Shown here: positions 1 through 64,000 of the stretch, in pieces
Position numbering within the stretch: the first letter of the stretch is position 1
How the letters are laid out: the number at the start of each line of letters is the position of its first letter
Assembly: GCA_945878135.1 (NCBI GenBank)
Contig: CAMDUL010000014.1
Coordinates: 1 to 64,000, forward strand
Source of the DNA: Chthoniobacter flavus
GTDB taxonomy: Bacteria > Verrucomicrobiota > Verrucomicrobiia > Chthoniobacterales > JACTMZ01
Length of the DNA stretch: 64,000 bases
Reading direction: 5' to 3'
Program-made: the position numbers and the translations under genes
Notes under the pieces: model-generated
What the model was told of the DNA's origin: nothing
The model's input: only the letters and a program-made list of their open reading frames with translations
Databases searched by the model: none

Positions 1-3000
1 ATGAGCGACCAAATGCTACGCGACCTGTCGGGCGAGACCGCCCCGACTTTCGACCAAGTCTCCGTCACGGTGGCCTCCCCGGAGTCCATCCGTTCCTGGA
101 GCCACGGCGAGGTGAAAAATCCCGAGACGATCAACTACCGCACGTTCAAACCGGAAAAGGGAGGCCTTTTCTGCGAGCGCATCTTCGGTCCGACCCGTGA
201 CTGGGAGTGCACCTGCGGCAAATACAAGCGCATCAAGCACAAGGGCGTGGTCTGCGACCGCTGCGGCGTCGAAGTGACCCTCGCGCGGGTCCGCCGCGAA
301 CGCATGGCCCACATCGAGCTGGCCGTGCCCGTCTCGCACATCTGGTTCTACAAGTGCACGCCGTCGCGCCTCGGCCTCATGCTCGACCTCACGGCCAAGC
401 AGCTCGAGCGCGTCATTTACTACGAGGATTACCTTGTCATCGATCCGGGCAACACCAGCCTCGAGGCCGGGCAGCTGCTCAACGAAACCGAATTCCGCGA
501 AGCGGAGGACCAATACGGCGAGGACTTCACCGCCGGCATGGGCGCCGAAGCGCTGCAAAAACTCCTCGAGCGCATCGACCTCGGTGCACTGGTCAAGGAT
601 TTGCAGGAGCAGATGGAAAAAACCAAGAGCAAGACGACCAAGACCAAGTTGGCCAAACGTCTCAAGCTCGCCCAGGGCTTCCTCCAGTCGCGCACGCGGC
701 CGGATTGGATGATCCTCAACGCCCTGCCGGTCATTCCGCCGGACCTGCGCCCGCTCGTCCCGCTCGAAGGCGGACGTTTCGCCACATCCGACCTCAACGA
801 CCTTTACCGCCGCGTCATCAACCGCAACAACCGGTTGAAGAATCTTCTCCAGCTGAAAACGCCGGAGGTCATCATCCGGAACGAAAAGCGCATGCTGCAG
901 GAAGCGGTCGACGCGCTCTTCGACAACGGACGCCACGGCCGCGCCGTCACCGGCGCGAGCAACCGTCCGCTCAAATCGCTCAGCGACATGCTCAAGGGCA
1001 AGCAGGGCCGTTTCCGTCAGAACCTCCTCGGCAAGCGCGTCGACTACTCGGGCCGCTCGGTCATCGTCATCGGACCCGAACTCAAGCTCAACCAGTGCGG
1101 TTTGCCGAAGAAGATGGCGCTCGTTCTTTTCGAGCCGTTCATCATCCGCCGGCTCAAGGAACTCGGCTATGTGCATACCGTGCGCAGCGCCAAGAAAATC
1201 ATCGAGCGCCAGGAACCCATCGTTTGGGACATCCTCGAAGAGGTGACCAAAGGACATCCGGTGCTGCTCAACCGCGCGCCCACCCTGCACCGTCTCTCGA
1301 TCCAGGCTTTCGAGCCGCAACTCATCGAGGGCGAAGCCATCCGCATCCATCCGTTGGTCTGCACCGCTTACAACGCGGACTTCGACGGCGACCAGATGGC
1401 CGTGCACGTCCCGCTCTCGGCCGAGGCGCAACTCGAAGCCCGCATGCTCATGCTGGCCACGAACAACATCTTCTCGCCGTCCAGCGGCAAGCCGATCACC
1501 ACGCCGTCGCAGGACATCACCCTCGGCTGCTACTATCTGACGCAGAACCCGCGCATCACGGACAAGAACCGCGACGTGCGCCTGCCGCTCTTCGCCGACG
1601 CCTCGGAAGTCGAGTTGGCCATCAGTGAAGGTGCGATCCAGACGCACACCCGCATCCTTTTCAAGAATCCCGATCTCGGGAAACAGACCGTCTACGGCGA
1701 CCCCTCGAAAAAAGTGGTCGAAACCACCGCGGGCCGTGTCCGTTTCAACGAAATCTGGCCCGAAGGCCTCGGCTTCATCAACAAGCCGGTCGGCAAAAAG
1801 CAGCTCAGCGAAATCATCTGGAACACCTATCAGGTGGGCGGACAGCAGGTGACCGTGCTTACGCTCGACCGCCTGAAGGACCTCGGCTTCCGCGAAGCCA
1901 CGCGCGCCGGCATTTCCATCGGCATTGTCGACATGATCATCCCGAAGGAGAAGCAGCTCGAGATCGACCGCGCCCACAAGCAGATCGACGAAGTCGAGAA
2001 GCAGTATCGCAAGGGCATCATCACCGACGGCGAGCGCTACAACAAAATCATCGATATCTGGACCCACGCGGGCGAGGAGATCTCCAACGTCATGTTCCGC
2101 ACCCTCGACCACAACGAGGGCCGCAAGGAAATGAATCCGGTCTTCCTCATGGTCGACTCCGGCGCCCGCGGCAACCGCCAGCAGGTCAAGCAGTTGGCCG
2201 GCATGCGCGGTCTCATGGCCAAGCCGTCCGGCGAAATCATCGAGCGCCCGATCACCTCGAACTTCCGCGAGGGCCTCACCGTGCTCGAATACTTCATCTC
2301 GACCCACGGCGCCCGCAAGGGACTGGCCGACACCGCGCTGAAGACCGCCGATTCCGGCTACCTCACGCGCAAATTGGTCGACGCCGCGCAGGACGTCATC
2401 ATCACCGAAGAAGATTGCGGCACGGTCAAAGGCATCGTCGTCCAGCCCATCTACGAAGGTGACGAGGAGGTCGTCGACCTCAAGACCCGCATCATCGGCC
2501 GCACCAGCTGCGAAACGATCAAGGATCCCGTCACCGGAAAAACCGTCATCAAGTCGGGCCACATCGTCGACGAGGAAACCGCCGCCGCGCTCGAGCACAT
2601 GGGCGTGGAGCAACTCCGCATCCGCTCGGTCCTGACCTGCGAATCCAAGCGCGGCTGCTGCGCCAAGTGCTACGGCCGCAACCTGGCCAACGGCAAACTC
2701 ATCCAGGTCGGCGAAGCGGTCGGAATCATCGCCGCGCAGTCCATCGGCGAGCCCGGCACGCAGCTGACCATGCGTACGTTCCACATCGGTGGAACGGCCA
2801 GCCAGACCTTCAAGCAGCCGATCATCAAGGCCAAGCACGACGGCACCGTCCGTTACGTCGAGCTCCGCACGGTCACCTCGACCGACGGCAACAATATCGT
2901 TCTCAACAAGAACGGCTTCATCGGCATCTACAACGACAAGGATGGCCGCGAACTCGAGCGCCACAGCATCGTGATCGGTTCGGTTGTCTCCGTGAATGAC

Positions 3001-4113
3001 GGCGGCAAGGTCAAGAAGGGCGAGGTCTTCGTCCAGTGGGATCCTTACAACCTCCCGATCCTGACCGAGCGCCCCGGCACGGTGGAATTCCGCGACATGA
3101 TCCCCGGCCTCAGCGTCAAGCGCGAGGTCGACGAGGCCACCGGCATCACCGGTCTCGTCGTCATCGAGCACAAAGAAGACCTGCATCCGCAGATCGTGGT
3201 GGTCGACGACGAGAAGAAAGTCGTGGCCAGCTATTCGATCCCGGCCGGCGCCCACGTCGTGGTGGCGGACAACCGCAAGGTCGAGGCCGGACAGCTCCTC
3301 GCCAAAACACCGCGCAAAATCGCCAAGACCAAGGACATCACGGGCGGTCTGCCCCGCGTGGCCGAATTGTTCGAAGCCCGCAAGCCGAAGGATTCCGCCG
3401 AGATCGCCAAGATCGACGGCATTGTCAAAATCGAAGGCACGGCCCGCGGCAAGCGCCGTCTGCTCGTGCTCGACGTCGAGACCAAGGAAGAGGAGGAACA
3501 CCTCATCCCGCTGAACAAGCACATCATCGTGGCCGACGGCGACCGGGTGAAGAAGGGCAACCAGTTGACCGAAGGTCCCGTGCTCCCGCACGAGATCCTC
3601 GCGGTCTGCGGACCCGCCGCGCTGCAGGAGCATTTGCTCAACGAGGTGCAGGAGGTCTACCGCCTGCAGGGCGTGGAGATCAACGACAAGCACATCGAAA
3701 TCATCATCCGTCAGATGCTGCGCAAGGTGAAGATCACCGACCCGGGCGACACCACGCTGCTCTGGGACGACAAAGTCGAGCGGACCGAGTTCGACAACGA
3801 GAACGAGCGCATCACCAAGCTCGGCGGCAAACCCGCCGAGGGAGAACCGGTGCTGCTCGGCATCACCCGCGCTTCGCTCAGCACGGAAAGTTTCATCTCC
3901 GCGGCGTCCTTCCAGGACACCACGCGCGTCCTCACCGACGCCGCCACGCTGGGCAAAACCGACCAGCTGCGCGGCTTCAAGGAAAACGTCATCATGGGCC
4001 ACCTCATCCCGGCCGGCACCGGCTTCCAGGGCGCCCGCGACATCGAAATCGAAGCGGCCGATCTCGGCGAGGAACTCGCCGCCGCGGCCGAGAGCGAGAA
4101 AGAAGCCGGCTAA
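1..4113 (+). CDS. rpoC: DNA-directed RNA polymerase subunit beta'
   Basis: This is the largest catalytic subunit of RNA polymerase, 1370 aa and a normal length without large lineage insertions. The N-terminal zinc ribbon has Cys70, Cys72, Cys85 and Cys88. The Mg2+-chelating motif NADFDGDQM lies at residues 458-466, and the second zinc site has Cys837, Cys880, Cys887 and Cys890 with the family spacing. The end matches the usual beta' C-terminus and is rich in Glu and Ala. The window opens exactly on the ATG, so the upstream gene (normally rpoB) is not visible. The gene is followed after 21 bp by rpsB on the same strand, so co-transcription is likely. A long antisense frame across it is a GC-codon shadow. 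Confidence 0.98.
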
Positions 4114-4134
4114 ACCGTCAGCAAAAACAAGACC

Positions 4135-4863
4135 ATGGCATCCATCGAACTGATCAACGAACTCCTCGAATCCGGCGTCCACTACGGACACCAGACCAAG
4201 CGCTGGAACCCCAAGATGCGGGAGTTTATCCTCGAAGAAAAAAACGATATCTACATCATCGACGTCAGCCGCACGGTCGAGCAACTGGAGACGGCGACGA
4301 AATTCCTCTCCGGTATCGTCTCGGGCGGCGGCAAAGTCCTCTTTGTGGGCTGCAAAAAGCAGGCCCAGGAAGCGATCAAGGAAGCAGCCGAGTCGTGCGG
4401 ACAGTTCTATGTCCACAACCGTTGGCTGGGTGGCACCCTCACGAACCTCGCGACGATCCGCAAAAGCGTGGCCCGTCTCAATGAGATCGAGAAAAAGCTG
4501 AAGAGTCCCGGGGTGGCCAAAATCGGCAAGAAGGAGCAAGCCTCCCTGCGCCGCGAACTCGCCCGTCTGATGAAGAACCTCGCCGGACTCCGCGAAATGG
4601 ACAAGTTGCCCGCCGCGGTCGTCGTGATCGACACCACCCGCGAGGACATCGCGGTCCGCGAAGCCAACCGTCTCGGCATCCCCGTGGTGGCCATCGTCGA
4701 CACCAATTGCGATCCGGAACTGATCAATTACCCGATCGCGGGCAATGACGACGCCATCCGCTCCATCCGAGTGGTCCTGGCCAAACTGGTCGAGGCGATC
4801 AAGAGCGCGTCCGGCATCCGTCAAAAGAAAGCCGACCCCGCCCTCGCCGCCGTGGCGGAGTAG
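4135..4863 (+). CDS. rpsB: 30S ribosomal protein S2
   Basis: S2 binds the head-body junction of the 30S subunit and is needed for S1 binding. The 242-aa product begins [20 protein letters not shown], the classical S2 opening (the [15 protein letters not shown] region), and contains the conserved [11 protein letters not shown]-like segment (here [11 protein letters not shown]) and the DTNCDP segment near residue 195. It lies 21 bp after rpoC and 63 bp before tsf. The rpsB-tsf pair is the usual one, but rpoC as upstream partner is less common. No good Shine-Dalgarno sequence precedes the ATG. Confidence 0.97.
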
Positions 4864-4926
4864 GGAAAGCGTCGCTCCGCGATGCTCCGGCTGAAAACTG
4901 CAAACTGAACACCGTAAACTTCAAGT

Positions 4927-5544
4927 ATGGCTGACATCTCACCCCAACTCGTCCGTGAACTCCGCGAAAAAACCAACGCCGGGATGATGGACTGCAAGCG
5001 CGCCCTGACCGAGGCCGCCGGCGACTTGGCCAAGGCCGAGGACATCCTCCGCGCCAAAGGTATCGCTTCAGCCGGCAAGAAAGCCTCCCGCAGCGCCAAG
5101 GAAGGCATCGTCGCCTCCTACATCCACCTGCAGGGCAAGGTCGGGGTGTTGGTCGAGGTCAATTGCGAGACCGACTTCGTGGCCAAGAACGAAAACTTCC
5201 GCGAGTTCGTCAAAGATATCACCCTGCACATCGCCGCGGCCAATCCGACCTGCGTCTCACGCGAGCAGGTCGATCCCGCCGAGATCGAGCGCGAGCGCGC
5301 CATCTACCGCCAGCAAGTCGAAGGCAAGCCGGCCAACATCGTGGACAAGATCGTCGAGGGCAAGGTCGACAAATTCTACGGAACGATTTGCCTGATGGAG
5401 CAGCCTTTCATCAAAAACCCGGACGTCTCGATCGCCGACTTGGTTAAATCGAAGATCTCCGAACTGGGCGAAAACATCGTTATCCGCCGCTTCACCCGCT
5501 ATATGGTGGGCGAAGGCGTGGCCGACGAGCCGGCTTCGGAGTAG
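4927..5544 (+). CDS. tsf: Elongation factor Ts
   Basis: EF-Ts is the guanine-nucleotide exchange factor for EF-Tu. The 205-aa product has the N-terminal UBA-like helix region (LVRELREKTNAGMMDCKRAL) and the TDFVAKN motif at about residues 80-86 that contacts EF-Tu. It is of the short type (about 200 aa, as in Thermus) rather than the roughly 285-aa enterobacterial type with a duplicated core. It follows rpsB by 63 bp. The short leader is A-rich with repeated AAACTG/AAACT words and no Shine-Dalgarno sequence. The gene is followed by a long repeat-rich non-coding stretch. Confidence 0.96.
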   Translation: MADISPQLVRELREKTNAGMMDCKRALTEAAGDLAKAEDILRAKGIASAGKKASRSAKEGIVASYIHLQGKVGVLVEVNCETDFVAKNENFREFVKDITLHIAAANPTCVSREQVDPAEIERERAIYRQQVEGKPANIVDKIVEGKVDKFYGTICLMEQPFIKNPDVSIADLVKSKISELGENIVIRRFTRYMVGEGVADEPASE

Positions 5545-5567
5545 TTCTCTCCCCGGTTGGCTTGTTT

Positions 5568-5592
5568 TGTAGCGGCGGTCTGTGACCGCCGG
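5568..5592 (+). repeat. REP element, GTAG head, single copy (family A)
   Basis: A GTAG head at 5569-5572 is followed by an 8-bp hairpin, CGGCGGTC / GACCGCCG, with a TGT loop. The whole 25-bp unit is identical to the two arms at 13844 and 13890 and nearly identical to the unit at 10305. It starts 23 bp after the tsf stop codon. A CTACA at 5633-5637 could be the head of a decayed inverted partner, but no good hairpin precedes it. GTAG-headed short palindromes are the hallmark of REP elements linked to RAYT transposases. Confidence 0.8.
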
Positions 5593-5765
5593 TCCCTGAC
5601 TTTCAAACGACCGGTGCCGGAACGACAAACAACTACAGCGGTTTCTTGATCGCGCCTGGACCGGTATCGTCTTCTGGCCTGTGCTGCGCCGCGTGTGGAC
5701 CCGCAGCGGCCTCGGAACTTATGCCAATCCTCAAAGGGACTTGGACTCACGAATGACGATCGTCG

Positions 5766-5832
5766 GGTAGGGGACACGCGGCCCGCGTGTCCGTTGTGCA
5801 GAGGGCGGACGAGCGAGCCGCTCGTCCCTACC
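5766..5832. repeat. REPIN-like paired palindrome (family B, copy 1)
   Basis: An outer stem, GGTAGGG (5766-5772) with CCCTACC (5826-5832), encloses two perfect hairpins. The first pairs GGACACGCGG (5772-5781) with CCGCGTGTCC (5783-5792) around a single C. The second pairs GGACGAGCG (5807-5815) with CGCTCGTCC (5819-5827) around AGC. Read from either end, each half is a GTAG-headed hairpin, so this is an inverted pair of REP units. A diverged second copy lies at 55737-55801. It lies in the non-coding stretch after tsf. Confidence 0.8.
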
Positions 5833-6070
5833 TTAAGAGGTAAAGTCCATAACCATTTCGGAGTTGGTATTATTTCCCGCTCGGCGGAGAACGGAAACCG
5901 CAGAGGACGCAGAGACGGAACGCTCCGTCTTGGTGTTCCTGCTATCCGTGGCCGGCTAGGGCAATTTAAGAGAAGCTGTAGTTCGTTCGTTGTTGTGCGG
6001 CTACAGACAAACTCAAACCGCCTTCCGATGCGGGGGGGGTTAGCCAAGAACGCCCCCTTGCGTTTCCGGG
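5833..6070. other. Remainder of the gene-free region after tsf
   Basis: Together with 5593-5765 this is the non-coding rest of a 585-bp gap between tsf and the outer-membrane protein gene. No frame here has convincing protein character. It holds a repeat-like phrase at about 5888-5915 (ACCGCAGAGGACGCAGAGAC), a short hairpin GACGGA/TCCGTC at about 5912-5927, a CTGTAG/CTACAG pair at 5976-5981 and 6001-6006 that could be a decayed REPIN stem, and a run of eight G residues near 6030. It looks like a landing zone for small repeats. Confidence 0.6.
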
Positions 6071-6107
6071 CAAAGAAAAACGGCGCCGGATTGCTCCGGC
6101 GCCGTTT
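6071..6107 (-). terminator. Rho-independent terminator of the outer-membrane protein gene
   Basis: A 13-bp perfect stem (6078-6090 with 6095-6107) has a 4-nt loop. Read on the minus strand it ends in TTTTTCTTTG. It sits 23 bp beyond the stop codon of the gene at 6130-6666, in the right orientation. Confidence 0.9.
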
Positions 6108-6129
6108 GTGAAGTTGATCAGTTCAGCAA

Positions 6130-6666
6130 TTAGAACGCGAAACGCAGACCCGTGCGGGCGATGGCGCCGCCGCTGTTGCTGATGTCAGGCGAGTAGAACC
6201 AGCGACCGTCAACGAAGAGGCCGATGTTCTCGGTGAAGCGGTATTCCAGACCACCGCCGACGTCGCCGCCGCCGATGCCGGTTTTGTTCTCACTGTAGAT
6301 CTTGCCGATGCCGACCATGGCATAAGGCGAGAGGCCCCAGCAGAACGGATAGCGGAGGAAGAGGTGACCGAAGGTGCCCCATTCCGTGCCGATTCCGTCG
6401 TTGCCGGCCACGAACTGCTCGACGCCGAGACCGAAGTAACGGGCGAAGAAGTAGTTCAAGCCCAAGCCGCCACCCCAGACGGGGTCGCCAGAGCGGTAGA
6501 AGCCGCCCATGCCGAAGGCATCGATTTGGAATTCGTTGTCGCGGTAGAGGCAGGGCTCTTCCACAGGAACGACGGTTTTCTTGTAGCTTGCGGTTTCGGT
6601 GCCAGCGAACGACGACGAAGTCGCAGCGATGACAGCCACCAAGCTGGTGATGATATATTTTTTCAT
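6130..6666 (-). CDS. Outer-membrane beta-barrel protein, small, exported
   Basis: The 178-aa product has a clear Sec signal peptide (positively charged MKK, hydrophobic stretch, cleavage near SSSFA-G at about residue 22). The mature part has alternating hydrophobic and aromatic strands with many glycines and ends in LRFAF, the terminal-Phe pattern recognised by the BAM machinery. This suggests an 8-stranded barrel of the OmpA/OmpW size class. Two internal Cys are present. The gene has its own candidate promoter and a strong terminator, so it is probably monocistronic. The substrate or role cannot be inferred; it could be a structural porin-like protein. Confidence 0.75.
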   Translation of the reverse strand: MKKYIITSLVAVIAATSSSFAGTETASYKKTVVPVEEPCLYRDNEFQIDAFGMGGFYRSGDPVWGGGLGLNYFFARYFGLGVEQFVAGNDGIGTEWGTFGHLFLRYPFCWGLSPYAMVGIGKIYSENKTGIGGGDVGGGLEYRFTENIGLFVDGRWFYSPDISNSGGAIARTGLRFAF

Positions 6667-6713
6667 GATTAGGTTTGTTGGTTTGTTTGCGACGGATTAC
6701 TCCGCTGCCGGTG

Positions 6714-6741
6714 AGAGTAGCGGACAGCGGGAGGGGTGCAA
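6714..6741 (-). promoter_or_regulatory. Candidate promoter of the outer-membrane protein gene
   Basis: On the minus strand TTGCAC (6741-6736) and TACTCT (6719-6714) are separated by 16 bp and lie about 50 bp upstream of the ATG. It lies just downstream of the ribD terminator, which supports an independent start here. The match is by eye and moderate. Confidence 0.4.
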
Positions 6742-6754
6742 GCAATTTTTTAGG

Positions 6755-6780
6755 AAAAAAGCCCCCTTTTTTTGGGGGCC
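6755..6780 (-). terminator. Rho-independent terminator of ribD
   Basis: Read on the minus strand, a GCCCCC/GGGGGC-type stem with an A7 loop is followed by a T6 tract (TTTTTTCC). It lies 25 bp beyond the ribD stop codon and separates ribD from the outer-membrane protein gene. Confidence 0.8.
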
Positions 6781-6804
6781 CCAGATTTCGTAATTAACTG
6801 AGGA

Positions 6805-7845
6805 TCAAGGACGAGCGACTGCCGGTGCCTCATCCCGGCGGGTGCGTCCGGAGATCCGAAGGTCGCCGCCGATCCTTTGGTAGGCTGTGCCGGTCAATCG
6901 GACGGCTTGCCCCGGCCGGCCGGCTCCCCGTCCGCCCACGGCCGGCACTTTGCCTCCGGCCAGGAGGGGAGCGATATAAAAAATCACTTCGTCCGCCAAT
7001 TTCCCGTCGAAGAGTTTGCCGAGGGTGTGTCCTCCACCTTCGACCAGCACGGACTGGATGCCGCGGCGGGCCAAGGCCCGGAGCGCGGTCCGTAAACTGG
7101 GGGTCCGGAGGACAATCGTCCGGTCTTTCCAGCGGTCCTGCAGAACGCGTGCCTTCCGCGGAATCCCGCCGCGCGGGGCCCAGACCACGCGCCATGGCTG
7201 CGTTCCCTCGATCCCGCGCAGGGTGAGCGCGGGGTCGTCCTCCCGGATCGTGCCGGCCCCGACCAATATAGCCCCGACGCGGGCCCGGAGTTTCATGGCG
7301 TCGGCGCGCGCGGCCGGAGAGGTGATCCATTGGCCTTCACCGCGCGGACGGGTCAGGCGCCCGTCGAGGGACATGCCGCATTTGGCGATGACCCAGGGAA
7401 GGCCGGTTGTCATCGCGTGGTGGAAATCCGGATTGAGCGCCTCGCATTCGGCGGCAAGCACCTCTTGGCGCGTGGCCAGCCCCGCTTTCCGCAGGAGCGC
7501 AAGGCCGCGTCCGCGGTGGCGCGGATCGGGATCGATGGCCCCGGCCACCACGCAGCGGATGCCGGCCTCGATCAGGGCTGCTGTGCAGGGCGGGGTGCGT
7601 CCGTGGGTCGAACAGGGTTCGAGCGTGACATAAGCCGTGGCGCCGCGGGCGGTCGCGGGATTCTTCAACGAACGCAAAGCCTCGACTTCGGCATGGGGCA
7701 ATCCGGCGCAGCGGTGCCAACCGCGGGCGATGATGCGTCCGTTTTTGACCAGCACGCAGCCGACGGCGGGGTTGGGGCATGTTTGGCCCAGTCCGCGCCG
7801 CGCGAGACGCAGGGCTTCGCGCATGAATTTCTCGTCGTTGGACAT
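6805..7845 (-). CDS. ribD: Bifunctional diaminohydroxyphosphoribosylaminopyrimidine deaminase / 5-amino-6-(5-phosphoribosylamino)uracil reductase
   Basis: RibD performs the second and third steps of riboflavin synthesis: deamination of the pyrimidine and NADPH-dependent reduction of its ribosyl side chain. The 346-aa product has the zinc deaminase domain in the first 145 residues, with HAE at 51-53 and PCSTHGRTPPC at 77-87 (ligands His51, Cys78, Cys87), followed by the reductase domain (MSLDGRL and VEGGG segments). I chose the ATG at 7845 because the frame remains open 22 codons further only by running through tRNA-His. No other rib genes are adjacent. The start codon lies 8 nt after the tRNA 3' end, so the mRNA leader must be almost absent or produced by tRNA processing. 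Confidence 0.95.
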   Translation of the reverse strand: MSNDEKFMREALRLARRGLGQTCPNPAVGCVLVKNGRIIARGWHRCAGLPHAEVEALRSLKNPATARGATAYVTLEPCSTHGRTPPCTAALIEAGIRCVVAGAIDPDPRHRGRGLALLRKAGLATRQEVLAAECEALNPDFHHAMTTGLPWVIAKCGMSLDGRLTRPRGEGQWITSPAARADAMKLRARVGAILVGAGTIREDDPALTLRGIEGTQPWRVVWAPRGGIPRKARVLQDRWKDRTIVLRTPSLRTALRALARRGIQSVLVEGGGHTLGKLFDGKLADEVIFYIAPLLAGGKVPAVGGRGAGRPGQAVRLTGTAYQRIGGDLRISGRTRRDEAPAVARP

Positions 7846-7853
7846 CGGGGGCG

Positions 7854-7926
7854 GGTGGCCGACGGGATTCGAACCCGCAACAACCGGAATCACAATCCGG
7901 GGCTCTGCCATTGAGCTACGGCCACC
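7854..7926 (-). tRNA. tRNA-His (anticodon GUG)
   Basis: The minus strand folds as a complete cloverleaf. It has the tRNA-His-specific extra G at -1 opposite C73, a 7-bp acceptor stem GTGGCCG/CGGCCAC, an anticodon stem CCGGA/TCCGG with GUG, and the T-arm GTTCGAATC. CCA is not encoded. It is immediately followed by ribD on the same strand. Confidence 0.97.
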
Positions 7927-8023
7927 ATTGGCAGGAGGGTGAATGATTACGGGAGCAGCGGGATGGTGTCAAATACGGCGCGGGCTGTTGCGCCGGCGGG
8001 GCGGCGGGTGTAGCCAGTGGGAC

Positions 8024-8569
8024 ATGACGCGACGGTGGTGGATCCTTCTGGCGGCCTGCGGCCTCGGCGGTTGTGCCTCGTTGCAGGAGACCACGGTCTT
8101 CTACACGCCCGCGACGGCGGAATTTTTCCCGCCTTTGCCCAAGGATGCACCGGTGCCGGTGCTGACCGAGCCGCCGTTGTGGCCGCACCGGGTGATCGGG
8201 CGGTTTGTCGCGCAATCGGACCGCGGGTATCCCTTCCTCTACAAGGCGATCCTCTACAATGCCCGGTTGCAGGGTGCCGACGCGGTGGTGTTGCGCCAGT
8301 TGGCCTTCGATACGCGGCGCACCTACAACTACATCCCGCCATCGTGGCAGACCATACCGGTGAACAACGTCTACTACGCGCAGGTGAAGGACAAAAAAGG
8401 CAACTGGCAGAACGTGCCGCAGAACTACACGACCTTCGTGCCGATCATGCAGCCGGGGCGCACAGTGGTGTCGGACGTGCAATGGACCGACGTGACGGCC
8501 GAAATGGTCGTGCGCCGCGGCAAGACGGCATCCGCCCCGTTGCCGGAGCAGATGATCGTGCCGCAGTGA
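8024..8569 (+). CDS. Predicted lipoprotein of unknown function
   Basis: The 181-aa product starts MTRRWWILLAACGLGGCAS, a lipoprotein signal with lipobox LGGC and acylation at Cys17. The mature part is rich in Pro, Tyr and aromatic residues, with segments such as PPSWQTIPVNNVYYAQ, and has no motif I recognise. The frame is open upstream to 7943, but the ATG at 8024 gives the proper signal peptide. It is followed after 22 bp by the ADP-ribosylglycohydrolase-like gene on the same strand. An outer-membrane location is likely. Confidence 0.7.
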   Translation: MTRRWWILLAACGLGGCASLQETTVFYTPATAEFFPPLPKDAPVPVLTEPPLWPHRVIGRFVAQSDRGYPFLYKAILYNARLQGADAVVLRQLAFDTRRTYNYIPPSWQTIPVNNVYYAQVKDKKGNWQNVPQNYTTFVPIMQPGRTVVSDVQWTDVTAEMVVRRGKTASAPLPEQMIVPQ

Positions 8570-8576
8570 GGGGAAA

Positions 8577-8591
8577 GTTGAGGGTTGAGGG
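8577..8591 (+). repeat. GTTGAGGG heptad repeat before a start codon
   Basis: The sequence GTTGAGG-GTTGAGG-G occupies the last 15 bases before the ATG at 8592. The same words recur in a longer run at 36865-36899. This is a low-complexity dispersed repeat, not a Shine-Dalgarno sequence, although GAGGG could serve as one. Confidence 0.6.
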
Positions 8592-9599
8592 ATGGAAGAC
8601 GAGGGGGGAAAGTCCGGCATGACCGGATGGGAAGGACGCAAACGTGGTTGCCTGCTCGGCGCTTTCCTGGGCGATGCCTTGGCCATGCCGGCGCACTGGT
8701 ATTACGACCGCGCCGCGTTGGCGCGGGATTACGGGCGGGTGACAGACCTCGTTGCCCCGAAAAATCCGCATGCGGACAGCATCCTTTGGCGTTCGAGCTA
8801 CGCGGCACCGAACGCCAAAGGGGAAATCTTGCATGACCAGGCGCAATATTGGGGAAAGCGCGGAGTGCACTATCACCAGTTTCTGCGCGCCGGGGAAAAC
8901 ACGCTGAATATGCAACTCGCCCTCGAGCTGCTGGCTTCGCTCCGGGCGTGCGGCGCATACGACGCCCGCGATTACACGCGGCGTTACATCGAATTCATGA
9001 CCACTCCCGGACGCCACCGCGACACTTACATCGAGGAATGTCACCGGAATTTCTTCACCAAGTATGCGCGCGGCAAGAAACCGGAGGATTGCGGGGGCGA
9101 AGACATCCACATCGGCGGTCTCGCGCACGTGCCGATTCTGGCTGTCTGGTATGCCGATGATGAAGCCGCCGCGTTGGCCGCCGTGCGCGAGCACGTGCGG
9201 GTCACGCATCGCGGCGAGTTGGTGGAAACAGCGGCGCGTGACTTGACCAAAATGCTGCTGGCCATCCTCAACGGCGCTGGCGTGCGCGAGAGCATCGAAA
9301 AGTTCGGCAATGGCTGGGTCGGACGCCAAAAGCTCGAAGCTTGGGCAAAGCGGACGGACGAGGAAGTCGTCGGCGGCATCCTGAGTCCGGCGTGCTATTT
9401 GGAGGATTCGTTTCCCGCCTCTTTGTTTCTCGCTTGGGAATACGCCGACAGTCTCGAGAACGCGTTGGTGGCCAACACCAACCTCGGCGGCGACAACTGC
9501 CATCGCGGGATCGTCGTGGGTGCGTTGGTCGGCGCGGGAGGCGCGCCCGTGCCGGAGCGCTGGGAGAAGGCTCTTCTTGGCCGGGAGTTGCTGGCGTGA
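8592..9599 (+). CDS. ADP-ribosylglycohydrolase-like protein
   Basis: The 335-aa product belongs to the ADP-ribosyl-glycohydrolase/crystallin J1 superfamily, di-Mg2+ enzymes that remove ADP-ribose from proteins or small molecules. The N-terminal signature GDALAMPAHW is near residues 27-36. The C-terminal signature reads NTNLGGDNCHRG near residues 298-309; canonical ARH proteins have GGDTD there, whereas the J1-like subgroup has GGxNxHRG. It therefore probably belongs to that subgroup and may differ in metal binding. A second ATG at 8619 is an alternative start. The stop overlaps the next gene's GTG by GTGA, so the two are translationally coupled. No partner toxin of the DarT or DraT type is nearby. 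Confidence 0.8.
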   Translation: MEDEGGKSGMTGWEGRKRGCLLGAFLGDALAMPAHWYYDRAALARDYGRVTDLVAPKNPHADSILWRSSYAAPNAKGEILHDQAQYWGKRGVHYHQFLRAGENTLNMQLALELLASLRACGAYDARDYTRRYIEFMTTPGRHRDTYIEECHRNFFTKYARGKKPEDCGGEDIHIGGLAHVPILAVWYADDEAAALAAVREHVRVTHRGELVETAARDLTKMLLAILNGAGVRESIEKFGNGWVGRQKLEAWAKRTDEEVVGGILSPACYLEDSFPASLFLAWEYADSLENALVANTNLGGDNCHRGIVVGALVGAGGAPVPERWEKALLGRELLA

Positions 9600-10309
9600 G
9601 GCGAAGGGCGTCTCTTTTCTCTCTGCTGCTGTCCGGATGCGTCAGCTCTCCGGAGATTCCGCCGGAAGTCCGGAAGGAGACGCATCGCGTCGAGGCGGGC
9701 GGCGAATCCGTCGCGGTTGATTTTTATTTCCGCCCCGGTGCGAAGCCGCGGCCACTGACGGTTGTCGTTCACGGCTTCTTGGCCAACAAGGACCGCATGG
9801 CGCATTGGGGCGTCTTGCTCGCGCGCGAAGGCTTCATCGTCGCCGTGCCGACCAATCCGACCTTGGCGAACGACGGGCGCAATACGGAGGCCATTGTCGG
9901 TCTGGTCGAGCTGGGGCGTGCCGGACGTTGGCCGGTCGGGGCCGGGACGGACGGACGCGTGGCGCTGGTTGGTTTCTCGCGCGGAGGATTCGAGACGATC
10001 TTGGCTGCGGCGGAGTTGGGCGAGGTGGTCGATGCGTGGGTCGGACTCGATCCGGTGGATCGTGACGGCAAGGGGCGCCTCGCTGCGCCCAAAGTCCGCG
10101 CTCCCGGGCTGGCCTTGCTCGCCGATCCCGCACCGCTCAACGCCAACGGCAACGCGCGCGGGATGCTGTCCGCTTATGGTGGTGAGTTGCAGGTGGTGCG
10201 CCTACGCGACACGGGTCACCTCGACGCCGAGTCGCCGCGCAGCAACGGACAGTTCGCCGAGTTCAAGCGACGCGCGCTGGCATTTTTGCGGCGGGTTTTT
10301 GAAATGTAG
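9596..10309 (+). CDS. Lipoprotein alpha/beta-hydrolase
   Basis: Starting at GTG 9596, the 237-aa product opens with RRRASLFSLLLSGC, a lipoprotein signal with Cys15 as the acylated residue. An alpha/beta-hydrolase fold follows: VVVHGF (oxyanion region), the nucleophile elbow GFSRG (Ser of GxSxG) and a late Asp/His pair in DTGHLD. It resembles the PET hydrolase/chlorophyllase-like dienelactone hydrolase group. The frame is open far upstream inside the preceding gene, but only the GTG gives a signal peptide, and it overlaps the previous stop codon. The TAG stop codon is formed by the GTAG head of a REP element. Substrate unknown. Confidence 0.8.
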   Translation: MRRRASLFSLLLSGCVSSPEIPPEVRKETHRVEAGGESVAVDFYFRPGAKPRPLTVVVHGFLANKDRMAHWGVLLAREGFIVAVPTNPTLANDGRNTEAIVGLVELGRAGRWPVGAGTDGRVALVGFSRGGFETILAAAELGEVVDAWVGLDPVDRDGKGRLAAPKVRAPGLALLADPAPLNANGNARGMLSAYGGELQVVRLRDTGHLDAESPRSNGQFAEFKRRALAFLRRVFEM

Positions 10310-10329
10310 CGGCGGGCTGTGACCGTCGG
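10305..10329 (+). repeat. REP element overlapping a stop codon (family A variant)
   Basis: The 25-bp unit has the GTAG head at 10306-10309 and differs from the 5568 copy at two positions (GGCGGG for GGCGGT and GTCGG for GCCGG). The TAG of its head is the stop codon of the hydrolase gene at 9596-10309, so the element may have replaced or created the original gene end. Confidence 0.75.
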
Positions 10330-10361
10330 TGCTTTATGAACTTCCATGTTCCGGCGGAGGC

Positions 10362-10934
10362 TTATTCCGCGTCGAAAGTCACCACAATCGCCCCGCGCAA
10401 ATCGCCCTCTCGGAAATCGACGGCTTCATCTTGCGGATAGTCACGTTGCAAAGCCGCGCGCACCTTGCCGGGAATCTCCGCGCCGCTTCCGTGGCAGGCG
10501 AGGCAGGTGGCCATGACCGGAACCGGGCGGTAATAGCGCAATTCTTTCGCGCCGTCGTCGGCAGTGAATTCCTTCATCACGGGTTCGGGCGGGGAGAGGG
10601 GATTCCAAGCCGCGAGCCATTCTTCGAGAACCGAGCGGTCCGTGTCATCGGGTGCGTTGGCGGGGTTGCGGACGCGCAAGGCGGTGCGGCGGACATTTTT
10701 GACCTGCGGGAATTCATCCGCCACTTCGGCGGTGAGAGGCAGGGCTTCGAGGCGGCAATAAGCGATGGCGGCTTCGGGCCCTTCGCTCGCGATTTTTTCC
10801 TGCAGGGTGGTCATCAATCCGGCGAACAGGCGCGCGGCCACTTGACCGCCGATTTCCCCCGGGGACGGATCCGCGGCAAGGACGGTGGCGGCGAGCGCGC
10901 CGCTGGCCACCATGATGCGGCGGAGGGTGGTCAT
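10362..10934 (-). CDS. Exported c-type haem protein, Tll0287-like (DUF3365)
   Basis: The 190-aa product starts [20 protein letters not shown], a Sec signal. One haem-attachment motif CLACH lies at residues 144-148, preceded by the KELRYYRPV segment typical of the Tll0287-like domain. These are periplasmic haem sensor or electron-carrier domains. The ATG overlaps the pckG stop codon (ATGA), so the two are translationally coupled. The functional link to PEP carboxykinase is not evident. Confidence 0.8.
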
Positions 10935-12730
10935 GCCAGCGCGCGGAGGTTTTTCTCCTCCTCGGCCGCGAGTTCGGCGGGGAATTTTTCCCCGAGCGAG
11001 GCGAAGAACCCGTCGTTGGAATGCACCTGCTCGCCGAGGATGACGGGATTCTCGGCCATGAGCTGTTCGAAACGTTGTTCCGGATAGTCCAGACCGCGCC
11101 AGTCGAGATCCGCGTGGCGCGGCACGACGCCGAGCGGGCTCGGGCGGCCGTCCGCGGTGCCGCGGCAGCGTCCGATGATCCACAAAAGGACGCGCAGGTT
11201 TTCCCCGAAGCCGGGCCAGAAAAATTTCCCGTTGCCGTCCTTGCGGAACCAATTGACGTGGAAGATGCGCGGTTTTTTTGCGCCGAATTTCCCTCCCATG
11301 TCGAGCCAATGCCGGAAGTAGTCGCCCATGTGGTAGCCGCAAAAAGGCAGCATGGCCATCGGGTCGCGGCGCAACGCTCCGACCTTGCCTTCGGCCGCGG
11401 CGGTCTGCTCGGACGAAAGCGTGGCCCCGGTGAAGGTGCCGTGGTTCCAATCGCGCGTCTCGAAGACCAGCGGAATGTCATTCATGCGGCGTCCGCCGAA
11501 AATGATCGCATCGACCGGGACTCCGTCCGGATTTTCCCACTGCGGATCGATCGACGGGCAATTTTTCGCCGGTGCGGTGAAGCGCGAATTCGGATGCGAG
11601 GAAGGCTTGCCGCATCCGGGGGTCCAGTCTTCGCCCAGCCAGCTGATCAAATGTCCCGGCGGTTCCTCGGTCATGCCCTCCCACCAGACATCGCCGTCGT
11701 CGGTCAGGGCCACATTGGTGAAAATGCTGTCCTTGCGGCAGGATTCCATGGCGTTGGGGTTCGTCCTGTAGGACGTGCCCGGCGCCACACCGAACCAGCC
11801 GGCCTCGGGATTGATGCCGCGCGGCTGGCCGTCCGGTCCCGGCACGATCCAGGCGATATCGTCCCCGACCGTGGTGATTTTGCAGTCCTTGAGCGCATCG
11901 GGCGGGACGAGCATGGCGAAATTTGTTTTGCCGCAGGCGCTGGGGAACGCGGCGGTGACATAACTTTTTTTCCCGTCCGGCGTTTCGATGCCGAGGATGA
12001 GCATGTGCTCGGCCATCCAGCCCTCGTCGCGTCCGATGGCGGAGGCGATGCGCAGGGCGAGGCACTTTTTGCCGAGCAAGGCATTCCCCCCGTAACCGCT
12101 GCCGTAGCTCATGATGAGCCTTTCTTCGGGGAAGTGGGTGATGAAAGTGTTGTCCGGATTGCAGGGCCACGGGACGTCCTCCTGCCCTGCGGCCAGCGGG
12201 CTGCCGACGGAGTGCAGGCATTTGACGAAAAATCCGTCCGCCCCGAGCGCATCGAGAACCGGACGGCCCATGCGTGTCATGATGCGCATGTTGACCGCCA
12301 CGTAAGGGGAGTCCGTGATTTCGACGCCGATGCGCGCGATCTTCGAGCCGACCGGGCCCATGCTGAACGGGATGACATACATGGTGCGGCCTGTCATGCA
12401 GCCTTCGTAGAGCCCGTGCAGCTTTTCCTTCATCACTGCGGGGTCTTCCCAATTGTTGGTCGGACCGGCGTCGTCCTTCGACTGGCTGCAGATGAAGGTC
12501 CGTTTCTCGACGCGGGCCACGTCGCGCGGATCGGAGCGGACAAGCAGGCAGTTGGGGCGCTTCTGCTCGTTCAGACGGATGGCCGACCCGGAAGCAATCA
12601 TGAGCTGGCGCAAGCGCCTGTCCTCCGCCTCGGACCCGTCGCACCAGACAACATCATCCGGCCTGCAGAGTTGGCGGACTTCTTCGACCCAATCGAGTAA
12701 GGCTTGGTTGGCGGTCGGAGGAACAGACAT
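10931..12730 (-). CDS. pckG: Phosphoenolpyruvate carboxykinase (GTP)
   Basis: PckG converts oxaloacetate plus GTP to PEP, GDP and CO2, the first committed step of gluconeogenesis. The 599-aa product is normal for the GTP family. It has the kinase-1 P-loop with active cysteine, FPSACGKTN, and the segments VGDDIAWI and [12 protein letters not shown]. The frame begins 12 codons earlier at 12766; I prefer the ATG giving [14 protein letters not shown], although MPTAPDRS is possible. It lies divergent from the ABC operon with about 125 bp between the starts, so a shared regulatory region is likely. Confidence 0.95.
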
Positions 12731-12855
12731 CTTTTCATCTTCGCTCCGGTCGGGGGCCGTTGGCAACGTCCGCCGCTCCCATATTTTTTTGAACGCCTTG
12801 CCGGGGTGATTTGTCGCACACTACGCACGCGGGCGCAGGCCCACGCGCTCGGTTT

Positions 12856-13818
12856 ATGATCAAAGTCGAGGATCTGAGGAAAAATTTCGGGACCAAGGCT
12901 GCGGTGGACGGCGTGTCCTTCAATGTCGAGAAAGGGGAAATCCTCGGTTTTCTCGGGCCCAATGGTGCGGGCAAGTCGACGACCATGCGGATCCTCACCG
13001 GGTTTCTCCCGCCGACGTCCGGCTCGGCCGAGGTGGACGGGTTCGATCTCGAGGACCAGCCGGTCGAAGCCAAGCGGCTCATCGGTTACCTGCCGGAGAA
13101 CGCGCCGTGCTACGACGACATGTTCGTGTCGGGTTTTCTCAAATTTTGCGGCGAAGCACGCGGTTTGCGCGGGGGCAAACTCAATGACGCCGTCGGCCGC
13201 GCCATCGCCACCTGTTTCCTCGAGCCGGTGGCTCACCAGAGCATCGACACGCTGTCGAAAGGTTACCGTCACCGCACCTGTCTGGCCCAAGCCATCCTGC
13301 ACGATCCTCCCGTGCTGGTGCTCGACGAGCCGACCGACGGGCTCGACCCGAACCAGAAACACGAGGTGCGTTCGCTCATCCGGCGGATGGGCAAGGACAA
13401 GGCCATCATTTTTTCCACCCACATCCTCGAGGAAGTGGAGGCGGTGTGCACGCGGGCCATCATCATCGACCGCGGGCGCATCGTGGCCAACGGCACGCCG
13501 GACGAATTGAAAGGCCGGGCGTCGGGGGCGGGGACGATTGTGCTGCGCGCGGCGGACCGGGGGGGCGCCGCGCTGCGGCCATTTTTGGAGAAAGTGGAGG
13601 GGTGCTCTGCGGTGGAGGTGCTGGAGGAACAGCCGGCTGTTCTGCGGCTGCGTCCGAAAGATGCCTCCACCGCATCAGGCCTCGCCGCGCGCGTGCACGA
13701 ATTGGCCGTGCGCGAAAAATGGAAACTCATCGAGCTGCGCATCGAGGAGGGGCGTCTCGATGATGTCTTCCGCTCGATCACGCTGCCGGATACGGCGCCG
13801 GGGAGGGACGCAAAATGA
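12856..13818 (+). CDS. ABC transporter ATP-binding protein (GldA/CcmA-like)
   Basis: The 320-aa ATPase has Walker A GPNGAGKST at about residues 34-42, a signature LSKGYRHR in place of LSGGQ, and Walker B VLVLDEPTDGLDP. The C-terminal 90 residues are the extra domain usual in ABC-2 export ATPases. It starts an operon with a permease, a GldG-like protein and a DUF4340 protein, the arrangement linked to gliding motility in Bacteroidota but widespread in non-gliding phyla. The ATG at 12856 directly precedes IKVEDL; the frame runs upstream to 12811. A REPIN interrupts the 112-bp gap to the permease. Confidence 0.92.
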   Translation: MIKVEDLRKNFGTKAAVDGVSFNVEKGEILGFLGPNGAGKSTTMRILTGFLPPTSGSAEVDGFDLEDQPVEAKRLIGYLPENAPCYDDMFVSGFLKFCGEARGLRGGKLNDAVGRAIATCFLEPVAHQSIDTLSKGYRHRTCLAQAILHDPPVLVLDEPTDGLDPNQKHEVRSLIRRMGKDKAIIFSTHILEEVEAVCTRAIIIDRGRIVANGTPDELKGRASGAGTIVLRAADRGGAALRPFLEKVEGCSAVEVLEEQPAVLRLRPKDASTASGLAARVHELAVREKWKLIELRIEEGRLDDVFRSITLPDTAPGRDAK

Positions 13819-13843
13819 GCAAGCGTTGCCTTTCGTCTGATTT

Positions 13844-13914
13844 TGTAGCGGCGGTCTGTGACCGCCGGAACATGCGAACAAGTAAGGCACCGGCGGTCAC
13901 AGACCGCCGCTACA
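13844..13914. repeat. REPIN: perfect 25-bp inverted pair of REP elements (family A)
   Basis: Arms 13844-13868 and 13890-13914 are perfect reverse complements, separated by 21 bp. Each arm is itself a GTAG-headed hairpin with an 8-bp stem, so the element can fold as an outer TGTAG/CTACA stem with two hairpins or as one long cruciform. It lies between the ATPase and permease genes of one operon, 25 bp after the stop and 16 bp before the next ATG, so it is transcribed and may affect the ATPase-to-permease ratio or mRNA stability. Confidence 0.9.
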
Positions 13915-13930
13915 ACCAGGGGGACGGGAA

Positions 13931-14674
13931 ATGAACTGCTTCGGCAACATCTGGTCGGTGGCCAAGCGGGAGCTCTCCGGCACGGTTTCTTCCCCCGTGG
14001 CCTATGTCTTTATCGTCATCTTTCTCCTCCTCTCCGCTTTCTTCACTTTCATGATCGGCGGATTCTTCGAGCGCGGACAGGCTTCGCTGGCCTCGTTCTT
14101 CGGCTGGCATCCGTGGTTGTATCTTTTTCTCGTTCCGGCCGTGGGCATGCGCATGTGGGCCGAGGAGAGGCGCTCGGGCACCATCGAGTTGCTTCTCACC
14201 CTGCCGGTCACCGCGTGGCAGGCCATTGTCGGGAAATTTCTCGCCTATCTGATCATCATTGCCGTTGCCCTTCTTCTGACCTTCCCGGTCTGGATCACGG
14301 TCAATTATCTCGGCGCCCCCGACAACGGCATCATCGTGGCCGGCTACACCGGAAGCCTGCTGCTCGCTGCGTCGTATCTCGCGGTCACCTCGTTCACTTC
14401 GGCCCTGACGCGGAATCAGGTGGTCAGCTTCATCCTCGCGGTGGTCATCTGTCTCTTCCTCATCCTTGCCGGCTGGCCACCGGTCCTGAACCTGCTCCAC
14501 CGCGTCTTCAGTCCGGGTCTGATCGACTTCGTGGCCGCGTTCAGCGTCATGACCCATTTCGACAGCATCCAGCGTGGCGTCCTCGACCTGCGCGACATCA
14601 TCTTTTTTCTTTCCGTGATCCTCTTCTTTCTCTTCGCCACCCATGCCGTGCTCCTCGCGCGGCGTGCCGGCTGA
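13931..14674 (+). CDS. ABC-2 type transporter permease (GldF-like)
   Basis: The 247-aa product has six predicted membrane helices (for example residues 20-45, 58-75, 103-125, 137-160, 168-190 and 220-242). The RRSGTIELLLTLPVT segment after the second helix is characteristic of ABC-2 permeases of the GldF/NosY type. It pairs with the ATPase upstream and with the GldG-like gene 6 bp downstream. The transported substrate is unknown. Confidence 0.9.
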   Translation: MNCFGNIWSVAKRELSGTVSSPVAYVFIVIFLLLSAFFTFMIGGFFERGQASLASFFGWHPWLYLFLVPAVGMRMWAEERRSGTIELLLTLPVTAWQAIVGKFLAYLIIIAVALLLTFPVWITVNYLGAPDNGIIVAGYTGSLLLAASYLAVTSFTSALTRNQVVSFILAVVICLFLILAGWPPVLNLLHRVFSPGLIDFVAAFSVMTHFDSIQRGVLDLRDIIFFLSVILFFLFATHAVLLARRAG

Positions 14675-14680
14675 TCCGTC

Positions 14681-16534
14681 ATGAAGAAGCGCCGGTTCGA
14701 CTCTCCCCTCAGCGCCGCCGCGGTCGTTGCCGCCATGCTCGTCTTGCTTGTCGGGCTGAATGTGGTCGGTTCCCGGCTGCCATGGCGCGCCGATCTCACC
14801 GAGGAACGGGCCTTCACGCTGAGCGAGGGCGCGCGCCGGATCCTGGCCAATCTGAAATCCCCCGTGCAGGTGCGCTTTTACTACAGCCAAAGCGACGAGG
14901 CCATGCCCATGGCGCTGAAAAACTACGCGCAGAGCGTCAACGACCTGCTCGATGCCATGGCGGCCGCTTCGGGCGGCAGGTTCCAAGTCGAGTGCCTCGA
15001 TCCCGTCCCGGATTCCGATGCCGAGGATTCCGCCCGGCTCGACGGGGTGGATCCCCAGGTCTTCCCCGATGGAGACCGCATTTATCTCGGACTCGGATTT
15101 TCGCAGCTCGACCGGAAATCGGCGCTGCCCTTTCTCGCCCCCGACCGCGAGCGATTGCTCGAGTATGACATCGCGCGCGCCATCAACGCGGTGACCAATG
15201 CGCGCAAGCCGCTCGTCGGATTGCTCACCCCGTTGGCCACCGGCCCGCTGCCCGGGATGATGATGGAGCGTATTCCCTCGGCCGGCGTATTCTTCGAGGA
15301 GTTGCGCCGCGCCTTCGAGGTCCGGGAGATCCCGTTCGACACGACCGCGATTCCCCCGGACATCGGAACTCTTGTCGTCGTGCACCCGCGGCAGATTTCC
15401 GAGGCTACGGAGTATGCCATCGACCAGTTCGTCCTGCGCGGCGGCAAGCTGGTCGCATTCCTCGACCCGATGTGCGCGATGGACACGCCGCCGGGCGGGC
15501 CGATGGCGGGAATGGCCCCGCCCAGCGTCTCGACTCTGGCAAAACTGCTCCCGGCGTGGGGCGTGCGCTTCAACACCTCCGAAATCGTGGTCGACATGCA
15601 GAACGTGGGCCACACGCGCCGCGGACGCGCCCCCGGCATCCTCGCGCTCGGCCCCGATGCGCTCGATACCGATTCCGTGGTGACAGGCGGTGTGGACAGT
15701 CTCTTCATGGCCTTGGCCGGCGCCTACCAAGGCGAGGCGCCGGAGGGGTTGGCGCGCACGGTGCTCGTCTTTTCCTCCCGGCAATCGGAGTTGGCCGACC
15801 CGTCTTTCACGCAGAGTTCGCCGCAGATGGTCGAACGCAATTTCAAACCCAGCGGGGCCGAATACGCCTTGGCCGTGAAGCTCGAGGGCGAGTTCAAAAC
15901 CGCCTTCCCGCAGGGGCGGCCCGGGACGGAACCCTCGCCCGATCCCGCTGCGGAACCCGGACTGCAGGCCTCATCGTCCCCGACCACCGTCTATCTGGTC
16001 GGCGACGTCGACATGCTCTTCGATCCGCTGGCCGTCGCCGAGGTGCCCACGCCCTTCGGCCGCCCCGTGGTGGTGCCGGCCAACGGGAACATCGATCTGG
16101 CGCAGTCGATGGTCGAGCAACTGGCCGGCGGCGACGACCTCGCCTCGGTGCGCAGCCGCGCGTCCCGCGACCGGCCGTTCACCGTGGTCAAACGCCTGCA
16201 GGCCGAGGCGGAGGGAAAATTCCGCGACAAAATCTCCGAGCTCGAGCAGGGACTCAACGAAACGCAGGCGCGGCTCGCGGAGTTGGAGCGCGGCAAGGAT
16301 GCCGGCCAGCAGTTCATCCTCACCCCCGAGCAGCAGGAGGAAATCAAAGCCTTCCGCCGGAAAGAGGCCGAGGCGAAAAAGGAACTCAAGGAAGTGCGCA
16401 AAACCCTGCGTCGCGAGGTCGATGCCCTCGAGCAACGTGTCAAATGGAGCAACATTCTGGCCATGCCGCTCATCGTGGCGGCCGCCGGCCTGCTCATCGC
16501 TTTCTTCCGGCACCGGAGACAGAGTGCCCGCTGA
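14681..16534 (+). CDS. GldG-family ABC auxiliary protein
   Basis: The 617-aa product has one N-terminal membrane helix (about residues 12-32) and a large extracytoplasmic GldG/DUF7088-like domain. It carries the characteristic FTLSEG, RFYYSQ and FLDPM segments. A charged coiled coil follows at about residues 510-580, and a C-terminal helix at about 590-610 precedes a basic tail. Such proteins are encoded with GldA/GldF-type ABC exporters and resemble the eukaryotic IFT52-type domain. It lies 6 bp after the permease and 3 bp before the DUF4340 gene. Confidence 0.88.
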   Translation: MKKRRFDSPLSAAAVVAAMLVLLVGLNVVGSRLPWRADLTEERAFTLSEGARRILANLKSPVQVRFYYSQSDEAMPMALKNYAQSVNDLLDAMAAASGGRFQVECLDPVPDSDAEDSARLDGVDPQVFPDGDRIYLGLGFSQLDRKSALPFLAPDRERLLEYDIARAINAVTNARKPLVGLLTPLATGPLPGMMMERIPSAGVFFEELRRAFEVREIPFDTTAIPPDIGTLVVVHPRQISEATEYAIDQFVLRGGKLVAFLDPMCAMDTPPGGPMAGMAPPSVSTLAKLLPAWGVRFNTSEIVVDMQNVGHTRRGRAPGILALGPDALDTDSVVTGGVDSLFMALAGAYQGEAPEGLARTVLVFSSRQSELADPSFTQSSPQMVERNFKPSGAEYALAVKLEGEFKTAFPQGRPGTEPSPDPAAEPGLQASSSPTTVYLVGDVDMLFDPLAVAEVPTPFGRPVVVPANGNIDLAQSMVEQLAGGDDLASVRSRASRDRPFTVVKRLQAEAEGKFRDKISELEQGLNETQARLAELERGKDAGQQFILTPEQQEEIKAFRRKEAEAKKELKEVRKTLRREVDALEQRVKWSNILAMPLIVAAAGLLIAFFRHRRQSAR

Positions 16535-16537
16535 GCC

Positions 16538-17611
16538 ATGAAGGGATCGACGTTTCTTCTCCTCCTCTTCACCGCGGCCGTCTTCGCCGCCCTCGCCGTG
16601 TATCAGCACCGCTCCGAACGCGACAGGTGGCGGGAACAGGCGGTTGCTCCGGGCTCGAGGATCCACGGGGAATTCCCGGTCAACGACGTGGCTGCGATCA
16701 CGCTGTCCGGGCCGGAGGGCCGCGTCACCTTGCAACGCGGAGCGAACGGCTGGGGCGTGGCGGAGCGGGCCGGTGCACCGGCTGATTTCGAGCTGCTCTC
16801 CGCGCTCATCCTCAAGATCTCCGGCCTCGAGGCCCTGCAAAGCATCCCGGTCGGCGAGGCGGACTACGGCGTGCTTGCCTTGCGCAGCGGGGAGGAGGGC
16901 GCCCCGCCCGAAGAGACCGGCACGGTGGTGGAACTCTCCGGCGGCACGGGGCAACCGCTGGCCGCGCTCATCCTCGGCAAAACGCACCTCACCACCCCGC
17001 CAGGCATGCGGCCGGAAACCGGAGGCACGGCGACCGGACGCTATGTCATGCCTGCCGACCGCGGCGGCAATGCCTATCTTGTGGCCGAAACTTTCGCCGG
17101 TTTGGAGACCGCACCCTCCGCCTGGATCGACAAAACCTTCATCCGTCCCGGGCTGCCGCGCCGGGTGGAAGTCCGGTCGAAGGACGGCCAATGGGTCGTC
17201 AGTCGCGAAGCGGCCGGCGCCCCTTGGACCATGGAGGGTCTGGGCAAAAACCAGTCGCTCGACACGGCCAAAGTCGCGGGCATCGATCCGATGTTCACCG
17301 GCCCGGCCCTGGCCGACGTGTCTGACGGTCCGGAAGACCCGCGGGTCAAACCTCTCGGGGAAAATCCGGTGAGCGTCACCGCCGATACCTTCGACGGTGT
17401 GCGCTATGCGCTGACCATCGGACGCGGCGACGGGGACAACTTGCCGGTCCAAGTGACCGCCGAGGCTCTGCCGGACACCGCCGCGCCGGCCGGCGCATTG
17501 GCTGCCGCCGCGAAATTCAAGGACCGCGTGGTCTTCGTCCCGCGCAACTTCGTCGCCCCGTTTCTCCAGGAGCGTGCGGAGCTTTTGGGCGGAGCCGGGG
17601 AAAACCGGTAG
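16538..17611 (+). CDS. DUF4340 domain-containing membrane-anchored protein
   Basis: The 357-aa product has an N-terminal membrane anchor (MKGSTFLLLLFTAAVFAALA) and a soluble domain rich in repeated beta-strand segments. The pattern GEFPVNDVAAITLSG and the ALILGK segment are typical of DUF4340 proteins, which regularly close GldA/F/G-type operons. It starts 3 bp after the GldG-like gene. Molecular function is unknown; an extracytoplasmic role beside the GldG-like partner is likely. Confidence 0.85.
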   Translation: MKGSTFLLLLFTAAVFAALAVYQHRSERDRWREQAVAPGSRIHGEFPVNDVAAITLSGPEGRVTLQRGANGWGVAERAGAPADFELLSALILKISGLEALQSIPVGEADYGVLALRSGEEGAPPEETGTVVELSGGTGQPLAALILGKTHLTTPPGMRPETGGTATGRYVMPADRGGNAYLVAETFAGLETAPSAWIDKTFIRPGLPRRVEVRSKDGQWVVSREAAGAPWTMEGLGKNQSLDTAKVAGIDPMFTGPALADVSDGPEDPRVKPLGENPVSVTADTFDGVRYALTIGRGDGDNLPVQVTAEALPDTAAPAGALAAAAKFKDRVVFVPRNFVAPFLQERAELLGGAGENR

Positions 17612-17650
17612 TGGTGCAGTGGTCGGCCGGCCGCCGCTGCAAAAACAAAA

Positions 17651-17682
17651 CACGCCGCCGGGCACGGGGCCGCGGCGGCGTG
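17651..17682 (-). terminator. Rho-independent terminator of rpoA-rplQ
   Basis: CACGCCGCCG (17651-17660) pairs with CGGCGGCGTG (17673-17682). On the minus strand the stem is followed by TTTTGTTTTTGC, so it ends the rplQ transcript. The plus-strand side has no T tract, so it is weaker for the convergent ABC operon. Confidence 0.8.
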
Positions 17683-17701
17683 GTGTGAGTAATCCGGGAT
17701 T

Positions 17702-18157
17702 CTATTCGGCGTCTTTTTCCGGCGCGGCTTTCTTCGCGGCCGGTTTCTTGGCCGGCTTGGGCTTCGCTTCCCCGGCCGGTTCGGAGGCGGCCTCGACGGG
17801 GGCGGTGTCGACCCACTCGAGAACGGCCATCGGAGCGCTGTCGCTCTTGCGCGGCCCGAGTTTGACGATCCGCGTGTAGCCGCCGGCGCGGGTGGCCGAG
17901 CGGGGCGCGATTTCCTCGAACAGTTTTTTCACCGCGGACGGCTGGTGCAGGTAAGCCGCGGCGGTGCGTCGGGCGTGCAGGGTCCCTTTCTTGCCGAGGG
18001 TGAGCATTTTTTCCGCCAGCGGGCGCGCGGCCTTGGCCTTGGCCAGGGTCGTGCGGATGCGTTGGTGGATGATGAGGCTGCAGACCTGGTTGGCCAGCAG
18101 CGCGTCGCGGTGGGCCTGCGAACGGCCGAGTTTGACGGTCTTGTTCTGGTGCCTCAT
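17702..18157 (-). CDS. rplQ: 50S ribosomal protein L17 with C-terminal extension
   Basis: L17 lies near the peptide exit region of the large subunit. The 151-aa product starts MRHQNKTVKLGRSQAHRDAL, the family signature, and its conserved core ends near residue 118. The remaining 30 or so residues are a low-complexity Ala/Pro/Lys/Glu tail (KPKPAKKPAAKKAAPEK). L17 of E. coli has 127 residues. It lies 3 bp after rpoA and shares its transcript. Confidence 0.96.
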   Translation of the reverse strand: MRHQNKTVKLGRSQAHRDALLANQVCSLIIHQRIRTTLAKAKAARPLAEKMLTLGKKGTLHARRTAAAYLHQPSAVKKLFEEIAPRSATRAGGYTRIVKLGPRKSDSAPMAVLEWVDTAPVEAASEPAGEAKPKPAKKPAAKKAAPEKDAE

Positions 18158-18160
18158 GGC

Positions 18161-19207
18161 TTACTTCTTTTTGGATTTTTTCTCTTCTTCCTCGTCGGCG
18201 GGTTTGTCCGCCTCGGGCTGGATCTCGATGAGCCCGGGCTCGAACTTCATGCCGAGGCCGAGTTGGAGTTCCTCGAGTTTGTCTTTGATCTCGTTGAGCG
18301 ATTTCTTGCCGAAGTTGCGGTATTTGAGCATCTCGGCTTCCGACTTGAGGGCCAGCTGGCCCACGGTCGTGATATTCGCGTTGTTCAGGCAGTTGGCCGC
18401 GCGGACGCTCAACTCGATCTCGTTGACCGACATGTTGAGCAGCTTCTTGAGCTTGGCATTTTCCTGGCTGACCGCTTCCGGAGTCTGGTCGAACTCGACC
18501 TGCGTGTCGTCGTTGCCGACAAAGACATCAAGGTGGTGGCGCAGGATGGCCGAGGATTGCAGCAGGGACTCTTCGGGCGTGATGCGGCCGTCGGTCCAGA
18601 TTTCGAGCACGAGCTTGTCGTAGTCGGTGCGCTGGCCGACGCGGGTGGCCTCGACGGCGTATTTCACGCGGGTGACCGGCGAGAAGATGGAGTCGATGGC
18701 GATGACGCCGATGGCTTGGTCGGTCGTTTTGTTTTCGTCACCGGTGGAGAAGCCGCGGCCTTTGCGCACGTTCATCTCGACGGAGAACTTCATCTTCTTG
18801 TCGAGGGTGGCGATGTGCTGCTTCGGGTTGAGGACTTCGCACTGGTTGGTCGATTCGATGTCACCGGCGGTGACGGCGCCTTCCTTGTTCACGTTGAGCA
18901 CGACGCGGTGTGTGTCGTGGTCGTGCGTGTTGAATTTGACCTTCTTGAGGTTGAGGATGATTTCCACGACGTCTTCGGTGACGCCGGGGATGGTCTGGAA
19001 CTCGTGGTTCACGCCCTCGATCTGGATCGAGGTGATGGCGGCGCCTTCCAGCGAGGAAAGGAGCACGCGGCGGAGCGAGTTGCCGACGGTGTGGCCGTAA
19101 CCGGCCTCGAAGGGTTCCGCGATGAACTTCGCGTAGGTGTCGGTGGCAGTCTTCTCGTCTTTGACGAGAGACTTGGGCATTTCGAAACGTCCAAGACGAA
19201 CAGGCAT
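18161..19207 (-). CDS. rpoA: DNA-directed RNA polymerase subunit alpha
   Basis: The 348-aa product has the N-terminal dimerisation domain (GYGHTVGNSLRRVLLSSLEGAA region) and a C-terminal helix-hairpin-helix domain (EMLKYRNFGKKSLNEI, the DNA- and activator-contacting element), with an acidic/basic tail EEEEKKSKKK. The rpoA-rplQ pair stands apart from the usual rpsM-rpsK-rpsD genes; prfB lies upstream on the same strand. A candidate promoter lies about 110 bp upstream. Confidence 0.97.
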   Translation of the reverse strand: MPVRLGRFEMPKSLVKDEKTATDTYAKFIAEPFEAGYGHTVGNSLRRVLLSSLEGAAITSIQIEGVNHEFQTIPGVTEDVVEIILNLKKVKFNTHDHDTHRVVLNVNKEGAVTAGDIESTNQCEVLNPKQHIATLDKKMKFSVEMNVRKGRGFSTGDENKTTDQAIGVIAIDSIFSPVTRVKYAVEATRVGQRTDYDKLVLEIWTDGRITPEESLLQSSAILRHHLDVFVGNDDTQVEFDQTPEAVSQENAKLKKLLNMSVNEIELSVRAANCLNNANITTVGQLALKSEAEMLKYRNFGKKSLNEIKDKLEELQLGLGMKFEPGLIEIQPEADKPADEEEEKKSKKK

Positions 19208-19316
19208 GGTATTATCTCTGATGGTCGCCGGGTTACCCTTGGCGCGTATGACTCCGGAGACGAGGCTCCCGAGCCCAAGGACCTACGGCGCGGTTGGTGA
19301 CGCGCAAGTGACAAGG

Positions 19317-19343
19317 ATTATCCGCGGTCCGGCCCGGGCGCAA
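19317..19343 (-). promoter_or_regulatory. Candidate promoter of rpoA-rplQ
   Basis: On the minus strand TTGCGC (19343-19338) and GATAAT (19322-19317) are separated by 15 bp, within the 156-bp gap between prfB and rpoA. The spacing is short; if CTTGCG is taken as the -35 box it is 16 bp. Confidence 0.35.
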
Positions 19344-19363
19344 GTCCGAAATCCGGGGATGGC

Positions 19364-20513
19364 CTACAAATCCTCGTCATCGTCCGCGGCGCCCTTCTTG
19401 TAGGTGAGGCCGCGCAGCTTGCCGTGGATGAAGGCGTCGAGGTCGCCGTCCATGACCCCTTGGACGTCGCTGGTCTGGACGCCGGTGCGGAGGTCTTTGA
19501 CCATCTGGTAGGGCTGGAAGACGTAGCTGCGGATTTGGTTGCCCCAGGCGATGTCGCCTTTTTCGCCGTATTGGCGTTCGACTTCGGCGCGTTTTTTGTC
19601 CTGCTCGACCTGATAGAGCTTCGCCTTGAGCAGCTTCATCGCGAGGTTGCGGTTTTTCAGCTGGCTGCGTTCGGCTTGGCAGGCGACGACGATGCCGGAG
19701 GGAAGGTGGGTGAGGCGGACGGCGGTTTCGACTTTGTTGACGTTCTGTCCGCCTTTGCCGCCGCTGCGGTAGGTGTCGATGCGGAGGTCGCGCTCTTCGA
19801 CTTCGATCGGGGCGTCTTCGGGGATTTCGGGGGTGACGTCGATGCTGGCGAAACTCGTGTGCCGGCGTTTGTTGCTGTCGAACGGACTGATGCGCACGAG
19901 GCGGTGCACGCCGCGTTCGGTTTGCAGGTAGCCGTAGGCGTGGTCGCCGCTGACTTTGAGGGTGGCCCATTTGACACCGGTTTCGTCGCCGGGCTGGATA
20001 TCCATGATCTCGGACCTCATGCCGTGCTGCTCGATCCAGCGCTGATACATGCGCATGAGCATGTCGGCCCAGTCGCAGGCTTCGGTGCCGCCGGCGCCGC
20101 TGTGGATGGTGACATAAGCGTCGCTGCGGTCGAACTCGCCGCCGAGGAGGCAGGTGATTTCGAAGGCATCGAGGGCCTTGGCCAGTTCGTGGAATTCTTT
20201 GACCACTTCCGTCTCGGCCTGGCTGCGGGCCTCGCCCGGGGGCTCTTCGGAGGCCATTTCGTGGAGGACGGAGAGATCGTTGATGCGGGTTTCGAGCCCG
20301 CGGAAGGGCTCGATGAGTCCGCGCAGCCGGGAGACTTTCGCCACGTTGGCTTGTGCGGCGTCTTTGTTGTCCCAGAAGCCTGGCTCGGCCATGCGGCCTT
20401 CGACGGCGGTCAGTTCGGAAGCGAGTTTGTCGTAGTCAAAGAAACCTCCGCAGCTGCGTCAGGCGCGACGCGAGCCCGGAGGCGTCGATGGTGTCGAATT
20501 CGAGATGGGACAT
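19364..20513 (-). CDS. prfB: Peptide chain release factor 2, with programmed +1 frameshift
   Basis: RF2 terminates translation at UGA and UAA. Translation starts at ATG 20513 and reads 25 codons ([13 protein letters not shown]...) to an in-frame TGA. After a +1 shift it continues [14 protein letters not shown] to the end, giving 382 aa. The second part holds the SPF stop-codon recognition motif and the GGQ motif ([11 protein letters not shown]) that drives hydrolysis. An ATG at 20392 lies inside the gene and is not the start. The frameshift makes RF2 autoregulated by its own level. The gene lies upstream of rpoA and downstream of a REPIN-containing gap. Confidence 0.96.
20436..20449 (-). promoter_or_regulatory. 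RF2 programmed +1 frameshift site
   Basis: On the minus strand the order is GGAGG (20449-20445), a 3-nt spacer TTT, the slippery CTT codon and the TGA stop followed by C. This is the canonical prfB arrangement: an internal anti-SD-binding sequence, CUU slip codon and UGA-C stop context. Confidence 0.93.
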
Positions 20514-20525
20514 GGGGAAATTTTT

Positions 20526-20548
20526 AACCGCGGATGACGCGGATGGCA
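20526..20548. repeat. Degenerate tandem phrase (ACCGCGGATGACGCGGAT type)
   Basis: The stretch contains GCGGAT twice and GGCACGGAT once. It resembles the phrase at about 5888-5915. It lies just upstream of the prfB start and beside a REPIN. It may be a separate small dispersed repeat; the evidence is only two diverged copies in this window. Confidence 0.35.
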
Positions 20549-20563
20549 CGGATATTTGGGGAA

Positions 20564-20625
20564 AAGTAGGAGCGCCATCTTGGCGCTTGGTCCTGAAGAT
20601 AAGCGGCAGGATGCCGCTTCTACTT
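20564..20625. repeat. REPIN made of two different GTAG-headed REP units (family D)
   Basis: An outer stem AAGTAGGA/TTCTACTT (one mismatch) encloses two hairpins. The first pairs AGCGCCA (20571-20577) with TGGCGCT (20581-20587) around TCT. The second pairs AGCGGCA (20602-20608) with TGCCGCT (20612-20618) around GGA. Each half reads from its own end as GTAG, two purines, then a hairpin. The architecture equals families A and B, but the stem sequences differ. It lies between prfB and the FtsB-like gene and ends 4 bp from the latter's stop codon. Confidence 0.85.
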
Positions 20626-20629
20626 TACT

Positions 20630-22287
<1,658 letters not shown>

Positions 22288-22312
22288 TTAACAGGAAGAG
22301 TTGTCCCGCCGG

Positions 22313-24190
22313 TCAGAGAATTTCAAGGTTTTTGAAAGGCTCGATGGCAACAATCGTGACCTGCCGTTCGCCGTGCTCGGAGGGCATCGGGACAGTCTCG
22401 CCGGCTTCGTGGCCGATGAGCGCGGTGGCGGCGGCGGCGAGGTAGCTGACGATGTTTTTCGCCGACTCGCCGTCCCACGCGCCGAGGATGTGGAGCACTT
22501 CCTCGCTGCCGGTGGCGCTGTCGCGCAGCCGCACGGTGGTGCCGAGGCCGACGCGTGCGGTGTCGGGATTTTCGAAATTGGTGCCTCGGCAGTTGGCCAG
22601 CTGGTGTTCGAGTTCGGCCTTCTGGCGCATGAGGACGCCCTGCTGTTCCTTGGCGAACTTGAAGCCGGCATTTTCCCGCAGATCGCCCTGTTCCCGCGCG
22701 ACTTGGATGTCGCGACTGTTGGCCGGGATGCGGACGTTGACGAGTTCGTCATAGTCCTGCTTGCGCTTTTCCAGGCTGGCCCAGGAAACGGTGAGCATCT
22801 TCGCGGCGGGCGCGGCGGCGGCCGATTTGTCTTCGTTGACCTCGAGAAGTTCCTGCAACTCGGGGCGCGCTTTGATCGCGCGGGCGAGGAGGGCACGCTT
22901 GTCCATTTCCTCGAAAACGGCGGTGCGCATGATCTTGCGCATGAGGTCCCGGGCGGCTTCGGGGTCGGAGGAAGCGAGGGCTTCGGCCATGAGCTTTTTG
23001 TCGTCGGCGAGCACCTTGTGCAATTTCGCGGCGCGCTTGCTGTCCTTGATGTTCTCGCGCTCGACGACGGTGATGGCGGCTTCGAGGGTGGCGGGATGGA
23101 GGAGGTCGCCGAAACCCTCGGGGCGCTTGGCCAGATACCAGGCGAGGAGTTCCGGGTTGGTGTTGCGCTCGGCGATGCTGCGGCTGAGGTGCTCGCGAAG
23201 GGGTTCGAGATGGCCTTGATCGAGGAGGAGACGGGTTGCTTCCGTGACCACTTTGCCGTCGCCCTCGCGCACGACTTCGAGCAGCAGGTTGTCTCCCGCG
23301 GTGCCGCCGAGGGCGGCGCCGGCTTCGAGGGCGTGGCGGATGCGGGCGGGGGGCAGGGGGGCGATGAGGGCGGCGAGGTGCGCGGGCGGATGGGATAGGA
23401 ACGCGGTGAGCGTGAGGGCGCCTTCCGGCAGCGGGGTTTTGCCGCGCTCGAGGATTTCGTCGCGCACACAGAGGAGGTGGATGGAATGCGCCGGATGGCG
23501 GCGCTGGTGGTCGTCGGCCGCTTTCTCGAGGAGGCCGAGGACGCGTTGGAGTTCGTCCGGCGCACCCGCGAATTTTTCAAGCCCCTTGAGGAGCGCCTCG
23601 GCGGCGGCGGCCTGGTCCTTGGGTTGGCGCGCTTTTTCGAACGCATCGACAATGTCGAGATGCGGGGAGGCGGGGCGCTCGCGGACGACGACAAATTCGT
23701 TTTTCTTCGACGGAACGACAAAGCGGCCGTCGCCCTTCAGCTTGTTGCGCAGGGCGGTCCACCAGCGCTTGAAGGCGCCGGGTCCGGGCTTGGGGAAGGC
23801 GCTGTCGGGCAGGACGGCGCCGAGGTAGTCGGAGAGTGCGTCGAGGGTGAGGCGCGAGTTGAAGTCGGAGACGACGCGGTGGACGAAGTCGACGGGTTCA
23901 TCGAGGGCTTCTTTTTGCACCGCGGCGGCGTCCGCGAGGCGTCGGGCCTCGACGTGGGTTTCGGGAATCGGCGCGAGCGAGGACGCGGCGAAGGCCATTT
24001 GCATGGCTTGTTTGCGGCCGCCGAGGAATTCGAGATCGAGCTGGCCGAGGAGAAAATCGGCGCCGGCCACGCGCGCGCAGCCCCAGCTTTTGTGCAGGGC
24101 GAAGGCCCCGGGGGCGAGTTGGTCGAGAATTTTGGCTTGTTGCGGGGTGATTTTTCCTTCGTCGATGGCGGTCAGTAATTCCGAATGCAT
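22313..24190 (-). CDS. GreA/GreB-family factor with a long N-terminal extension
   Basis: The 625-aa product ends in a GreA-like module of about 155 residues. A coiled coil carries GDLRENAGF at residues 502-510, whose Asp503 and Glu506 correspond to the acidic tip that enters the polymerase secondary channel. An FKBP-like C-terminal domain follows. The first 465 or so residues are a helical extension without a domain I can name (SWGCARVAGADFLLGQLDLEF near residue 35). Normal GreA has about 158 residues. It probably acts as a transcript-cleavage or anti-stalling factor with an extra scaffold. It lies upstream of eno on the same strand. Confidence 0.8.
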   Translation of the reverse strand: MHSELLTAIDEGKITPQQAKILDQLAPGAFALHKSWGCARVAGADFLLGQLDLEFLGGRKQAMQMAFAASSLAPIPETHVEARRLADAAAVQKEALDEPVDFVHRVVSDFNSRLTLDALSDYLGAVLPDSAFPKPGPGAFKRWWTALRNKLKGDGRFVVPSKKNEFVVVRERPASPHLDIVDAFEKARQPKDQAAAAEALLKGLEKFAGAPDELQRVLGLLEKAADDHQRRHPAHSIHLLCVRDEILERGKTPLPEGALTLTAFLSHPPAHLAALIAPLPPARIRHALEAGAALGGTAGDNLLLEVVREGDGKVVTEATRLLLDQGHLEPLREHLSRSIAERNTNPELLAWYLAKRPEGFGDLLHPATLEAAITVVERENIKDSKRAAKLHKVLADDKKLMAEALASSDPEAARDLMRKIMRTAVFEEMDKRALLARAIKARPELQELLEVNEDKSAAAAPAAKMLTVSWASLEKRKQDYDELVNVRIPANSRDIQVAREQGDLRENAGFKFAKEQQGVLMRQKAELEHQLANCRGTNFENPDTARVGLGTTVRLRDSATGSEEVLHILGAWDGESAKNIVSYLAAAATALIGHEAGETVPMPSEHGERQVTIVAIEPFKNLEIL

Positions 24191-24276
24191 AGTGCGATGG
24201 TGAAGTTAACGGGTCGGATGACGGGCGGCGATTGAAAAGTTGCCGCGGCGCGGTGGCGGGTTAGAGTGCCGCGGCA

Positions 24277-24942
24277 ATGAGAAGCCAGGTCCACGGCCGC
24301 GAGGCGGATCCCCCGCCGCAGGCCAGACGGCTGAGTGAGGAGCTGGAGAGTCTGCTGGAGATCGCGCCCGGACGCCCCATGAAGCTGCGCACGATCGTCG
24401 AGCACCTGCATTTCCGGGGACTGCCGGCGCTCATCGTCCTGCTCTGCGTGCCCTTTTTGTTTCCGGTGGCGATTCCCGGATTGTCCATCCCGTTCGGCAT
24501 TGCCATCGCGCTGTGCGGTCTGCGCCTCGGCTTGGGCCACAGCTTCTGGATGCCGGATTTCATCCTGCGGCGGGAGATTTCCTACGATCTGCTGCAGAAG
24601 TTGGTGACCACGGCGGCGAAATTCTACCGCAAGGTGGAGAAGCTGGTGCGTCCGCGCATGCATTTCCTGCAGCGTTGGCCGGGCATGATCAATCTCATGG
24701 GGTTCATGATCATGATCGGCGGAATTTTGCTCAGTCTGCCCATTCCGCCGCCCTTTCCCTTGACCAACACGATCCCGGGTCTGGCCGTCATCTTCATGGC
24801 GTTGGGCATCATGGAGAGGGACGGGGTCTGCACGCTCGTCGGCTACGGGTTCGCCATCTTGGGGCTGTGTTATGTCGGGCTGATTTTCGTCCTCGGAGTG
24901 GCCGGCGTGCAGCAGCTGTGGACTTGGTTGACCGGCGGCTGA
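24277..24942 (+). CDS. ExoD-like membrane protein
   Basis: The 221-aa product matches the exopolysaccharide-synthesis ExoD family: a short cytoplasmic head (LSEELESLLE, RPMKLRTIVEHL) followed by hydrophobic helices at about 50-85, 140-170 and 180-215, with the paired PFLFPVAIPG and LSLPIPPPFPLTNTIPG segments. ExoD was named for a Sinorhizobium exopolysaccharide phenotype; its molecular function is uncertain. A 10-bp inverted repeat (24240-24249 with 24268-24277) runs directly into the ATG. It is divergent from the GreA-like gene. Confidence 0.82.
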   Translation: MRSQVHGREADPPPQARRLSEELESLLEIAPGRPMKLRTIVEHLHFRGLPALIVLLCVPFLFPVAIPGLSIPFGIAIALCGLRLGLGHSFWMPDFILRREISYDLLQKLVTTAAKFYRKVEKLVRPRMHFLQRWPGMINLMGFMIMIGGILLSLPIPPPFPLTNTIPGLAVIFMALGIMERDGVCTLVGYGFAILGLCYVGLIFVLGVAGVQQLWTWLTGG

Positions 24943-24998
24943 CCTGGACAAATTGGTTGCCGCTCGGGGGCGAATGCCGTTAAGACTTTTACTGGTTC

Positions 24999-26123
24999 GT
25001 GAAATTTTGTTTCCCCCAAGAAACGGCGCCCGGCGAAACCCGGGTGGCGGTCACGCCGGCTTCGGCGAAAAGGCTGGTCAAACTCGGCCTGGAGGTTGCC
25101 GTGGAGTGCGGGGCGGGCGGGGCCTCCGGCTACGCCGACGGCGATTACGAGGCGGCCGGGGCGCATGTCATGGCGGACCGCGGGGAGTTGTTCCGCACGG
25201 CGGATGCTCTGGTGCGCGTGCGGCACACGCCGGCCGGGGAACTCGATCTTCTCCGCGAGGGTGCGGTGCATGTCAGTTTCCTCGATCCGTTCAACGAGAA
25301 AGAACTGCTGGCCCGCATGGCGGCGCGGAAGCTTTCGGTCATCAGCATGGAAATGATCCCGCGCACGACGCGCGCGCAAAAAATGGATGCACTCACCTCG
25401 CAGGCCAACCTCGGCGGCTACGTCGCGGTCATGCTCGGAGCCAACCGCTTGAAAAAAGTGCTCCCCATGATGTCGACCGCGGCGGGCACGCTGCTGGCCG
25501 GCAAAGTTTTCATCATCGGCGTCGGGGTGGCCGGCCTGCAGGCCATCGCCACGGCGCGCCGTCTCGGGGCGCGCGTCGAGGCGTTCGACACGCGTCCGGT
25601 CACCGCCGAACAGGTGCGTTCGCTCGGGGCCAAGTTCGTCGAAATCGATCTCGGCGGCGAAACGGGTCAGACGGACCAGGGCTATGCCAAAGACCTGACG
25701 CCGGAGCAGTTGGCCCGCCAGCGCGAGGGCATGAAGGCGCTTTGCGCCGGTTCCGACCTTGTGGTGACGACCGCGCAAGTTTTCGGTCGCCCGGCTCCTC
25801 GCCTTCTCACGGCTGACATGGTGGCGGCGATGAAACCGGGCTCGGTGATCGTGGACATGGCGGTCGAGACGGGCGGCAATGTGGAGGGCTCCGTGGCGGG
25901 CGAGACGGTCGAGGTCGGCGGCGCGACCATCGTCGGCGAGCGCAACCTGCCCGGACGCGTGGCGCATCATGCCAGCCAGGTTTACGCGATGAATATTTGC
26001 GGTCTTCTCGAGGAGTTTTGGGACAAGGAGACCAAGAAGCTCAATCTCAACCCCGATGACGAAATCATCGCGGGCTGCCTCCTTGCCGCGGACGGCCAGG
26101 TGCGCGACGCCCGTTTCCGCTGA
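24999..26123 (+). CDS. pntAA: NAD(P) transhydrogenase subunit alpha, part 1 (soluble domain I)
   Basis: This is the NAD(H)-binding domain I of the proton-translocating transhydrogenase. The 374-aa product begins KFCFPQETAPGETRVAVTP and has the Rossmann motif GVGVAGLQA near residue 175 and the mobile-loop region. The start is GTG at 24999, immediately before the conserved opening. It leads the three-gene split pnt operon with 15 bp to the next gene. The split alpha subunit is like Rhodospirillum rather than E. coli. Confidence 0.94.
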   Translation: MKFCFPQETAPGETRVAVTPASAKRLVKLGLEVAVECGAGGASGYADGDYEAAGAHVMADRGELFRTADALVRVRHTPAGELDLLREGAVHVSFLDPFNEKELLARMAARKLSVISMEMIPRTTRAQKMDALTSQANLGGYVAVMLGANRLKKVLPMMSTAAGTLLAGKVFIIGVGVAGLQAIATARRLGARVEAFDTRPVTAEQVRSLGAKFVEIDLGGETGQTDQGYAKDLTPEQLARQREGMKALCAGSDLVVTTAQVFGRPAPRLLTADMVAAMKPGSVIVDMAVETGGNVEGSVAGETVEVGGATIVGERNLPGRVAHHASQVYAMNICGLLEEFWDKETKKLNLNPDDEIIAGCLLAADGQVRDARFR

Positions 26124-26138
26124 CCAACCATTTTCACC

Positions 26139-26486
26139 ATGATCCCATTCCTTCTCGCCGCGGCCGAACCGTCCTCCCTCAACGCGTATATCCCGCTGAT
26201 TTTCGTCTTTGTGCTGGCCACTTTCATCGGTCTCGACGTCATCCGCAATGTGTCGCGCCTCCTGCACACGCCGCTCATGTCGCTGACCAATGCCATTTCC
26301 GCCGTGGTCATCGTCGGCGCCATCCTCGTGGCCGGTCCGCAGGTCGGCGACGACCATCCGCTCTGGATCACCATCCTCGGACTGGTCGCCATCGCGGCAG
26401 CCTCGGTCAATATCGTCAGCGGATTCCTCATCACCAACCGCATGCTCAAGATGTTCAAGAGCCGCGAACCGGAGAAGAAGCCGTGA
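26139..26486 (+). CDS. pntAB: NAD(P) transhydrogenase subunit alpha, part 2 (membrane domain)
   Basis: The 115-aa product contains the membrane helices contributed by the alpha subunit, at about residues 18-35, 50-70 and 75-98, with the conserved RLLHTPLMSLTNAIS segment. Together with PntB it forms the proton channel. The stop overlaps the pntB GTG start (GTGA), so translation is coupled. Confidence 0.93.
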   Translation: MIPFLLAAAEPSSLNAYIPLIFVFVLATFIGLDVIRNVSRLLHTPLMSLTNAISAVVIVGAILVAGPQVGDDHPLWITILGLVAIAAASVNIVSGFLITNRMLKMFKSREPEKKP

Positions 26487-27895
26487 GTCCGGAGCTGCGC
26501 GACGCGCTCGTCCAATTGACCTACCTGGTGGCGGGGGTCTTTTTCATTTTCTCGCTCAAGTGGATGAACTCGCCGCAGACCGCGCGGCGCGCCGTGTGGG
26601 CCGGTGTCTGGGCCATGGTGCTCGGGATCGGCGGCACGCTGGCCAATCCCGCGGTCGCGGTTTCCAGTCTGCCGTGGATCGCGGTGGCCGTGATGGTCGG
26701 CGGGTTGATCGGCGTGCCGCTTTCCAAGGTCCCGCTCACCGCGGTGCCGCAACGGACGGCGCTATCGCACGCCTTCGGCGGCTTGGCGGCGGGCCTGGTC
26801 GGCACGGCGAAATATTATCTGTGGTTGCACGAGGGCGGGGCGAACCTCACCACGTTCCGCATGTTCGCCATTTCGGCGGAGGTCATCCTCGGCTTCCTCA
26901 CCTTCACGGGCAGCCTCATGGCGGCCGGCAAGCTGCAGGAGATCCTGCCGGGACGCCCGATCACGTTCCGCGGTCAGTTGATCGTGAACTTCCTCATCCT
27001 CGGCGGCGCCATTGCTTGCGCGGCCGGGCTCATCATCAACCCGCAATGGGCGTTCCTCTTCCCGGTGCTGGTCATTCTTTCCCTGCTTTTCGGCATCATG
27101 CTCATCATCCCGATCGGCGGGGCGGACATGCCGACGGTCATCGCCTTGCTCAATTCCTACGCAGGGCTTTCCGCCGTGGCCATGGGCTTCGTCCTCGACA
27201 ATACCTTGCTCATCATTGCCGGGGCGCTCGACGGGTCGTCCGGTTTGATTCTGTCCATCGTCATGTGCAAAGCGATGAACCGCAGCTTCACCAATGTGCT
27301 CTTCGGCGCATTCGGTTCGGTGCAGGACTCGTCGGGCGAGGACACCGGAAAAACGGTCAAGAGCGCCAGCGCGTCCGAGGCGGCCGAGATCATGGAACAA
27401 GCCGACACCGTGGTCATCGTGCCCGGCTACGGCATGGCTGTGGCGCAGGCGCAGCATCGCGTGCGCGAGCTTTACGACCAGCTGACCAAGCGGGGCATCA
27501 AGGTGAAGTTCGCCATCCATCCGGTGGCCGGCCGCATGCCGGGCCACATGAACGTGCTCCTGGCCGAGGCGGACATCCCTTATGACGATCTCGTCGAGAT
27601 GGAAGAGATCAACGCCGACATGCCGCAGGTCGATGTCGTGCTCGTGCTCGGGGCCAACGACGTGGTCAATCCCGCGGCCAAGAACAATCCGAAGTCACCC
27701 ATCCACGGCATGCCCATCATCGAAGCCGACCGCGCCCGCACCGTGCTGGCGGTCAAACGCTCGATGAAGCCCGGATTCGCCGGCATCGACAACGAGCTCT
27801 ACACGATGGACAAGACCCTCATGGTCTTCGGTGACGCCAAAGCGGTGGTCGGCGATATGGCCAAGGCGCTGGCTGGCGATTCGGGGATGCACTGA
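26483..27895 (+). CDS. pntB: NAD(P) transhydrogenase subunit beta
   Basis: The 470-aa product has the multi-helix proton-translocating domain II (about residues 1-275) and the NADP(H)-binding domain III, with IVPGYGMAVAQAQ near residue 312 and the GANDVVNP segment. The complex couples hydride transfer from NADH to NADP+ with proton influx, supplying NADPH. The start is GTG overlapping pntAB. It ends 14 bp from the convergent helicase gene. Confidence 0.95.
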   Translation: MSPELRDALVQLTYLVAGVFFIFSLKWMNSPQTARRAVWAGVWAMVLGIGGTLANPAVAVSSLPWIAVAVMVGGLIGVPLSKVPLTAVPQRTALSHAFGGLAAGLVGTAKYYLWLHEGGANLTTFRMFAISAEVILGFLTFTGSLMAAGKLQEILPGRPITFRGQLIVNFLILGGAIACAAGLIINPQWAFLFPVLVILSLLFGIMLIIPIGGADMPTVIALLNSYAGLSAVAMGFVLDNTLLIIAGALDGSSGLILSIVMCKAMNRSFTNVLFGAFGSVQDSSGEDTGKTVKSASASEAAEIMEQADTVVIVPGYGMAVAQAQHRVRELYDQLTKRGIKVKFAIHPVAGRMPGHMNVLLAEADIPYDDLVEMEEINADMPQVDVVLVLGANDVVNPAAKNNPKSPIHGMPIIEADRARTVLAVKRSMKPGFAGIDNELYTMDKTLMVFGDAKAVVGDMAKALAGDSGMH

Positions 27896-27909
27896 GGCGC
27901 CCGGCGGGG

Positions 27910-29127
27910 TCAGCGCCGGAAGGTCCGGCGGCGGCGGGTCGGGGCGGCGCGGCCGTCGAGGCGGGGTTCGAGCTTCGGGCGCCGGGGTGCCACGGCTTCC
28001 TCGCCGTGCTTGGGCACGTTCTGTCCCTCGAGGTGAAGGCGGTCGATTTTTTGCCCGATGAACCGCTCGATGGCCGCCAGCTTTTTCATTTCGTCGTGCG
28101 CCACGAGGGTGAAGGCGTCGCCGGTGCGCTGCGCGCGGCCGGTGCGTCCGATGCGGTGGACGTAGTCTTCGGGATGGACGGGGATGTCGTAGTTTATGAC
28201 GTGGCTGACCCCGGCGACATCGATGCCGCGCGCGGCGATGTCGGTGGCGACCATGATGCCGTAACGTCCGGATTTGAATCCTTCGAGGGCCTCGATGCGC
28301 TGGTTTTGCGAGCGGTTGGCATGGAGGACGGCCACGGAATGATTGTTGGCCCGCAGGCGTTTGGCGATGCGGTCGGCGCCGTGCTTGGTGCGGGAGAAGA
28401 CGAGGACGCTCTGGTAGTCGGTGGCGGCGAGGAGGGCGAGGAGCATGCCGAATTTGCCGCCCTGGTCGGTGAGGTAGACGCCGTGCTTGACCATCGAGGC
28501 GACGGAGCGTCCGGCACCGATCTCGATGCGTTCGGGTTCGCGCAGGGCCCAGCCGGCCAGCTCGGCGATCTCGGGCGGCAGGGTGGCGGAGAAGAAAAGC
28601 GTCTGCCGGACCTTCGGGCACTTCGCGATGATGCGTTTCATCGGCGCGAGGAAACCGACGTCGAGCATGCGGTCGACCTCGTCGAGGACGAGAACTTCGA
28701 CGTGATCGAGTTTGATCGTTCCTTGTTGCAGGTGGTCCTCGAGGCGGCCGGGCGTGGCCACCACGACGTCGAGGCCCGAGCGCAGGGCGCTGCGTTGCGC
28801 GCCGTAGCCGACGCCGCCGAAGATGGAGCCGACTTTGAGGTCGGTGAAGCGGGCGAGGTCGCGCATGGAAGTTTCCACCTGCATGGCCAGCTCCCGCGTG
28901 GGTTCGAGGACAAGGCAGCGCAGTTTGCCGTGGGAGCCGAGCTTTTGCAGGGCGGGCAGCGCGAAAGCGGCGGTTTTGCCCGTCCCGGTCTGGGCGGATG
29001 CTATGACATCGCGGCCCGCGAGGGCCGGAGGGATCGCCCGCAGCTGGACCGGGGTCGGTTCCCCGTAGCCCATGGCTTGGACGCCTTCGAGAAGTGGCTT
29101 GGACAATCCAAGCTTGGTAAACGGCAT
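27910..29127 (-). CDS. rhlE: DEAD-box family RNA helicase, RhlE type
   Basis: The 405-aa ATP-dependent RNA helicase has the Q motif region (PTPVQLRAIPP), motif I AQTGTGKT, motif III SAT and motif VI HRIGRTGR. A short basic C-terminal tail (PTRRRRTFRR) is present. Motif II reads DEVD instead of DEAD (VLVLDEVDRMLD), an Ala-to-Val change at a position that is usually Ala. It ends next to pntB in convergent orientation. The symbol reflects best resemblance, not a proven ortholog. Confidence 0.9.
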   Translation of the reverse strand: MPFTKLGLSKPLLEGVQAMGYGEPTPVQLRAIPPALAGRDVIASAQTGTGKTAAFALPALQKLGSHGKLRCLVLEPTRELAMQVETSMRDLARFTDLKVGSIFGGVGYGAQRSALRSGLDVVVATPGRLEDHLQQGTIKLDHVEVLVLDEVDRMLDVGFLAPMKRIIAKCPKVRQTLFFSATLPPEIAELAGWALREPERIEIGAGRSVASMVKHGVYLTDQGGKFGMLLALLAATDYQSVLVFSRTKHGADRIAKRLRANNHSVAVLHANRSQNQRIEALEGFKSGRYGIMVATDIAARGIDVAGVSHVINYDIPVHPEDYVHRIGRTGRAQRTGDAFTLVAHDEMKKLAAIERFIGQKIDRLHLEGQNVPKHGEEAVAPRRPKLEPRLDGRAAPTRRRRTFRR

Positions 29128-29239
29128 GTGAGGGTCGGACGGTCGGGCCGCCGCGGATGTTTGTCAATGCGGGGCACCGCCGGGAGAGGGTCCGATTTCG
29201 TTTGCGCCGGGCGGGCAGCTGGGCAATGGTGACAGTTGT

Positions 29240-29383
29240 ATGAAAAACCTACCGACCCTCGTTGTCACGGCCTTGGCCCTGGCTGCATTCGCCACCACCT
29301 CTTTCGCCGGCAGTTGCGGCGGATGCCCCGGTGAAGGCGGGAAGAAAGACAAAGCCAAGACCGAAGAAGGCGCTCAGAGCTGA
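29240..29383 (+). CDS. Small exported cysteine-containing peptide
   Basis: This 47-aa reading frame starts [20 protein letters not shown], a convincing Sec signal cleaved after SFA at about residue 23. The mature 24 residues are [11 protein letters not shown] followed by a charged Lys/Glu tail. The paired cysteines (SCGGC) could bind a metal or form a disulfide. A strong rho-independent terminator follows 21 bp after the stop codon, which supports it as a real gene. It is convergent with an Rrf2 regulator that itself carries four Cys. No database family is assigned. Confidence 0.75.
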
Positions 29384-29404
29384 GCAGCCATCTGGCGTTT
29401 CACC

Positions 29405-29437
29405 GAAGCGGCTCCCTCGGGGGCCGCTTCTTTTTTT
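29405..29437 (+). terminator. Rho-independent terminator of the small Cys peptide gene
   Basis: GAAGCGGC (29405-29412) pairs with GCCGCTTC (29423-29430), followed by T7. It lies 21 bp after the stop codon at 29383. Confidence 0.92.
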
Positions 29438-29454
29438 GCCTTCCCGTCCGTCCG

Positions 29455-29934
29455 CTACCGCCGGGCGGAACCGGCGAGGGGAAGCTCGACGCCGCAGGCG
29501 CGCATTTTGTCGAGGGAGCGGCGGACGGTATCGGCGAGGGTATGGCGGTCGAGGATGTCGGCCACCGAATTGCGCACGTCGAGCATGACCATGCGCAGTC
29601 CGCAGGTGTTCTCGTCGGGGCACGAGCATTTTTCGTATTTGCTCTGGCTCACGCAGCGGATGGGGGCGAGCGGCCCGTCGATCAGGCGGATGACCTGTCC
29701 GAGCGTGATGCTGTCCATCGGCTTCTCCAAAAAATACCCCCCGTGCTTGCCGCGCTTGGTCCGGATGAAGCCGGCTTTGCGCAATTGCATGAGGATCTGG
29801 TCGAGGAAACCTTTGGGCAGATTTTCCCGGGCCACGATTTCCTGGGCGCGGAGCATGGGACGCCCGAGCTCGGCGGCGATGCCGAGGTCGATGAGTGCGC
29901 GGAGGGCGTATTCTCCCCGTTTGGAAACTTTCAT
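29455..29934 (-). CDS. Rrf2-family transcriptional regulator
   Basis: The 159-aa product has the Rrf2 winged-helix opening [16 protein letters not shown], the recognition region [19 protein letters not shown] and RGKHGGYFL. Cys94, Cys103, Cys105 and Cys111 lie in the loop where IscR, NsrR and RsrR hold their Fe-S cluster, so it is probably an Fe-S sensor of iron-sulfur status, NO or redox. No isc or suf genes are adjacent. It is divergent from argG and convergent with the Cys-peptide gene. Confidence 0.88.
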
Positions 29935-30024
29935 GGAGGGCGAGGCATCTTGGGCCTAGGTCCGGTGATCTGCAAGTCCGGCGCGGCATTGCCAGCGGGG
30001 GCGGGTCCGTTTAGAAACGCTAGG

Positions 30025-31299
30025 ATGAAGATTGTTTGCGCTTATTCGGGCGGTCTCGACACCTCGGTCCTGCTGCAGTGGCTGAAGGAAACCTACGGGG
30101 CCGAGGTCATCGCTTTCTGCGCCAACATCGGGCAGGAGGAGGAGTTGGACGGGCTGGAGCAGAAGGCGCTGACCACGGGCGCGGCCAAGTGCCATGTCGA
30201 CGACCTGCAGGAGGAGTTCGCGCGGGATTTCATCTTTCCCATGTTCCGCGCGGGGGCGCTTTACGAGGGTCAGTATTTTCTCGGCACGAGCATCGCGCGT
30301 CCGCTCATCGCCAAGCGCATGGTCGAGATCGCGCGGTCCGAGGGCGCGTCCGCCGTGGCCCACGGGGCGACGGGCAAGGGGAACGATCAGGTGCGTTTCG
30401 AGCTGGCCGCCGCGGCTTTGGCTCCGGAGTTGGAAGTGATCGCGCCGTGGCGGCAGGAGCGCTTCCGCGAAAAATTTCCCGGCCGCGCCGAGATGATCGC
30501 CTACGCCGAGGCACACGGGATCCCGGTGCCGGTGACGGCGAAGAAGCCGTATTCCATGGACCGCAACCTGCTGCACATCAGCTACGAGAGCGGAATCCTC
30601 GAGGACCCGTGGTTCGACGCGAGCGAGGAGGAAAACAAGGACATGTTCCGCCTGGGCGCGTCGCCCGAGGATGCGCCCGACGCCGCCGAGCGGGTGATTT
30701 TGCATTTCCGCCGGGGGGACTGCACCGGCCTGGAGGGCGACGGGGTGGCGCAGGCGCTCGGGGAAATCGGGCACACGGGCGACGGCCGGAAGTTGGACCC
30801 GCTCACGGTCATGCGCGTCCTCAACAAAATCGGCGGCAAGCACGGCATCGGGCGGGTCGACATGGTGGAGAACCGGTTCGTCGGCATGAAGAGCCGCGGG
30901 GTCTACGAAACGCCCGGCGGGGCGATTCTGCATTTTGCCCACCGTCAGATGGAGTCGCTCACCATGGATCGCGAGGCCATGCACCTGCGCGATTCCCTCA
31001 TCCCGCGCTACAGCACCTTGGTCTACAACGGATTCTGGTTCGCGCCGGAGCGCCACGCGCTGCAGGCGCTGGTCGAGGAGACGCAGAAGGACGTGACCGG
31101 CGAAGTGCGGGTCAAGCTCTACAAGGGGAATGTCATAGCCGCCGGACGCCGCAGCCCGTTGAGCCTCTACAATCCGCACATGGCGACGATGGAGGCCGAT
31201 CCGACGCAGGCTTACAACCAGTCGGACGCCACGGGATTCATCCGTTTGAATGCGCTCCGCCTCAAGGTCGCGGCCTTGCGCGCCCCCGGTGCGTCCTGA
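30025..31299 (+). CDS. argG: Argininosuccinate synthase
   Basis: ArgG joins citrulline and aspartate using ATP in arginine synthesis. The 424-aa product starts [19 protein letters not shown] with the PP-loop SGGLDTS, and has [12 protein letters not shown] and the [14 protein letters not shown] segment. The frame is open upstream to 29542, but the ATG at 30025 precedes the conserved opening. It is slightly longer than the usual 400 or so residues. It stands alone, divergent from the Rrf2 gene. Confidence 0.96.
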
Positions 31300-31318
31300 G
31301 CGGTCGGACCGCTCCTTT

Positions 31319-31834
31319 TCAGACCTGCATGAGCAGGAAAATCAGGGCCACCGTGACCACGGCGGCGAGCAGGATGATGCCGAAGACCAAGCGGCGGCCG
31401 GCGCGGCCATGACGTGCGCCGCGCCGCGGCGATTTGCCGCCTTCCTTGCGGTGGTGCCGGCGGCGACGGCGACCCGGTTGCGAGGGTTTTTCCCCGCTGG
31501 CGGGGGGGAGGGGCGGGGCCGCTTGGGGTTCCGCGCCGGGGCGGCGCGTTGCGACAGTCCGGGGAACGCTTTCCAACACGGCGGGAAATTCGTCGACCGG
31601 AAGCCAGTCGGCCTGACCCTCAAACCAAAAAAGTGCCTCATCCTCGAACCAGCTGGCGCGCAGTCCCGCCATGACTTCTTCCGCGCTGGCCGGTCCGTAA
31701 ATGGTTTCATCCCAAGAGAGGAAGATTTGGGCACCATCGCCACGGGCCCGGTCTGATCTGTGCAGCTTGCGGGGCAGGAAGAAGTGGGGCGGACGGAATG
31801 GCAGCCCTCCGGGTTGACCCGGTGTTGTGCTCAT
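31319..31834 (-). CDS. GYF-like domain protein with a C-terminal membrane anchor
   Basis: The 171-aa product has an N-terminal Pro-rich segment, then at about residues 40-80 a GYF_2/DUF4339-like stretch (IYGPASAEEVMAGLRASWF, WFEGQADWLPVDEF). A Pro/Arg-rich basic linker follows, with one C-terminal membrane helix (about 148-170). Such tail-anchored proteins with adaptor-like domains are common in planctomycetes and verrucomicrobia; the role is unknown. The ATG overlaps the lipocalin stop codon (ATGA). Confidence 0.65.
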   Translation of the reverse strand: MSTTPGQPGGLPFRPPHFFLPRKLHRSDRARGDGAQIFLSWDETIYGPASAEEVMAGLRASWFEDEALFWFEGQADWLPVDEFPAVLESVPRTVATRRPGAEPQAAPPLPPASGEKPSQPGRRRRRHHRKEGGKSPRRGARHGRAGRRLVFGIILLAAVVTVALIFLLMQV

Positions 31835-32358
31835 GGCGCAGGAACTCCGGATGGGGCGGTGGGCCGGAGGCGGCTCACGTCGAATCCCTGGGCCGCCAAC
31901 CGTGCGCGGATGCGTCCGAGAAGCGCGGGATCGAGTTCCGGTTGGCGGGCGAGAATCCAAAGGTAACGCCGGTCGGGTGTGCCGACGGCAGCCCAGCGGT
32001 AAGCGGGATCGAGGTCGACGATCCAGTAATCTCCCTCGAAGGGGCCGAAGAGACGGACTTTGAGTTTGCCGTTGTTGCTGCCGGGCACGGCGCGAGCCGA
32101 TCCTTCGATCGAGCTGGCACGTCCGCTGCGGCGCACGCAGGTGTTCACCACTTTGATGGTGCCATCGGGCTGCGGTGTGTAGGCGGCTTTAGTCCCGGTG
32201 CAACCGCTTTGGAACCAACTCGGGAACGATTCGATCTCATGCCATTCGCCGGCGTAGCGGGCCAAATCGACCGCGGCCACGGTGGTCGGCGGGGGCATCG
32301 GCGTGGCGCATGCACACAGCAGGAACGCAGTCAGACAAAGACCGGCGGCACGGGTCAT
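31831..32358 (-). CDS. Bacterial lipocalin (Blc-like lipoprotein)
   Basis: The 175-aa product starts MTRAAGLCLTAFLLCACA with a lipobox near Cys17. The lipocalin strand-A motif follows, YAGEWHEIESFP (GxW), with later segments DYWIVDLDPAYRWAAVGTPDRRYLWIL that fit Blc. Bacterial lipocalins are outer-membrane proteins that bind lysophospholipids or fatty acids. It is translationally coupled to the GYF-like gene. Lipobox choice is approximate because of adjacent Cys residues. Confidence 0.88.
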   Translation of the reverse strand: MTRAAGLCLTAFLLCACATPMPPPTTVAAVDLARYAGEWHEIESFPSWFQSGCTGTKAAYTPQPDGTIKVVNTCVRRSGRASSIEGSARAVPGSNNGKLKVRLFGPFEGDYWIVDLDPAYRWAAVGTPDRRYLWILARQPELDPALLGRIRARLAAQGFDVSRLRPTAPSGVPAP

Positions 32359-32421
32359 GAAGTGAACATACGCCCGAGCAAATGATTAAGCCAGATCATT
32401 GCCGTTGTTTGATTGGGGCGC

Positions 32422-34755
32422 TCACGCGGGTGGCCGCCCGAGGCGCCAACGCAGGTAAAGGACTCCGGCCAAGGCCGCGAAGCAGGCCCACAGCAGCACG
32501 CCTCGCCAGGGAATCTGCCAAGGTGGCTTGGTCGAGACGACGAATTCTCCGGTCGGCCAGCGATCCCGACCCCCCGCCATGGTGACAACGCGCCAAGTGC
32601 TGGCCGTGCCGGCGTCCAGTCCGTCGATTGCGGCGGTCAGTGCCGTCAGTTCGCGCCCCTCGTGTTCGAGTTCGGCCGTGCCGAGGATCTTGACCACCGC
32701 CGGATGCGGGGCGGGGCGGAAGTCGCCCGCGTAGGGCAGGCCGGTGGCCGGATCCTGCAGCGTCGGGTTGAAGCCGTGCTCCAAACGGTAAGCATCGGCG
32801 TCCGGATCGCGCGCGAAGATCACTTGAATCCGGGCGGAGTGACGCGAGGTCTCGGCGCGCGCGCTTTCCATTTTGAGCGCGAGGGTCAGGTCTCTTGTAG
32901 CGGTCCCGGGTGTGGCCCGCGATCGGGCGCGCATTGGGGGCTCGGGGAAAGCTTCGAGTTTGTTTTCTTCCCAGACGATGCGGAACGGATCGGAAACCGG
33001 TTCACGGAGCCCGGAACCCTGCCTTTGGCCGCTGAGAATCCATCGACGCGAACCGTCTTCCGCCGCCGTGGCATCGATCTCCCCGGCCGCCCACTCGGCC
33101 GGTGCGGCTTCGTGGCCGGGCGTGCCGTCGCGCGGAGGAGGAACCAGTCCGCGGAATAAATCCGTGAGCCGGTCGCCGATCCGCCCGATCCATCCGCGCG
33201 GCCTGGGTGGCGGCGTGTAATCCGACCGGACGCCGTCCTCCATGAATTCGAGCCGGATCTTGTCCCATCCCTCGCCGGCGGTGCGCCATTCCAAGCGGTG
33301 TGGAGCTGAGGTGTTGCCGGCGACGCGGACGTCGCGGTTGAGTTTCCAAGGTCGCGGCGCGGGCCGAGGCGCGGTTGGCAGAGGCCCGGCGGGCTCGCGC
33401 GCTGTTGCCGTCGTTTCCGCGGCGGGTGCGGGGGCCTTGACTGCCAGGCGGGCCGGTGCACCGCGTCCGATATTGACCATGACCAACTCGGGACGCACGG
33501 CATCGCGTCCCGCGTCGAGTTGCAGCGTCACGGTCTCGACCGAATCCGGGGCCACCGTGAATTCGCGGCTGTCGAGCGAGTTCCCGCCGGACAGTTTCAG
33601 TCCGGCCTCCGCCTCGATCGTGAAGCGCCCGGGGACACCGCCGGCGTTGGTCACGGTCAGGCCCGCTTCCGGGCTCCGGGTGAAATCAAGTTCTGTGGTC
33701 AGCACCTTCAGATCAGCCGGCACCGGCGGGGCCGCCAGCGAGACTTCACCGCGGTGGACGGGGGTGGTGAATGTCACTTTGACCTCGCGGCGTGCGCCTT
33801 TGCGTTCTTCCGGGATGCGCAGTTCCAGTGTGCGGGCGGTGCCGGGGGCCAGCGCCACGCGGGATTCGGTCACCACCAGATCCGGCGGTTCCACCTCGAT
33901 CTTGATGTCCTGGGGCAACCCGGCCCGGCTCTGCAAGACAAGGCGCGCCTCGCGGGCTCGGCCTGCCAACGTGAATTCCGGCCGCTCCGCCGCGACCTCG
34001 AAGGGTGCGTGAGACCGTCCGAGCAGGACGGTTTGGGTTCCGGCCGAATCATTGACGCCGGGCCGGAGCACCTGACGGTCGGATTGTCCCGACGAGGCCG
34101 GTGCGTAGCGCACGGTCAAGTTGGTCGACTGTCCGCGGGCCAATTGGAAGCGCGGTGGTCCGAGAATTTCAAAAGGCGGCTCGACGCGGTTTTCGACGGA
34201 CAACACGCCTCCCCCGGCGTTGGCCAGTTCCAGCGGTAATGTCATAGTCTCGCCTGCCGCAGCTTCGAATTCCAGCGCGGCCGGGGCGAGCAGCACCGGG
34301 GGACGGTCGCGGACGTCGATGCGCACGGTGGCCGGCGAACTGAGTCCGCCGCGCAGTCCGCGGACCCGGAAGGTGAATTCGTCCGTTGTGCCGTCTTCGG
34401 CGCCGTCATGCACATAGGTCACGGAGCCGTCGGTCGAGAGGGAGACGCGATCCGGGTCGGGTTGGAGAACCGGCGAAAGCCGGCCGTGGCGCGGCGGGCG
34501 GTCGATGACGTATTCCACCGGGTTGTTCCCGTGGAACCCGCGCAGGGCGATGCCGACGCGGTCGCCGTGCCACACGGAGACATTGGTGCCGGCGGCGACG
34601 GGCGGTTTCCAGAGGGCTTGCCCGGACTGTCCGGGGGCGTTGGCGGAAAGGACCGCGCCAAGGGCGGCGGCGAGGAGAAGTCTGTTCGGCCGCACGCCGG
34701 CATCAAAGCGAATGGGATTGAAAATGGCGAGTGGAACCCTACGTTGCGGAGACAT
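32422..34755 (-). CDS. Large exported Ig-like/ASH-repeat protein with a C-terminal membrane anchor
   Basis: The 777-aa product has a signal-like hydrophobic segment (RLLLAAALGAVLSANA) after a basic N-terminus. A cadherin-like strand region follows at about residues 45-140. Repeated beta-sandwich modules of the ASH/choice-of-anchor type come next, with LELANAGGGVLSV, LTVRYAPASSG and LTVTNAGGVPG. The C-terminus has one membrane helix and an RWRLGRPPA tail. It probably spans the periplasm. The gene is divergent from the L,D-transpeptidase-like gene, and the two ATG codons overlap within one CATG. Confidence 0.65.
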   Translation of the reverse strand: MSPQRRVPLAIFNPIRFDAGVRPNRLLLAAALGAVLSANAPGQSGQALWKPPVAAGTNVSVWHGDRVGIALRGFHGNNPVEYVIDRPPRHGRLSPVLQPDPDRVSLSTDGSVTYVHDGAEDGTTDEFTFRVRGLRGGLSSPATVRIDVRDRPPVLLAPAALEFEAAAGETMTLPLELANAGGGVLSVENRVEPPFEILGPPRFQLARGQSTNLTVRYAPASSGQSDRQVLRPGVNDSAGTQTVLLGRSHAPFEVAAERPEFTLAGRAREARLVLQSRAGLPQDIKIEVEPPDLVVTESRVALAPGTARTLELRIPEERKGARREVKVTFTTPVHRGEVSLAAPPVPADLKVLTTELDFTRSPEAGLTVTNAGGVPGRFTIEAEAGLKLSGGNSLDSREFTVAPDSVETVTLQLDAGRDAVRPELVMVNIGRGAPARLAVKAPAPAAETTATAREPAGPLPTAPRPAPRPWKLNRDVRVAGNTSAPHRLEWRTAGEGWDKIRLEFMEDGVRSDYTPPPRPRGWIGRIGDRLTDLFRGLVPPPRDGTPGHEAAPAEWAAGEIDATAAEDGSRRWILSGQRQGSGLREPVSDPFRIVWEENKLEAFPEPPMRARSRATPGTATRDLTLALKMESARAETSRHSARIQVIFARDPDADAYRLEHGFNPTLQDPATGLPYAGDFRPAPHPAVVKILGTAELEHEGRELTALTAAIDGLDAGTASTWRVVTMAGGRDRWPTGEFVVSTKPPWQIPWRGVLLWACFAALAGVLYLRWRLGRPPA

Positions 34756-35338
34756 GGTCCGATGCGCTTGCTGCTGCCTGGTTGCGGTTCTCCTCGCCAT
34801 GTGTCCGGCTCGCGCCGAGGACGCGGGGCCGGTCTTGACGCCGCCCGCGGAACTGACCGTGCCACAGGACCCACCCAAGGTGGTGCCGCGTGTTCTCGAT
34901 CTGGCCACGCCGGAGAACGCGCGCATCATCGTCTCCCTGGGACGACAACGGGTCTACCTCCGGGTCGGGGACGAAGTGGCGATCGACGCTCCGGTCTCGA
35001 CCGGCAAGCGGCGGGCGCAGACGCCGGCCGGCGACTACCGCATTCTCGAAAAGTCGGCCACGCACGCCTCGAACCAGCACGGGGATTTTGTCGATCCCGA
35101 GGGTCGCCCGGTGCGCCAAGGGGTCAGCACGCGCGTCGATCCCGCCCCGAGCGGCACGGTGTTCGTCGTGGTCCCGGTGCAATACCACCTGCGACTCGAC
35201 GAGGCGGGACTGGCCCTGCATGCCGGACGTCTGCCCGGGTATCCAGCGGCGGACACCGCGGTGCGCTTGCCGGCCGATGTCGCGCCTCTGGTTTACCAGC
35301 GGGTCAAAACCGGCACTCCGGTCACGATCGAGGAGTGA
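34754..35338 (+). CDS. L,D-transpeptidase-like protein with a destroyed catalytic box
   Basis: The 194-aa product has a Sec-like signal (ACCCLVAVLLAMCPARA) and a YkuD fold sequence. VSLGRQRVYL and TPAGDYRILEKS are followed by LHAGRLPGYP at residues 155-164. Active enzymes continue with ASHGC; here residues 165-169 are AADTA, so the catalytic His, Gly and Cys are all replaced while spacing and flanks (VRLP) are intact. It is therefore likely a non-catalytic peptidoglycan-binding homologue. Alternative upstream in-frame ATGs lie at about 34712 and 34724. The 3' end overlaps the sugar-porter gene by 17 bp. Confidence 0.8.
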   Translation: MVRCACCCLVAVLLAMCPARAEDAGPVLTPPAELTVPQDPPKVVPRVLDLATPENARIIVSLGRQRVYLRVGDEVAIDAPVSTGKRRAQTPAGDYRILEKSATHASNQHGDFVDPEGRPVRQGVSTRVDPAPSGTVFVVVPVQYHLRLDEAGLALHAGRLPGYPAADTAVRLPADVAPLVYQRVKTGTPVTIEE

Positions 35339-36863
35339 GTGCGGTGCGGCCGCGTCCGATTTCCCGGAGCGGGGCGCCGGCGAGGAGTTTTTGCTCGATG
35401 GATTCGAGCGAGACGCCTTTGGTCTCGGGTACCAGCGCGAGGAAGAAGACAAAGAAGGCGGCGTTGAGCGCGCCGTAAAGGAGGAATGTGTTCCCGGGCC
35501 CCAGGACGTTGAGCATGGTCAGGAAAGTCATGCCGACGAGGGCGTTGGCCGCCCAGTTGGTCACCGTGCTGCAGGTGATGCCGAAGTCGCGTCCGGCCAG
35601 CGGGAAGATTTCTGCGCAGAGGATCCAGATGATCGGCCCGGCGCTCATGGCGAACCCGATGATGAAAACCACGAGCGAGGCCACCGCGAGGTAGCTCATG
35701 CTGATGTTGCCGCCACCGATACCGAGGTGGAAAAGGGCGCCGAGGGAGAGCATGCCGAATCCCATGACCGTGAAACCCGCATACATCATGGGCTTGCGTC
35801 CGAGACGGTCGACAAAGGCGATGGCGATGAAAGTGGCCAGCACGTTGATCGTGCCGATGAGGACCGTGCCCCACATCTGCTCGGCCGTGGTGTTGAAGCC
35901 GGCCTCGTGGAGGATGCGCGGGGCGTAATACATTATGACATTGATTCCGGTGAATTGCTGGATGACTTGCAATCCCACGCCGAGGAAAACAGCGCGGCGG
36001 AAGTGACGGTTGTCGCGGAAGAGGCTGAACCCCTTCTGCTCGATCTTGAGGCTGTCTTCGATCCCGGCCAGTTCGCGTTCGGCTTCCGCGGGGCTGCCGG
36101 CGAGGCGGTGGAGGATCTCCCGCGCCTGCGGGACGCGGTTTTTCAGGACGAGCCAGCGCGGGCTTTCCGGGAGGAAAAGCATGCCGCCGAACATGAGCAG
36201 CGCGGGCACGGCAATGACTCCGAGCATCCACCGCCACGGCACCGCGAAGTAGGCTTCCATGACCATTTGTCCGCGACCGCCGGCCATGGCGCTGACCGAC
36301 TCGCTGATGGTCGTGGCGAGGGGTTTGAGGTCGGCGTAGGTGGCGAAGAAGGTATCGCTCAGAAAGGCCAGCACGATGCCGATGGTGATCATCAGCTGAT
36401 ACATGGAAATTAGCGCTCCGCGCACGCTTTGCGGCGCGATTTCCGAGAGGTAGAGCGGGGCGACGAACGAGGCCATGCCAACGGCGATGCCGAGGAAAAA
36501 CCGCGCCGCGATCAGGGCGCCGGGCGACGGCGCGAGCGCGCAGCAGATCGAACCGGCGGCGAAAACAAGCGCGCTGATCAGGATGGTGCCGCGGCGTCCG
36601 AGCCGCAGCGAGAAGAACCCGCTGATGAGCACGCCGAAGACGGCGCCCCAGAGGAGGGAGCTGACGATATTCTCGATGGTGCGGTCGTCGACGCCGAAAT
36701 CTTTCTGGATGAATTCGTTCGCGCCCGAAATGACCCCGACATCGAGACCGAAGAGAAGTCCGGCCAGCGCGGCGGTGAGCCCGATGAAGTAGACGATGGG
36801 CTTGGTCCGGCCTGACAGCGGTCGGGCACCGGAGGGACCGGAGGGAGGGATGATGGCGGACAT
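35322..36863 (-). CDS. Sugar porter family MFS transporter
   Basis: The 513-aa product has 12 predicted helices and the sugar-porter signatures: GLLFGLDVGVISGA in helix 1, LGRRG in loop 2-3, PLYLSEIAP, PESPRWL after helix 6 and VPETKG at the C-terminus. It resembles XylE/GalP/AraE proton-sugar symporters. An inserted segment between helices 5 and 6 (about residues 170-200) is somewhat longer than usual. It sits downstream of glgC on the same strand, 40 bp away, which suggests a role in carbohydrate uptake and storage. Confidence 0.92.
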   Translation of the reverse strand: MSAIIPPSGPSGARPLSGRTKPIVYFIGLTAALAGLLFGLDVGVISGANEFIQKDFGVDDRTIENIVSSLLWGAVFGVLISGFFSLRLGRRGTILISALVFAAGSICCALAPSPGALIAARFFLGIAVGMASFVAPLYLSEIAPQSVRGALISMYQLMITIGIVLAFLSDTFFATYADLKPLATTISESVSAMAGGRGQMVMEAYFAVPWRWMLGVIAVPALLMFGGMLFLPESPRWLVLKNRVPQAREILHRLAGSPAEAERELAGIEDSLKIEQKGFSLFRDNRHFRRAVFLGVGLQVIQQFTGINVIMYYAPRILHEAGFNTTAEQMWGTVLIGTINVLATFIAIAFVDRLGRKPMMYAGFTVMGFGMLSLGALFHLGIGGGNISMSYLAVASLVVFIIGFAMSAGPIIWILCAEIFPLAGRDFGITCSTVTNWAANALVGMTFLTMLNVLGPGNTFLLYGALNAAFFVFFLALVPETKGVSLESIEQKLLAGAPLREIGRGRTALTPRS

Positions 36864-36864
36864 T

Positions 36865-36899
36865 GTTGAGTTGAGGGTTGAGAGTTGAGGGTTGAGGGA
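36865..36899. repeat. TTGAGGG/TTGAGAG heptad repeat run
   Basis: About five units of the words TTGAG, TTGAGGG and TTGAGAG fill the 40-bp gap between glgC and the sugar porter. The same words occur before the ATG at 8592. It is a low-complexity dispersed repeat that may expand or contract in the leader of the porter gene. Confidence 0.65.
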
Positions 36900-36903
36900 G
36901 GGA

Positions 36904-38208
36904 TCAGATCCACGTGCCGTCGGGGATCACGGCGTTCTTCGGGACAATGACGATGCCGTCACGGATGAAGTAGTTCCCGCCGTCGTATTCGGCCGGTTTT
37001 CCCTCGGGGCTGATGACGACACGTTCCCCGATGCGCGCGTTTTTGTCGACGATGGCGTCGTTGATCGTCGTCTTGCTCCCGATGCCGATGGGTGGGGCGC
37101 CGGGCGGAGGGGTCGATTGGGCCTCGTAGTAGTCGGCGCCCATCATGACGACATTCTTCAGCACCGCGCCGGATTCGATGATGCTGCGGATGCCGACGAC
37201 ACAGCGGTCGAGGGTGGCGTCGGTGATGATGCATCCGTCCGAGACGACAGCGCGGTGCGCGGTGGCGCCGTTGATCTTGCTGGCCGGCAGGAAACGCGGG
37301 CGGGAATAGACGGTGGCGCCGGGACGGTAGAAGCTGAAAGGCGGCTCGATTTCGGCCAGTGCGAGGTTGGCTTCGAAGAACGACCGGATCGTCCCGATGT
37401 CCTCCCAGTAACCCTGGAAAATGTGCGCCTGGACGCGATGATCCTTGATGACGGACGGAATGACATGCTTGCCGAAGTCGTCGAAGTTGTTGTCGAGGCA
37501 ACGCACCAGCACGTCGCGGTTGAAAAGATAGATACCCATGGATGCCTGGTAGCTCTCTTTGCCGGCGGGGAGTCCGAGTTCGGCGAGCAGCGGTGCGGGA
37601 ATGCGCAGGGTGTCGAGGACGGCGGGGTCGGACGGTTTTTCGACGAAGCGGTCGATGCGCCGCCGGTCGTCGGTGCGCATGATGCCGAAGCCCTCGGCGT
37701 CATGGCGGTTGACGGGCAGCGTGGCGATGGTCAGGTCGGCACCGGAGGCAAGATGGCCGGCCATGAGTTCGTGGAAATCCATCTGGTAAAGCTGGTCGCC
37801 GCTGAGGATGAGGAACCACTGCCAGGGTTGCTCGAGAAAGTAGGCGAGGTTTTGGCGCACGGCGTCGGCCGTGCCCTGATACCAACCGGACCCGGTGGGG
37901 GTCTGCTGCGCGGCGAGGATCTCCACGAAGCTGCCGGAGCTGAAAATATCGAATTTGTAGGTGGCGTTGATGTGCCGGTGGAGCGAAGCGGTGTTGAACT
38001 GGGTCAGCACGTAGATGTCGCGGATGCCGGCGTTGAGGCAGTTGCTGATGGGGATATCGACCAACCGGTATTTGCCGCCGAGCGGGACGGCGGGCTTGGC
38101 GCGGTCCTTGGTGAGGGGGAAGAGCCGTTTGCCCGCGCCGCCGCCCATGATGATACCGAGGGTGCGCGCCAAGGCGTCGGTCGTCCGGATGGGATGCTCG
38201 TCTGGCAT
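36904..38208 (-). CDS. glgC: Glucose-1-phosphate adenylyltransferase
   Basis: GlgC makes ADP-glucose for glycogen synthesis. The 434-aa product has the N-terminal nucleotide-binding signature GGGAGKRLFPLTKDRAKPAV, the DIPISNCLNAG segment, WYQGTADAVRQN and a C-terminal left-handed beta-helix. I chose the ATG giving MPDEHPIRTTD; the frame is open 13 codons further. It is divergent from glmS with a 119-bp intergenic region. Confidence 0.94.
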   Translation of the reverse strand: MPDEHPIRTTDALARTLGIIMGGGAGKRLFPLTKDRAKPAVPLGGKYRLVDIPISNCLNAGIRDIYVLTQFNTASLHRHINATYKFDIFSSGSFVEILAAQQTPTGSGWYQGTADAVRQNLAYFLEQPWQWFLILSGDQLYQMDFHELMAGHLASGADLTIATLPVNRHDAEGFGIMRTDDRRRIDRFVEKPSDPAVLDTLRIPAPLLAELGLPAGKESYQASMGIYLFNRDVLVRCLDNNFDDFGKHVIPSVIKDHRVQAHIFQGYWEDIGTIRSFFEANLALAEIEPPFSFYRPGATVYSRPRFLPASKINGATAHRAVVSDGCIITDATLDRCVVGIRSIIESGAVLKNVVMMGADYYEAQSTPPPGAPPIGIGSKTTINDAIVDKNARIGERVVISPEGKPAEYDGGNYFIRDGIVIVPKNAVIPDGTWI

Positions 38209-38327
38209 AACGTTCAACGGAGTCGCGCAAACCGCGGCCAATGTCACGCCGGGAATGGCAAGGCCGCACCCCGGGTTGATTCCCGTAGTTGCGTCCCGCG
38301 CCCGGCTGCCTCAAGATGTTTCACCTT

Positions 38328-40175
38328 ATGTGCGGCATTGTCGGATACGTCGGCCCGTCCGAAGCGGCGCCCATCCTGCTGGACGGGTTGCGCCGGCTGG
38401 AATACCGCGGCTATGACTCGGCCGGGGTTGCCTTGGGCAACAACGGCACTTTGGAAGTCCGCAAGGCGGTCGGTCGCATCCAGAATCTGGCGCAGTTGAT
38501 CGCCGACGATCCCGTGCACGGCAATCGCGGGATCTGCCACACCCGTTGGGCCACCCACGGAGCGGTGACCGGAGAGAATGCCCACCCGCATGCCGACCAG
38601 AGCGGCCGCATTGTCCTCGTGCACAACGGGGTGATCGAGAACTACCAGAAAATCCGGACCGAACTCGAGCACGAGGGGCACGTTTTCCAGTCGCAGACCG
38701 ACACCGAGGTCCTGGCGCATCTCATCGGCAAGTTCGCCATCCAGCTCGGCGAACCGTCCGCCGACCATCTGGTCGAGGCGGTGCGCATGGCCTTGCGCGA
38801 AGTGCACGGCACCTACGGCATTGCCGTCATGCACCGCGATGTGCCCGACCTGCTGATCGGCGCGCGGCGCGGCAGCCCGCTGGTGCTCGGCGTGGGCAAA
38901 GGCGAGAACTTCCTGGCCAGCGATCCGCTGGCTCTGGTCAACCACACCCGCGACGTGGTCTACCTGAAAGATTTCGAGATCGTCCTGCTGCGGCCCGACA
39001 GTTTCCAGATCCAATCGCTCTCCGGCGCCGGTCAGGACTACGAGATCAGCACGGTCGACTTCGACGCGGAGGAAGCGTCCAAGGGCGACTATCCGCACTA
39101 CATGCTCAAGGAAATCTACGAGCAGGCGGCGACGGTGCGCGACGCGATGCGCGGCCGGCTTTCGCCCGAAGAGGCGACGGCCAAGCTGGGCGGCCTGAAC
39201 ATGACGCCCGCCGAACTGCGCGAGGTGGAGCGGATCATCCTGATCGGTTGCGGCACGGCCTACCACGCGGCGCTGGTCGGCGAGTATCTCATGGAGACCC
39301 TGGCCTGCCTGCCGACCGAGGTGGAGATCGCCAGCGAGTTCCGTTACCGGAACATGCCGCTCGACAAATACACGCTGACTTTCGTCATCAGCCAGAGCGG
39401 CGAGACGGCCGACACGCTGGCCGCGCTGCGCGAGAGCCAGCGCAAGGGGCACCGGGCGCTCGGTATCTGCAACAACGTGGCCAGCACGATCGCCCGCGAG
39501 AGCGACGGCGGCGTCTACATGCACGCGGGTCCCGAAATCGGGGTCGCCGCGACCAAGTCGTTCACCTCGCAGGTGACGATCCTCACCCTTCTTTCCCTTC
39601 TCATGGGCCGTATCCGGAATCTTTCCAGTTCCGACGGGTTGCGCATCATCGAGGAACTGGAGAAGCTGCCCGAAAAAGTCGCGCGGGTGCTGGAAATGAA
39701 CCCGCATCTTCCGGAGGTGGCGGCGAAGTATGACAATGCCCACGGGATGCTCTTCATGGGGCGGCAGTTCCAATACCCCGTGGCCATGGAAGCGGCGCTG
39801 AAGCTGAAAGAAATCAGCTACATGTCGGCATCGGGCTACCCGAGCGCCGAGTTGAAGCACGGGGTGATCGCTTTGGTCAATCCCGACATGCCGTCCGTTT
39901 TCATCGCCCCCGACGACGCTTTGTTCGGGAAAAATGCGAGCAATATCGAGGAAGTGCGGGCGCGGAAAGGTCCGGTCATCGGGGTCGGCACCGAGGGGCA
40001 CCGGGAGATCGAAAGGATCACCGACGACGTGCTCTGGGTGCCGGACGCACCGGACTGGCTCATGCCGGTGCTGACAGTGATTCCGCTGCAATTGCTCTCC
40101 TACCATATCGCGGTGAACCGCGGTTGCGACGTGGACAAGCCGCGCAACCTGGCCAAGAGTGTGACGGTGGAGTAG
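38328..40175 (+). CDS. glmS: Glutamine--fructose-6-phosphate aminotransferase (isomerising)
   Basis: GlmS makes glucosamine-6-phosphate from fructose-6-phosphate and glutamine, the entry to peptidoglycan and LPS amino sugars. The 615-aa product must start at 38328 so that the catalytic Cys follows the initiator Met (M-CGIVGYVG). It has the glutaminase domain in the first 240 residues and two SIS domains with SQSGETADT and the LKEISYMSASGYPSAELKHG signature. No glmS ribozyme is evident in the 119-bp leader. Confidence 0.96.
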   Translation: MCGIVGYVGPSEAAPILLDGLRRLEYRGYDSAGVALGNNGTLEVRKAVGRIQNLAQLIADDPVHGNRGICHTRWATHGAVTGENAHPHADQSGRIVLVHNGVIENYQKIRTELEHEGHVFQSQTDTEVLAHLIGKFAIQLGEPSADHLVEAVRMALREVHGTYGIAVMHRDVPDLLIGARRGSPLVLGVGKGENFLASDPLALVNHTRDVVYLKDFEIVLLRPDSFQIQSLSGAGQDYEISTVDFDAEEASKGDYPHYMLKEIYEQAATVRDAMRGRLSPEEATAKLGGLNMTPAELREVERIILIGCGTAYHAALVGEYLMETLACLPTEVEIASEFRYRNMPLDKYTLTFVISQSGETADTLAALRESQRKGHRALGICNNVASTIARESDGGVYMHAGPEIGVAATKSFTSQVTILTLLSLLMGRIRNLSSSDGLRIIEELEKLPEKVARVLEMNPHLPEVAAKYDNAHGMLFMGRQFQYPVAMEAALKLKEISYMSASGYPSAELKHGVIALVNPDMPSVFIAPDDALFGKNASNIEEVRARKGPVIGVGTEGHREIERITDDVLWVPDAPDWLMPVLTVIPLQLLSYHIAVNRGCDVDKPRNLAKSVTVE

Positions 40176-40251
40176 GGGGGGGAAATGTTCCGGCACTTCG
40201 GTCCGCGGTTTGCGGGGCGATCTGTTCGCAGCAAGCCCCGGGTCGGCCGCG

Positions 40252-42561
<2,310 letters not shown>

Positions 42562-42873
42562 TCACCGCGGTGCCGCAGGGTCGAGTCGGCGAAGGTAGCC
42601 GACGGAGTAAATTCCGGTGGCATGCCCGTCGGCCCATTTCGGCTGCCATCCGTAGCCTCCGACCAGTTCATAGGAGGCCAATTCGAAGCTGGCCGGGGTG
42701 TATTTGACTTCGGGGTTGTCGCCGCGGCCGAGAACGTCGGGTTCGCCGTTGCAGACCGCGCAGGGGCATGCTTTGCGGATCTCTTCGAGCGGCAAATAAG
42801 TCTCGTGACCATCGCTCCAGGCAACAGCCAGTTCCCGTCCGATGACTTGCAGGTTGCCGATTTGCGGTGTCAT
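42562..42873 (-). CDS. DUF971 domain-containing protein
   Basis: The 103-aa product matches the small DUF971 / gamma-butyrobetaine-hydroxylase N-terminal-like domain. It has the LAVAWSDGH-x-YLPLEEIRKACPCAVCNGE pattern with a CPCAVC cysteine group near residues 36-41 (probable zinc site), and the GIYSVGYLRRL end. Its biochemical function is not established in this stand-alone form. The ATG overlaps the yggS stop codon. Confidence 0.88.
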   Translation of the reverse strand: MTPQIGNLQVIGRELAVAWSDGHETYLPLEEIRKACPCAVCNGEPDVLGRGDNPEVKYTPASFELASYELVGGYGWQPKWADGHATGIYSVGYLRRLDPAAPR

Positions 42874-43565
42874 TCCGGTGGAAGCGGGCGGGCTCCGAAG
42901 ATGGATGAACCGATCCGCACGAGGGTCGCGCCTTCGCCGATGGCCGGGGCGAAGTCGCCGCTCATGCCCATGGAAAGCTCGGGCAGGGGATGACCGTGGG
43001 CGGACTGCAATTCATCGCGCATTTGGCGCAGGGCGCGGAAAAACGGCCGCGCTTCTTCCGGATCATCGCTGTAAGGCGCCATGGTCATGAGTCCGCAAAT
43101 GCGGAGGTGCGGCAGCTTGGCCAGGGCCGGAAATTCGGCGCGCAATTGCTCCGGGGTGAAGCCGTGTTTGGTCTCCTCGCCGGAGACATTGACTTCGAGC
43201 AGGCCTTCAACCGTTTGGCCGTTTTCCCCGGCTACGCGGTCGATGGCTTGGGCCAGCGCCGTGCGGTCGATGCTGTGGAAAAATCCGAAGAGGGGAAGCG
43301 CCTGGCGGACTTTGTTTTTTTGCAGGTGCCCGATGAAGTGCCAGACGAGGCCGGGCGGGCAGGAAGGAATCTTCTCCCGCGCCTCCTGCACCCGGCTCTC
43401 GCCGAAGACGCGTTGTCCGGCCTCCGCCGCCGCCACGACCGACTCCGCCGGGTGGGTCTTGGACACCGCGACGAGGCGCACGGTCGCCGGGTCGCGGCCG
43501 GCTTGGACAGCGGCCTGGGCGATCTGCCGCTGCACGGCGGCCAGTTGGGCGGCGAGTTGGGTCAT
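42870..43565 (-). CDS. YggS-family pyridoxal phosphate homeostasis protein
   Basis: The 231-aa PLP-binding protein has VAVSKTHP with the PLP lysine at residue 36, FGESRVQEAREK, WHFIGHLQKNK and the ELSMGMSGDFAPAI phosphate-binding region. PLPBP/YggS proteins buffer PLP and affect amino-acid metabolism. It is divergent from a LysR regulator with only 50 bp between the start codons, so the regulator may control it. Confidence 0.93.
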   Translation of the reverse strand: MTQLAAQLAAVQRQIAQAAVQAGRDPATVRLVAVSKTHPAESVVAAAEAGQRVFGESRVQEAREKIPSCPPGLVWHFIGHLQKNKVRQALPLFGFFHSIDRTALAQAIDRVAGENGQTVEGLLEVNVSGEETKHGFTPEQLRAEFPALAKLPHLRICGLMTMAPYSDDPEEARPFFRALRQMRDELQSAHGHPLPELSMGMSGDFAPAIGEGATLVRIGSSIFGARPLPPE

Positions 43566-43580
43566 TAGATTTGCTTATGC

Positions 43581-43604
43581 ATCACATGCAGACTATAAGG
43601 TGAT
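43581..43604. promoter_or_regulatory. Candidate LysR operator in the yggS/LysR intergenic region
   Basis: ATCAC (43581-43585) and GTGAT (43600-43604) form an inverted repeat with a 14-bp AT-richer spacer containing CTATAAG, in the 50-bp gap between two divergent genes. LysR boxes are typically such interrupted dyads next to the regulator gene. Assignment is by position and symmetry only. Confidence 0.45.
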
Positions 43605-43615
43605 TTCATAATCCC

Positions 43616-44536
43616 GTGCAGACGCTTCTCTTCAAAGTATTCCGCGATCTGGCCGAAACCGCCAGTTTTTCGCGGGCCGCCGAGCTGAACGGTATCACGC
43701 AGAGTGCGGTAAGCCAGCAGGTCAAGGCGCTGGAGAAACGCTACGATGTCCGTCTGATCGAGCGCGGGAAAAAAAGTTTTTCCCTGACCGCGGAAGGCCG
43801 GGTTTTTCTCGGGGCGGCGCGGGAAATTCTCGCCGTGGTCGACGGTCTTGATACGCGGCTGCGCGAGTTGAGCGAAGTGGTCACGGGCGACCTGCGGCTG
43901 GCCGCGGTGTTGAGTGTCGGGTTGCACGAGCTGCCGCCTTACACGCGGCAGTTTGCCCGGCTTTATCCCCAGGTGAAGATCCACACCGACTACCTGCGCT
44001 CCTCCGAAGTCTATGCCGCGGTGCTGGCCGGTCGCGCCGAAGCGGGCTTGGTCGCTTACCCGGCGACAAGACGCGGTCTGACCTCGGAGGTTCTCTGGAA
44101 GGACCGCATGGTGCTGGTTTGCAGTCCTTCCCACCGGCTGGCCCGCCGGGCCCGCGTCCCCCTGGGGGAATTGGCGGCCGAAAAATTCATCGCCTTCGCT
44201 GCGGATCTCCCGACCCGCAAGGCGTTGGACCGCGCACTGCGGGCGGCCGGGCTCCACGTGCGGCCGGAGAGAGAGTTCGACAACATCGAAACGGTCAAAC
44301 GCACGGTTGAGATCGACGGGGCGGTTTCCATCCTCCCCGAGACGGCCTTGGCCAACGAGCGCCGGGCCGGTTCGCTCATCCCGGTGGAGATTGCCTCCCC
44401 CGCCATGTGGCGTCCGGTGGGAGTGGTGACCAAAAACAACCGCGCCGGCTCGCCGGCCTTGCGGCGTTTTCTGGAACTGCTGCGCAGCAACACCCTGCGG
44501 CCCAAGCTTGCCAAGCAGGCGCATCTGGCGGATTAG
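43616..44536 (+). CDS. LysR-family transcriptional regulator
   Basis: The 306-aa product has the N-terminal winged helix (LAETASFSRAAELNGITQSAVSQQVKALEKRYDVRLIER) and a two-lobed periplasmic-binding-like effector domain. Initiation is at GTG 43616. The domain composition gives no specific effector; the neighbourhood suggests control of yggS or of itself. The C-terminal tail (RPKLAKQAHLAD) is ordinary. Confidence 0.92.
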   Translation: MQTLLFKVFRDLAETASFSRAAELNGITQSAVSQQVKALEKRYDVRLIERGKKSFSLTAEGRVFLGAAREILAVVDGLDTRLRELSEVVTGDLRLAAVLSVGLHELPPYTRQFARLYPQVKIHTDYLRSSEVYAAVLAGRAEAGLVAYPATRRGLTSEVLWKDRMVLVCSPSHRLARRARVPLGELAAEKFIAFAADLPTRKALDRALRAAGLHVRPEREFDNIETVKRTVEIDGAVSILPETALANERRAGSLIPVEIASPAMWRPVGVVTKNNRAGSPALRRFLELLRSNTLRPKLAKQAHLAD

Positions 44537-44565
44537 TGCCCGGTATGCTAAGTCGACGGCCGCTC

Positions 44566-45387
44566 ATGAGAACCGCCACCCCTCTGTTTGTCGCCTCGGT
44601 CCTGCTCGTGGCCGCCTGCGCGCAGGAGCAAACCGGATCCCCGGGCGCCGCGGCGCCTCCGCGGCACGAACCTTCGATCAGCATCGGCACGACCGGGCCG
44701 GTGCCCGCGCCGCCGCCGCGCGCCCCGGCCAATTACCGCTCGGTCAAGACGGACCGGCCGGTGGTGGCCCTGACCTTCGATGACGGGCCGCATCCGCAGC
44801 TCACCCCGCAACTGCTCGACATTCTGCGGCAGCAGGGCGTGAGGGCCACCTTTTATGTCATAGGACGCAATGTCGATGCTTATCCGGACATCGCGCGCCG
44901 CATCGTGGCCGAGGGGCACGAGATTGCCAACCACACCTACAATCACCCGAATCTCACGCAGATTGGTGCGGCTCGATTGGACAGCGAGATGACGCGGACC
45001 ACGGACGCCATCGTGCGCGCGACCGGACGCCGCCCGACCAACATGCGTCCGCCCTACGGGGCGATCAACGCGCGCGTCGAGCAGGCGCTCCTGCGAAAGC
45101 ACGGGTTCGACGTCATCATGTGGTCGGTCGACCCGCTCGATTGGCGCCGTCCGGGCGCCGAAGTGGTGCGCCAGCGCTTGGTCGACGGCGCCACTTCCGG
45201 CGGCATCCTCCTCGCCCACGACATCCACCCCGGCACCATCGAGGCCATGCCGGGCACCATCGGCGACCTCAAAGCCAAGGGCTACGGTTTCGCCACGGTG
45301 AGCCAATTGCTCGCCCTGCAGGACCGCCAGTCCCCGTCGCGCGCTGCGTCCCCTGCGTCCCCCGCGCAGCAGACGGCCGTGCGCTGA
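44566..45387 (+). CDS. Polysaccharide deacetylase (NodB homology), lipoprotein
   Basis: Starting at ATG 44566, the 273-aa product has a lipoprotein signal (MRTATPLFVASVLLVAAC, lipobox VAAC). A Pro-rich linker follows, then a NodB domain with TFDDGPH (catalytic Asp and metal Asp), NHTYNHP (metal His pair), RPPYG and LAHDIHPGT. It is a carbohydrate-esterase-4 enzyme acting on peptidoglycan or a surface glycan. A start at 44545 is also possible. Its stop codon TGA abuts the stop codon of the convergent gene, forming TGATCA. Confidence 0.9.
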   Translation: MRTATPLFVASVLLVAACAQEQTGSPGAAAPPRHEPSISIGTTGPVPAPPPRAPANYRSVKTDRPVVALTFDDGPHPQLTPQLLDILRQQGVRATFYVIGRNVDAYPDIARRIVAEGHEIANHTYNHPNLTQIGAARLDSEMTRTTDAIVRATGRRPTNMRPPYGAINARVEQALLRKHGFDVIMWSVDPLDWRRPGAEVVRQRLVDGATSGGILLAHDIHPGTIEAMPGTIGDLKAKGYGFATVSQLLALQDRQSPSRAASPASPAQQTAVR

Positions 45388-46653
45388 TCAGATCAGCCAA
45401 GCGGCCAGACCGGCGCAGAGGGCGGTTGCGCCGAGGACCAGCATGACGGGGCGCCGCATGGACACGCTTCCCAGCGTCACGGTCAGGCCTGCTTTGAGCA
45501 GGGCGTTGGCCATCGCGGCAATGACCAGCGCGCGGGCACCCTCGCCGGCCGGGACATGCCCGGTTTTTTGCAGCTGCGCGAGGGAAAGCGAGATGGCATC
45601 GAGATCGGTAAGGCCGGACAAAAAGCTGGCGGCGTAAAGTCCGGCTCCGCCGAAGACGTCCTGCGCCCACTTCACGAGAAGGACGATCAGAGCGTAGAGG
45701 ATGGCGAATTGGATGGCCACGCGCAGGCTGAGCGGGTTGTGCGCCTCGGCGGGGCTGGTGGTGCCGGCGGCTGTTTCCTCGCCGCGGAAGTGGCGCCAGC
45801 TCCACGCGGCAAAGACGAGCGCGGGCACCGCCGTGAGCGCGAGCCACGGTGCGGCGGCGCCGAGAAGCGCCGGACTGACCGCCCCGACAAGGACGGCGAC
45901 ACGCCCGAGCATGACGGTGCAGGCCAAAATCACGGCCAACGCGCAGACCTGTCCGAGCGCGGGCCGCACGCGGCTCTCACGGCTCATGGCCAGGGTGGTC
46001 GCGGTGCTCGAAGCGAGGCCGCCGAGCAGTCCGGTCATGGCCAGGCCGCGATTCTCGCCGAAAATCCGCACCGCGACATACCCGGCGAAGCCCAGGCCCG
46101 AGACGAGAACGACCATCAGCCAGATGTTGAAGGGATTGAACGCGCCGTAGGGGCCGTAGGGGCGATCCGGGACGAGCGGCAGGACGATGCCGGTGACGGC
46201 GGCGAATTGGAGGGCTTGGTAGACGTCAGCGCTGGTGAATTTGCGCGACATCCGGTGCAGCCAGTCTTTCGACGCGAGCAGCACGACCAGCGAGACGGCC
46301 ACGACCACGGCAGTTTTCACTTCGCCGTAGGAAACCAGTCCGCCGAGCAGATACGTGGCGAGGCTGACCGCCCCGGTGGTCAGTCCGATGTCGCGGTCGC
46401 GGACGGCGCGGCGGAAAAGAAACAGCGAAACGAGCAGGACCATGCCGACGAAGCCGGCGAGGAAAATGCCCGGCTGATGGCTGCGGTCGATCCACGCGCA
46501 CAGTGTCCCCAAGACCCCCCACAGTGCGAAGGTGCGCGCCCCGGCGACCGTTTCCGCCTTCGGGTGGTTGCGCTGCCCGCTCCACTGGCGCTCGAGGCCG
46601 ACGAGCGCCCCGAGGGAAGCGCTGACCAGCAGGGCCTTCAACAGTTCCGGCAT
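45388..46653 (-). CDS. MgtC/SapB family protein with DUF4010 domain
   Basis: The 421-aa integral membrane protein has about 11-12 helices. The N-terminal MgtC/SapB module carries LGALVGLERQW and the GARTFALWGVLG signature. The DUF4010 part holds GGLASSTATTLAMSRESR and the SFLSGLTDLDAISLSLAQL segment. Such proteins are linked to Mg2+ homeostasis, but their transport activity is not established. It is isolated, with its stop codon adjoining the deacetylase. Confidence 0.9.
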   Translation of the reverse strand: MPELLKALLVSASLGALVGLERQWSGQRNHPKAETVAGARTFALWGVLGTLCAWIDRSHQPGIFLAGFVGMVLLVSLFLFRRAVRDRDIGLTTGAVSLATYLLGGLVSYGEVKTAVVVAVSLVVLLASKDWLHRMSRKFTSADVYQALQFAAVTGIVLPLVPDRPYGPYGAFNPFNIWLMVVLVSGLGFAGYVAVRIFGENRGLAMTGLLGGLASSTATTLAMSRESRVRPALGQVCALAVILACTVMLGRVAVLVGAVSPALLGAAAPWLALTAVPALVFAAWSWRHFRGEETAAGTTSPAEAHNPLSLRVAIQFAILYALIVLLVKWAQDVFGGAGLYAASFLSGLTDLDAISLSLAQLQKTGHVPAGEGARALVIAAMANALLKAGLTVTLGSVSMRRPVMLVLGATALCAGLAAWLI

Positions 46654-46712
46654 GGATGCATCTTAGGCTTTGGCGGGCGGGCGGCAATACGGCGCCGCGC
46701 CGCAGTCGGCGA

Positions 46713-47210
46713 TCAGACCCCCGCATCGACCGGAACACGCGCACGCCTCGGAGGTTGCGACGGCGCGGGCGGCGGATCGGCCGGCACATTGCCGCCGCCG
46801 TCTCCGCCCTCGCGTTCGTGCGGGTCGAAAAAATGGTCCCAGGCGACAAAGATCGCTTTGGAGTGCCGCGCGAAAAGCAGGTTGAAGAAAATGACCGGGG
46901 CAATGACCGCTCCGATCAGTGTCCAGACCGGCCAGTCGAAAAACCATTCGAAAGCGGCATAGAGCACCAACCCGAGCAGCGCGGCGATGCCGTAGTTGAT
47001 CGCCCAAATGGAGAGCAGGAAATAACCCGGTTCGCGGTCGTAGGCGTAGCCGCAGCGCGGACAGCCGTCGAGCGGGGTGAACCAGTCGTGCAGGTTGCGC
47101 GTCCGCGCCACGGCGGGAAACATCGGCGCCCGCCCGCAAACCGGGCAGACCAGCCGCAAAGCGCGGGCGAGATAATTCTTCGCCCGGGTCCAATCGGCAT
47201 CCGCTTCCAC
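46713..47210 (-). CDS. DUF983 domain-containing membrane protein
   Basis: The 165-aa product has the DUF983 pattern: a treble of CPVCG and CPRCG zinc-ribbon-like pairs (about residues 21-25 and 47-51) around PMFP and LHDWF, then two membrane helices (about 60-85 and 90-112), ending with a Pro-rich tail. No in-frame ATG exists near the start. GTG at 47210 is preceded by GAGAGAAGG and gives VEADADWTRAKNYLARALRLVCPVCG. Function unknown. Confidence 0.78.
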   Translation of the reverse strand: MEADADWTRAKNYLARALRLVCPVCGRAPMFPAVARTRNLHDWFTPLDGCPRCGYAYDREPGYFLLSIWAINYGIAALLGLVLYAAFEWFFDWPVWTLIGAVIAPVIFFNLLFARHSKAIFVAWDHFFDPHEREGGDGGGNVPADPPPAPSQPPRRARVPVDAGV

Positions 47211-47284
47211 CCTTCTCTCATACGCCGTGCCCCGCGGCGGGTCAAAGCGGAGCTGCGCCCGTCGTCCCGCCGCCCCGGGGGCAG

Positions 47285-47665
47285 TTACGGGCGCACGATA
47301 CGCGGATCGATCACGCGGATGACCCCTCGGGCGACTTTGGGCGTCCAAAATGGAGCATCGTCGGCGTAGCGCTCGATGTTGCTGCCTTCGCCCATGATCT
47401 CCATCCCGAGGACTTCGCGACCGGTAGAGAAGGACACGACTTCGTATCGGCGCGAACCGCGCAGCATGGCGGCCTCTTCGGCTTTGATGCGCCACATTTT
47501 GGCCAGCCGTTCGTAGTTCGCGTAATGCGAGCCGACCACGAGGATTTCGACTTTGTCTTGTGGGTGTTCCCAGACCTTCACCCCGCCCAGCGAGCCGTGC
47601 ATCCCGTAAGGCGTGCCGCACCCTGCCAGCAGAGCGGTCGTCAGCAAAAGCAAGATGACGCGCAT
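47285..47665 (-). CDS. Small lipoprotein, CC0125-like
   Basis: The 126-aa product has a clear lipoprotein signal (MRVILLLLTTALLAGC, lipobox LAGC). The segment SHYANYERLAKMWRIKAEEAAMLRG and the following strand YEVVSF resemble the CC0125/CC1285-type lipoproteins of unknown function. The frame continues upstream into the tRNA-Tyr region, which is not coding. It lies 120 bp after the tRNA-Tyr 3' end on the same strand. Confidence 0.7.
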   Translation of the reverse strand: MRVILLLLTTALLAGCGTPYGMHGSLGGVKVWEHPQDKVEILVVGSHYANYERLAKMWRIKAEEAAMLRGSRRYEVVSFSTGREVLGMEIMGEGSNIERYADDAPFWTPKVARGVIRVIDPRIVRP

Positions 47666-47724
47666 CGGGAGGAATGTCCGGCTTCCGCCGGAACGAGTCA
47701 AAGCATTTGCCTCGGGAGGACCCG

Positions 47725-47739
47725 GGCAGGAGTGGATTG
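47725..47739. repeat. 15-bp duplicate of the tRNA-Tyr 3' end (possible att remnant)
   Basis: GGGCAGGAGTGGATT is an exact copy of the last 15 bases of the tRNA-Tyr gene (47787-47801), 62 bp downstream of it. The segment between contains a perfect 16-bp palindrome (GGTCGCCGCGGCGACC, 47740-47755) and a GCGCGC/GCGCGC hairpin. A duplicated tRNA 3' end is what tyrosine-recombinase integration or a decayed element leaves. Confidence 0.6.
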
Positions 47740-47785
47740 GTCGCCGCGGCGACCTTTCCCTGTGTGCGCGCTGGCGCGCGAAATA

Positions 47786-47868
47786 TGGGCAGGAGTGGAT
47801 TCGAACCACTGAAGGCATAAGCCAGCAGATTTACAGTCTGCCCCGTTTGGCCACTCCGGAACCTGCCC
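47786..47868 (-). tRNA. tRNA-Tyr (anticodon GUA)
   Basis: The minus strand gives a class-II cloverleaf of 83 nt with acceptor stem GGGCAGG/CCTGCCC, discriminator A, anticodon GUA in the loop CTGTAAA, a long variable arm and the T-arm GGTTCGAATC. CCA is not encoded. It lies 24 bp after the cyclophilin gene on the same strand. Confidence 0.97.
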
Positions 47869-47892
47869 GAGAAATTTGTCCCGCCAGCGCCG

Positions 47893-48480
47893 CTAGTATG
47901 TGGCGCGAGGCTCCATGACTATGCTTTTGATGACGATTTTTTCCAAGGGAAAGTTGTTGGGGTCCGTTGTTTTGCGGCTGATGTCATCCAAGTCCTCCAG
48001 ACCCTCGAGGATGCGTCCGAAGACGGTGTATTTGCCGTTCAAGTCGGGCATGGATTTAAGACAGATGTAAAATTGACTGCCGTTGGAAACGCGCGCGGGA
48101 TTGATCGGCCCGTCGATGCGCGAGGCGGCGATCGCCCCTTTGCTGTGCGGAAGGCGGATTTCCGCGGGAATGGTATAGCCCGGGCCGCCGGTGCCGGTGC
48201 GGTCGGTGGGACCGTGTTTGCTGTAGCGGTCGCCGGTCTGGAGCAGTGCGCCGGGAAACGCGCGGTGGAAGCGCATGCCGTTGTAGTAACGGCGCGCCAC
48301 AAGGTCTTTGAAATTCTGCACGTGGAGCGGGGCGGCGCCGTCGTAGAGTCCGATGACCACCCGGCGCAGGTCGCGCTCTTTGCCCACTTTGACCGTGGCC
48401 ACGGCGACCTCGGGTCCGAGTTGCTGGGCCTGGGCCAGCGGGGCCAGCAAAAGGGCGACGAGGACAAGAACCGCTTTCAT
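47893..48480 (-). CDS. Exported cyclophilin-type peptidyl-prolyl isomerase
   Basis: The 195-aa product has a Sec signal (MKAVLVLVALLLAPLAQAQ) and a cyclophilin domain, with the catalytic segment MRFHRAFPGALLQTGD (usual FHRVIPGFMIQGGD), NGSQFYICL and a GKYTVFGRILEG end. The substitution of PGFMIQ by PGALLQ is modest and the catalytic Arg is present. It likely acts on periplasmic or outer-membrane proteins. It is followed by tRNA-Tyr. The frame is open upstream to 48585 but only this ATG gives a signal peptide. Confidence 0.9.
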   Translation of the reverse strand: MKAVLVLVALLLAPLAQAQQLGPEVAVATVKVGKERDLRRVVIGLYDGAAPLHVQNFKDLVARRYYNGMRFHRAFPGALLQTGDRYSKHGPTDRTGTGGPGYTIPAEIRLPHSKGAIAASRIDGPINPARVSNGSQFYICLKSMPDLNGKYTVFGRILEGLEDLDDISRKTTDPNNFPLEKIVIKSIVMEPRATY

Positions 48481-48610
48481 GAAGGCAGAGGATTCAAGAA
48501 CCCGGCGGGGGAGGCAAGAAGGGAAAGGAGTTTTCAGTGGTTCAGTTTTCGGGACCGGAGTCCACGCAAGCAACCAAATCTGCAAATTGGATCACTGGAA
48601 ACTGACGCTT

Positions 48611-49456
48611 CTAGGATTCGACTTTGACCACGGTGGCGAAGTCTTCTTCGCCGAGGCCTGCGGTGCAGGCTTGCTCGTAGAGCAACCGCATGGCCTCGGT
48701 GAGGGCGCGGTGTTGCGGATGGGCGGCGGCGGCGGCGAGGCGGAGGTCCTTGCGCATGTTGCGGGCGGAGAAACGTGGGGCATACTCGTCGCCCAGCATG
48801 CAGGGGAGTTTTAGGTCGACCACGCCGGAGCGGGCGGCGTTGTTCTCGAGGGCGGTGACGAGGACCTGCGGATCGACGTCATTGGCGCGGAGGAGGTGGA
48901 TGGCTTCGGCCAGCGAGACGGCCGCGGCGGCGGCCATGATGTTGGTGGCAAGTTTGACCGCACTGGCTTGTCCTATCTCTCCCATGGGCAGGATGGCTTT
49001 GGCGCTGGCGGCGAGCACGGGGCGCGCGCGCTCGAGGGCGGAGGAATCGCCGCCGATGTAGTAGGTGATCTGTCCCTGCGCGGCGGCATCGCGGCTGCCG
49101 GTGAAAGGGGCATCGAGAAAAGCGGCACCGGTGGGTGCGACTTCCGCGGCCAAGCCGCACACCGTTTCCGGCGCTACGGTGGCGTGGCCGAGGATGACGT
49201 GATGCGGCGCGAGGGCGGGGAGGAGGGCGTGCACGGTGGAGCGCAGGGCTTCGTCGTCAGCGACGAAAATTTGCAGGATGTCCGCCGCGCGTGCCACGGC
49301 GGCGGGATCCGGTGCGGGGGCGGGCAGCCCGTCGAACTTCCGCGCGCTGCGGTTCCAGACCGCCAGCGGAAAACCCGCAGCTTGCACGCGAGCGGCGACG
49401 CGCGACCCGATGAGTCCGAGGCCGAGGACGCCGGCCCGCGGGGCTGCGGGGGTCAT
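48611..49456 (-). CDS. NAD(P)-binding 3-hydroxyisobutyrate-dehydrogenase-like oxidoreductase
   Basis: The 281-aa product has the beta-hydroxyacid-dehydrogenase layout: N-terminal GLGLIGSRVA dinucleotide motif, a substrate-binding FLDAPFTGS (family DAPVSGG) near residue 115, and the catalytic-lysine region AVKLATNIM near residue 165. It resembles tartronate semialdehyde or 3-hydroxyisobutyrate reductases and GLYR1-like proteins; the substrate is not deducible. It starts 8 bp after the SurA-like gene, suggesting an operon. Confidence 0.88.
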   Translation of the reverse strand: MTPAAPRAGVLGLGLIGSRVAARVQAAGFPLAVWNRSARKFDGLPAPAPDPAAVARAADILQIFVADDEALRSTVHALLPALAPHHVILGHATVAPETVCGLAAEVAPTGAAFLDAPFTGSRDAAAQGQITYYIGGDSSALERARPVLAASAKAILPMGEIGQASAVKLATNIMAAAAAVSLAEAIHLLRANDVDPQVLVTALENNAARSGVVDLKLPCMLGDEYAPRFSARNMRKDLRLAAAAAHPQHRALTEAMRLLYEQACTAGLGEEDFATVVKVES

Positions 49457-49464
49457 GCCGGATT

Positions 49465-50511
49465 TCAGCTGCCGGCGGGAGCGGCCGGGGCCTGCGCGGC
49501 GGGGGCGGCCGGCAATTTGTTGTCCACCTTGGCCTCGGAACGCACGCTTTCGATGATGCCGCGGACCACATCGCGGCGCTTGCTGCCCCCGAGGTAGGAG
49601 CCGACTTGCTCCTTCACTTCTTCGTAGGGCATGGAGCCGGCGTCTTTGCGGTCGGTCACATTGATGACGTGCCAGCCGAATTTGGTGCGCACGGGTTCTT
49701 TGCTGATGTCGCCCTTCTTCATGGCGAAGGCGGCTTCGGCGAATTCGGGTACCATGCGGTCTTTGGGGAAGAAGTTGAGGTCGCCGCCGGATTCTTTGGC
49801 GCCGGGTTCCTCGGAGACTTCTTTGGCCACAACGGTGAAGTCCTCTTTCTTGTCGTTGACGCGCGCGAGGGCGGCTTCGGCGGACTTCTTCTTTTCGGCA
49901 ACAACCTCTTCGGTGGCATCCTCGGGGACACGGATGAGAATATGACTGGCGCGCACGAGCTCGGGGTGCTCGAACTCCTTCTTGTTCTCTTCGTAGAATT
50001 TTTTGATGTCCTCGTCGGCCACCTTGGCTTGGTCGCCGATCTGTTGCTCCATCCACTTCTGCTGCTGCATCATCTTTTTCACCGTGTCGCGGAAGGATGT
50101 CTCGGTTTCCCCGGCCTTGGCCATCTCCGCCTTGAACGTGTTTTCGTCCGGGAACTGGCTTTTGACCCGCGCGATCTCGGCATCGACCTCGGCATCGGGG
50201 ATCTCGACCGAGGAAGCTTTGCGTGAGACGAGCTTGTCGACGATGAGCTCGTCGAGGATCTCGCGGTAGCCGGCCATTTTCTGGTCGGCGGTGAGGTCGT
50301 CGGGGCTGATACCGGAGGCGGCGAGCGCGTTGTTGAAGGTTTCCTGCAGGTCGGCGCGGGAGATTTTCTCGCCCTCGACGATGGCGACGGGATCCGGAAG
50401 GTCGGTGTCGTCGGCTTTGGCGGCGGGTTTCTCGTCTTGGGCCACGGCGGTGACCGCGAAAGCAGTGGCGAGAGCCAGGAGGCCGGCGAACCGGCGGGGA
50501 TCAGGTTTCAT
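49465..50511 (-). CDS. Periplasmic parvulin-type chaperone/isomerase (SurA/PrsA-like)
   Basis: The 348-aa product has a Sec signal (RRFAGLLALATAFAVTAVAQ), a SurA N-like helical domain (about residues 40-170), and one rotamase domain with RASHILIRVPEDA, GGDLNFFPKDRMVPEFAEAAF and FGWHVINV. It ends in an Ala/Pro-rich tail. It should assist folding of outer-membrane proteins. The frame is open far upstream, but only the ATG at 50511 gives a signal peptide. Confidence 0.92.
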   Translation of the reverse strand: MKPDPRRFAGLLALATAFAVTAVAQDEKPAAKADDTDLPDPVAIVEGEKISRADLQETFNNALAASGISPDDLTADQKMAGYREILDELIVDKLVSRKASSVEIPDAEVDAEIARVKSQFPDENTFKAEMAKAGETETSFRDTVKKMMQQQKWMEQQIGDQAKVADEDIKKFYEENKKEFEHPELVRASHILIRVPEDATEEVVAEKKKSAEAALARVNDKKEDFTVVAKEVSEEPGAKESGGDLNFFPKDRMVPEFAEAAFAMKKGDISKEPVRTKFGWHVINVTDRKDAGSMPYEEVKEQVGSYLGGSKRRDVVRGIIESVRSEAKVDNKLPAAPAAQAPAAPAGS

Positions 50512-50558
50512 AAGAGCGGGGACAATGGCACGGGTGGCGGGAGTCGGCCAGTGGTTTT

Positions 50559-51014
50559 TCACGATCGGCCCTTGGCAAACCACGCGCGGGTGGCCGCGTG
50601 GCGTGCGGCAAACAACCGCGGAAAGACCAGCCACCGGCAGACGAGGTCGCCGGGCGGGCCCCCGAGGTGCCACGGCAGGCGGAACTCGACGCGGTCGGTG
50701 AGCAGGGTGCCGTCGGGGTGCGGTTCGAACCTATGATGATGGCGCCAGAATGCGAACGGACACCGGGTGCCGGTATCGACGAGCAGGCGAGGGGCCTCGA
50801 CCGTTTCCCAGCAGCCGGTCCAACGCAGGGTCAGGGGGCCTTGGCGCACGGCGACGGTGAATTCCCCGCCGGGATGCGCGGTTTCCGTGGCGCGGATTTC
50901 CAGGATGCGCAGGCCCGGCGGCGAGATGTGCCGCAGGTTATGCGGATTCTCGTGGAAGCGGAAGAGATCATCCGGACGGGCGGGGACGACGGTCGAGCGG
51001 GTGAAGACGGGCAT
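50559..51014 (-). CDS. SRPBCC-family (START-like) protein
   Basis: The 151-aa product resembles the polyketide-cyclase/dehydrase-like ligand-binding family often annotated as cell division inhibitor-like: [31 protein letters not shown] near the N-terminus and [15 protein letters not shown] with a C-terminal [10 protein letters not shown]. It has a hydrophobic ligand pocket fold by inference; the ligand is unknown. It is divergent from acpP with about 100 bp between starts. The ATG at 51014 gives the conserved beginning. Confidence 0.8.
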
Positions 51015-51057
51015 GGGGGATGACGGAGTGCTTGCCGGCGGGGTGTCTTTTTCGTTA

Positions 51058-51084
51058 TTGCAATGGATCCGGTTCGCCAATAAG
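51058..51084 (+). promoter_or_regulatory. Candidate acpP promoter region
   Basis: An AT-richer stretch holds TTGCAA (51058-51063) followed after 14-16 bp by CAATAAG, about 30 bp upstream of the acpP ATG. This is a visual match only. Confidence 0.3.
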
Positions 51085-51112
51085 CGTGTCCCGTTCAATC
51101 CAAACAAATCTT

Positions 51113-51358
51113 ATGTCCGACAAACCCATCGAAGAAAGAGTCAAAGAAATCATCGTCAAAGAACTCAGCGTCAATCCCGAGCAGGTGACGCCCACAGCCT
51201 CGTTCATCGAGGACCTCGGGGCCGACTCGCTCGACACCGTCGAGCTCGTCATGGCGTTCGAAGAGGAGTTCGGCGTCGAAGTGCCCGATGAGGAGGCCGA
51301 AAAGCTCCAAACCGTCGGCGACGTCGTCAAATACATCGAGGCGAACTCCGGCAAATAG
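51113..51358 (+). CDS. acpP: Acyl carrier protein
   Basis: The 81-aa acidic protein carries the growing acyl chain in fatty-acid synthesis on a phosphopantetheine arm attached to Ser39 in the motif GADSLDTVE. Length and four-helix pattern are normal. The frame extends upstream to 51020, but the ATG giving [10 protein letters not shown] is right. No fab gene is adjacent; a strong terminator follows after 22 bp, so it is monocistronic. Confidence 0.97.
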
Positions 51359-51380
51359 CCGCGGAGCTCAGTTTTCACCA

Positions 51381-51415
51381 TGACCCCGGGGCGTAAACCC
51401 CGGGGTCTTTTTTTT
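51381..51415 (+). terminator. Rho-independent terminator of acpP
   Basis: GACCCCGGGG (51381-51390) pairs with CCCCGGGGTC (51397-51406) around CGTAAA and is followed by T9. Confidence 0.95.
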
Positions 51416-51426
51416 TGGGGAGGTTG

Positions 51427-51449
51427 CGGCGGTCACGGCGCGCCGCTAA
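51427..51449. repeat. Decayed REP unit of family A
   Basis: CGGCGGTCAC then GGCGCGCCGC and TAAA align with the right arm of the 13890 element (CGGCGGTCAC, AGACCGCCGC, TACA) with about four mismatches. The CTAC head has become CTAA. It lies between the acpP terminator and the moeB start, 12 bp before the ATG. Confidence 0.5.
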
Positions 51450-51460
51450 AAAGGGGCGCA

Positions 51461-52588
51461 ATGCTTTCGCCCGATGAATTGACGCGTTATGCCCGCCAGA
51501 TGGCCGTGCCGGAATTCGGCGCGGCCGGACAGGAAAAATTGCGGGCCTCGCGCGTCCTGCTCATCGGGGCGGGGGGACTCGGGTCGCCGGCGGCGCTCTA
51601 TCTGGCCGCGGCGGGCGTGGGGACGCTCGGGATCGTGGATGCGGACGAGGTCGAGCTTTCCAACCTGCACCGTCAGCTTCTTCACGGCACGGACGACGTG
51701 GGCCGGCCCAAGGTGGAGTCCGCCCGGCGCCGTTTGGGTGCGGTCAATCCGCATGTCCGCGTCGAGCCTGTGGCCGGACGTTTCACCGCGGCCAGCGCGC
51801 TGGAGTCGGCGCGGGGCTGGGACGTGGTGGTCGACGGGAGTGATAATTTCCCCACGCGCTATGCTTCGAACGACGCCTGTGTGGCCTTGGGGATCCCCAA
51901 TGTTTACGGTTCGGTCTGGCGCTTCGAGGGGCAGGTGTCGGTCTTCGCCCCGCATCTCGGCGGTCCATGCTACCGCTGTCTCAACCCGCGCGCCCCGGAA
52001 CCGGGCACGGTTCCCTCCTGCGCGGAGGCGGGAGTTCTCGGCGTCATGCCGGGCCTGGTCGGGACGCTGCAGGCCTTGGAAGCGATCAAGTTGATCACGG
52101 GAGTGGGGCGACCGTTGGTCGGACGCTTGCTTCACATCGACGGGGCGGCGATGAAATTCCGCGAGTTCACGCTGCGCCGCGATCCGGATTGCGCGCGGTG
52201 TGCCGACGGACGCCGTGATTTGCCGGTTGAGGCGGAGGGGGAATTTTGCGAAGCATGCGGGGAAATGGCGGACGGAGAAATATCGGTGCTCGCCCTGGCG
52301 GAAGCGCGCCAGGCGGGCGGAGATCATGTGCTCCTGGATGTGCGCGAGCCGTGGGAGCTGGACGTGGCAAGGGTGGAACCGTGTTTACCCATCCCGATGG
52401 GAGAGGTGGCGGCGCGCCTGGAAGAAATCCCCCGCGATGTGCCGGTCTATGTGCTGTGCCACGGTGGCGTGCGCAGCGGGCGGGTGGTGGAATTTTTGCG
52501 CGGCCGGGGCTACGGCAACGCGACCAATGTGCGCGGCGGGATCGCGGCTTGGTCCGCCGAGGTGGACGCCTCCGTTCCCGCGTATTAG
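51461..52588 (+). CDS. moeB: MoeB/ThiF-family adenylyltransferase with C-terminal rhodanese domain
   Basis: The 375-aa product starts MLSPDELTRYARQ, with nucleotide loop GAGGLGS at residues 37-43, DNFPTR near residue 130 and zinc-type CYRC...CARC pairs. A rhodanese domain fills residues 285-375 with active Cys333 in CHGGVRSG. Such fusions (MOCS3/MoeZR type) adenylate and sulfurate the C-terminus of a ubiquitin-like sulfur carrier for molybdopterin, thiamine or tRNA thiolation. The carrier partner is not in the window. It lies 9 bp before the flavin reductase gene. Confidence 0.92.
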   Translation: MLSPDELTRYARQMAVPEFGAAGQEKLRASRVLLIGAGGLGSPAALYLAAAGVGTLGIVDADEVELSNLHRQLLHGTDDVGRPKVESARRRLGAVNPHVRVEPVAGRFTAASALESARGWDVVVDGSDNFPTRYASNDACVALGIPNVYGSVWRFEGQVSVFAPHLGGPCYRCLNPRAPEPGTVPSCAEAGVLGVMPGLVGTLQALEAIKLITGVGRPLVGRLLHIDGAAMKFREFTLRRDPDCARCADGRRDLPVEAEGEFCEACGEMADGEISVLALAEARQAGGDHVLLDVREPWELDVARVEPCLPIPMGEVAARLEEIPRDVPVYVLCHGGVRSGRVVEFLRGRGYGNATNVRGGIAAWSAEVDASVPAY

Positions 52589-52597
52589 AACACCGGC

Positions 52598-53083
52598 ATG
52601 CATTCGATTTTACGCGGGGAAGAAGGATTGAAGGCGGCGTTGGGGCGGATTGCCAGCGGGCTCTATGCGGTCGGCGCGGTGCATGAAGGCCGGCGTCTCG
52701 GCATGCTGTGCAGCTTTGTGGAGCAGGCGGGTTTCGAGCCTCCGATGATTTCGATCGCGCTGGGGCATGATCGTCCGCTGCGGCAGGTGCTGGAGCGCGG
52801 AGGACTTTTCTCGCTCAATATCCTCGGCGCGGAGGACAAAAAACTGCTCGCCGCCTTTGCTTCGGGGCGGGAGGAGGATCCGTTTGCCGCTTTCGCTTTG
52901 GTCGAGAACGGGCACAGCTTGCCGCAACTGGCGGATGCGCTGGCGTGGCTGGCTTGCCGTCCGCGCGGTTCGGTCGATGCCGGCGACCATGTGGTCTACG
53001 TGGCCGAGGTGATCGATGGCTGCTTGCACCGCGAGGCCGGCGAGCCGATGATCCGCGTCCGCAAAAATGGGTTCAGCTACTGA
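52598..53083 (+). CDS. Flavin reductase-like FMN-binding protein
   Basis: The 161-aa product fits the flavin-reductase-like domain: ALGRIASGLYAVGA at the N-terminus, GMLCSFVEQAGFEPPMISIALGHDRPL in the FMN-binding strands, and FSLNILG. It probably binds FMN and reduces it, or acts as the small component of a two-component oxygenase. It sits 9 bp after the moeB gene and 1 bp before the Trm112-like gene, suggesting an operon running into thrS. Confidence 0.87.
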   Translation: MHSILRGEEGLKAALGRIASGLYAVGAVHEGRRLGMLCSFVEQAGFEPPMISIALGHDRPLRQVLERGGLFSLNILGAEDKKLLAAFASGREEDPFAAFALVENGHSLPQLADALAWLACRPRGSVDAGDHVVYVAEVIDGCLHREAGEPMIRVRKNGFSY

Positions 53084-53084
53084 C

Positions 53085-53243
53085 ATGGATTTTCTTTTGG
53101 AGGTCGTGCGTTGTCCGCGCACCGGGCAGAAGCTGCACGAGGAAGCGGGACGACTGGTGACCGGGGACGGGGCGCTGGCTTACCGGGTGGACGACGGGAT
53201 CCCCGTTCTGCTGGCCGAGGAAGCGGTGGAGGTGGCGCGATGA
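53085..53243 (+). CDS. Trm112-family small protein
   Basis: The 52-aa frame reads MDFLLEVVRCPRTGQKLHEE, then YRVDDGIPVLLAEEA. This is the Trm112/UPF0434 pattern of a short zinc-ribbon-like protein: LLEVVRCPxTGQKL, then YRVDDGIPVLL. The eukaryotic Trm112 activates methyltransferases for tRNA, rRNA and release factors; the bacterial small proteins have no settled function. Only one Cys (Cys10) is present where many have CxxC. Its stop codon overlaps the thrS ATG (ATGA), so it is coupled to a tRNA synthetase. Confidence 0.8.
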   Translation: MDFLLEVVRCPRTGQKLHEEAGRLVTGDGALAYRVDDGIPVLLAEEAVEVAR

Positions 53244-55075
53244 CCGAATTGGAAACCCTGCGCCACTCCTGCGCCCACGTGCTGGCCGAGGCGATTTTGC
53301 GCATCTGGCCCGAGGCGCAATTCGCGGCGGGTCCGCCGGTCGAACAGGGATTTTATTATGACGTCGATTTGGGTCACCGCATTTCGACCGAGGATTTCGC
53401 CCGGATCGAAGCCGAGATGGGCAAGATCATCGCGGAGAACCAGCCATTTGAACGCCGTGTGGTCAGCCGGTCCGAAGCCATGGAATTGGGCCGTGCCGGA
53501 AAACTGGCTGCTCTCGGCGAGCGCGGGGTGCCCAGCCGCTACAAGCTCGACATTCTCGAGAACATTCCCGAAGGCGAGGAGATCAGCCTTTACCGCAACG
53601 GTGCTTTCACCGACCTCTGCGCCGGGCCGCACGTGGCCGCGACCGGACGGATCGGCGCCTTTGCGCTCACCGCGGTGGCCAGCGCCTACTACAAGGGCGA
53701 CGAGAGCAATCCGCAGTTGCAGCGGATTTACGGCATCGCCTTCGCCACGCCGGAGGAATTGACCAAGTGGCGCGAGATGATCGAGGAAGCGCGCAAGCGC
53801 GATCACCGCAAGCTGGGCAAGGAATTGCAGCTCTTCCACATCGACGATGCGGTTGGTTCGGGCCTTATTCTCTGGACGCCGAAGGGCGCCGTGGTCCGGC
53901 AGGAACTGCAGAATTTCATCAGCGAGGAATTGCGGCGTCAGGGTTACGAGCAGGTCTTCACCCCGCACATCGGGCGGCTCGAACTCTTCCGCACATCGGG
54001 CCACTACCCGTATTACGCCGACTCGCAGTATCCGCCGCTCGTCGAGCGCGAGACGCTGCATCGGCTCGCCGAGGAAGGCTGCAGTTGCGCGGATCTGGCC
54101 GCGCGTTTGGAGAAGGGCGAAGCCGAGGGCTATCTGCTCAAGCCGATGAATTGCCCGATGCACATCAAGATTTTCGCTTCGCAGCCCCGCAGTTACCGCG
54201 ATCTTCCGGTGCGGCTGGCGGAATTCGGGACGGTTTACCGCTGGGAGCAGTCGGGCGAATTGAACGGCATGACCCGCGTGCGCGGCTTCACCCAGGATGA
54301 TGCGCACTTGTTTGTCACCGAGGACCAGATGGGCGCCGAAATCCAGGGATGTCTCGATCTGGTGAAAAAAGTTTTCGGCGCCTTCGACATGAAGGACTAC
54401 CGCGTGCGGCTCGGATTGCGCGATCCGGGGTCGGACAAATACGTGGGCAAAGCGGAAGACTGGGGTCGGGCCGAGGAGGCGTGCCGCCAGGCGGCCAAGA
54501 CGCTCGGTGTGCCTTACACCGAGGAACCGGGCGAGGCGGCTTTCTACGGCCCGAAAATCGACTTCGTGGTGCGTGATGTCATCGGACGCGAGTGGCAGCT
54601 CGGCACGGTGCAGGTCGACTTCCAGTTGCCCGAGCGTTTCGATCTTCATTACACGGGGGCGGACAACAAACCGCACCGCCCGGTCATGATCCACCGTGCG
54701 CCGTTCGGCTCGATGGAGCGGTTTGTCGGCGTGCTGATCGAGCATTTCGCCGGGGCGTTTCCCGTCTGGCTCGCGCCGGAACAGGCACGTGTTTTGCCGG
54801 TCTCGGACAAAGTCGCGGCCTACGCGGACGAAGTGGCGGCGGCGTTGCGGGCGGCGGGTGTGCGGGCCGTGGTGGACGGCTCGCAGGACAAACTCGGAGC
54901 CAAGATTCGTCTTGCGCAGGTCGAGAAAGTGCCTTACATGCTGGTGGTAGGTGGCAAAGAGGCCGAGTCGCGGCAGGTTTCGGTGAGAAGCCGGAAAGCC
55001 GGTGACGAAGGTGTCCTCGCCCTCGATAACTTTGTTGAGCGCATCAAAACAGAAATCAGTGAACGAGTCCTGTAG
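53240..55075 (+). CDS. thrS: Threonyl-tRNA synthetase lacking the N-terminal TGS domain
   Basis: The 611-aa product begins directly with the editing domain: HSCAHVLAEAI near residues 9-19 (HxxxH) and LCAGPHV near residue 127. The class-II catalytic core follows, with MNCPMHIKIF (zinc Cys) near residue 303, YRWEQSGELNGMTRVRGFTQDDAH, and the anticodon-binding domain. Typical ThrS has about 640 residues with a TGS domain of about 60 in front. The upstream frame here belongs to the Trm112-like gene, so the TGS is truly absent. It is 40 bp before infC. No T-box or operator-like mimic is obvious. Confidence 0.95.
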   Translation: MTELETLRHSCAHVLAEAILRIWPEAQFAAGPPVEQGFYYDVDLGHRISTEDFARIEAEMGKIIAENQPFERRVVSRSEAMELGRAGKLAALGERGVPSRYKLDILENIPEGEEISLYRNGAFTDLCAGPHVAATGRIGAFALTAVASAYYKGDESNPQLQRIYGIAFATPEELTKWREMIEEARKRDHRKLGKELQLFHIDDAVGSGLILWTPKGAVVRQELQNFISEELRRQGYEQVFTPHIGRLELFRTSGHYPYYADSQYPPLVERETLHRLAEEGCSCADLAARLEKGEAEGYLLKPMNCPMHIKIFASQPRSYRDLPVRLAEFGTVYRWEQSGELNGMTRVRGFTQDDAHLFVTEDQMGAEIQGCLDLVKKVFGAFDMKDYRVRLGLRDPGSDKYVGKAEDWGRAEEACRQAAKTLGVPYTEEPGEAAFYGPKIDFVVRDVIGREWQLGTVQVDFQLPERFDLHYTGADNKPHRPVMIHRAPFGSMERFVGVLIEHFAGAFPVWLAPEQARVLPVSDKVAAYADEVAAALRAAGVRAVVDGSQDKLGAKIRLAQVEKVPYMLVVGGKEAESRQVSVRSRKAGDEGVLALDNFVERIKTEISERVL

Positions 55076-55115
55076 TCACTCCTGACGTCCCGCACGCTCA
55101 CGGGATCATCATTCA

Positions 55116-55736
55116 ATGCCTCGGCCTGTCTTTTCACGCACTCCGCAGCCCCCCCTCATCCGGGTCAATCACCGCATTCGCGCCCGCGAAGTCCGGGTGA
55201 TCAATGGCTCGACCGGCGAGCAGCTCGGCGTCCTCAAATTGCCCGATGCCCTGCGCAAGGCGGAGGAACTCGGTCTTGATCTCGTCGAGGTGGCGCCCAA
55301 TGCCAACCCGCCGGTCTGCCGGATCGTCGATTTCGGCAAATACCGCTACGAGCTGGCCAAGCAGGAGAAAGACAAGAAGTCCCACGCGGGCAAAGTCAAA
55401 GAAGTCAAATTCCGGGTCAACATCGACAATCACGATTATCTGACCAAGATCCGCCACGCCGAGGAGTTCCTCGACAAGGGCAACAAGCTCAAGGTGCAGT
55501 TGCAGTTCCGCGGACGCCAGATGGCCCACCAGGAACTGGGCATGGCCGTGGTCCTGCGGGTGAAGGAAGACCTCGCCACCATGGGCAATGTCGACATGGA
55601 GCCCAAGCTGGTCGGCCGGGCCATCAACATGGTGATGAGTCCTTTGCCCGCCAACAAACGCAAGCGCCGGTTCAAGCCGATGGAGTTCGAACCGGAGGAC
55701 GACAGCGGGGAGCCGGACGACGACGGGGACGAGTAA
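55116..55736 (+). CDS. infC: Translation initiation factor IF-3
   Basis: The 206-aa product has the IF3 N domain (NHRIRAREVRVINGSTGEQLGV, LVEVAPNANPPVCRIVDFGKYRYE), the linker, and the C domain (KEVKFRVNIDNHDYLTKIRHAEEFL, VQLQFRGRQMAHQELG). An acidic tail (PEDDSGEPDDDGDE) extends beyond the usual end. The start is an ordinary ATG at 55116 rather than the AUU of enterobacteria. It follows thrS but is not followed by rpmI-rplT; a REPIN begins at the first base after its TAA. Confidence 0.95.
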   Translation: MPRPVFSRTPQPPLIRVNHRIRAREVRVINGSTGEQLGVLKLPDALRKAEELGLDLVEVAPNANPPVCRIVDFGKYRYELAKQEKDKKSHAGKVKEVKFRVNIDNHDYLTKIRHAEEFLDKGNKLKVQLQFRGRQMAHQELGMAVVLRVKEDLATMGNVDMEPKLVGRAINMVMSPLPANKRKRRFKPMEFEPEDDSGEPDDDGDE

Positions 55737-55801
55737 GGCAGGGAAACGCGGCTCGCGTGTCCGGGCACGTTGAGCGGACGAGCGGGCCGCCCGTCCCTGC
55801 C
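55737..55801. repeat. REPIN-like paired palindrome (family B, copy 2)
   Basis: An outer stem GGCAGGG (55737-55743) with CCCTGCC (55795-55801) encloses two hairpins. The first pairs ACGCG and CGCGT around GCT (the adjoining AA/GT positions do not pair); the second is GGACGAGCGG... to CCGCCCGTCC with one mismatched pair. Compared with the 5766 copy the head is GCAG instead of GTAG with a compensating change in the other arm. It begins directly after the infC stop codon and ends 7 bp before the stop codon of the convergent aminotransferase gene, filling the whole intergenic space. Confidence 0.78.
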
Positions 55802-55808
55802 CCTTGGA

Positions 55809-56909
55809 TCAGCCCGGCAGGCACTCGCTCATCCATCCGAGCAATTCGCCGATGGTGGCTTCGCTCTCGTCGCCCATGTTGGAGACGCGGAAGGTGGTGC
55901 CTTTGATCTTTCCGTAGCCGCCGTTGATCGCGACTTTGTGTTTCTTTTTCAGCGCGGAGCAGAAGGCGGCGACGTCGATGTTGCGGTTGTTCTTCACGCA
56001 GACCAGCGACTTGGAACGGTAACCTTCCGGCGCGAAATGCTCGAAGCCGTTGGCCGCGACCCAGTCGGAGACCATGCGGTTCAACTTGGCATGGCGCGCG
56101 TGGCGGTTTTCCACGCCTTCCTCGAAAATGTCGTCGAGTTTCGACTGCAACGCCCAGATGTGCCCGGTGGTCGGCGTGCTCGGGGTCATGAATTTCTCCC
56201 AGTTTTTGTGGAATTCGATGAAGTCGAAGTAATATCCGCGGTCCGGGGTGCCGGCCGCGCGGGCGCGGGCCCGTTCGCTCGCGCTGAAGAGGGCGAGGCC
56301 CGGAGGCATGGCCAACGCTTTCTGGCTGCCGGTGAGGAGGACGTCGATGCCGAGTTCGTCCATCGGAACGGGTACGACGGAGAAGGACGACACGCTGTCG
56401 ACGATGAACATCACATCGGGGTATTTGCGCATGACCGCGGCGATGTCGGCCAAGGGGTTCATCACGCCGGCCGAGGTTTCGTTGTGGATCAGGGTGATGG
56501 CATCGAAGCCGCCCTTGGACAATTTCTCGTCGACCAATTCCGGGAGGATGGGGGCGCCCCACTCGACCTGGAGCGCTTCTGCTTCCTTGCCGCAGCGTTT
56601 GCTCACGTCGAACCACTTGTCGGAAAACGCGCCGCACATGCAATTGAGGACTTTCTTCTGCACGAGATTGCGCAGCGCGCCTTCCATCACGCCCCAGGCG
56701 GAGGCGGTCGCGAGGTAAACCGGGCCCGCGGTGCCGAAGAGCGTCTGCAGGCGCGGGTGGATCGATTCGTAGAGCGAGGAAAATTCGCTCCCGCGGTGTC
56801 CGATTTGCGGGTGGCAGAAGGCGCGGAAAGTTTTGTCCGAAACTTCGACGGGGCCGGGGATGAAAAGTTTCACGTGGCCGTCGGCCGTGGTGTTGGTGGT
56901 GTTGAGCAT
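55809..56909 (-). CDS. Class-V aminotransferase (alanine-glyoxylate / serine-type)
   Basis: The 366-aa PLP enzyme has KLFIPGPVEVS and HRGSEFSSLYES at the N-terminus, the Asp segment MFIVDSVSSF and the PLP lysine in TGSQKALAMPPG near residue 200. It belongs to the serine-pyruvate/alanine-glyoxylate aminotransferase group; a role as phosphoserine aminotransferase is possible but its motifs fit less well. It is the last gene of the uvrA-TPR-aminotransferase run, 4 bp after the TPR gene. Confidence 0.88.
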   Translation of the reverse strand: MLNTTNTTADGHVKLFIPGPVEVSDKTFRAFCHPQIGHRGSEFSSLYESIHPRLQTLFGTAGPVYLATASAWGVMEGALRNLVQKKVLNCMCGAFSDKWFDVSKRCGKEAEALQVEWGAPILPELVDEKLSKGGFDAITLIHNETSAGVMNPLADIAAVMRKYPDVMFIVDSVSSFSVVPVPMDELGIDVLLTGSQKALAMPPGLALFSASERARARAAGTPDRGYYFDFIEFHKNWEKFMTPSTPTTGHIWALQSKLDDIFEEGVENRHARHAKLNRMVSDWVAANGFEHFAPEGYRSKSLVCVKNNRNIDVAAFCSALKKKHKVAINGGYGKIKGTTFRVSNMGDESEATIGELLGWMSECLPG

Positions 56910-56913
56910 GTGG

Positions 56914-59324
56914 TCAGTTTTCCCAAATGAAGTGTTCGAGCCGCAAACGGCGCGAACGTTGTTTGATCTCTTCGCTCTGCGGGCCGCCCGCGGACGCCAT
57001 GAGATCATAGACGGCGATGGCCGCGGGCCAATCCTGTTGTTCCTCGAGCAGGCGCCCGGCTTCGAGTCCGGCCTTGTAGAACCAGAAGTGGTCGGCCTTT
57101 TCCCCGGGGGGGCGGGCCAGCACGTCGCGGTAGGCGGCGAGGGCCGCTTCGGCCTGTCCGGCCCGCGCGAGCACGGCGGCGCGTTTGCAGGAAGCCTGGT
57201 CGCGCCAGTCGGCCGGGGCGGAAGCCTCCGCGGCCAATTCCGCGTAGAGCTTGGCGGCATCGCCGAGTCTGGCCGTTTTCTCCGCGCCGAGGGCCGCGAG
57301 GGTGTCGCCTTTCTCCATCAGGGCGGCATGACGCACTTCCGGCGGCGGGTCGGCCGCAAGGATGCCGTCATAGACCCGCAGGGCATCGTCGAAACGCTGG
57401 TCGCGCACGAGCAGGCCGGCCTGCTCGAAGCGTGCGCGGTGCCGCAACGCGGTGCCGCCCTGCGCGATTTCGTCGAACCAGAGGAGGGCGCGCGCGGCGC
57501 CTTCCGCATTCATGCTCCGCGCGGCGGACTGGGCGGCGAGGAATTTGGCCAGCGCCGCGGTTTCGGGTTCGGCTTGGTCTTGTCCCAGGCGGACGTAAAC
57601 CGCCTCGGCCGCGGCGTGGTCTCCGCCGCGGGTGTGCAGTTCCCCGAGTTTGAAAAGGATATCGGTTTGTTCGGGGGCCTCCGGGTGAATGGCGAGAAAC
57701 GCGTTGCAGTCGTCCGCGAGCTCTTCGCGGGTGCGCGAGCCCGCGTTGTCGGCGGCGAAGATCTCCGCGGCGGCGAGCGCGGCGGCGCGCGGCGGGGTGA
57801 CCGCTTCCTCGCCCGCGGTGCGCAGGATGCGTTCGGCGGCGGCTGCTTCCCCGCGCGCCAGTCGCCATTCGGCGAGGGCGAGTTTGGCTTGGAAGGAGTA
57901 GTCGGCGGACGGGGCACTGCGGGCCAGGGCCCCGAGCGAATCGGCCCGGCCCTCGCGTGCTTCGGCCGCGGCCAGCAGGAACGACCAGCGCAGCAGTTCG
58001 GGACTCTCGGGCGCGGCCTGTCGGATCTCCTCGAGCGAGGCGCGCGCCAGCTTCAGGTCCCCGAGGGCGAGGGAGCAGAGAAACTGGTTGGTCGCGGCCG
58101 CACGGGCCTCGGCGGGGTCGGTGGCGGCTTTTCGCGCGCGGCCGAAGGCCTCGAAGGCCCGCCGATGGCTGCCGGCGGCAGCCAGGGTGCGCCCCCGCAG
58201 TTCGGCCAACCGGTAGGCGTAGGGCGGACCGGCGTCGTTCGTGTCAACCTCGTCGAGGATCGCCACGGCCTCGGGCACGCGTCCGGCCACCATGCGCGTC
58301 TCGGCCAAAAGCAGGCGCACACGAAGCCGGTCTTCCGGCGAGAGGTCCGGGGCGGCCGCAAGTTTTTCCAGCACGCCGCCGGCGGCTTCGAGATTGCGGC
58401 CCTCCAGGTCGAGTCGCGCGATTTGCAGGCCTGCCTCGAGGGTACGGCGGCGGCTGGCTTCGGCGGACCACGAGCGCAGGTCGGCCGAGGGGTCGCCGCC
58501 GAGTTTGCTCTCGAGTTCGACCCAGAGTTGCATGACTTGGCGCGTGTTCAATGCGTCGGGTGCGCCGACGAGGCTTTCGCGCAGCACGTCGCGGGCGCGC
58601 GTGTCCACGCCGAGGGCGACAAGGCTGCGGGCCAGCCCGAGCCGCGCGTTGTCGCGCACCGGGGCGGGAAGGTCGGGGGCGGCCAGCACGTTCTGGAAAA
58701 TCTCCGCGGCTTCGGAGGCGCGGTCTCCGGCCAGGCGCAGACGCCCCAGCGCGGTGTCCAACTCCGCGGCGGGCAGCAGCGATCCGTCGCGGGACGCAGC
58801 GATCGTCTTTTCGGCCGCGTCGGCATCGCCGCCGGCCAGCTGCAAATCGAGCAACAGGCGCAGGGCGTTCCGGTCGGACGGCAACCCGCCGTCATTCGGG
58901 GGCAGGGCGGCGAATGCCGCCGTGTGGTCGCCCTGCTCGAAACGGATGCGGGCGAGCAGCAGGGCGGCCTCCGCGTTTCCGGCCGCGTGCGCTTGGGCCA
59001 ACCGCGCGGCAGGTTCCAAGCTGCCCTGCGCGGCAAGGGCCTCGGCACGAAGGACAGTCGCCGCAGCGGAACCGCGGCCGGGGGAGTTGTCGAGGGTGCC
59101 GAGAGCGTCGGCCGGACGTCCGGCGGCGAGTTGGGCCCGGGCGAGCAGCAGGGCGAGGTCGCCGCGTCCGGCCGCGGGTGCCTGCCGCAGCGCTTCCTGC
59201 AGCGGGGCGATGGCCGCCTGGGGAAAACCCTCGCGGATGGCGCTCTCCGCCTTGGCCACGACGTCCCGGGCGGCCAGCGTGGCGGCAACCGTCAGAAAGA
59301 GGGCGGCGAAGAGGGCGGTCTTTT

Positions 59325-59328
<4 letters not shown>
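56914..59328 (-). CDS. Exported TPR-repeat protein
   Basis: The 804-aa product has a Sec signal (MKKTALFAALFLTVAATLAARD) and then consists almost wholly of Ala/Leu-rich helical pairs of the TPR or Sel1-like type, for example AIAPLQEALRQAPAAGRGD and AALAAYRDVLARPPGEKADHF. It is probably a periplasmic scaffold or outer-membrane assembly partner. The ATG overlaps the uvrA stop codon (ATGA). The link with uvrA and an aminotransferase is not understood. Confidence 0.8.
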
Positions 59329-62228
<2,900 letters not shown>

Positions 62229-62391
62229 CGGTAACCCGGAAGAATAAGCCCCCTGACCCGGCGCGGGAAGGGGGATTCTGCGGGCACCCGCCAAGAGGGA
62301 CCCCCAAGGCCGCTGCTTTGGCACATTCCTGGCCAGTAGAGGCCCCGCTTTTGGAGAAATTAGTGCTTTTGTCAGCAGACTATTCTTGGCG

Positions 62392-62418
62392 ACTCTGCGG
62401 CAGAGACTGCCGCAGAGT
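62392..62418. repeat. Perfect 12-bp hairpin
   Basis: ACTCTGCGGCAG (62392-62403) pairs with CTGCCGCAGAGT (62407-62418) around AGA. Neither side has a T tract, so a rho-independent terminator is unlikely. CTCTGCGGCAGAG inside it is also a near-palindrome, so alternative foldings exist. Confidence 0.7.
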
Positions 62419-62493
62419 GCATTTGCCCATGAAACGATCGCGGGTCGGGCTTCTCCTTTGTCGTTTCCACTCTCCACCCCGCCGGCCGACTTA

Positions 62494-62577
62494 TGGACAA
62501 ATGGCAACAGGTCCAAACGTCACCAACCCCCCATCCCGCCCGTCGACAGTTGGACAATTGGCAAATTGTCCAACCGT
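62494..62577. repeat. Two tandem GGACAA-type dyads, 57-bp period
   Basis: The 27-bp segments starting at 62494 and 62551 match at about 22 positions (TGGACAAATGGCAACAGGTCC against TGGACAATTGGCAAATTGTCC, both then ending AACGT or ACCGT). The second contains a perfect dyad, TTGGACAATT (62550-62559) with AATTGTCCAA (62564-62573). Repeated operator-like dyads upstream of uvrA could be a repressor binding region. Confidence 0.6.
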
Positions 62578-62658
62578 TACCCCGCACGCCAGCGCCTGAG
62601 CGCTGCTACGGCGTGACAGGCGAGTGGCGAAAGCGGGAGGTCGGAAGCCGTGAACAGA

Positions 62659-63087
62659 TTACGGGACCAAAAGTCCGAGAATTTCCAAGGCTCTCCGTGC
62701 TGTAGCAATCGGAATGCCGCGAAACGGCTTCAAGACCAACAGGTCTTTGTCGCCGCTGACGATCGAATCAACGGGAACTGCGGCTGCGCACGAAAGGATA
62801 TGCAGATCATCGCTGTCGCGGAGTTCCGGCGCGGAGATACGTGGTGGTGATACAACTTCGATGCATGAGAATCTGAAAGCTCGCACAACGCTCGCGGCGG
62901 CATGGCCCCGGATGTTCACCCGTTCGACAAACTTCGGGGCGCGCAAGGTTTCATCCAGTTCCAACAAGAGCTCCGCCGACGTGTAAAGTCCGAAGCGGCC
63001 TGTGAGACCTGCGTCGAGCAGACGGGCGTGGAGCCCGTCCCAGAGAAAGCCGGAGACAAGGGTATTGGTATCAGCGACGACCTTCAT
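62659..63087 (-). CDS. PIN-domain ribonuclease toxin
   Basis: The 142-aa product fits the putative toxin-antitoxin PIN family (COG1569 type). Asp6 lies in VVADTNTLVSG, Glu43 in LLLELDE, acidic cluster Asp91/Asp93/Asp94 in LRDSDDLHIL and Asp113/Asp115 in VSGDKDLLVL, forming the Mg2+ site of a VapC-like RNase. It overlaps by 17 bp a short start-less frame that looks like the end of an antitoxin. The catalytic residues appear intact, so a free toxin is implied unless an antitoxin is supplied elsewhere or the toxin is poorly expressed. Confidence 0.85.
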   Translation of the reverse strand: MKVVADTNTLVSGFLWDGLHARLLDAGLTGRFGLYTSAELLLELDETLRAPKFVERVNIRGHAAASVVRAFRFSCIEVVSPPRISAPELRDSDDLHILSCAAAVPVDSIVSGDKDLLVLKPFRGIPIATARRALEILGLLVP

Positions 63088-63187
63088 CGCCGCAACGACT
63101 CTTCCTGACCGCGTCGATCTCGGCTTGGATCTCGTCCTCGGTCGGAGCCGCGCCGGGTTGCCGCCTGATCTCGTCGAGGGCGGCTGC
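63071..63187 (-). pseudogene. C-terminal remnant of an antitoxin gene
   Basis: A 38-codon frame reads AAALDEIRRQPGAAPTEDEI then QAEIDAVRKSRC and ends 17 bp inside the PIN gene, the overlap normal for VapBC-type operons. It has no ATG, GTG, TTG or CTG codon, and its first codon follows the TGA of uxaC directly and in the same frame. The N-terminal DNA-binding half is therefore missing. It could be a decayed antitoxin fused to the uxaC end by deletion, or the tail of a read-through product. Confidence 0.55.
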
Positions 63188-64000
63188 TCAGGCGAAACCG
63201 AAAAAGCGCTGCGCGTTGCGGTAGCTGATGTCACCAACAACCTGCCCGACCAGTTCCATATCATCGGGGACGAGTCCGCCCTTCATGTCGCCTCCGAGAA
63301 TGTTGCAGAGCAGGCGGCGGAAGTATTCGTGGCGCGGGTAGGAGACGAACGAGCGGCTGTCGGTGAGCATGCCGACGAAGCGGCTGAGCAGGCCGAATTG
63401 CGAAAGGGTCCCGATCTGGCGGGTCATACCGTCGAGCTGGTCGTTGAACCACCACGCGCTGCCGAACTGCATCTTTCCGGCGACCGGGCCTTCCTGGAAG
63501 CTCCCCAGCATGGCGGCCACGACTTCGTTGTCGCGCGGGTTGAGATTGTAGACGATCGTCTTGGGCAGTTTGCCCTCGACGTTGAGGCGGTCTAGATGCT
63601 TTGCCATCGCCGCGGCGGCGGGCTTGTCGCCGATCGAATCGAAGCCGGTGTCGGGTCCGAGCGCGCGCATCATCCGCGTGTTGACGTTGCGTATGGCGCC
63701 GTAATGGATCTGCATGGTCCAACCTTTCTCCGCGTCCATCACGGCGAGTTCATGGAGCAGGAAGGATTTGTAGCGTGTGGCCTCGTTCGCGGTGATGGCT
63801 CCGCCGGCGCGGACCTTGCCGAAAATGGACGCCGCCTCGTTCTCTGCGCAGTCTTCCGCGTGGATCATTTCCAACCCGCGGTCGGAAAGGCGGCATCCGT
63901 GGTCGGCGAAAAAATCATGGCGCCGGCGCAGGGCGGCGAGCAAATGGCCGAGCGAGCTGATGGCCACATCGGATGCTCTTTCGAGATCCTCGATCCATCG
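63188..64000 (-). CDS. uxaC: Glucuronate (uronate) isomerase, 5' end outside the window
   Basis: UxaC isomerises glucuronate/galacturonate to fructuronate/tagaturonate, the first step of uronate catabolism. The visible 270 residues match the C-terminal two thirds: HGCRLSDRGLE, MQIHYGAIRNVNTRMM, NLNPRDNEVVAAMLGSFQ, KMQFGSAWWFNDQLDGM, SYPRHEYFRRLLCN and ISYRNAQRFFGF. The frame runs to the last base, so the gene continues upstream. The C-terminus is complete. Its TGA is followed in frame by the antitoxin remnant. Confidence 0.93.
   Translation of the reverse strand, partial: RWIEDLERASDVAISSLGHLLAALRRRHDFFADHGCRLSDRGLEMIHAEDCAENEAASIFGKVRAGGAITANEATRYKSFLLHELAVMDAEKGWTMQIHYGAIRNVNTRMMRALGPDTGFDSIGDKPAAAAMAKHLDRLNVEGKLPKTIVYNLNPRDNEVVAAMLGSFQEGPVAGKMQFGSAWWFNDQLDGMTRQIGTLSQFGLLSRFVGMLTDSRSFVSYPRHEYFRRLLCNILGGDMKGGLVPDDMELVGQVVGDISYRNAQRFFGFA

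Follow-up and report, generated by a model that had tools for sequence, protein, structure and literature searches.

Bacterial genomes commonly contain REP repeats, which, like their inverted pairs (REPINs), are related to RAYT (TnpA_REP) elements but are not autonomous. The closest described systems include the 24 families of GTAG REPs described from Opitutus terrae and further PVC bacteria (Di Nocera et al. 2013, PMC3733652). In Pseudomonas fluorescens SBW25 the replicating unit is the REPIN, an inverted REP pair of ~70 bp whose spacer is less conserved, and compensatory hairpin changes were noted there (Bertels and Rainey 2011, PMC3116915). The Stenotrophomonas maltophilia REPtron cannot do without the first base of the loop, whereas swapping stems has a modest effect and a mismatch harms cleavage; that study tested in three systems how transposases discriminate between REP families (Corneloup et al. 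2021, PMC8266576).

We analyzed a 64,000-nt stretch (the window) of a Chthoniobacter flavus genome from the order Chthoniobacterales (Verrucomicrobiota), the 2.64-Mb draft assembly that contains it (90.7% complete), and relatives. The elements share with SBW25 the inverted pair with its spacer, the paired unit and the compensatory changes, but here the pairs measure 58-73 bp and the stems of 8-9 bp stand directly or one base after GTAG. From sequence comparison, it is very probable that they are REP and REPIN elements, with family A tied to a RAYT encoded on contig 29 and family B to a second RAYT lineage.

GTAG-headed hairpins in the window

Direct reading of the sequence and an automatic hairpin scan located seven elements of three families (Table 1). 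The preliminary description had them mostly as inverted pairs, which holds for four of the seven (5767, 13845, 20566 and 55738); the element at 5569 is single, that at 10306 truncated and that at 51427 doubtful.

Table 1. Positions and features of the headed hairpin elements in the window
Element	Position	Strand	Context or basis
Single family-A REP, GTAG-CGGCGGTC-TGT-GACCGCCG	5569..5591	+	24 nt past the EF-Ts gene stop
Family-B REPIN, hetero-pair, 65 bp	5767..5831	.	Sequence reading, hairpin scan
Truncated family-A REPIN	10306..10357	+	Left hairpin (10306-10328) with 1 mismatch, right hairpin missing
Intact family-A REPIN, perfect inverted pair, 69 bp	13845..13913	.	ABC ATPase gene / ABC-2 permease gene on either side
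Family-C REPIN, hetero-pair GAGCGCCA(TCT) / AAGCGGCA(TCC), 58 bp	20566..20623	.	
Possible family-A REP remnant, doubtful	51427..51449	-	No GTAG head, judged by eye
Decayed family-B REPIN, 63 bp, GCAG at both heads	55738..55800	.	IF-3 gene / convergent aminotransferase gene on either side

A CTAC at 5633-5636 occupies the place expected for the head of a partner to the 5569 element, without the partner's hairpin. We read the 10306 element as a truncated pair because its similarity to the 13845 copy extends through the spacer (81%, 53 nt). The two stems of the 5767 pair differ (GTAG-g-GGACACGCGG... on the plus strand, GTAG-GGACGAGCG... on the minus strand). By eye, the 51427 remnant departs from the family-A consensus at 4 of 23 letters. 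The window copies were checked for intergenic position, and an Rfam scan of the window returned two tRNAs and no other known RNA family. The double GCAG heads at 55738 were considered as a sign of selection for the outer stem, a reading that we dropped since one further double-GCAG pair (in the relative G005) makes too few cases.

RAYT lineages and their probable hairpin families

A RAYT was expected in this genome, and the search found one gene above the NF047646 and PF01797 cut-offs, on contig 29 (G000:C29:9461-9937; NF047646 105.2 bits, cut-off 80). The sole solved relative found for its product is the TnpA_REP structure 4er8 (E 5e-10). Residues H65-x-H67, of the HUH motif, and Y125 are invariant in a 7-row alignment of relatives, and we take Y125 to be the catalytic tyrosine. 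The search of this 90.7%-complete assembly returned no second RAYT above cut-off. A Y1 protein on contig 13 was rejected as a candidate (NF047646 55.8 bits, below 80); it has a DnaA-like C-terminus, and its 3.3-kb locus has no GTAG hairpin.

The contig-29 gene carries family-A hairpins at both ends with two stems, GGTC and GCTC, and family A would belong to this enzyme. A separate lineage, on a 100/100 branch, has RAYTs flanked by B-type hairpins with a 9-bp stem and a G loop; in relatives, the RAYT L069 has B-type GGACATGCG/GGACGAGCG pairs on both sides. A point against a tie of B to this lineage is that the flanks of the B-lineage RAYT of G005 read GGACGGCTG/GGTCCGCTG, while that genome holds 53 GGACGAGCG sites. 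Family B would belong to a second lineage present in relatives, and since this lineage was not found in this genome, family B is probably orphaned here. The search of this genome returned no RAYT for families B and C, and family C looks orphaned like B. Elsewhere in the genome there is also a set of hairpins with a TCC loop, for which, as for C, no RAYT was identified.

The preliminary description offered either one RAYT accepting several stems or several RAYTs. The stem variety at the flanks of the contig-29 gene bears out the former and the second lineage the latter, albeit in relatives, with only one RAYT found here; both alternatives therefore hold. Its proposed check, whether RAYT genes are flanked by matching REPs, comes out positive for A with the genome's own RAYT and for B in relatives only, and for C none was found.

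Could the contig-29 RAYT alone mobilize A, B and C, ignoring stem and loop? It is the only RAYT found above cut-off here, its flanks already hold two stems, and one A-lineage RAYT of another genome (L296, among the later 54 described below) has a B-like GGGCGATTG(ACCT) hairpin. We nevertheless consider this improbable, because B-type hairpins accompany the separate lineage and no A-lineage RAYT with HMM bits >150 in our set of 139 is flanked by a 9-bp stem starting GG.

Conservation and drift of the hairpin

We surveyed 139 distinct RAYT-like proteins, three of which (L143, L076, L077), scoring <45 bits, are perhaps not RAYTs. With a caller that misses loops >5 nt and non-GTAG heads, a flanking GTAG hairpin was detected for 84 of them, on both sides in 66, and none for 55. 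Hairpins are formed by 163 of 677 GTAGs within 300 nt of the RAYT gene and by 12 of 664 at 600-1400 nt.

On a tree of 67 RAYTs, each with at least two flanking hairpins, offset and stem length require 9 changes against 26.5 when shuffled (0/200 shuffles as low), and the first loop base requires 8 against 13.4 (64 rows, 0/200 as low). Thus the spacing, the length of the stem and the first base of the loop follow the RAYT tree. GGTC versus GCTC stems were tried as clade markers and rejected (6 changes vs 7.3 shuffled, 27/200 as low).

Inner stem pairs change through compensatory swaps, even around one RAYT. Own-flank stems are of equal length yet different for 43/67 RAYTs, and for 34/67 they differ by a transversion or by at least 2 letters. 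Among the family-A copies, stem pairs 6 and 7 show 12 double changes, all Watson-Crick, versus 7 single changes. The relative G008 (n = 29) has T-A 16, C-G 9, G-C 2 and other 2 at stem pair 3, and G-C 21, C-G 7 and G-T 1 at stem pair 5.

Such pairing would also be conserved if the hairpins were intrinsic terminators or mRNA-stability hairpins kept as RNA, with an incidental RAYT association. The window copies lie between genes, some of them (5569, 55738) shortly past a stop codon; after the C pair, one strand reads TTTACTTTA and the other TTTT, and a terminator-like hairpin adjoins the 51427 remnant. Against this, head and loop are constant while the inner stems vary, the hairpins gather at RAYT gene ends, their plan follows the RAYT tree, no T-run follows the other window copies (by eye), and 4 of 10 congeners have no A sites. 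We regard this alternative as very unlikely, and favor mobile REP/REPINs. The site of the 13845 REPIN is occupied in G005, holds a remnant in G004 and is empty in G008. Copy number does not go together with RAYT presence in G004, where 110 A sites stand against no RAYT match at E<=0.001; one has to suppose that the RAYT was lost or falls in a gap of the assembly.

Copy number across the genome

The headed GC-rich hairpins noticed at the outset are real elements, seen in the window and recurring genome-wide. At <=3 mismatches we count 79 sites of family A (GTAG-CGGCGGTC-TRT-GACCGYCG), 13 left hairpin sites of family B and 3 sites of family C; family B also has 23 right hairpin sites, and each reversed control gives 0. 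One position of A and one of B enter these counts twice, on both strands. A looser, degenerate A pattern at <=2 mismatches gives 96 sites. The third C site is headless, which leaves 2 good ones: A and B have the many copies of REP/REPINs, while C is rare and shows this weakly. The A heads are GTAG at 73 sites, GTCG at 4, GTGG at 1 and GGAG at 1, so the head is not invariably GTRG. There are 21 head-out A pairs of 67-73 bp (42/79 sites), and their spacers have mostly similar ends and unlike middles, so recent duplication of A pairs is not seen.

We also scanned 264 kb (the window and contig 1:1-200000) for perfect hairpins of at least 8 bp, irrespective of head (n = 158). GTAG is the most frequent preceding tetramer (7/158), at 7.6 hairpins per 1000 GTAGs against about 0.3 per 1000 for all tetramers pooled. 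TAGG exceeds the GTAG rate (3/348), which we attribute to the B hairpin being read with a shift of one base inward. Many of the 158 lack such a head, as chance GC-rich palindromes would, but the A and B copy counts (79, 13 and 23 vs 0) refute this reading, and we give it practically no weight.

A helix residue and the loop base

That stems are swapped while head and loop stay constant hints at the parts that the enzyme reads. A RAYT, by analogy with published systems, would bind the hairpin in single-stranded form and read the GTAG head, the hairpin size and the first loop base; by cutting and joining DNA it would let paired hairpins spread between genes. Within the stem mainly pairing would count, and compensatory drift would let stems look unrelated while the plan is kept.

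The RAYTs also yield a tentative and rather doubtful proposal, in which the residue before a conserved lysine of a putative DNA-binding helix sets the accepted hairpin, the stem being free if paired. Leu would correspond to a T-first loop, Trp or Phe (mostly with K-x-W-[TS]) to a G-first loop, and W-K-x-V with a GGAG head to a C-first loop. In the first set (80 of the 84 RAYTs with a GTAG hairpin), Leu goes with T in 53 cases, mixed in 3, C in 1 and G in 1; the non-Leu cases are Trp/Phe-G 10, Trp-T 4, Phe-A 1, Trp-C 1 and others 6.

The code was guessed from the first 67 RAYTs, after which 70 loci were taken (16 repeats, 54 new RAYTs). Among the 35 new RAYTs with a GTAG hairpin, Leu occurs with T 13 times and A once, and Trp with G 14, mixed 3, T 1 and A 1; the two others (Gly, gap) have G. 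Of the tree rows, 96 combine L/W/F with T/G; 66+24 of them agree and 6 disagree. The residue changes only 3 times on the tree, and the well-supported branches give 2 independent pairs (all branches, 3), too few for a sign test to reach significance. A literature search of limited extent returned nothing on Chthoniobacterales REPs or on such a helix code.

Comparison with known systems

Elements of this kind are already known; what is new is the association of helix residue and loop base, only a lead as it is not phylogenetically significant. The ~100 natural RAYT-REP couples, mostly verrucomicrobial, indicate which hairpin parts are fixed and which drift for each enzyme, single out one helix that may do the reading, and explain how unrelated-looking stems can belong to the same enzyme.

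With the S. maltophilia group 3 REPtron (PMC8266576) the elements share an 8-bp perfect stem, a 3-nt loop and GTAG before the stem; the loop there reads GCT, which also occurs in part of family B, whereas the family-A loop starts with T. The hairpin shape here, a perfect short stem beside GTAG, fits RAYT group 3, with a loop dependence that is correlative. Pseudomonas and Stenotrophomonas, members of another phylum, likewise show several classes of REP in one genome, a single RAYT with two slightly different REPs next to it, and abundant REPs whose own RAYT is missing (Nunvar et al. 2013, PMC3686654). Opitutus terrae (PMC3733652) is another organism, and A, B and C were compared by description with the 24 families of that study; its REPs share the GTAG end, short stem, small loop and head-out dimers, with several families in one verrucomicrobial genome and hetero-dimers of different stems. 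Our findings fit published REP/RAYT biology, including these GTAG families.

REP elements of the window and the source genome

Sequence inspection and a hairpin scan recovered every element listed for the window in the preliminary description, and the identification of these elements as ordinary REP/REPIN elements with their RAYT (TnpA_REP transposase) is well supported. The inverted pairing that had been described for most of them was confirmed for four of the seven elements; the other three, at 5569, 10306 and 51427, are listed in the table.

Hairpin families and features of the window, and a second Y1 protein of the source genome (G000)
Feature	Position	Description
Family A hairpin		GTAG-CGGCGGTC-TRT-GACCGYCG
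Family B pair		GTAG-GGACACGCG.../GTAG-GGACGAGCG...
Family C pair		GAGCGCCA(TCT)/AAGCGGCA(TCC)
Two elements	5569 and 10306	Single or truncated
One element	51427	Remnant at best
REPIN (inverted head-out hairpin pair)	13845-13913	Between ABC ATPase gene and ABC-2 permease gene
Contig-13 Y1 protein (locus L001)	G000:C13:60347-60676	361 aa, DnaA-like C-terminus

Copy number, on which the preliminary reading hinged, proved high for A and B. The window makes up the first 64 kb of contig 14 in the G000 draft (2,642,159 bases, 56 contigs, completeness 90.7%). With up to 3 mismatches, this draft contains 79 A, 13 B-left and 3 C sites, a single location in family A and another in family B being scored on both strands, and the same three patterns read backwards gave no match in G000 at this threshold. 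For the B-right hairpin 23 sites were counted, and for a degenerate A pattern 96. The 79 A sites fall at 57 separate places; 42 of these sites are paired, giving 21 REPINs with outward heads and lengths of 67-73 bp. In a head-free scan of 264 kb (the window and positions 1-200000 of contig 1), GTAG was the commonest tetramer ahead of perfect hairpins (7/158). A larger scan of the window and 68 loci of the same genome, a partly hit-chosen sample, yielded 89 GTAG hairpins, the few intragenic ones probably being chance; they include family-A variants whose stems read GGAC or GCTC, and another group in which the loops are of TCC type and the stems vary.

The B REPIN at 55738-55800 is decayed and carries GCAG at both heads, which keeps the outer pairing; another double-GCAG pair, of family A, is present in the congener G005. 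A ladder-like repeat (AACCGCAGAGGACGCAGAGGACACGGAG-type) lies near REPs at 20526-20555 and 5896-5920 of the window. At up to 2 mismatches it has 26 sites in G000 versus 3 in a reversed control, and about 6 of 12 sites inspected by eye look real, the rest being chance-like.

RAYTs and their flanking hairpins

A PF01797 search of G000 found two Y1 proteins, on contigs 29 and 13. The contig-29 protein is a RAYT (NF047646, 105.2 bits, cut-off 80) whose only solved-structure relative at E≤0.001 is 4er8, a TnpA_REP. As anticipated for a RAYT gene, it is flanked by matching REPs: the 3′ flank has an A hairpin whose stem is GGTC, and the 5′ flank has an A pair whose stems are GCTC. Among the matches listed from a named genome collection, its relatives bear the labels Spartobacteria, Chthoniobacterales, Verrucomicrobia and, in some cases, Acidobacteria; the source organism is taken to belong to the Chthoniobacterales (Verrucomicrobiota). 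The contig-13 protein, which scores under the NF047646 cut-off, has a DnaA-like tail and has no GTAG hairpin in its own locus, was rejected as a RAYT.

We analyzed 139 distinct RAYT-like proteins from 57 genomes, 147 genomes of the order and 80 of 506 confirmed relatives in a genome collection. A flanking GTAG hairpin was called for 84 of the 139 (both sides in 66), and none was found by the caller used for the other 55. GTAGs lead perfect hairpins with stems of 8 bp or more in 163 of 677 cases within 300 nt of the gene, versus 12 of 664 at 600-1400 nt.

A tree of 67 RAYTs contains one fully supported branch of 10 members, with 9-bp stems beginning GG in 9/10 and a G-first loop in 7/10; most of the remaining 57 have a T-first loop. 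One member of this branch, from another family of the order (locus L069), has GGACATGCG/GGACGAGCG pairs on both flanks that resemble the B type of the window. Its RAYT has matches at E≤1e-15 in 5 of 10 congeners and none in G000. The matches of G005 and G008 lie on the B branch, that of G002 was left out of the tree because no flanking hairpin was found, the G010 copy has an internal stop, and the G006 match is a fragment of unsure lineage. Six loci from other genomes of the order (L106, L268, L280, L274, L299 and L302) have RAYTs with flanking hairpins headed by GGAG, not GTAG, and with C-first or T-first loops.

Site occupancy, possible RAYT loss and age of copies

The site of the REPIN at 13845-13913 is occupied by an A pair in G005, whereas in G004 what is left there is an A remnant close to a contig end. 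In G008 it is empty, the ABC ATPase and ABC-2 permease genes almost touching, and no A site was found in that genome at up to 2 mismatches. At the shared site both arms have the loop TGC in the G005 REPIN (locus L320) and TGT in the window, with unlike spacers. The two arms of a REPIN may change in concert. The spacers of the 21 A pairs are mostly alike at their ends (GAAC-like, GGCAC-like) and unlike in their middles, and most A copies are therefore probably old.

G004 has 110 A sites, at least 5 of them no more than 100 nt from the beginning of a contig, and no RAYT match at E≤0.001. G000 has B sites with no B-lineage RAYT (one flanked by B-type hairpins) found. REPs surviving RAYT loss are described for Pseudomonas (PMC3686654). 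Alternatively, the absence in G004 and G000 may reflect assembly gaps at REP-flanked genes.

Constant and variable parts of the hairpin

The plan of the hairpin (offset and stem length) changes 9 times on the 67-RAYT tree, against a mean of 26.5 when shuffled 200 times. For the first loop base the figures are 8 and 13.4, and for neither trait was any of the 200 shuffles as low. Whether a stem reads GGTC or GCTC does not follow the tree (6 changes versus 7.3; 27/200 shuffles as low), and both stems occur together at six A-lineage RAYTs, that of contig 29 among them. Stems of equal length and unlike sequence flank 43 of the 67 RAYTs; in 34 of these the difference amounts to a transversion or to two or more letters. 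At stem pairs 6 and 7, A copies show 12 double changes, all Watson-Crick, versus 7 single ones, a tally of copies rather than events from a search whose mismatch limit disfavours doubles. In the B-type stem of G008, pair 3 is T-A, C-G or G-C in 27/29 copies and pair 5 is G-C or C-G in 28/29. Such a pattern would be left by an enzyme that reads the head, the loop and the hairpin's size and for which the stem mainly needs to pair.

The predicted structure of the contig-29 RAYT (7-row alignment, mean pLDDT 79.5) places residues 79-96 in one helix. Where the loop begins with T, the helix residue preceding a conserved lysine is mostly Leu; where it begins with G, this residue is mostly Trp or Phe, a rule with which 90 of 96 RAYTs agree. 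Framed on the first set, the rule was largely upheld in a new set, drawn from 54 further RAYTs that were found by searching 213 genomes of the order (Leu with T 13, A 1; Trp with G 14, mixed 3, T 1, A 1). Several W-K-x-V RAYTs have GGAG heads and mostly C-first loops. As the tree shows no more than three changes of this residue, the link is a correlation between few clades and not proof, and we regard it as a lead.

Comparison with known systems

These elements are of a known kind, now in a little-studied order, and provide a good natural data set on the hairpin features read by a RAYT. For the S. maltophilia enzyme in vitro, PMC8266576 reports that the first loop base is essential, that stem swaps have modest effects and that a mismatch impairs cleavage. 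The recognition proposed above, of head, loop and size with a stem that has chiefly to pair, agrees with those results.
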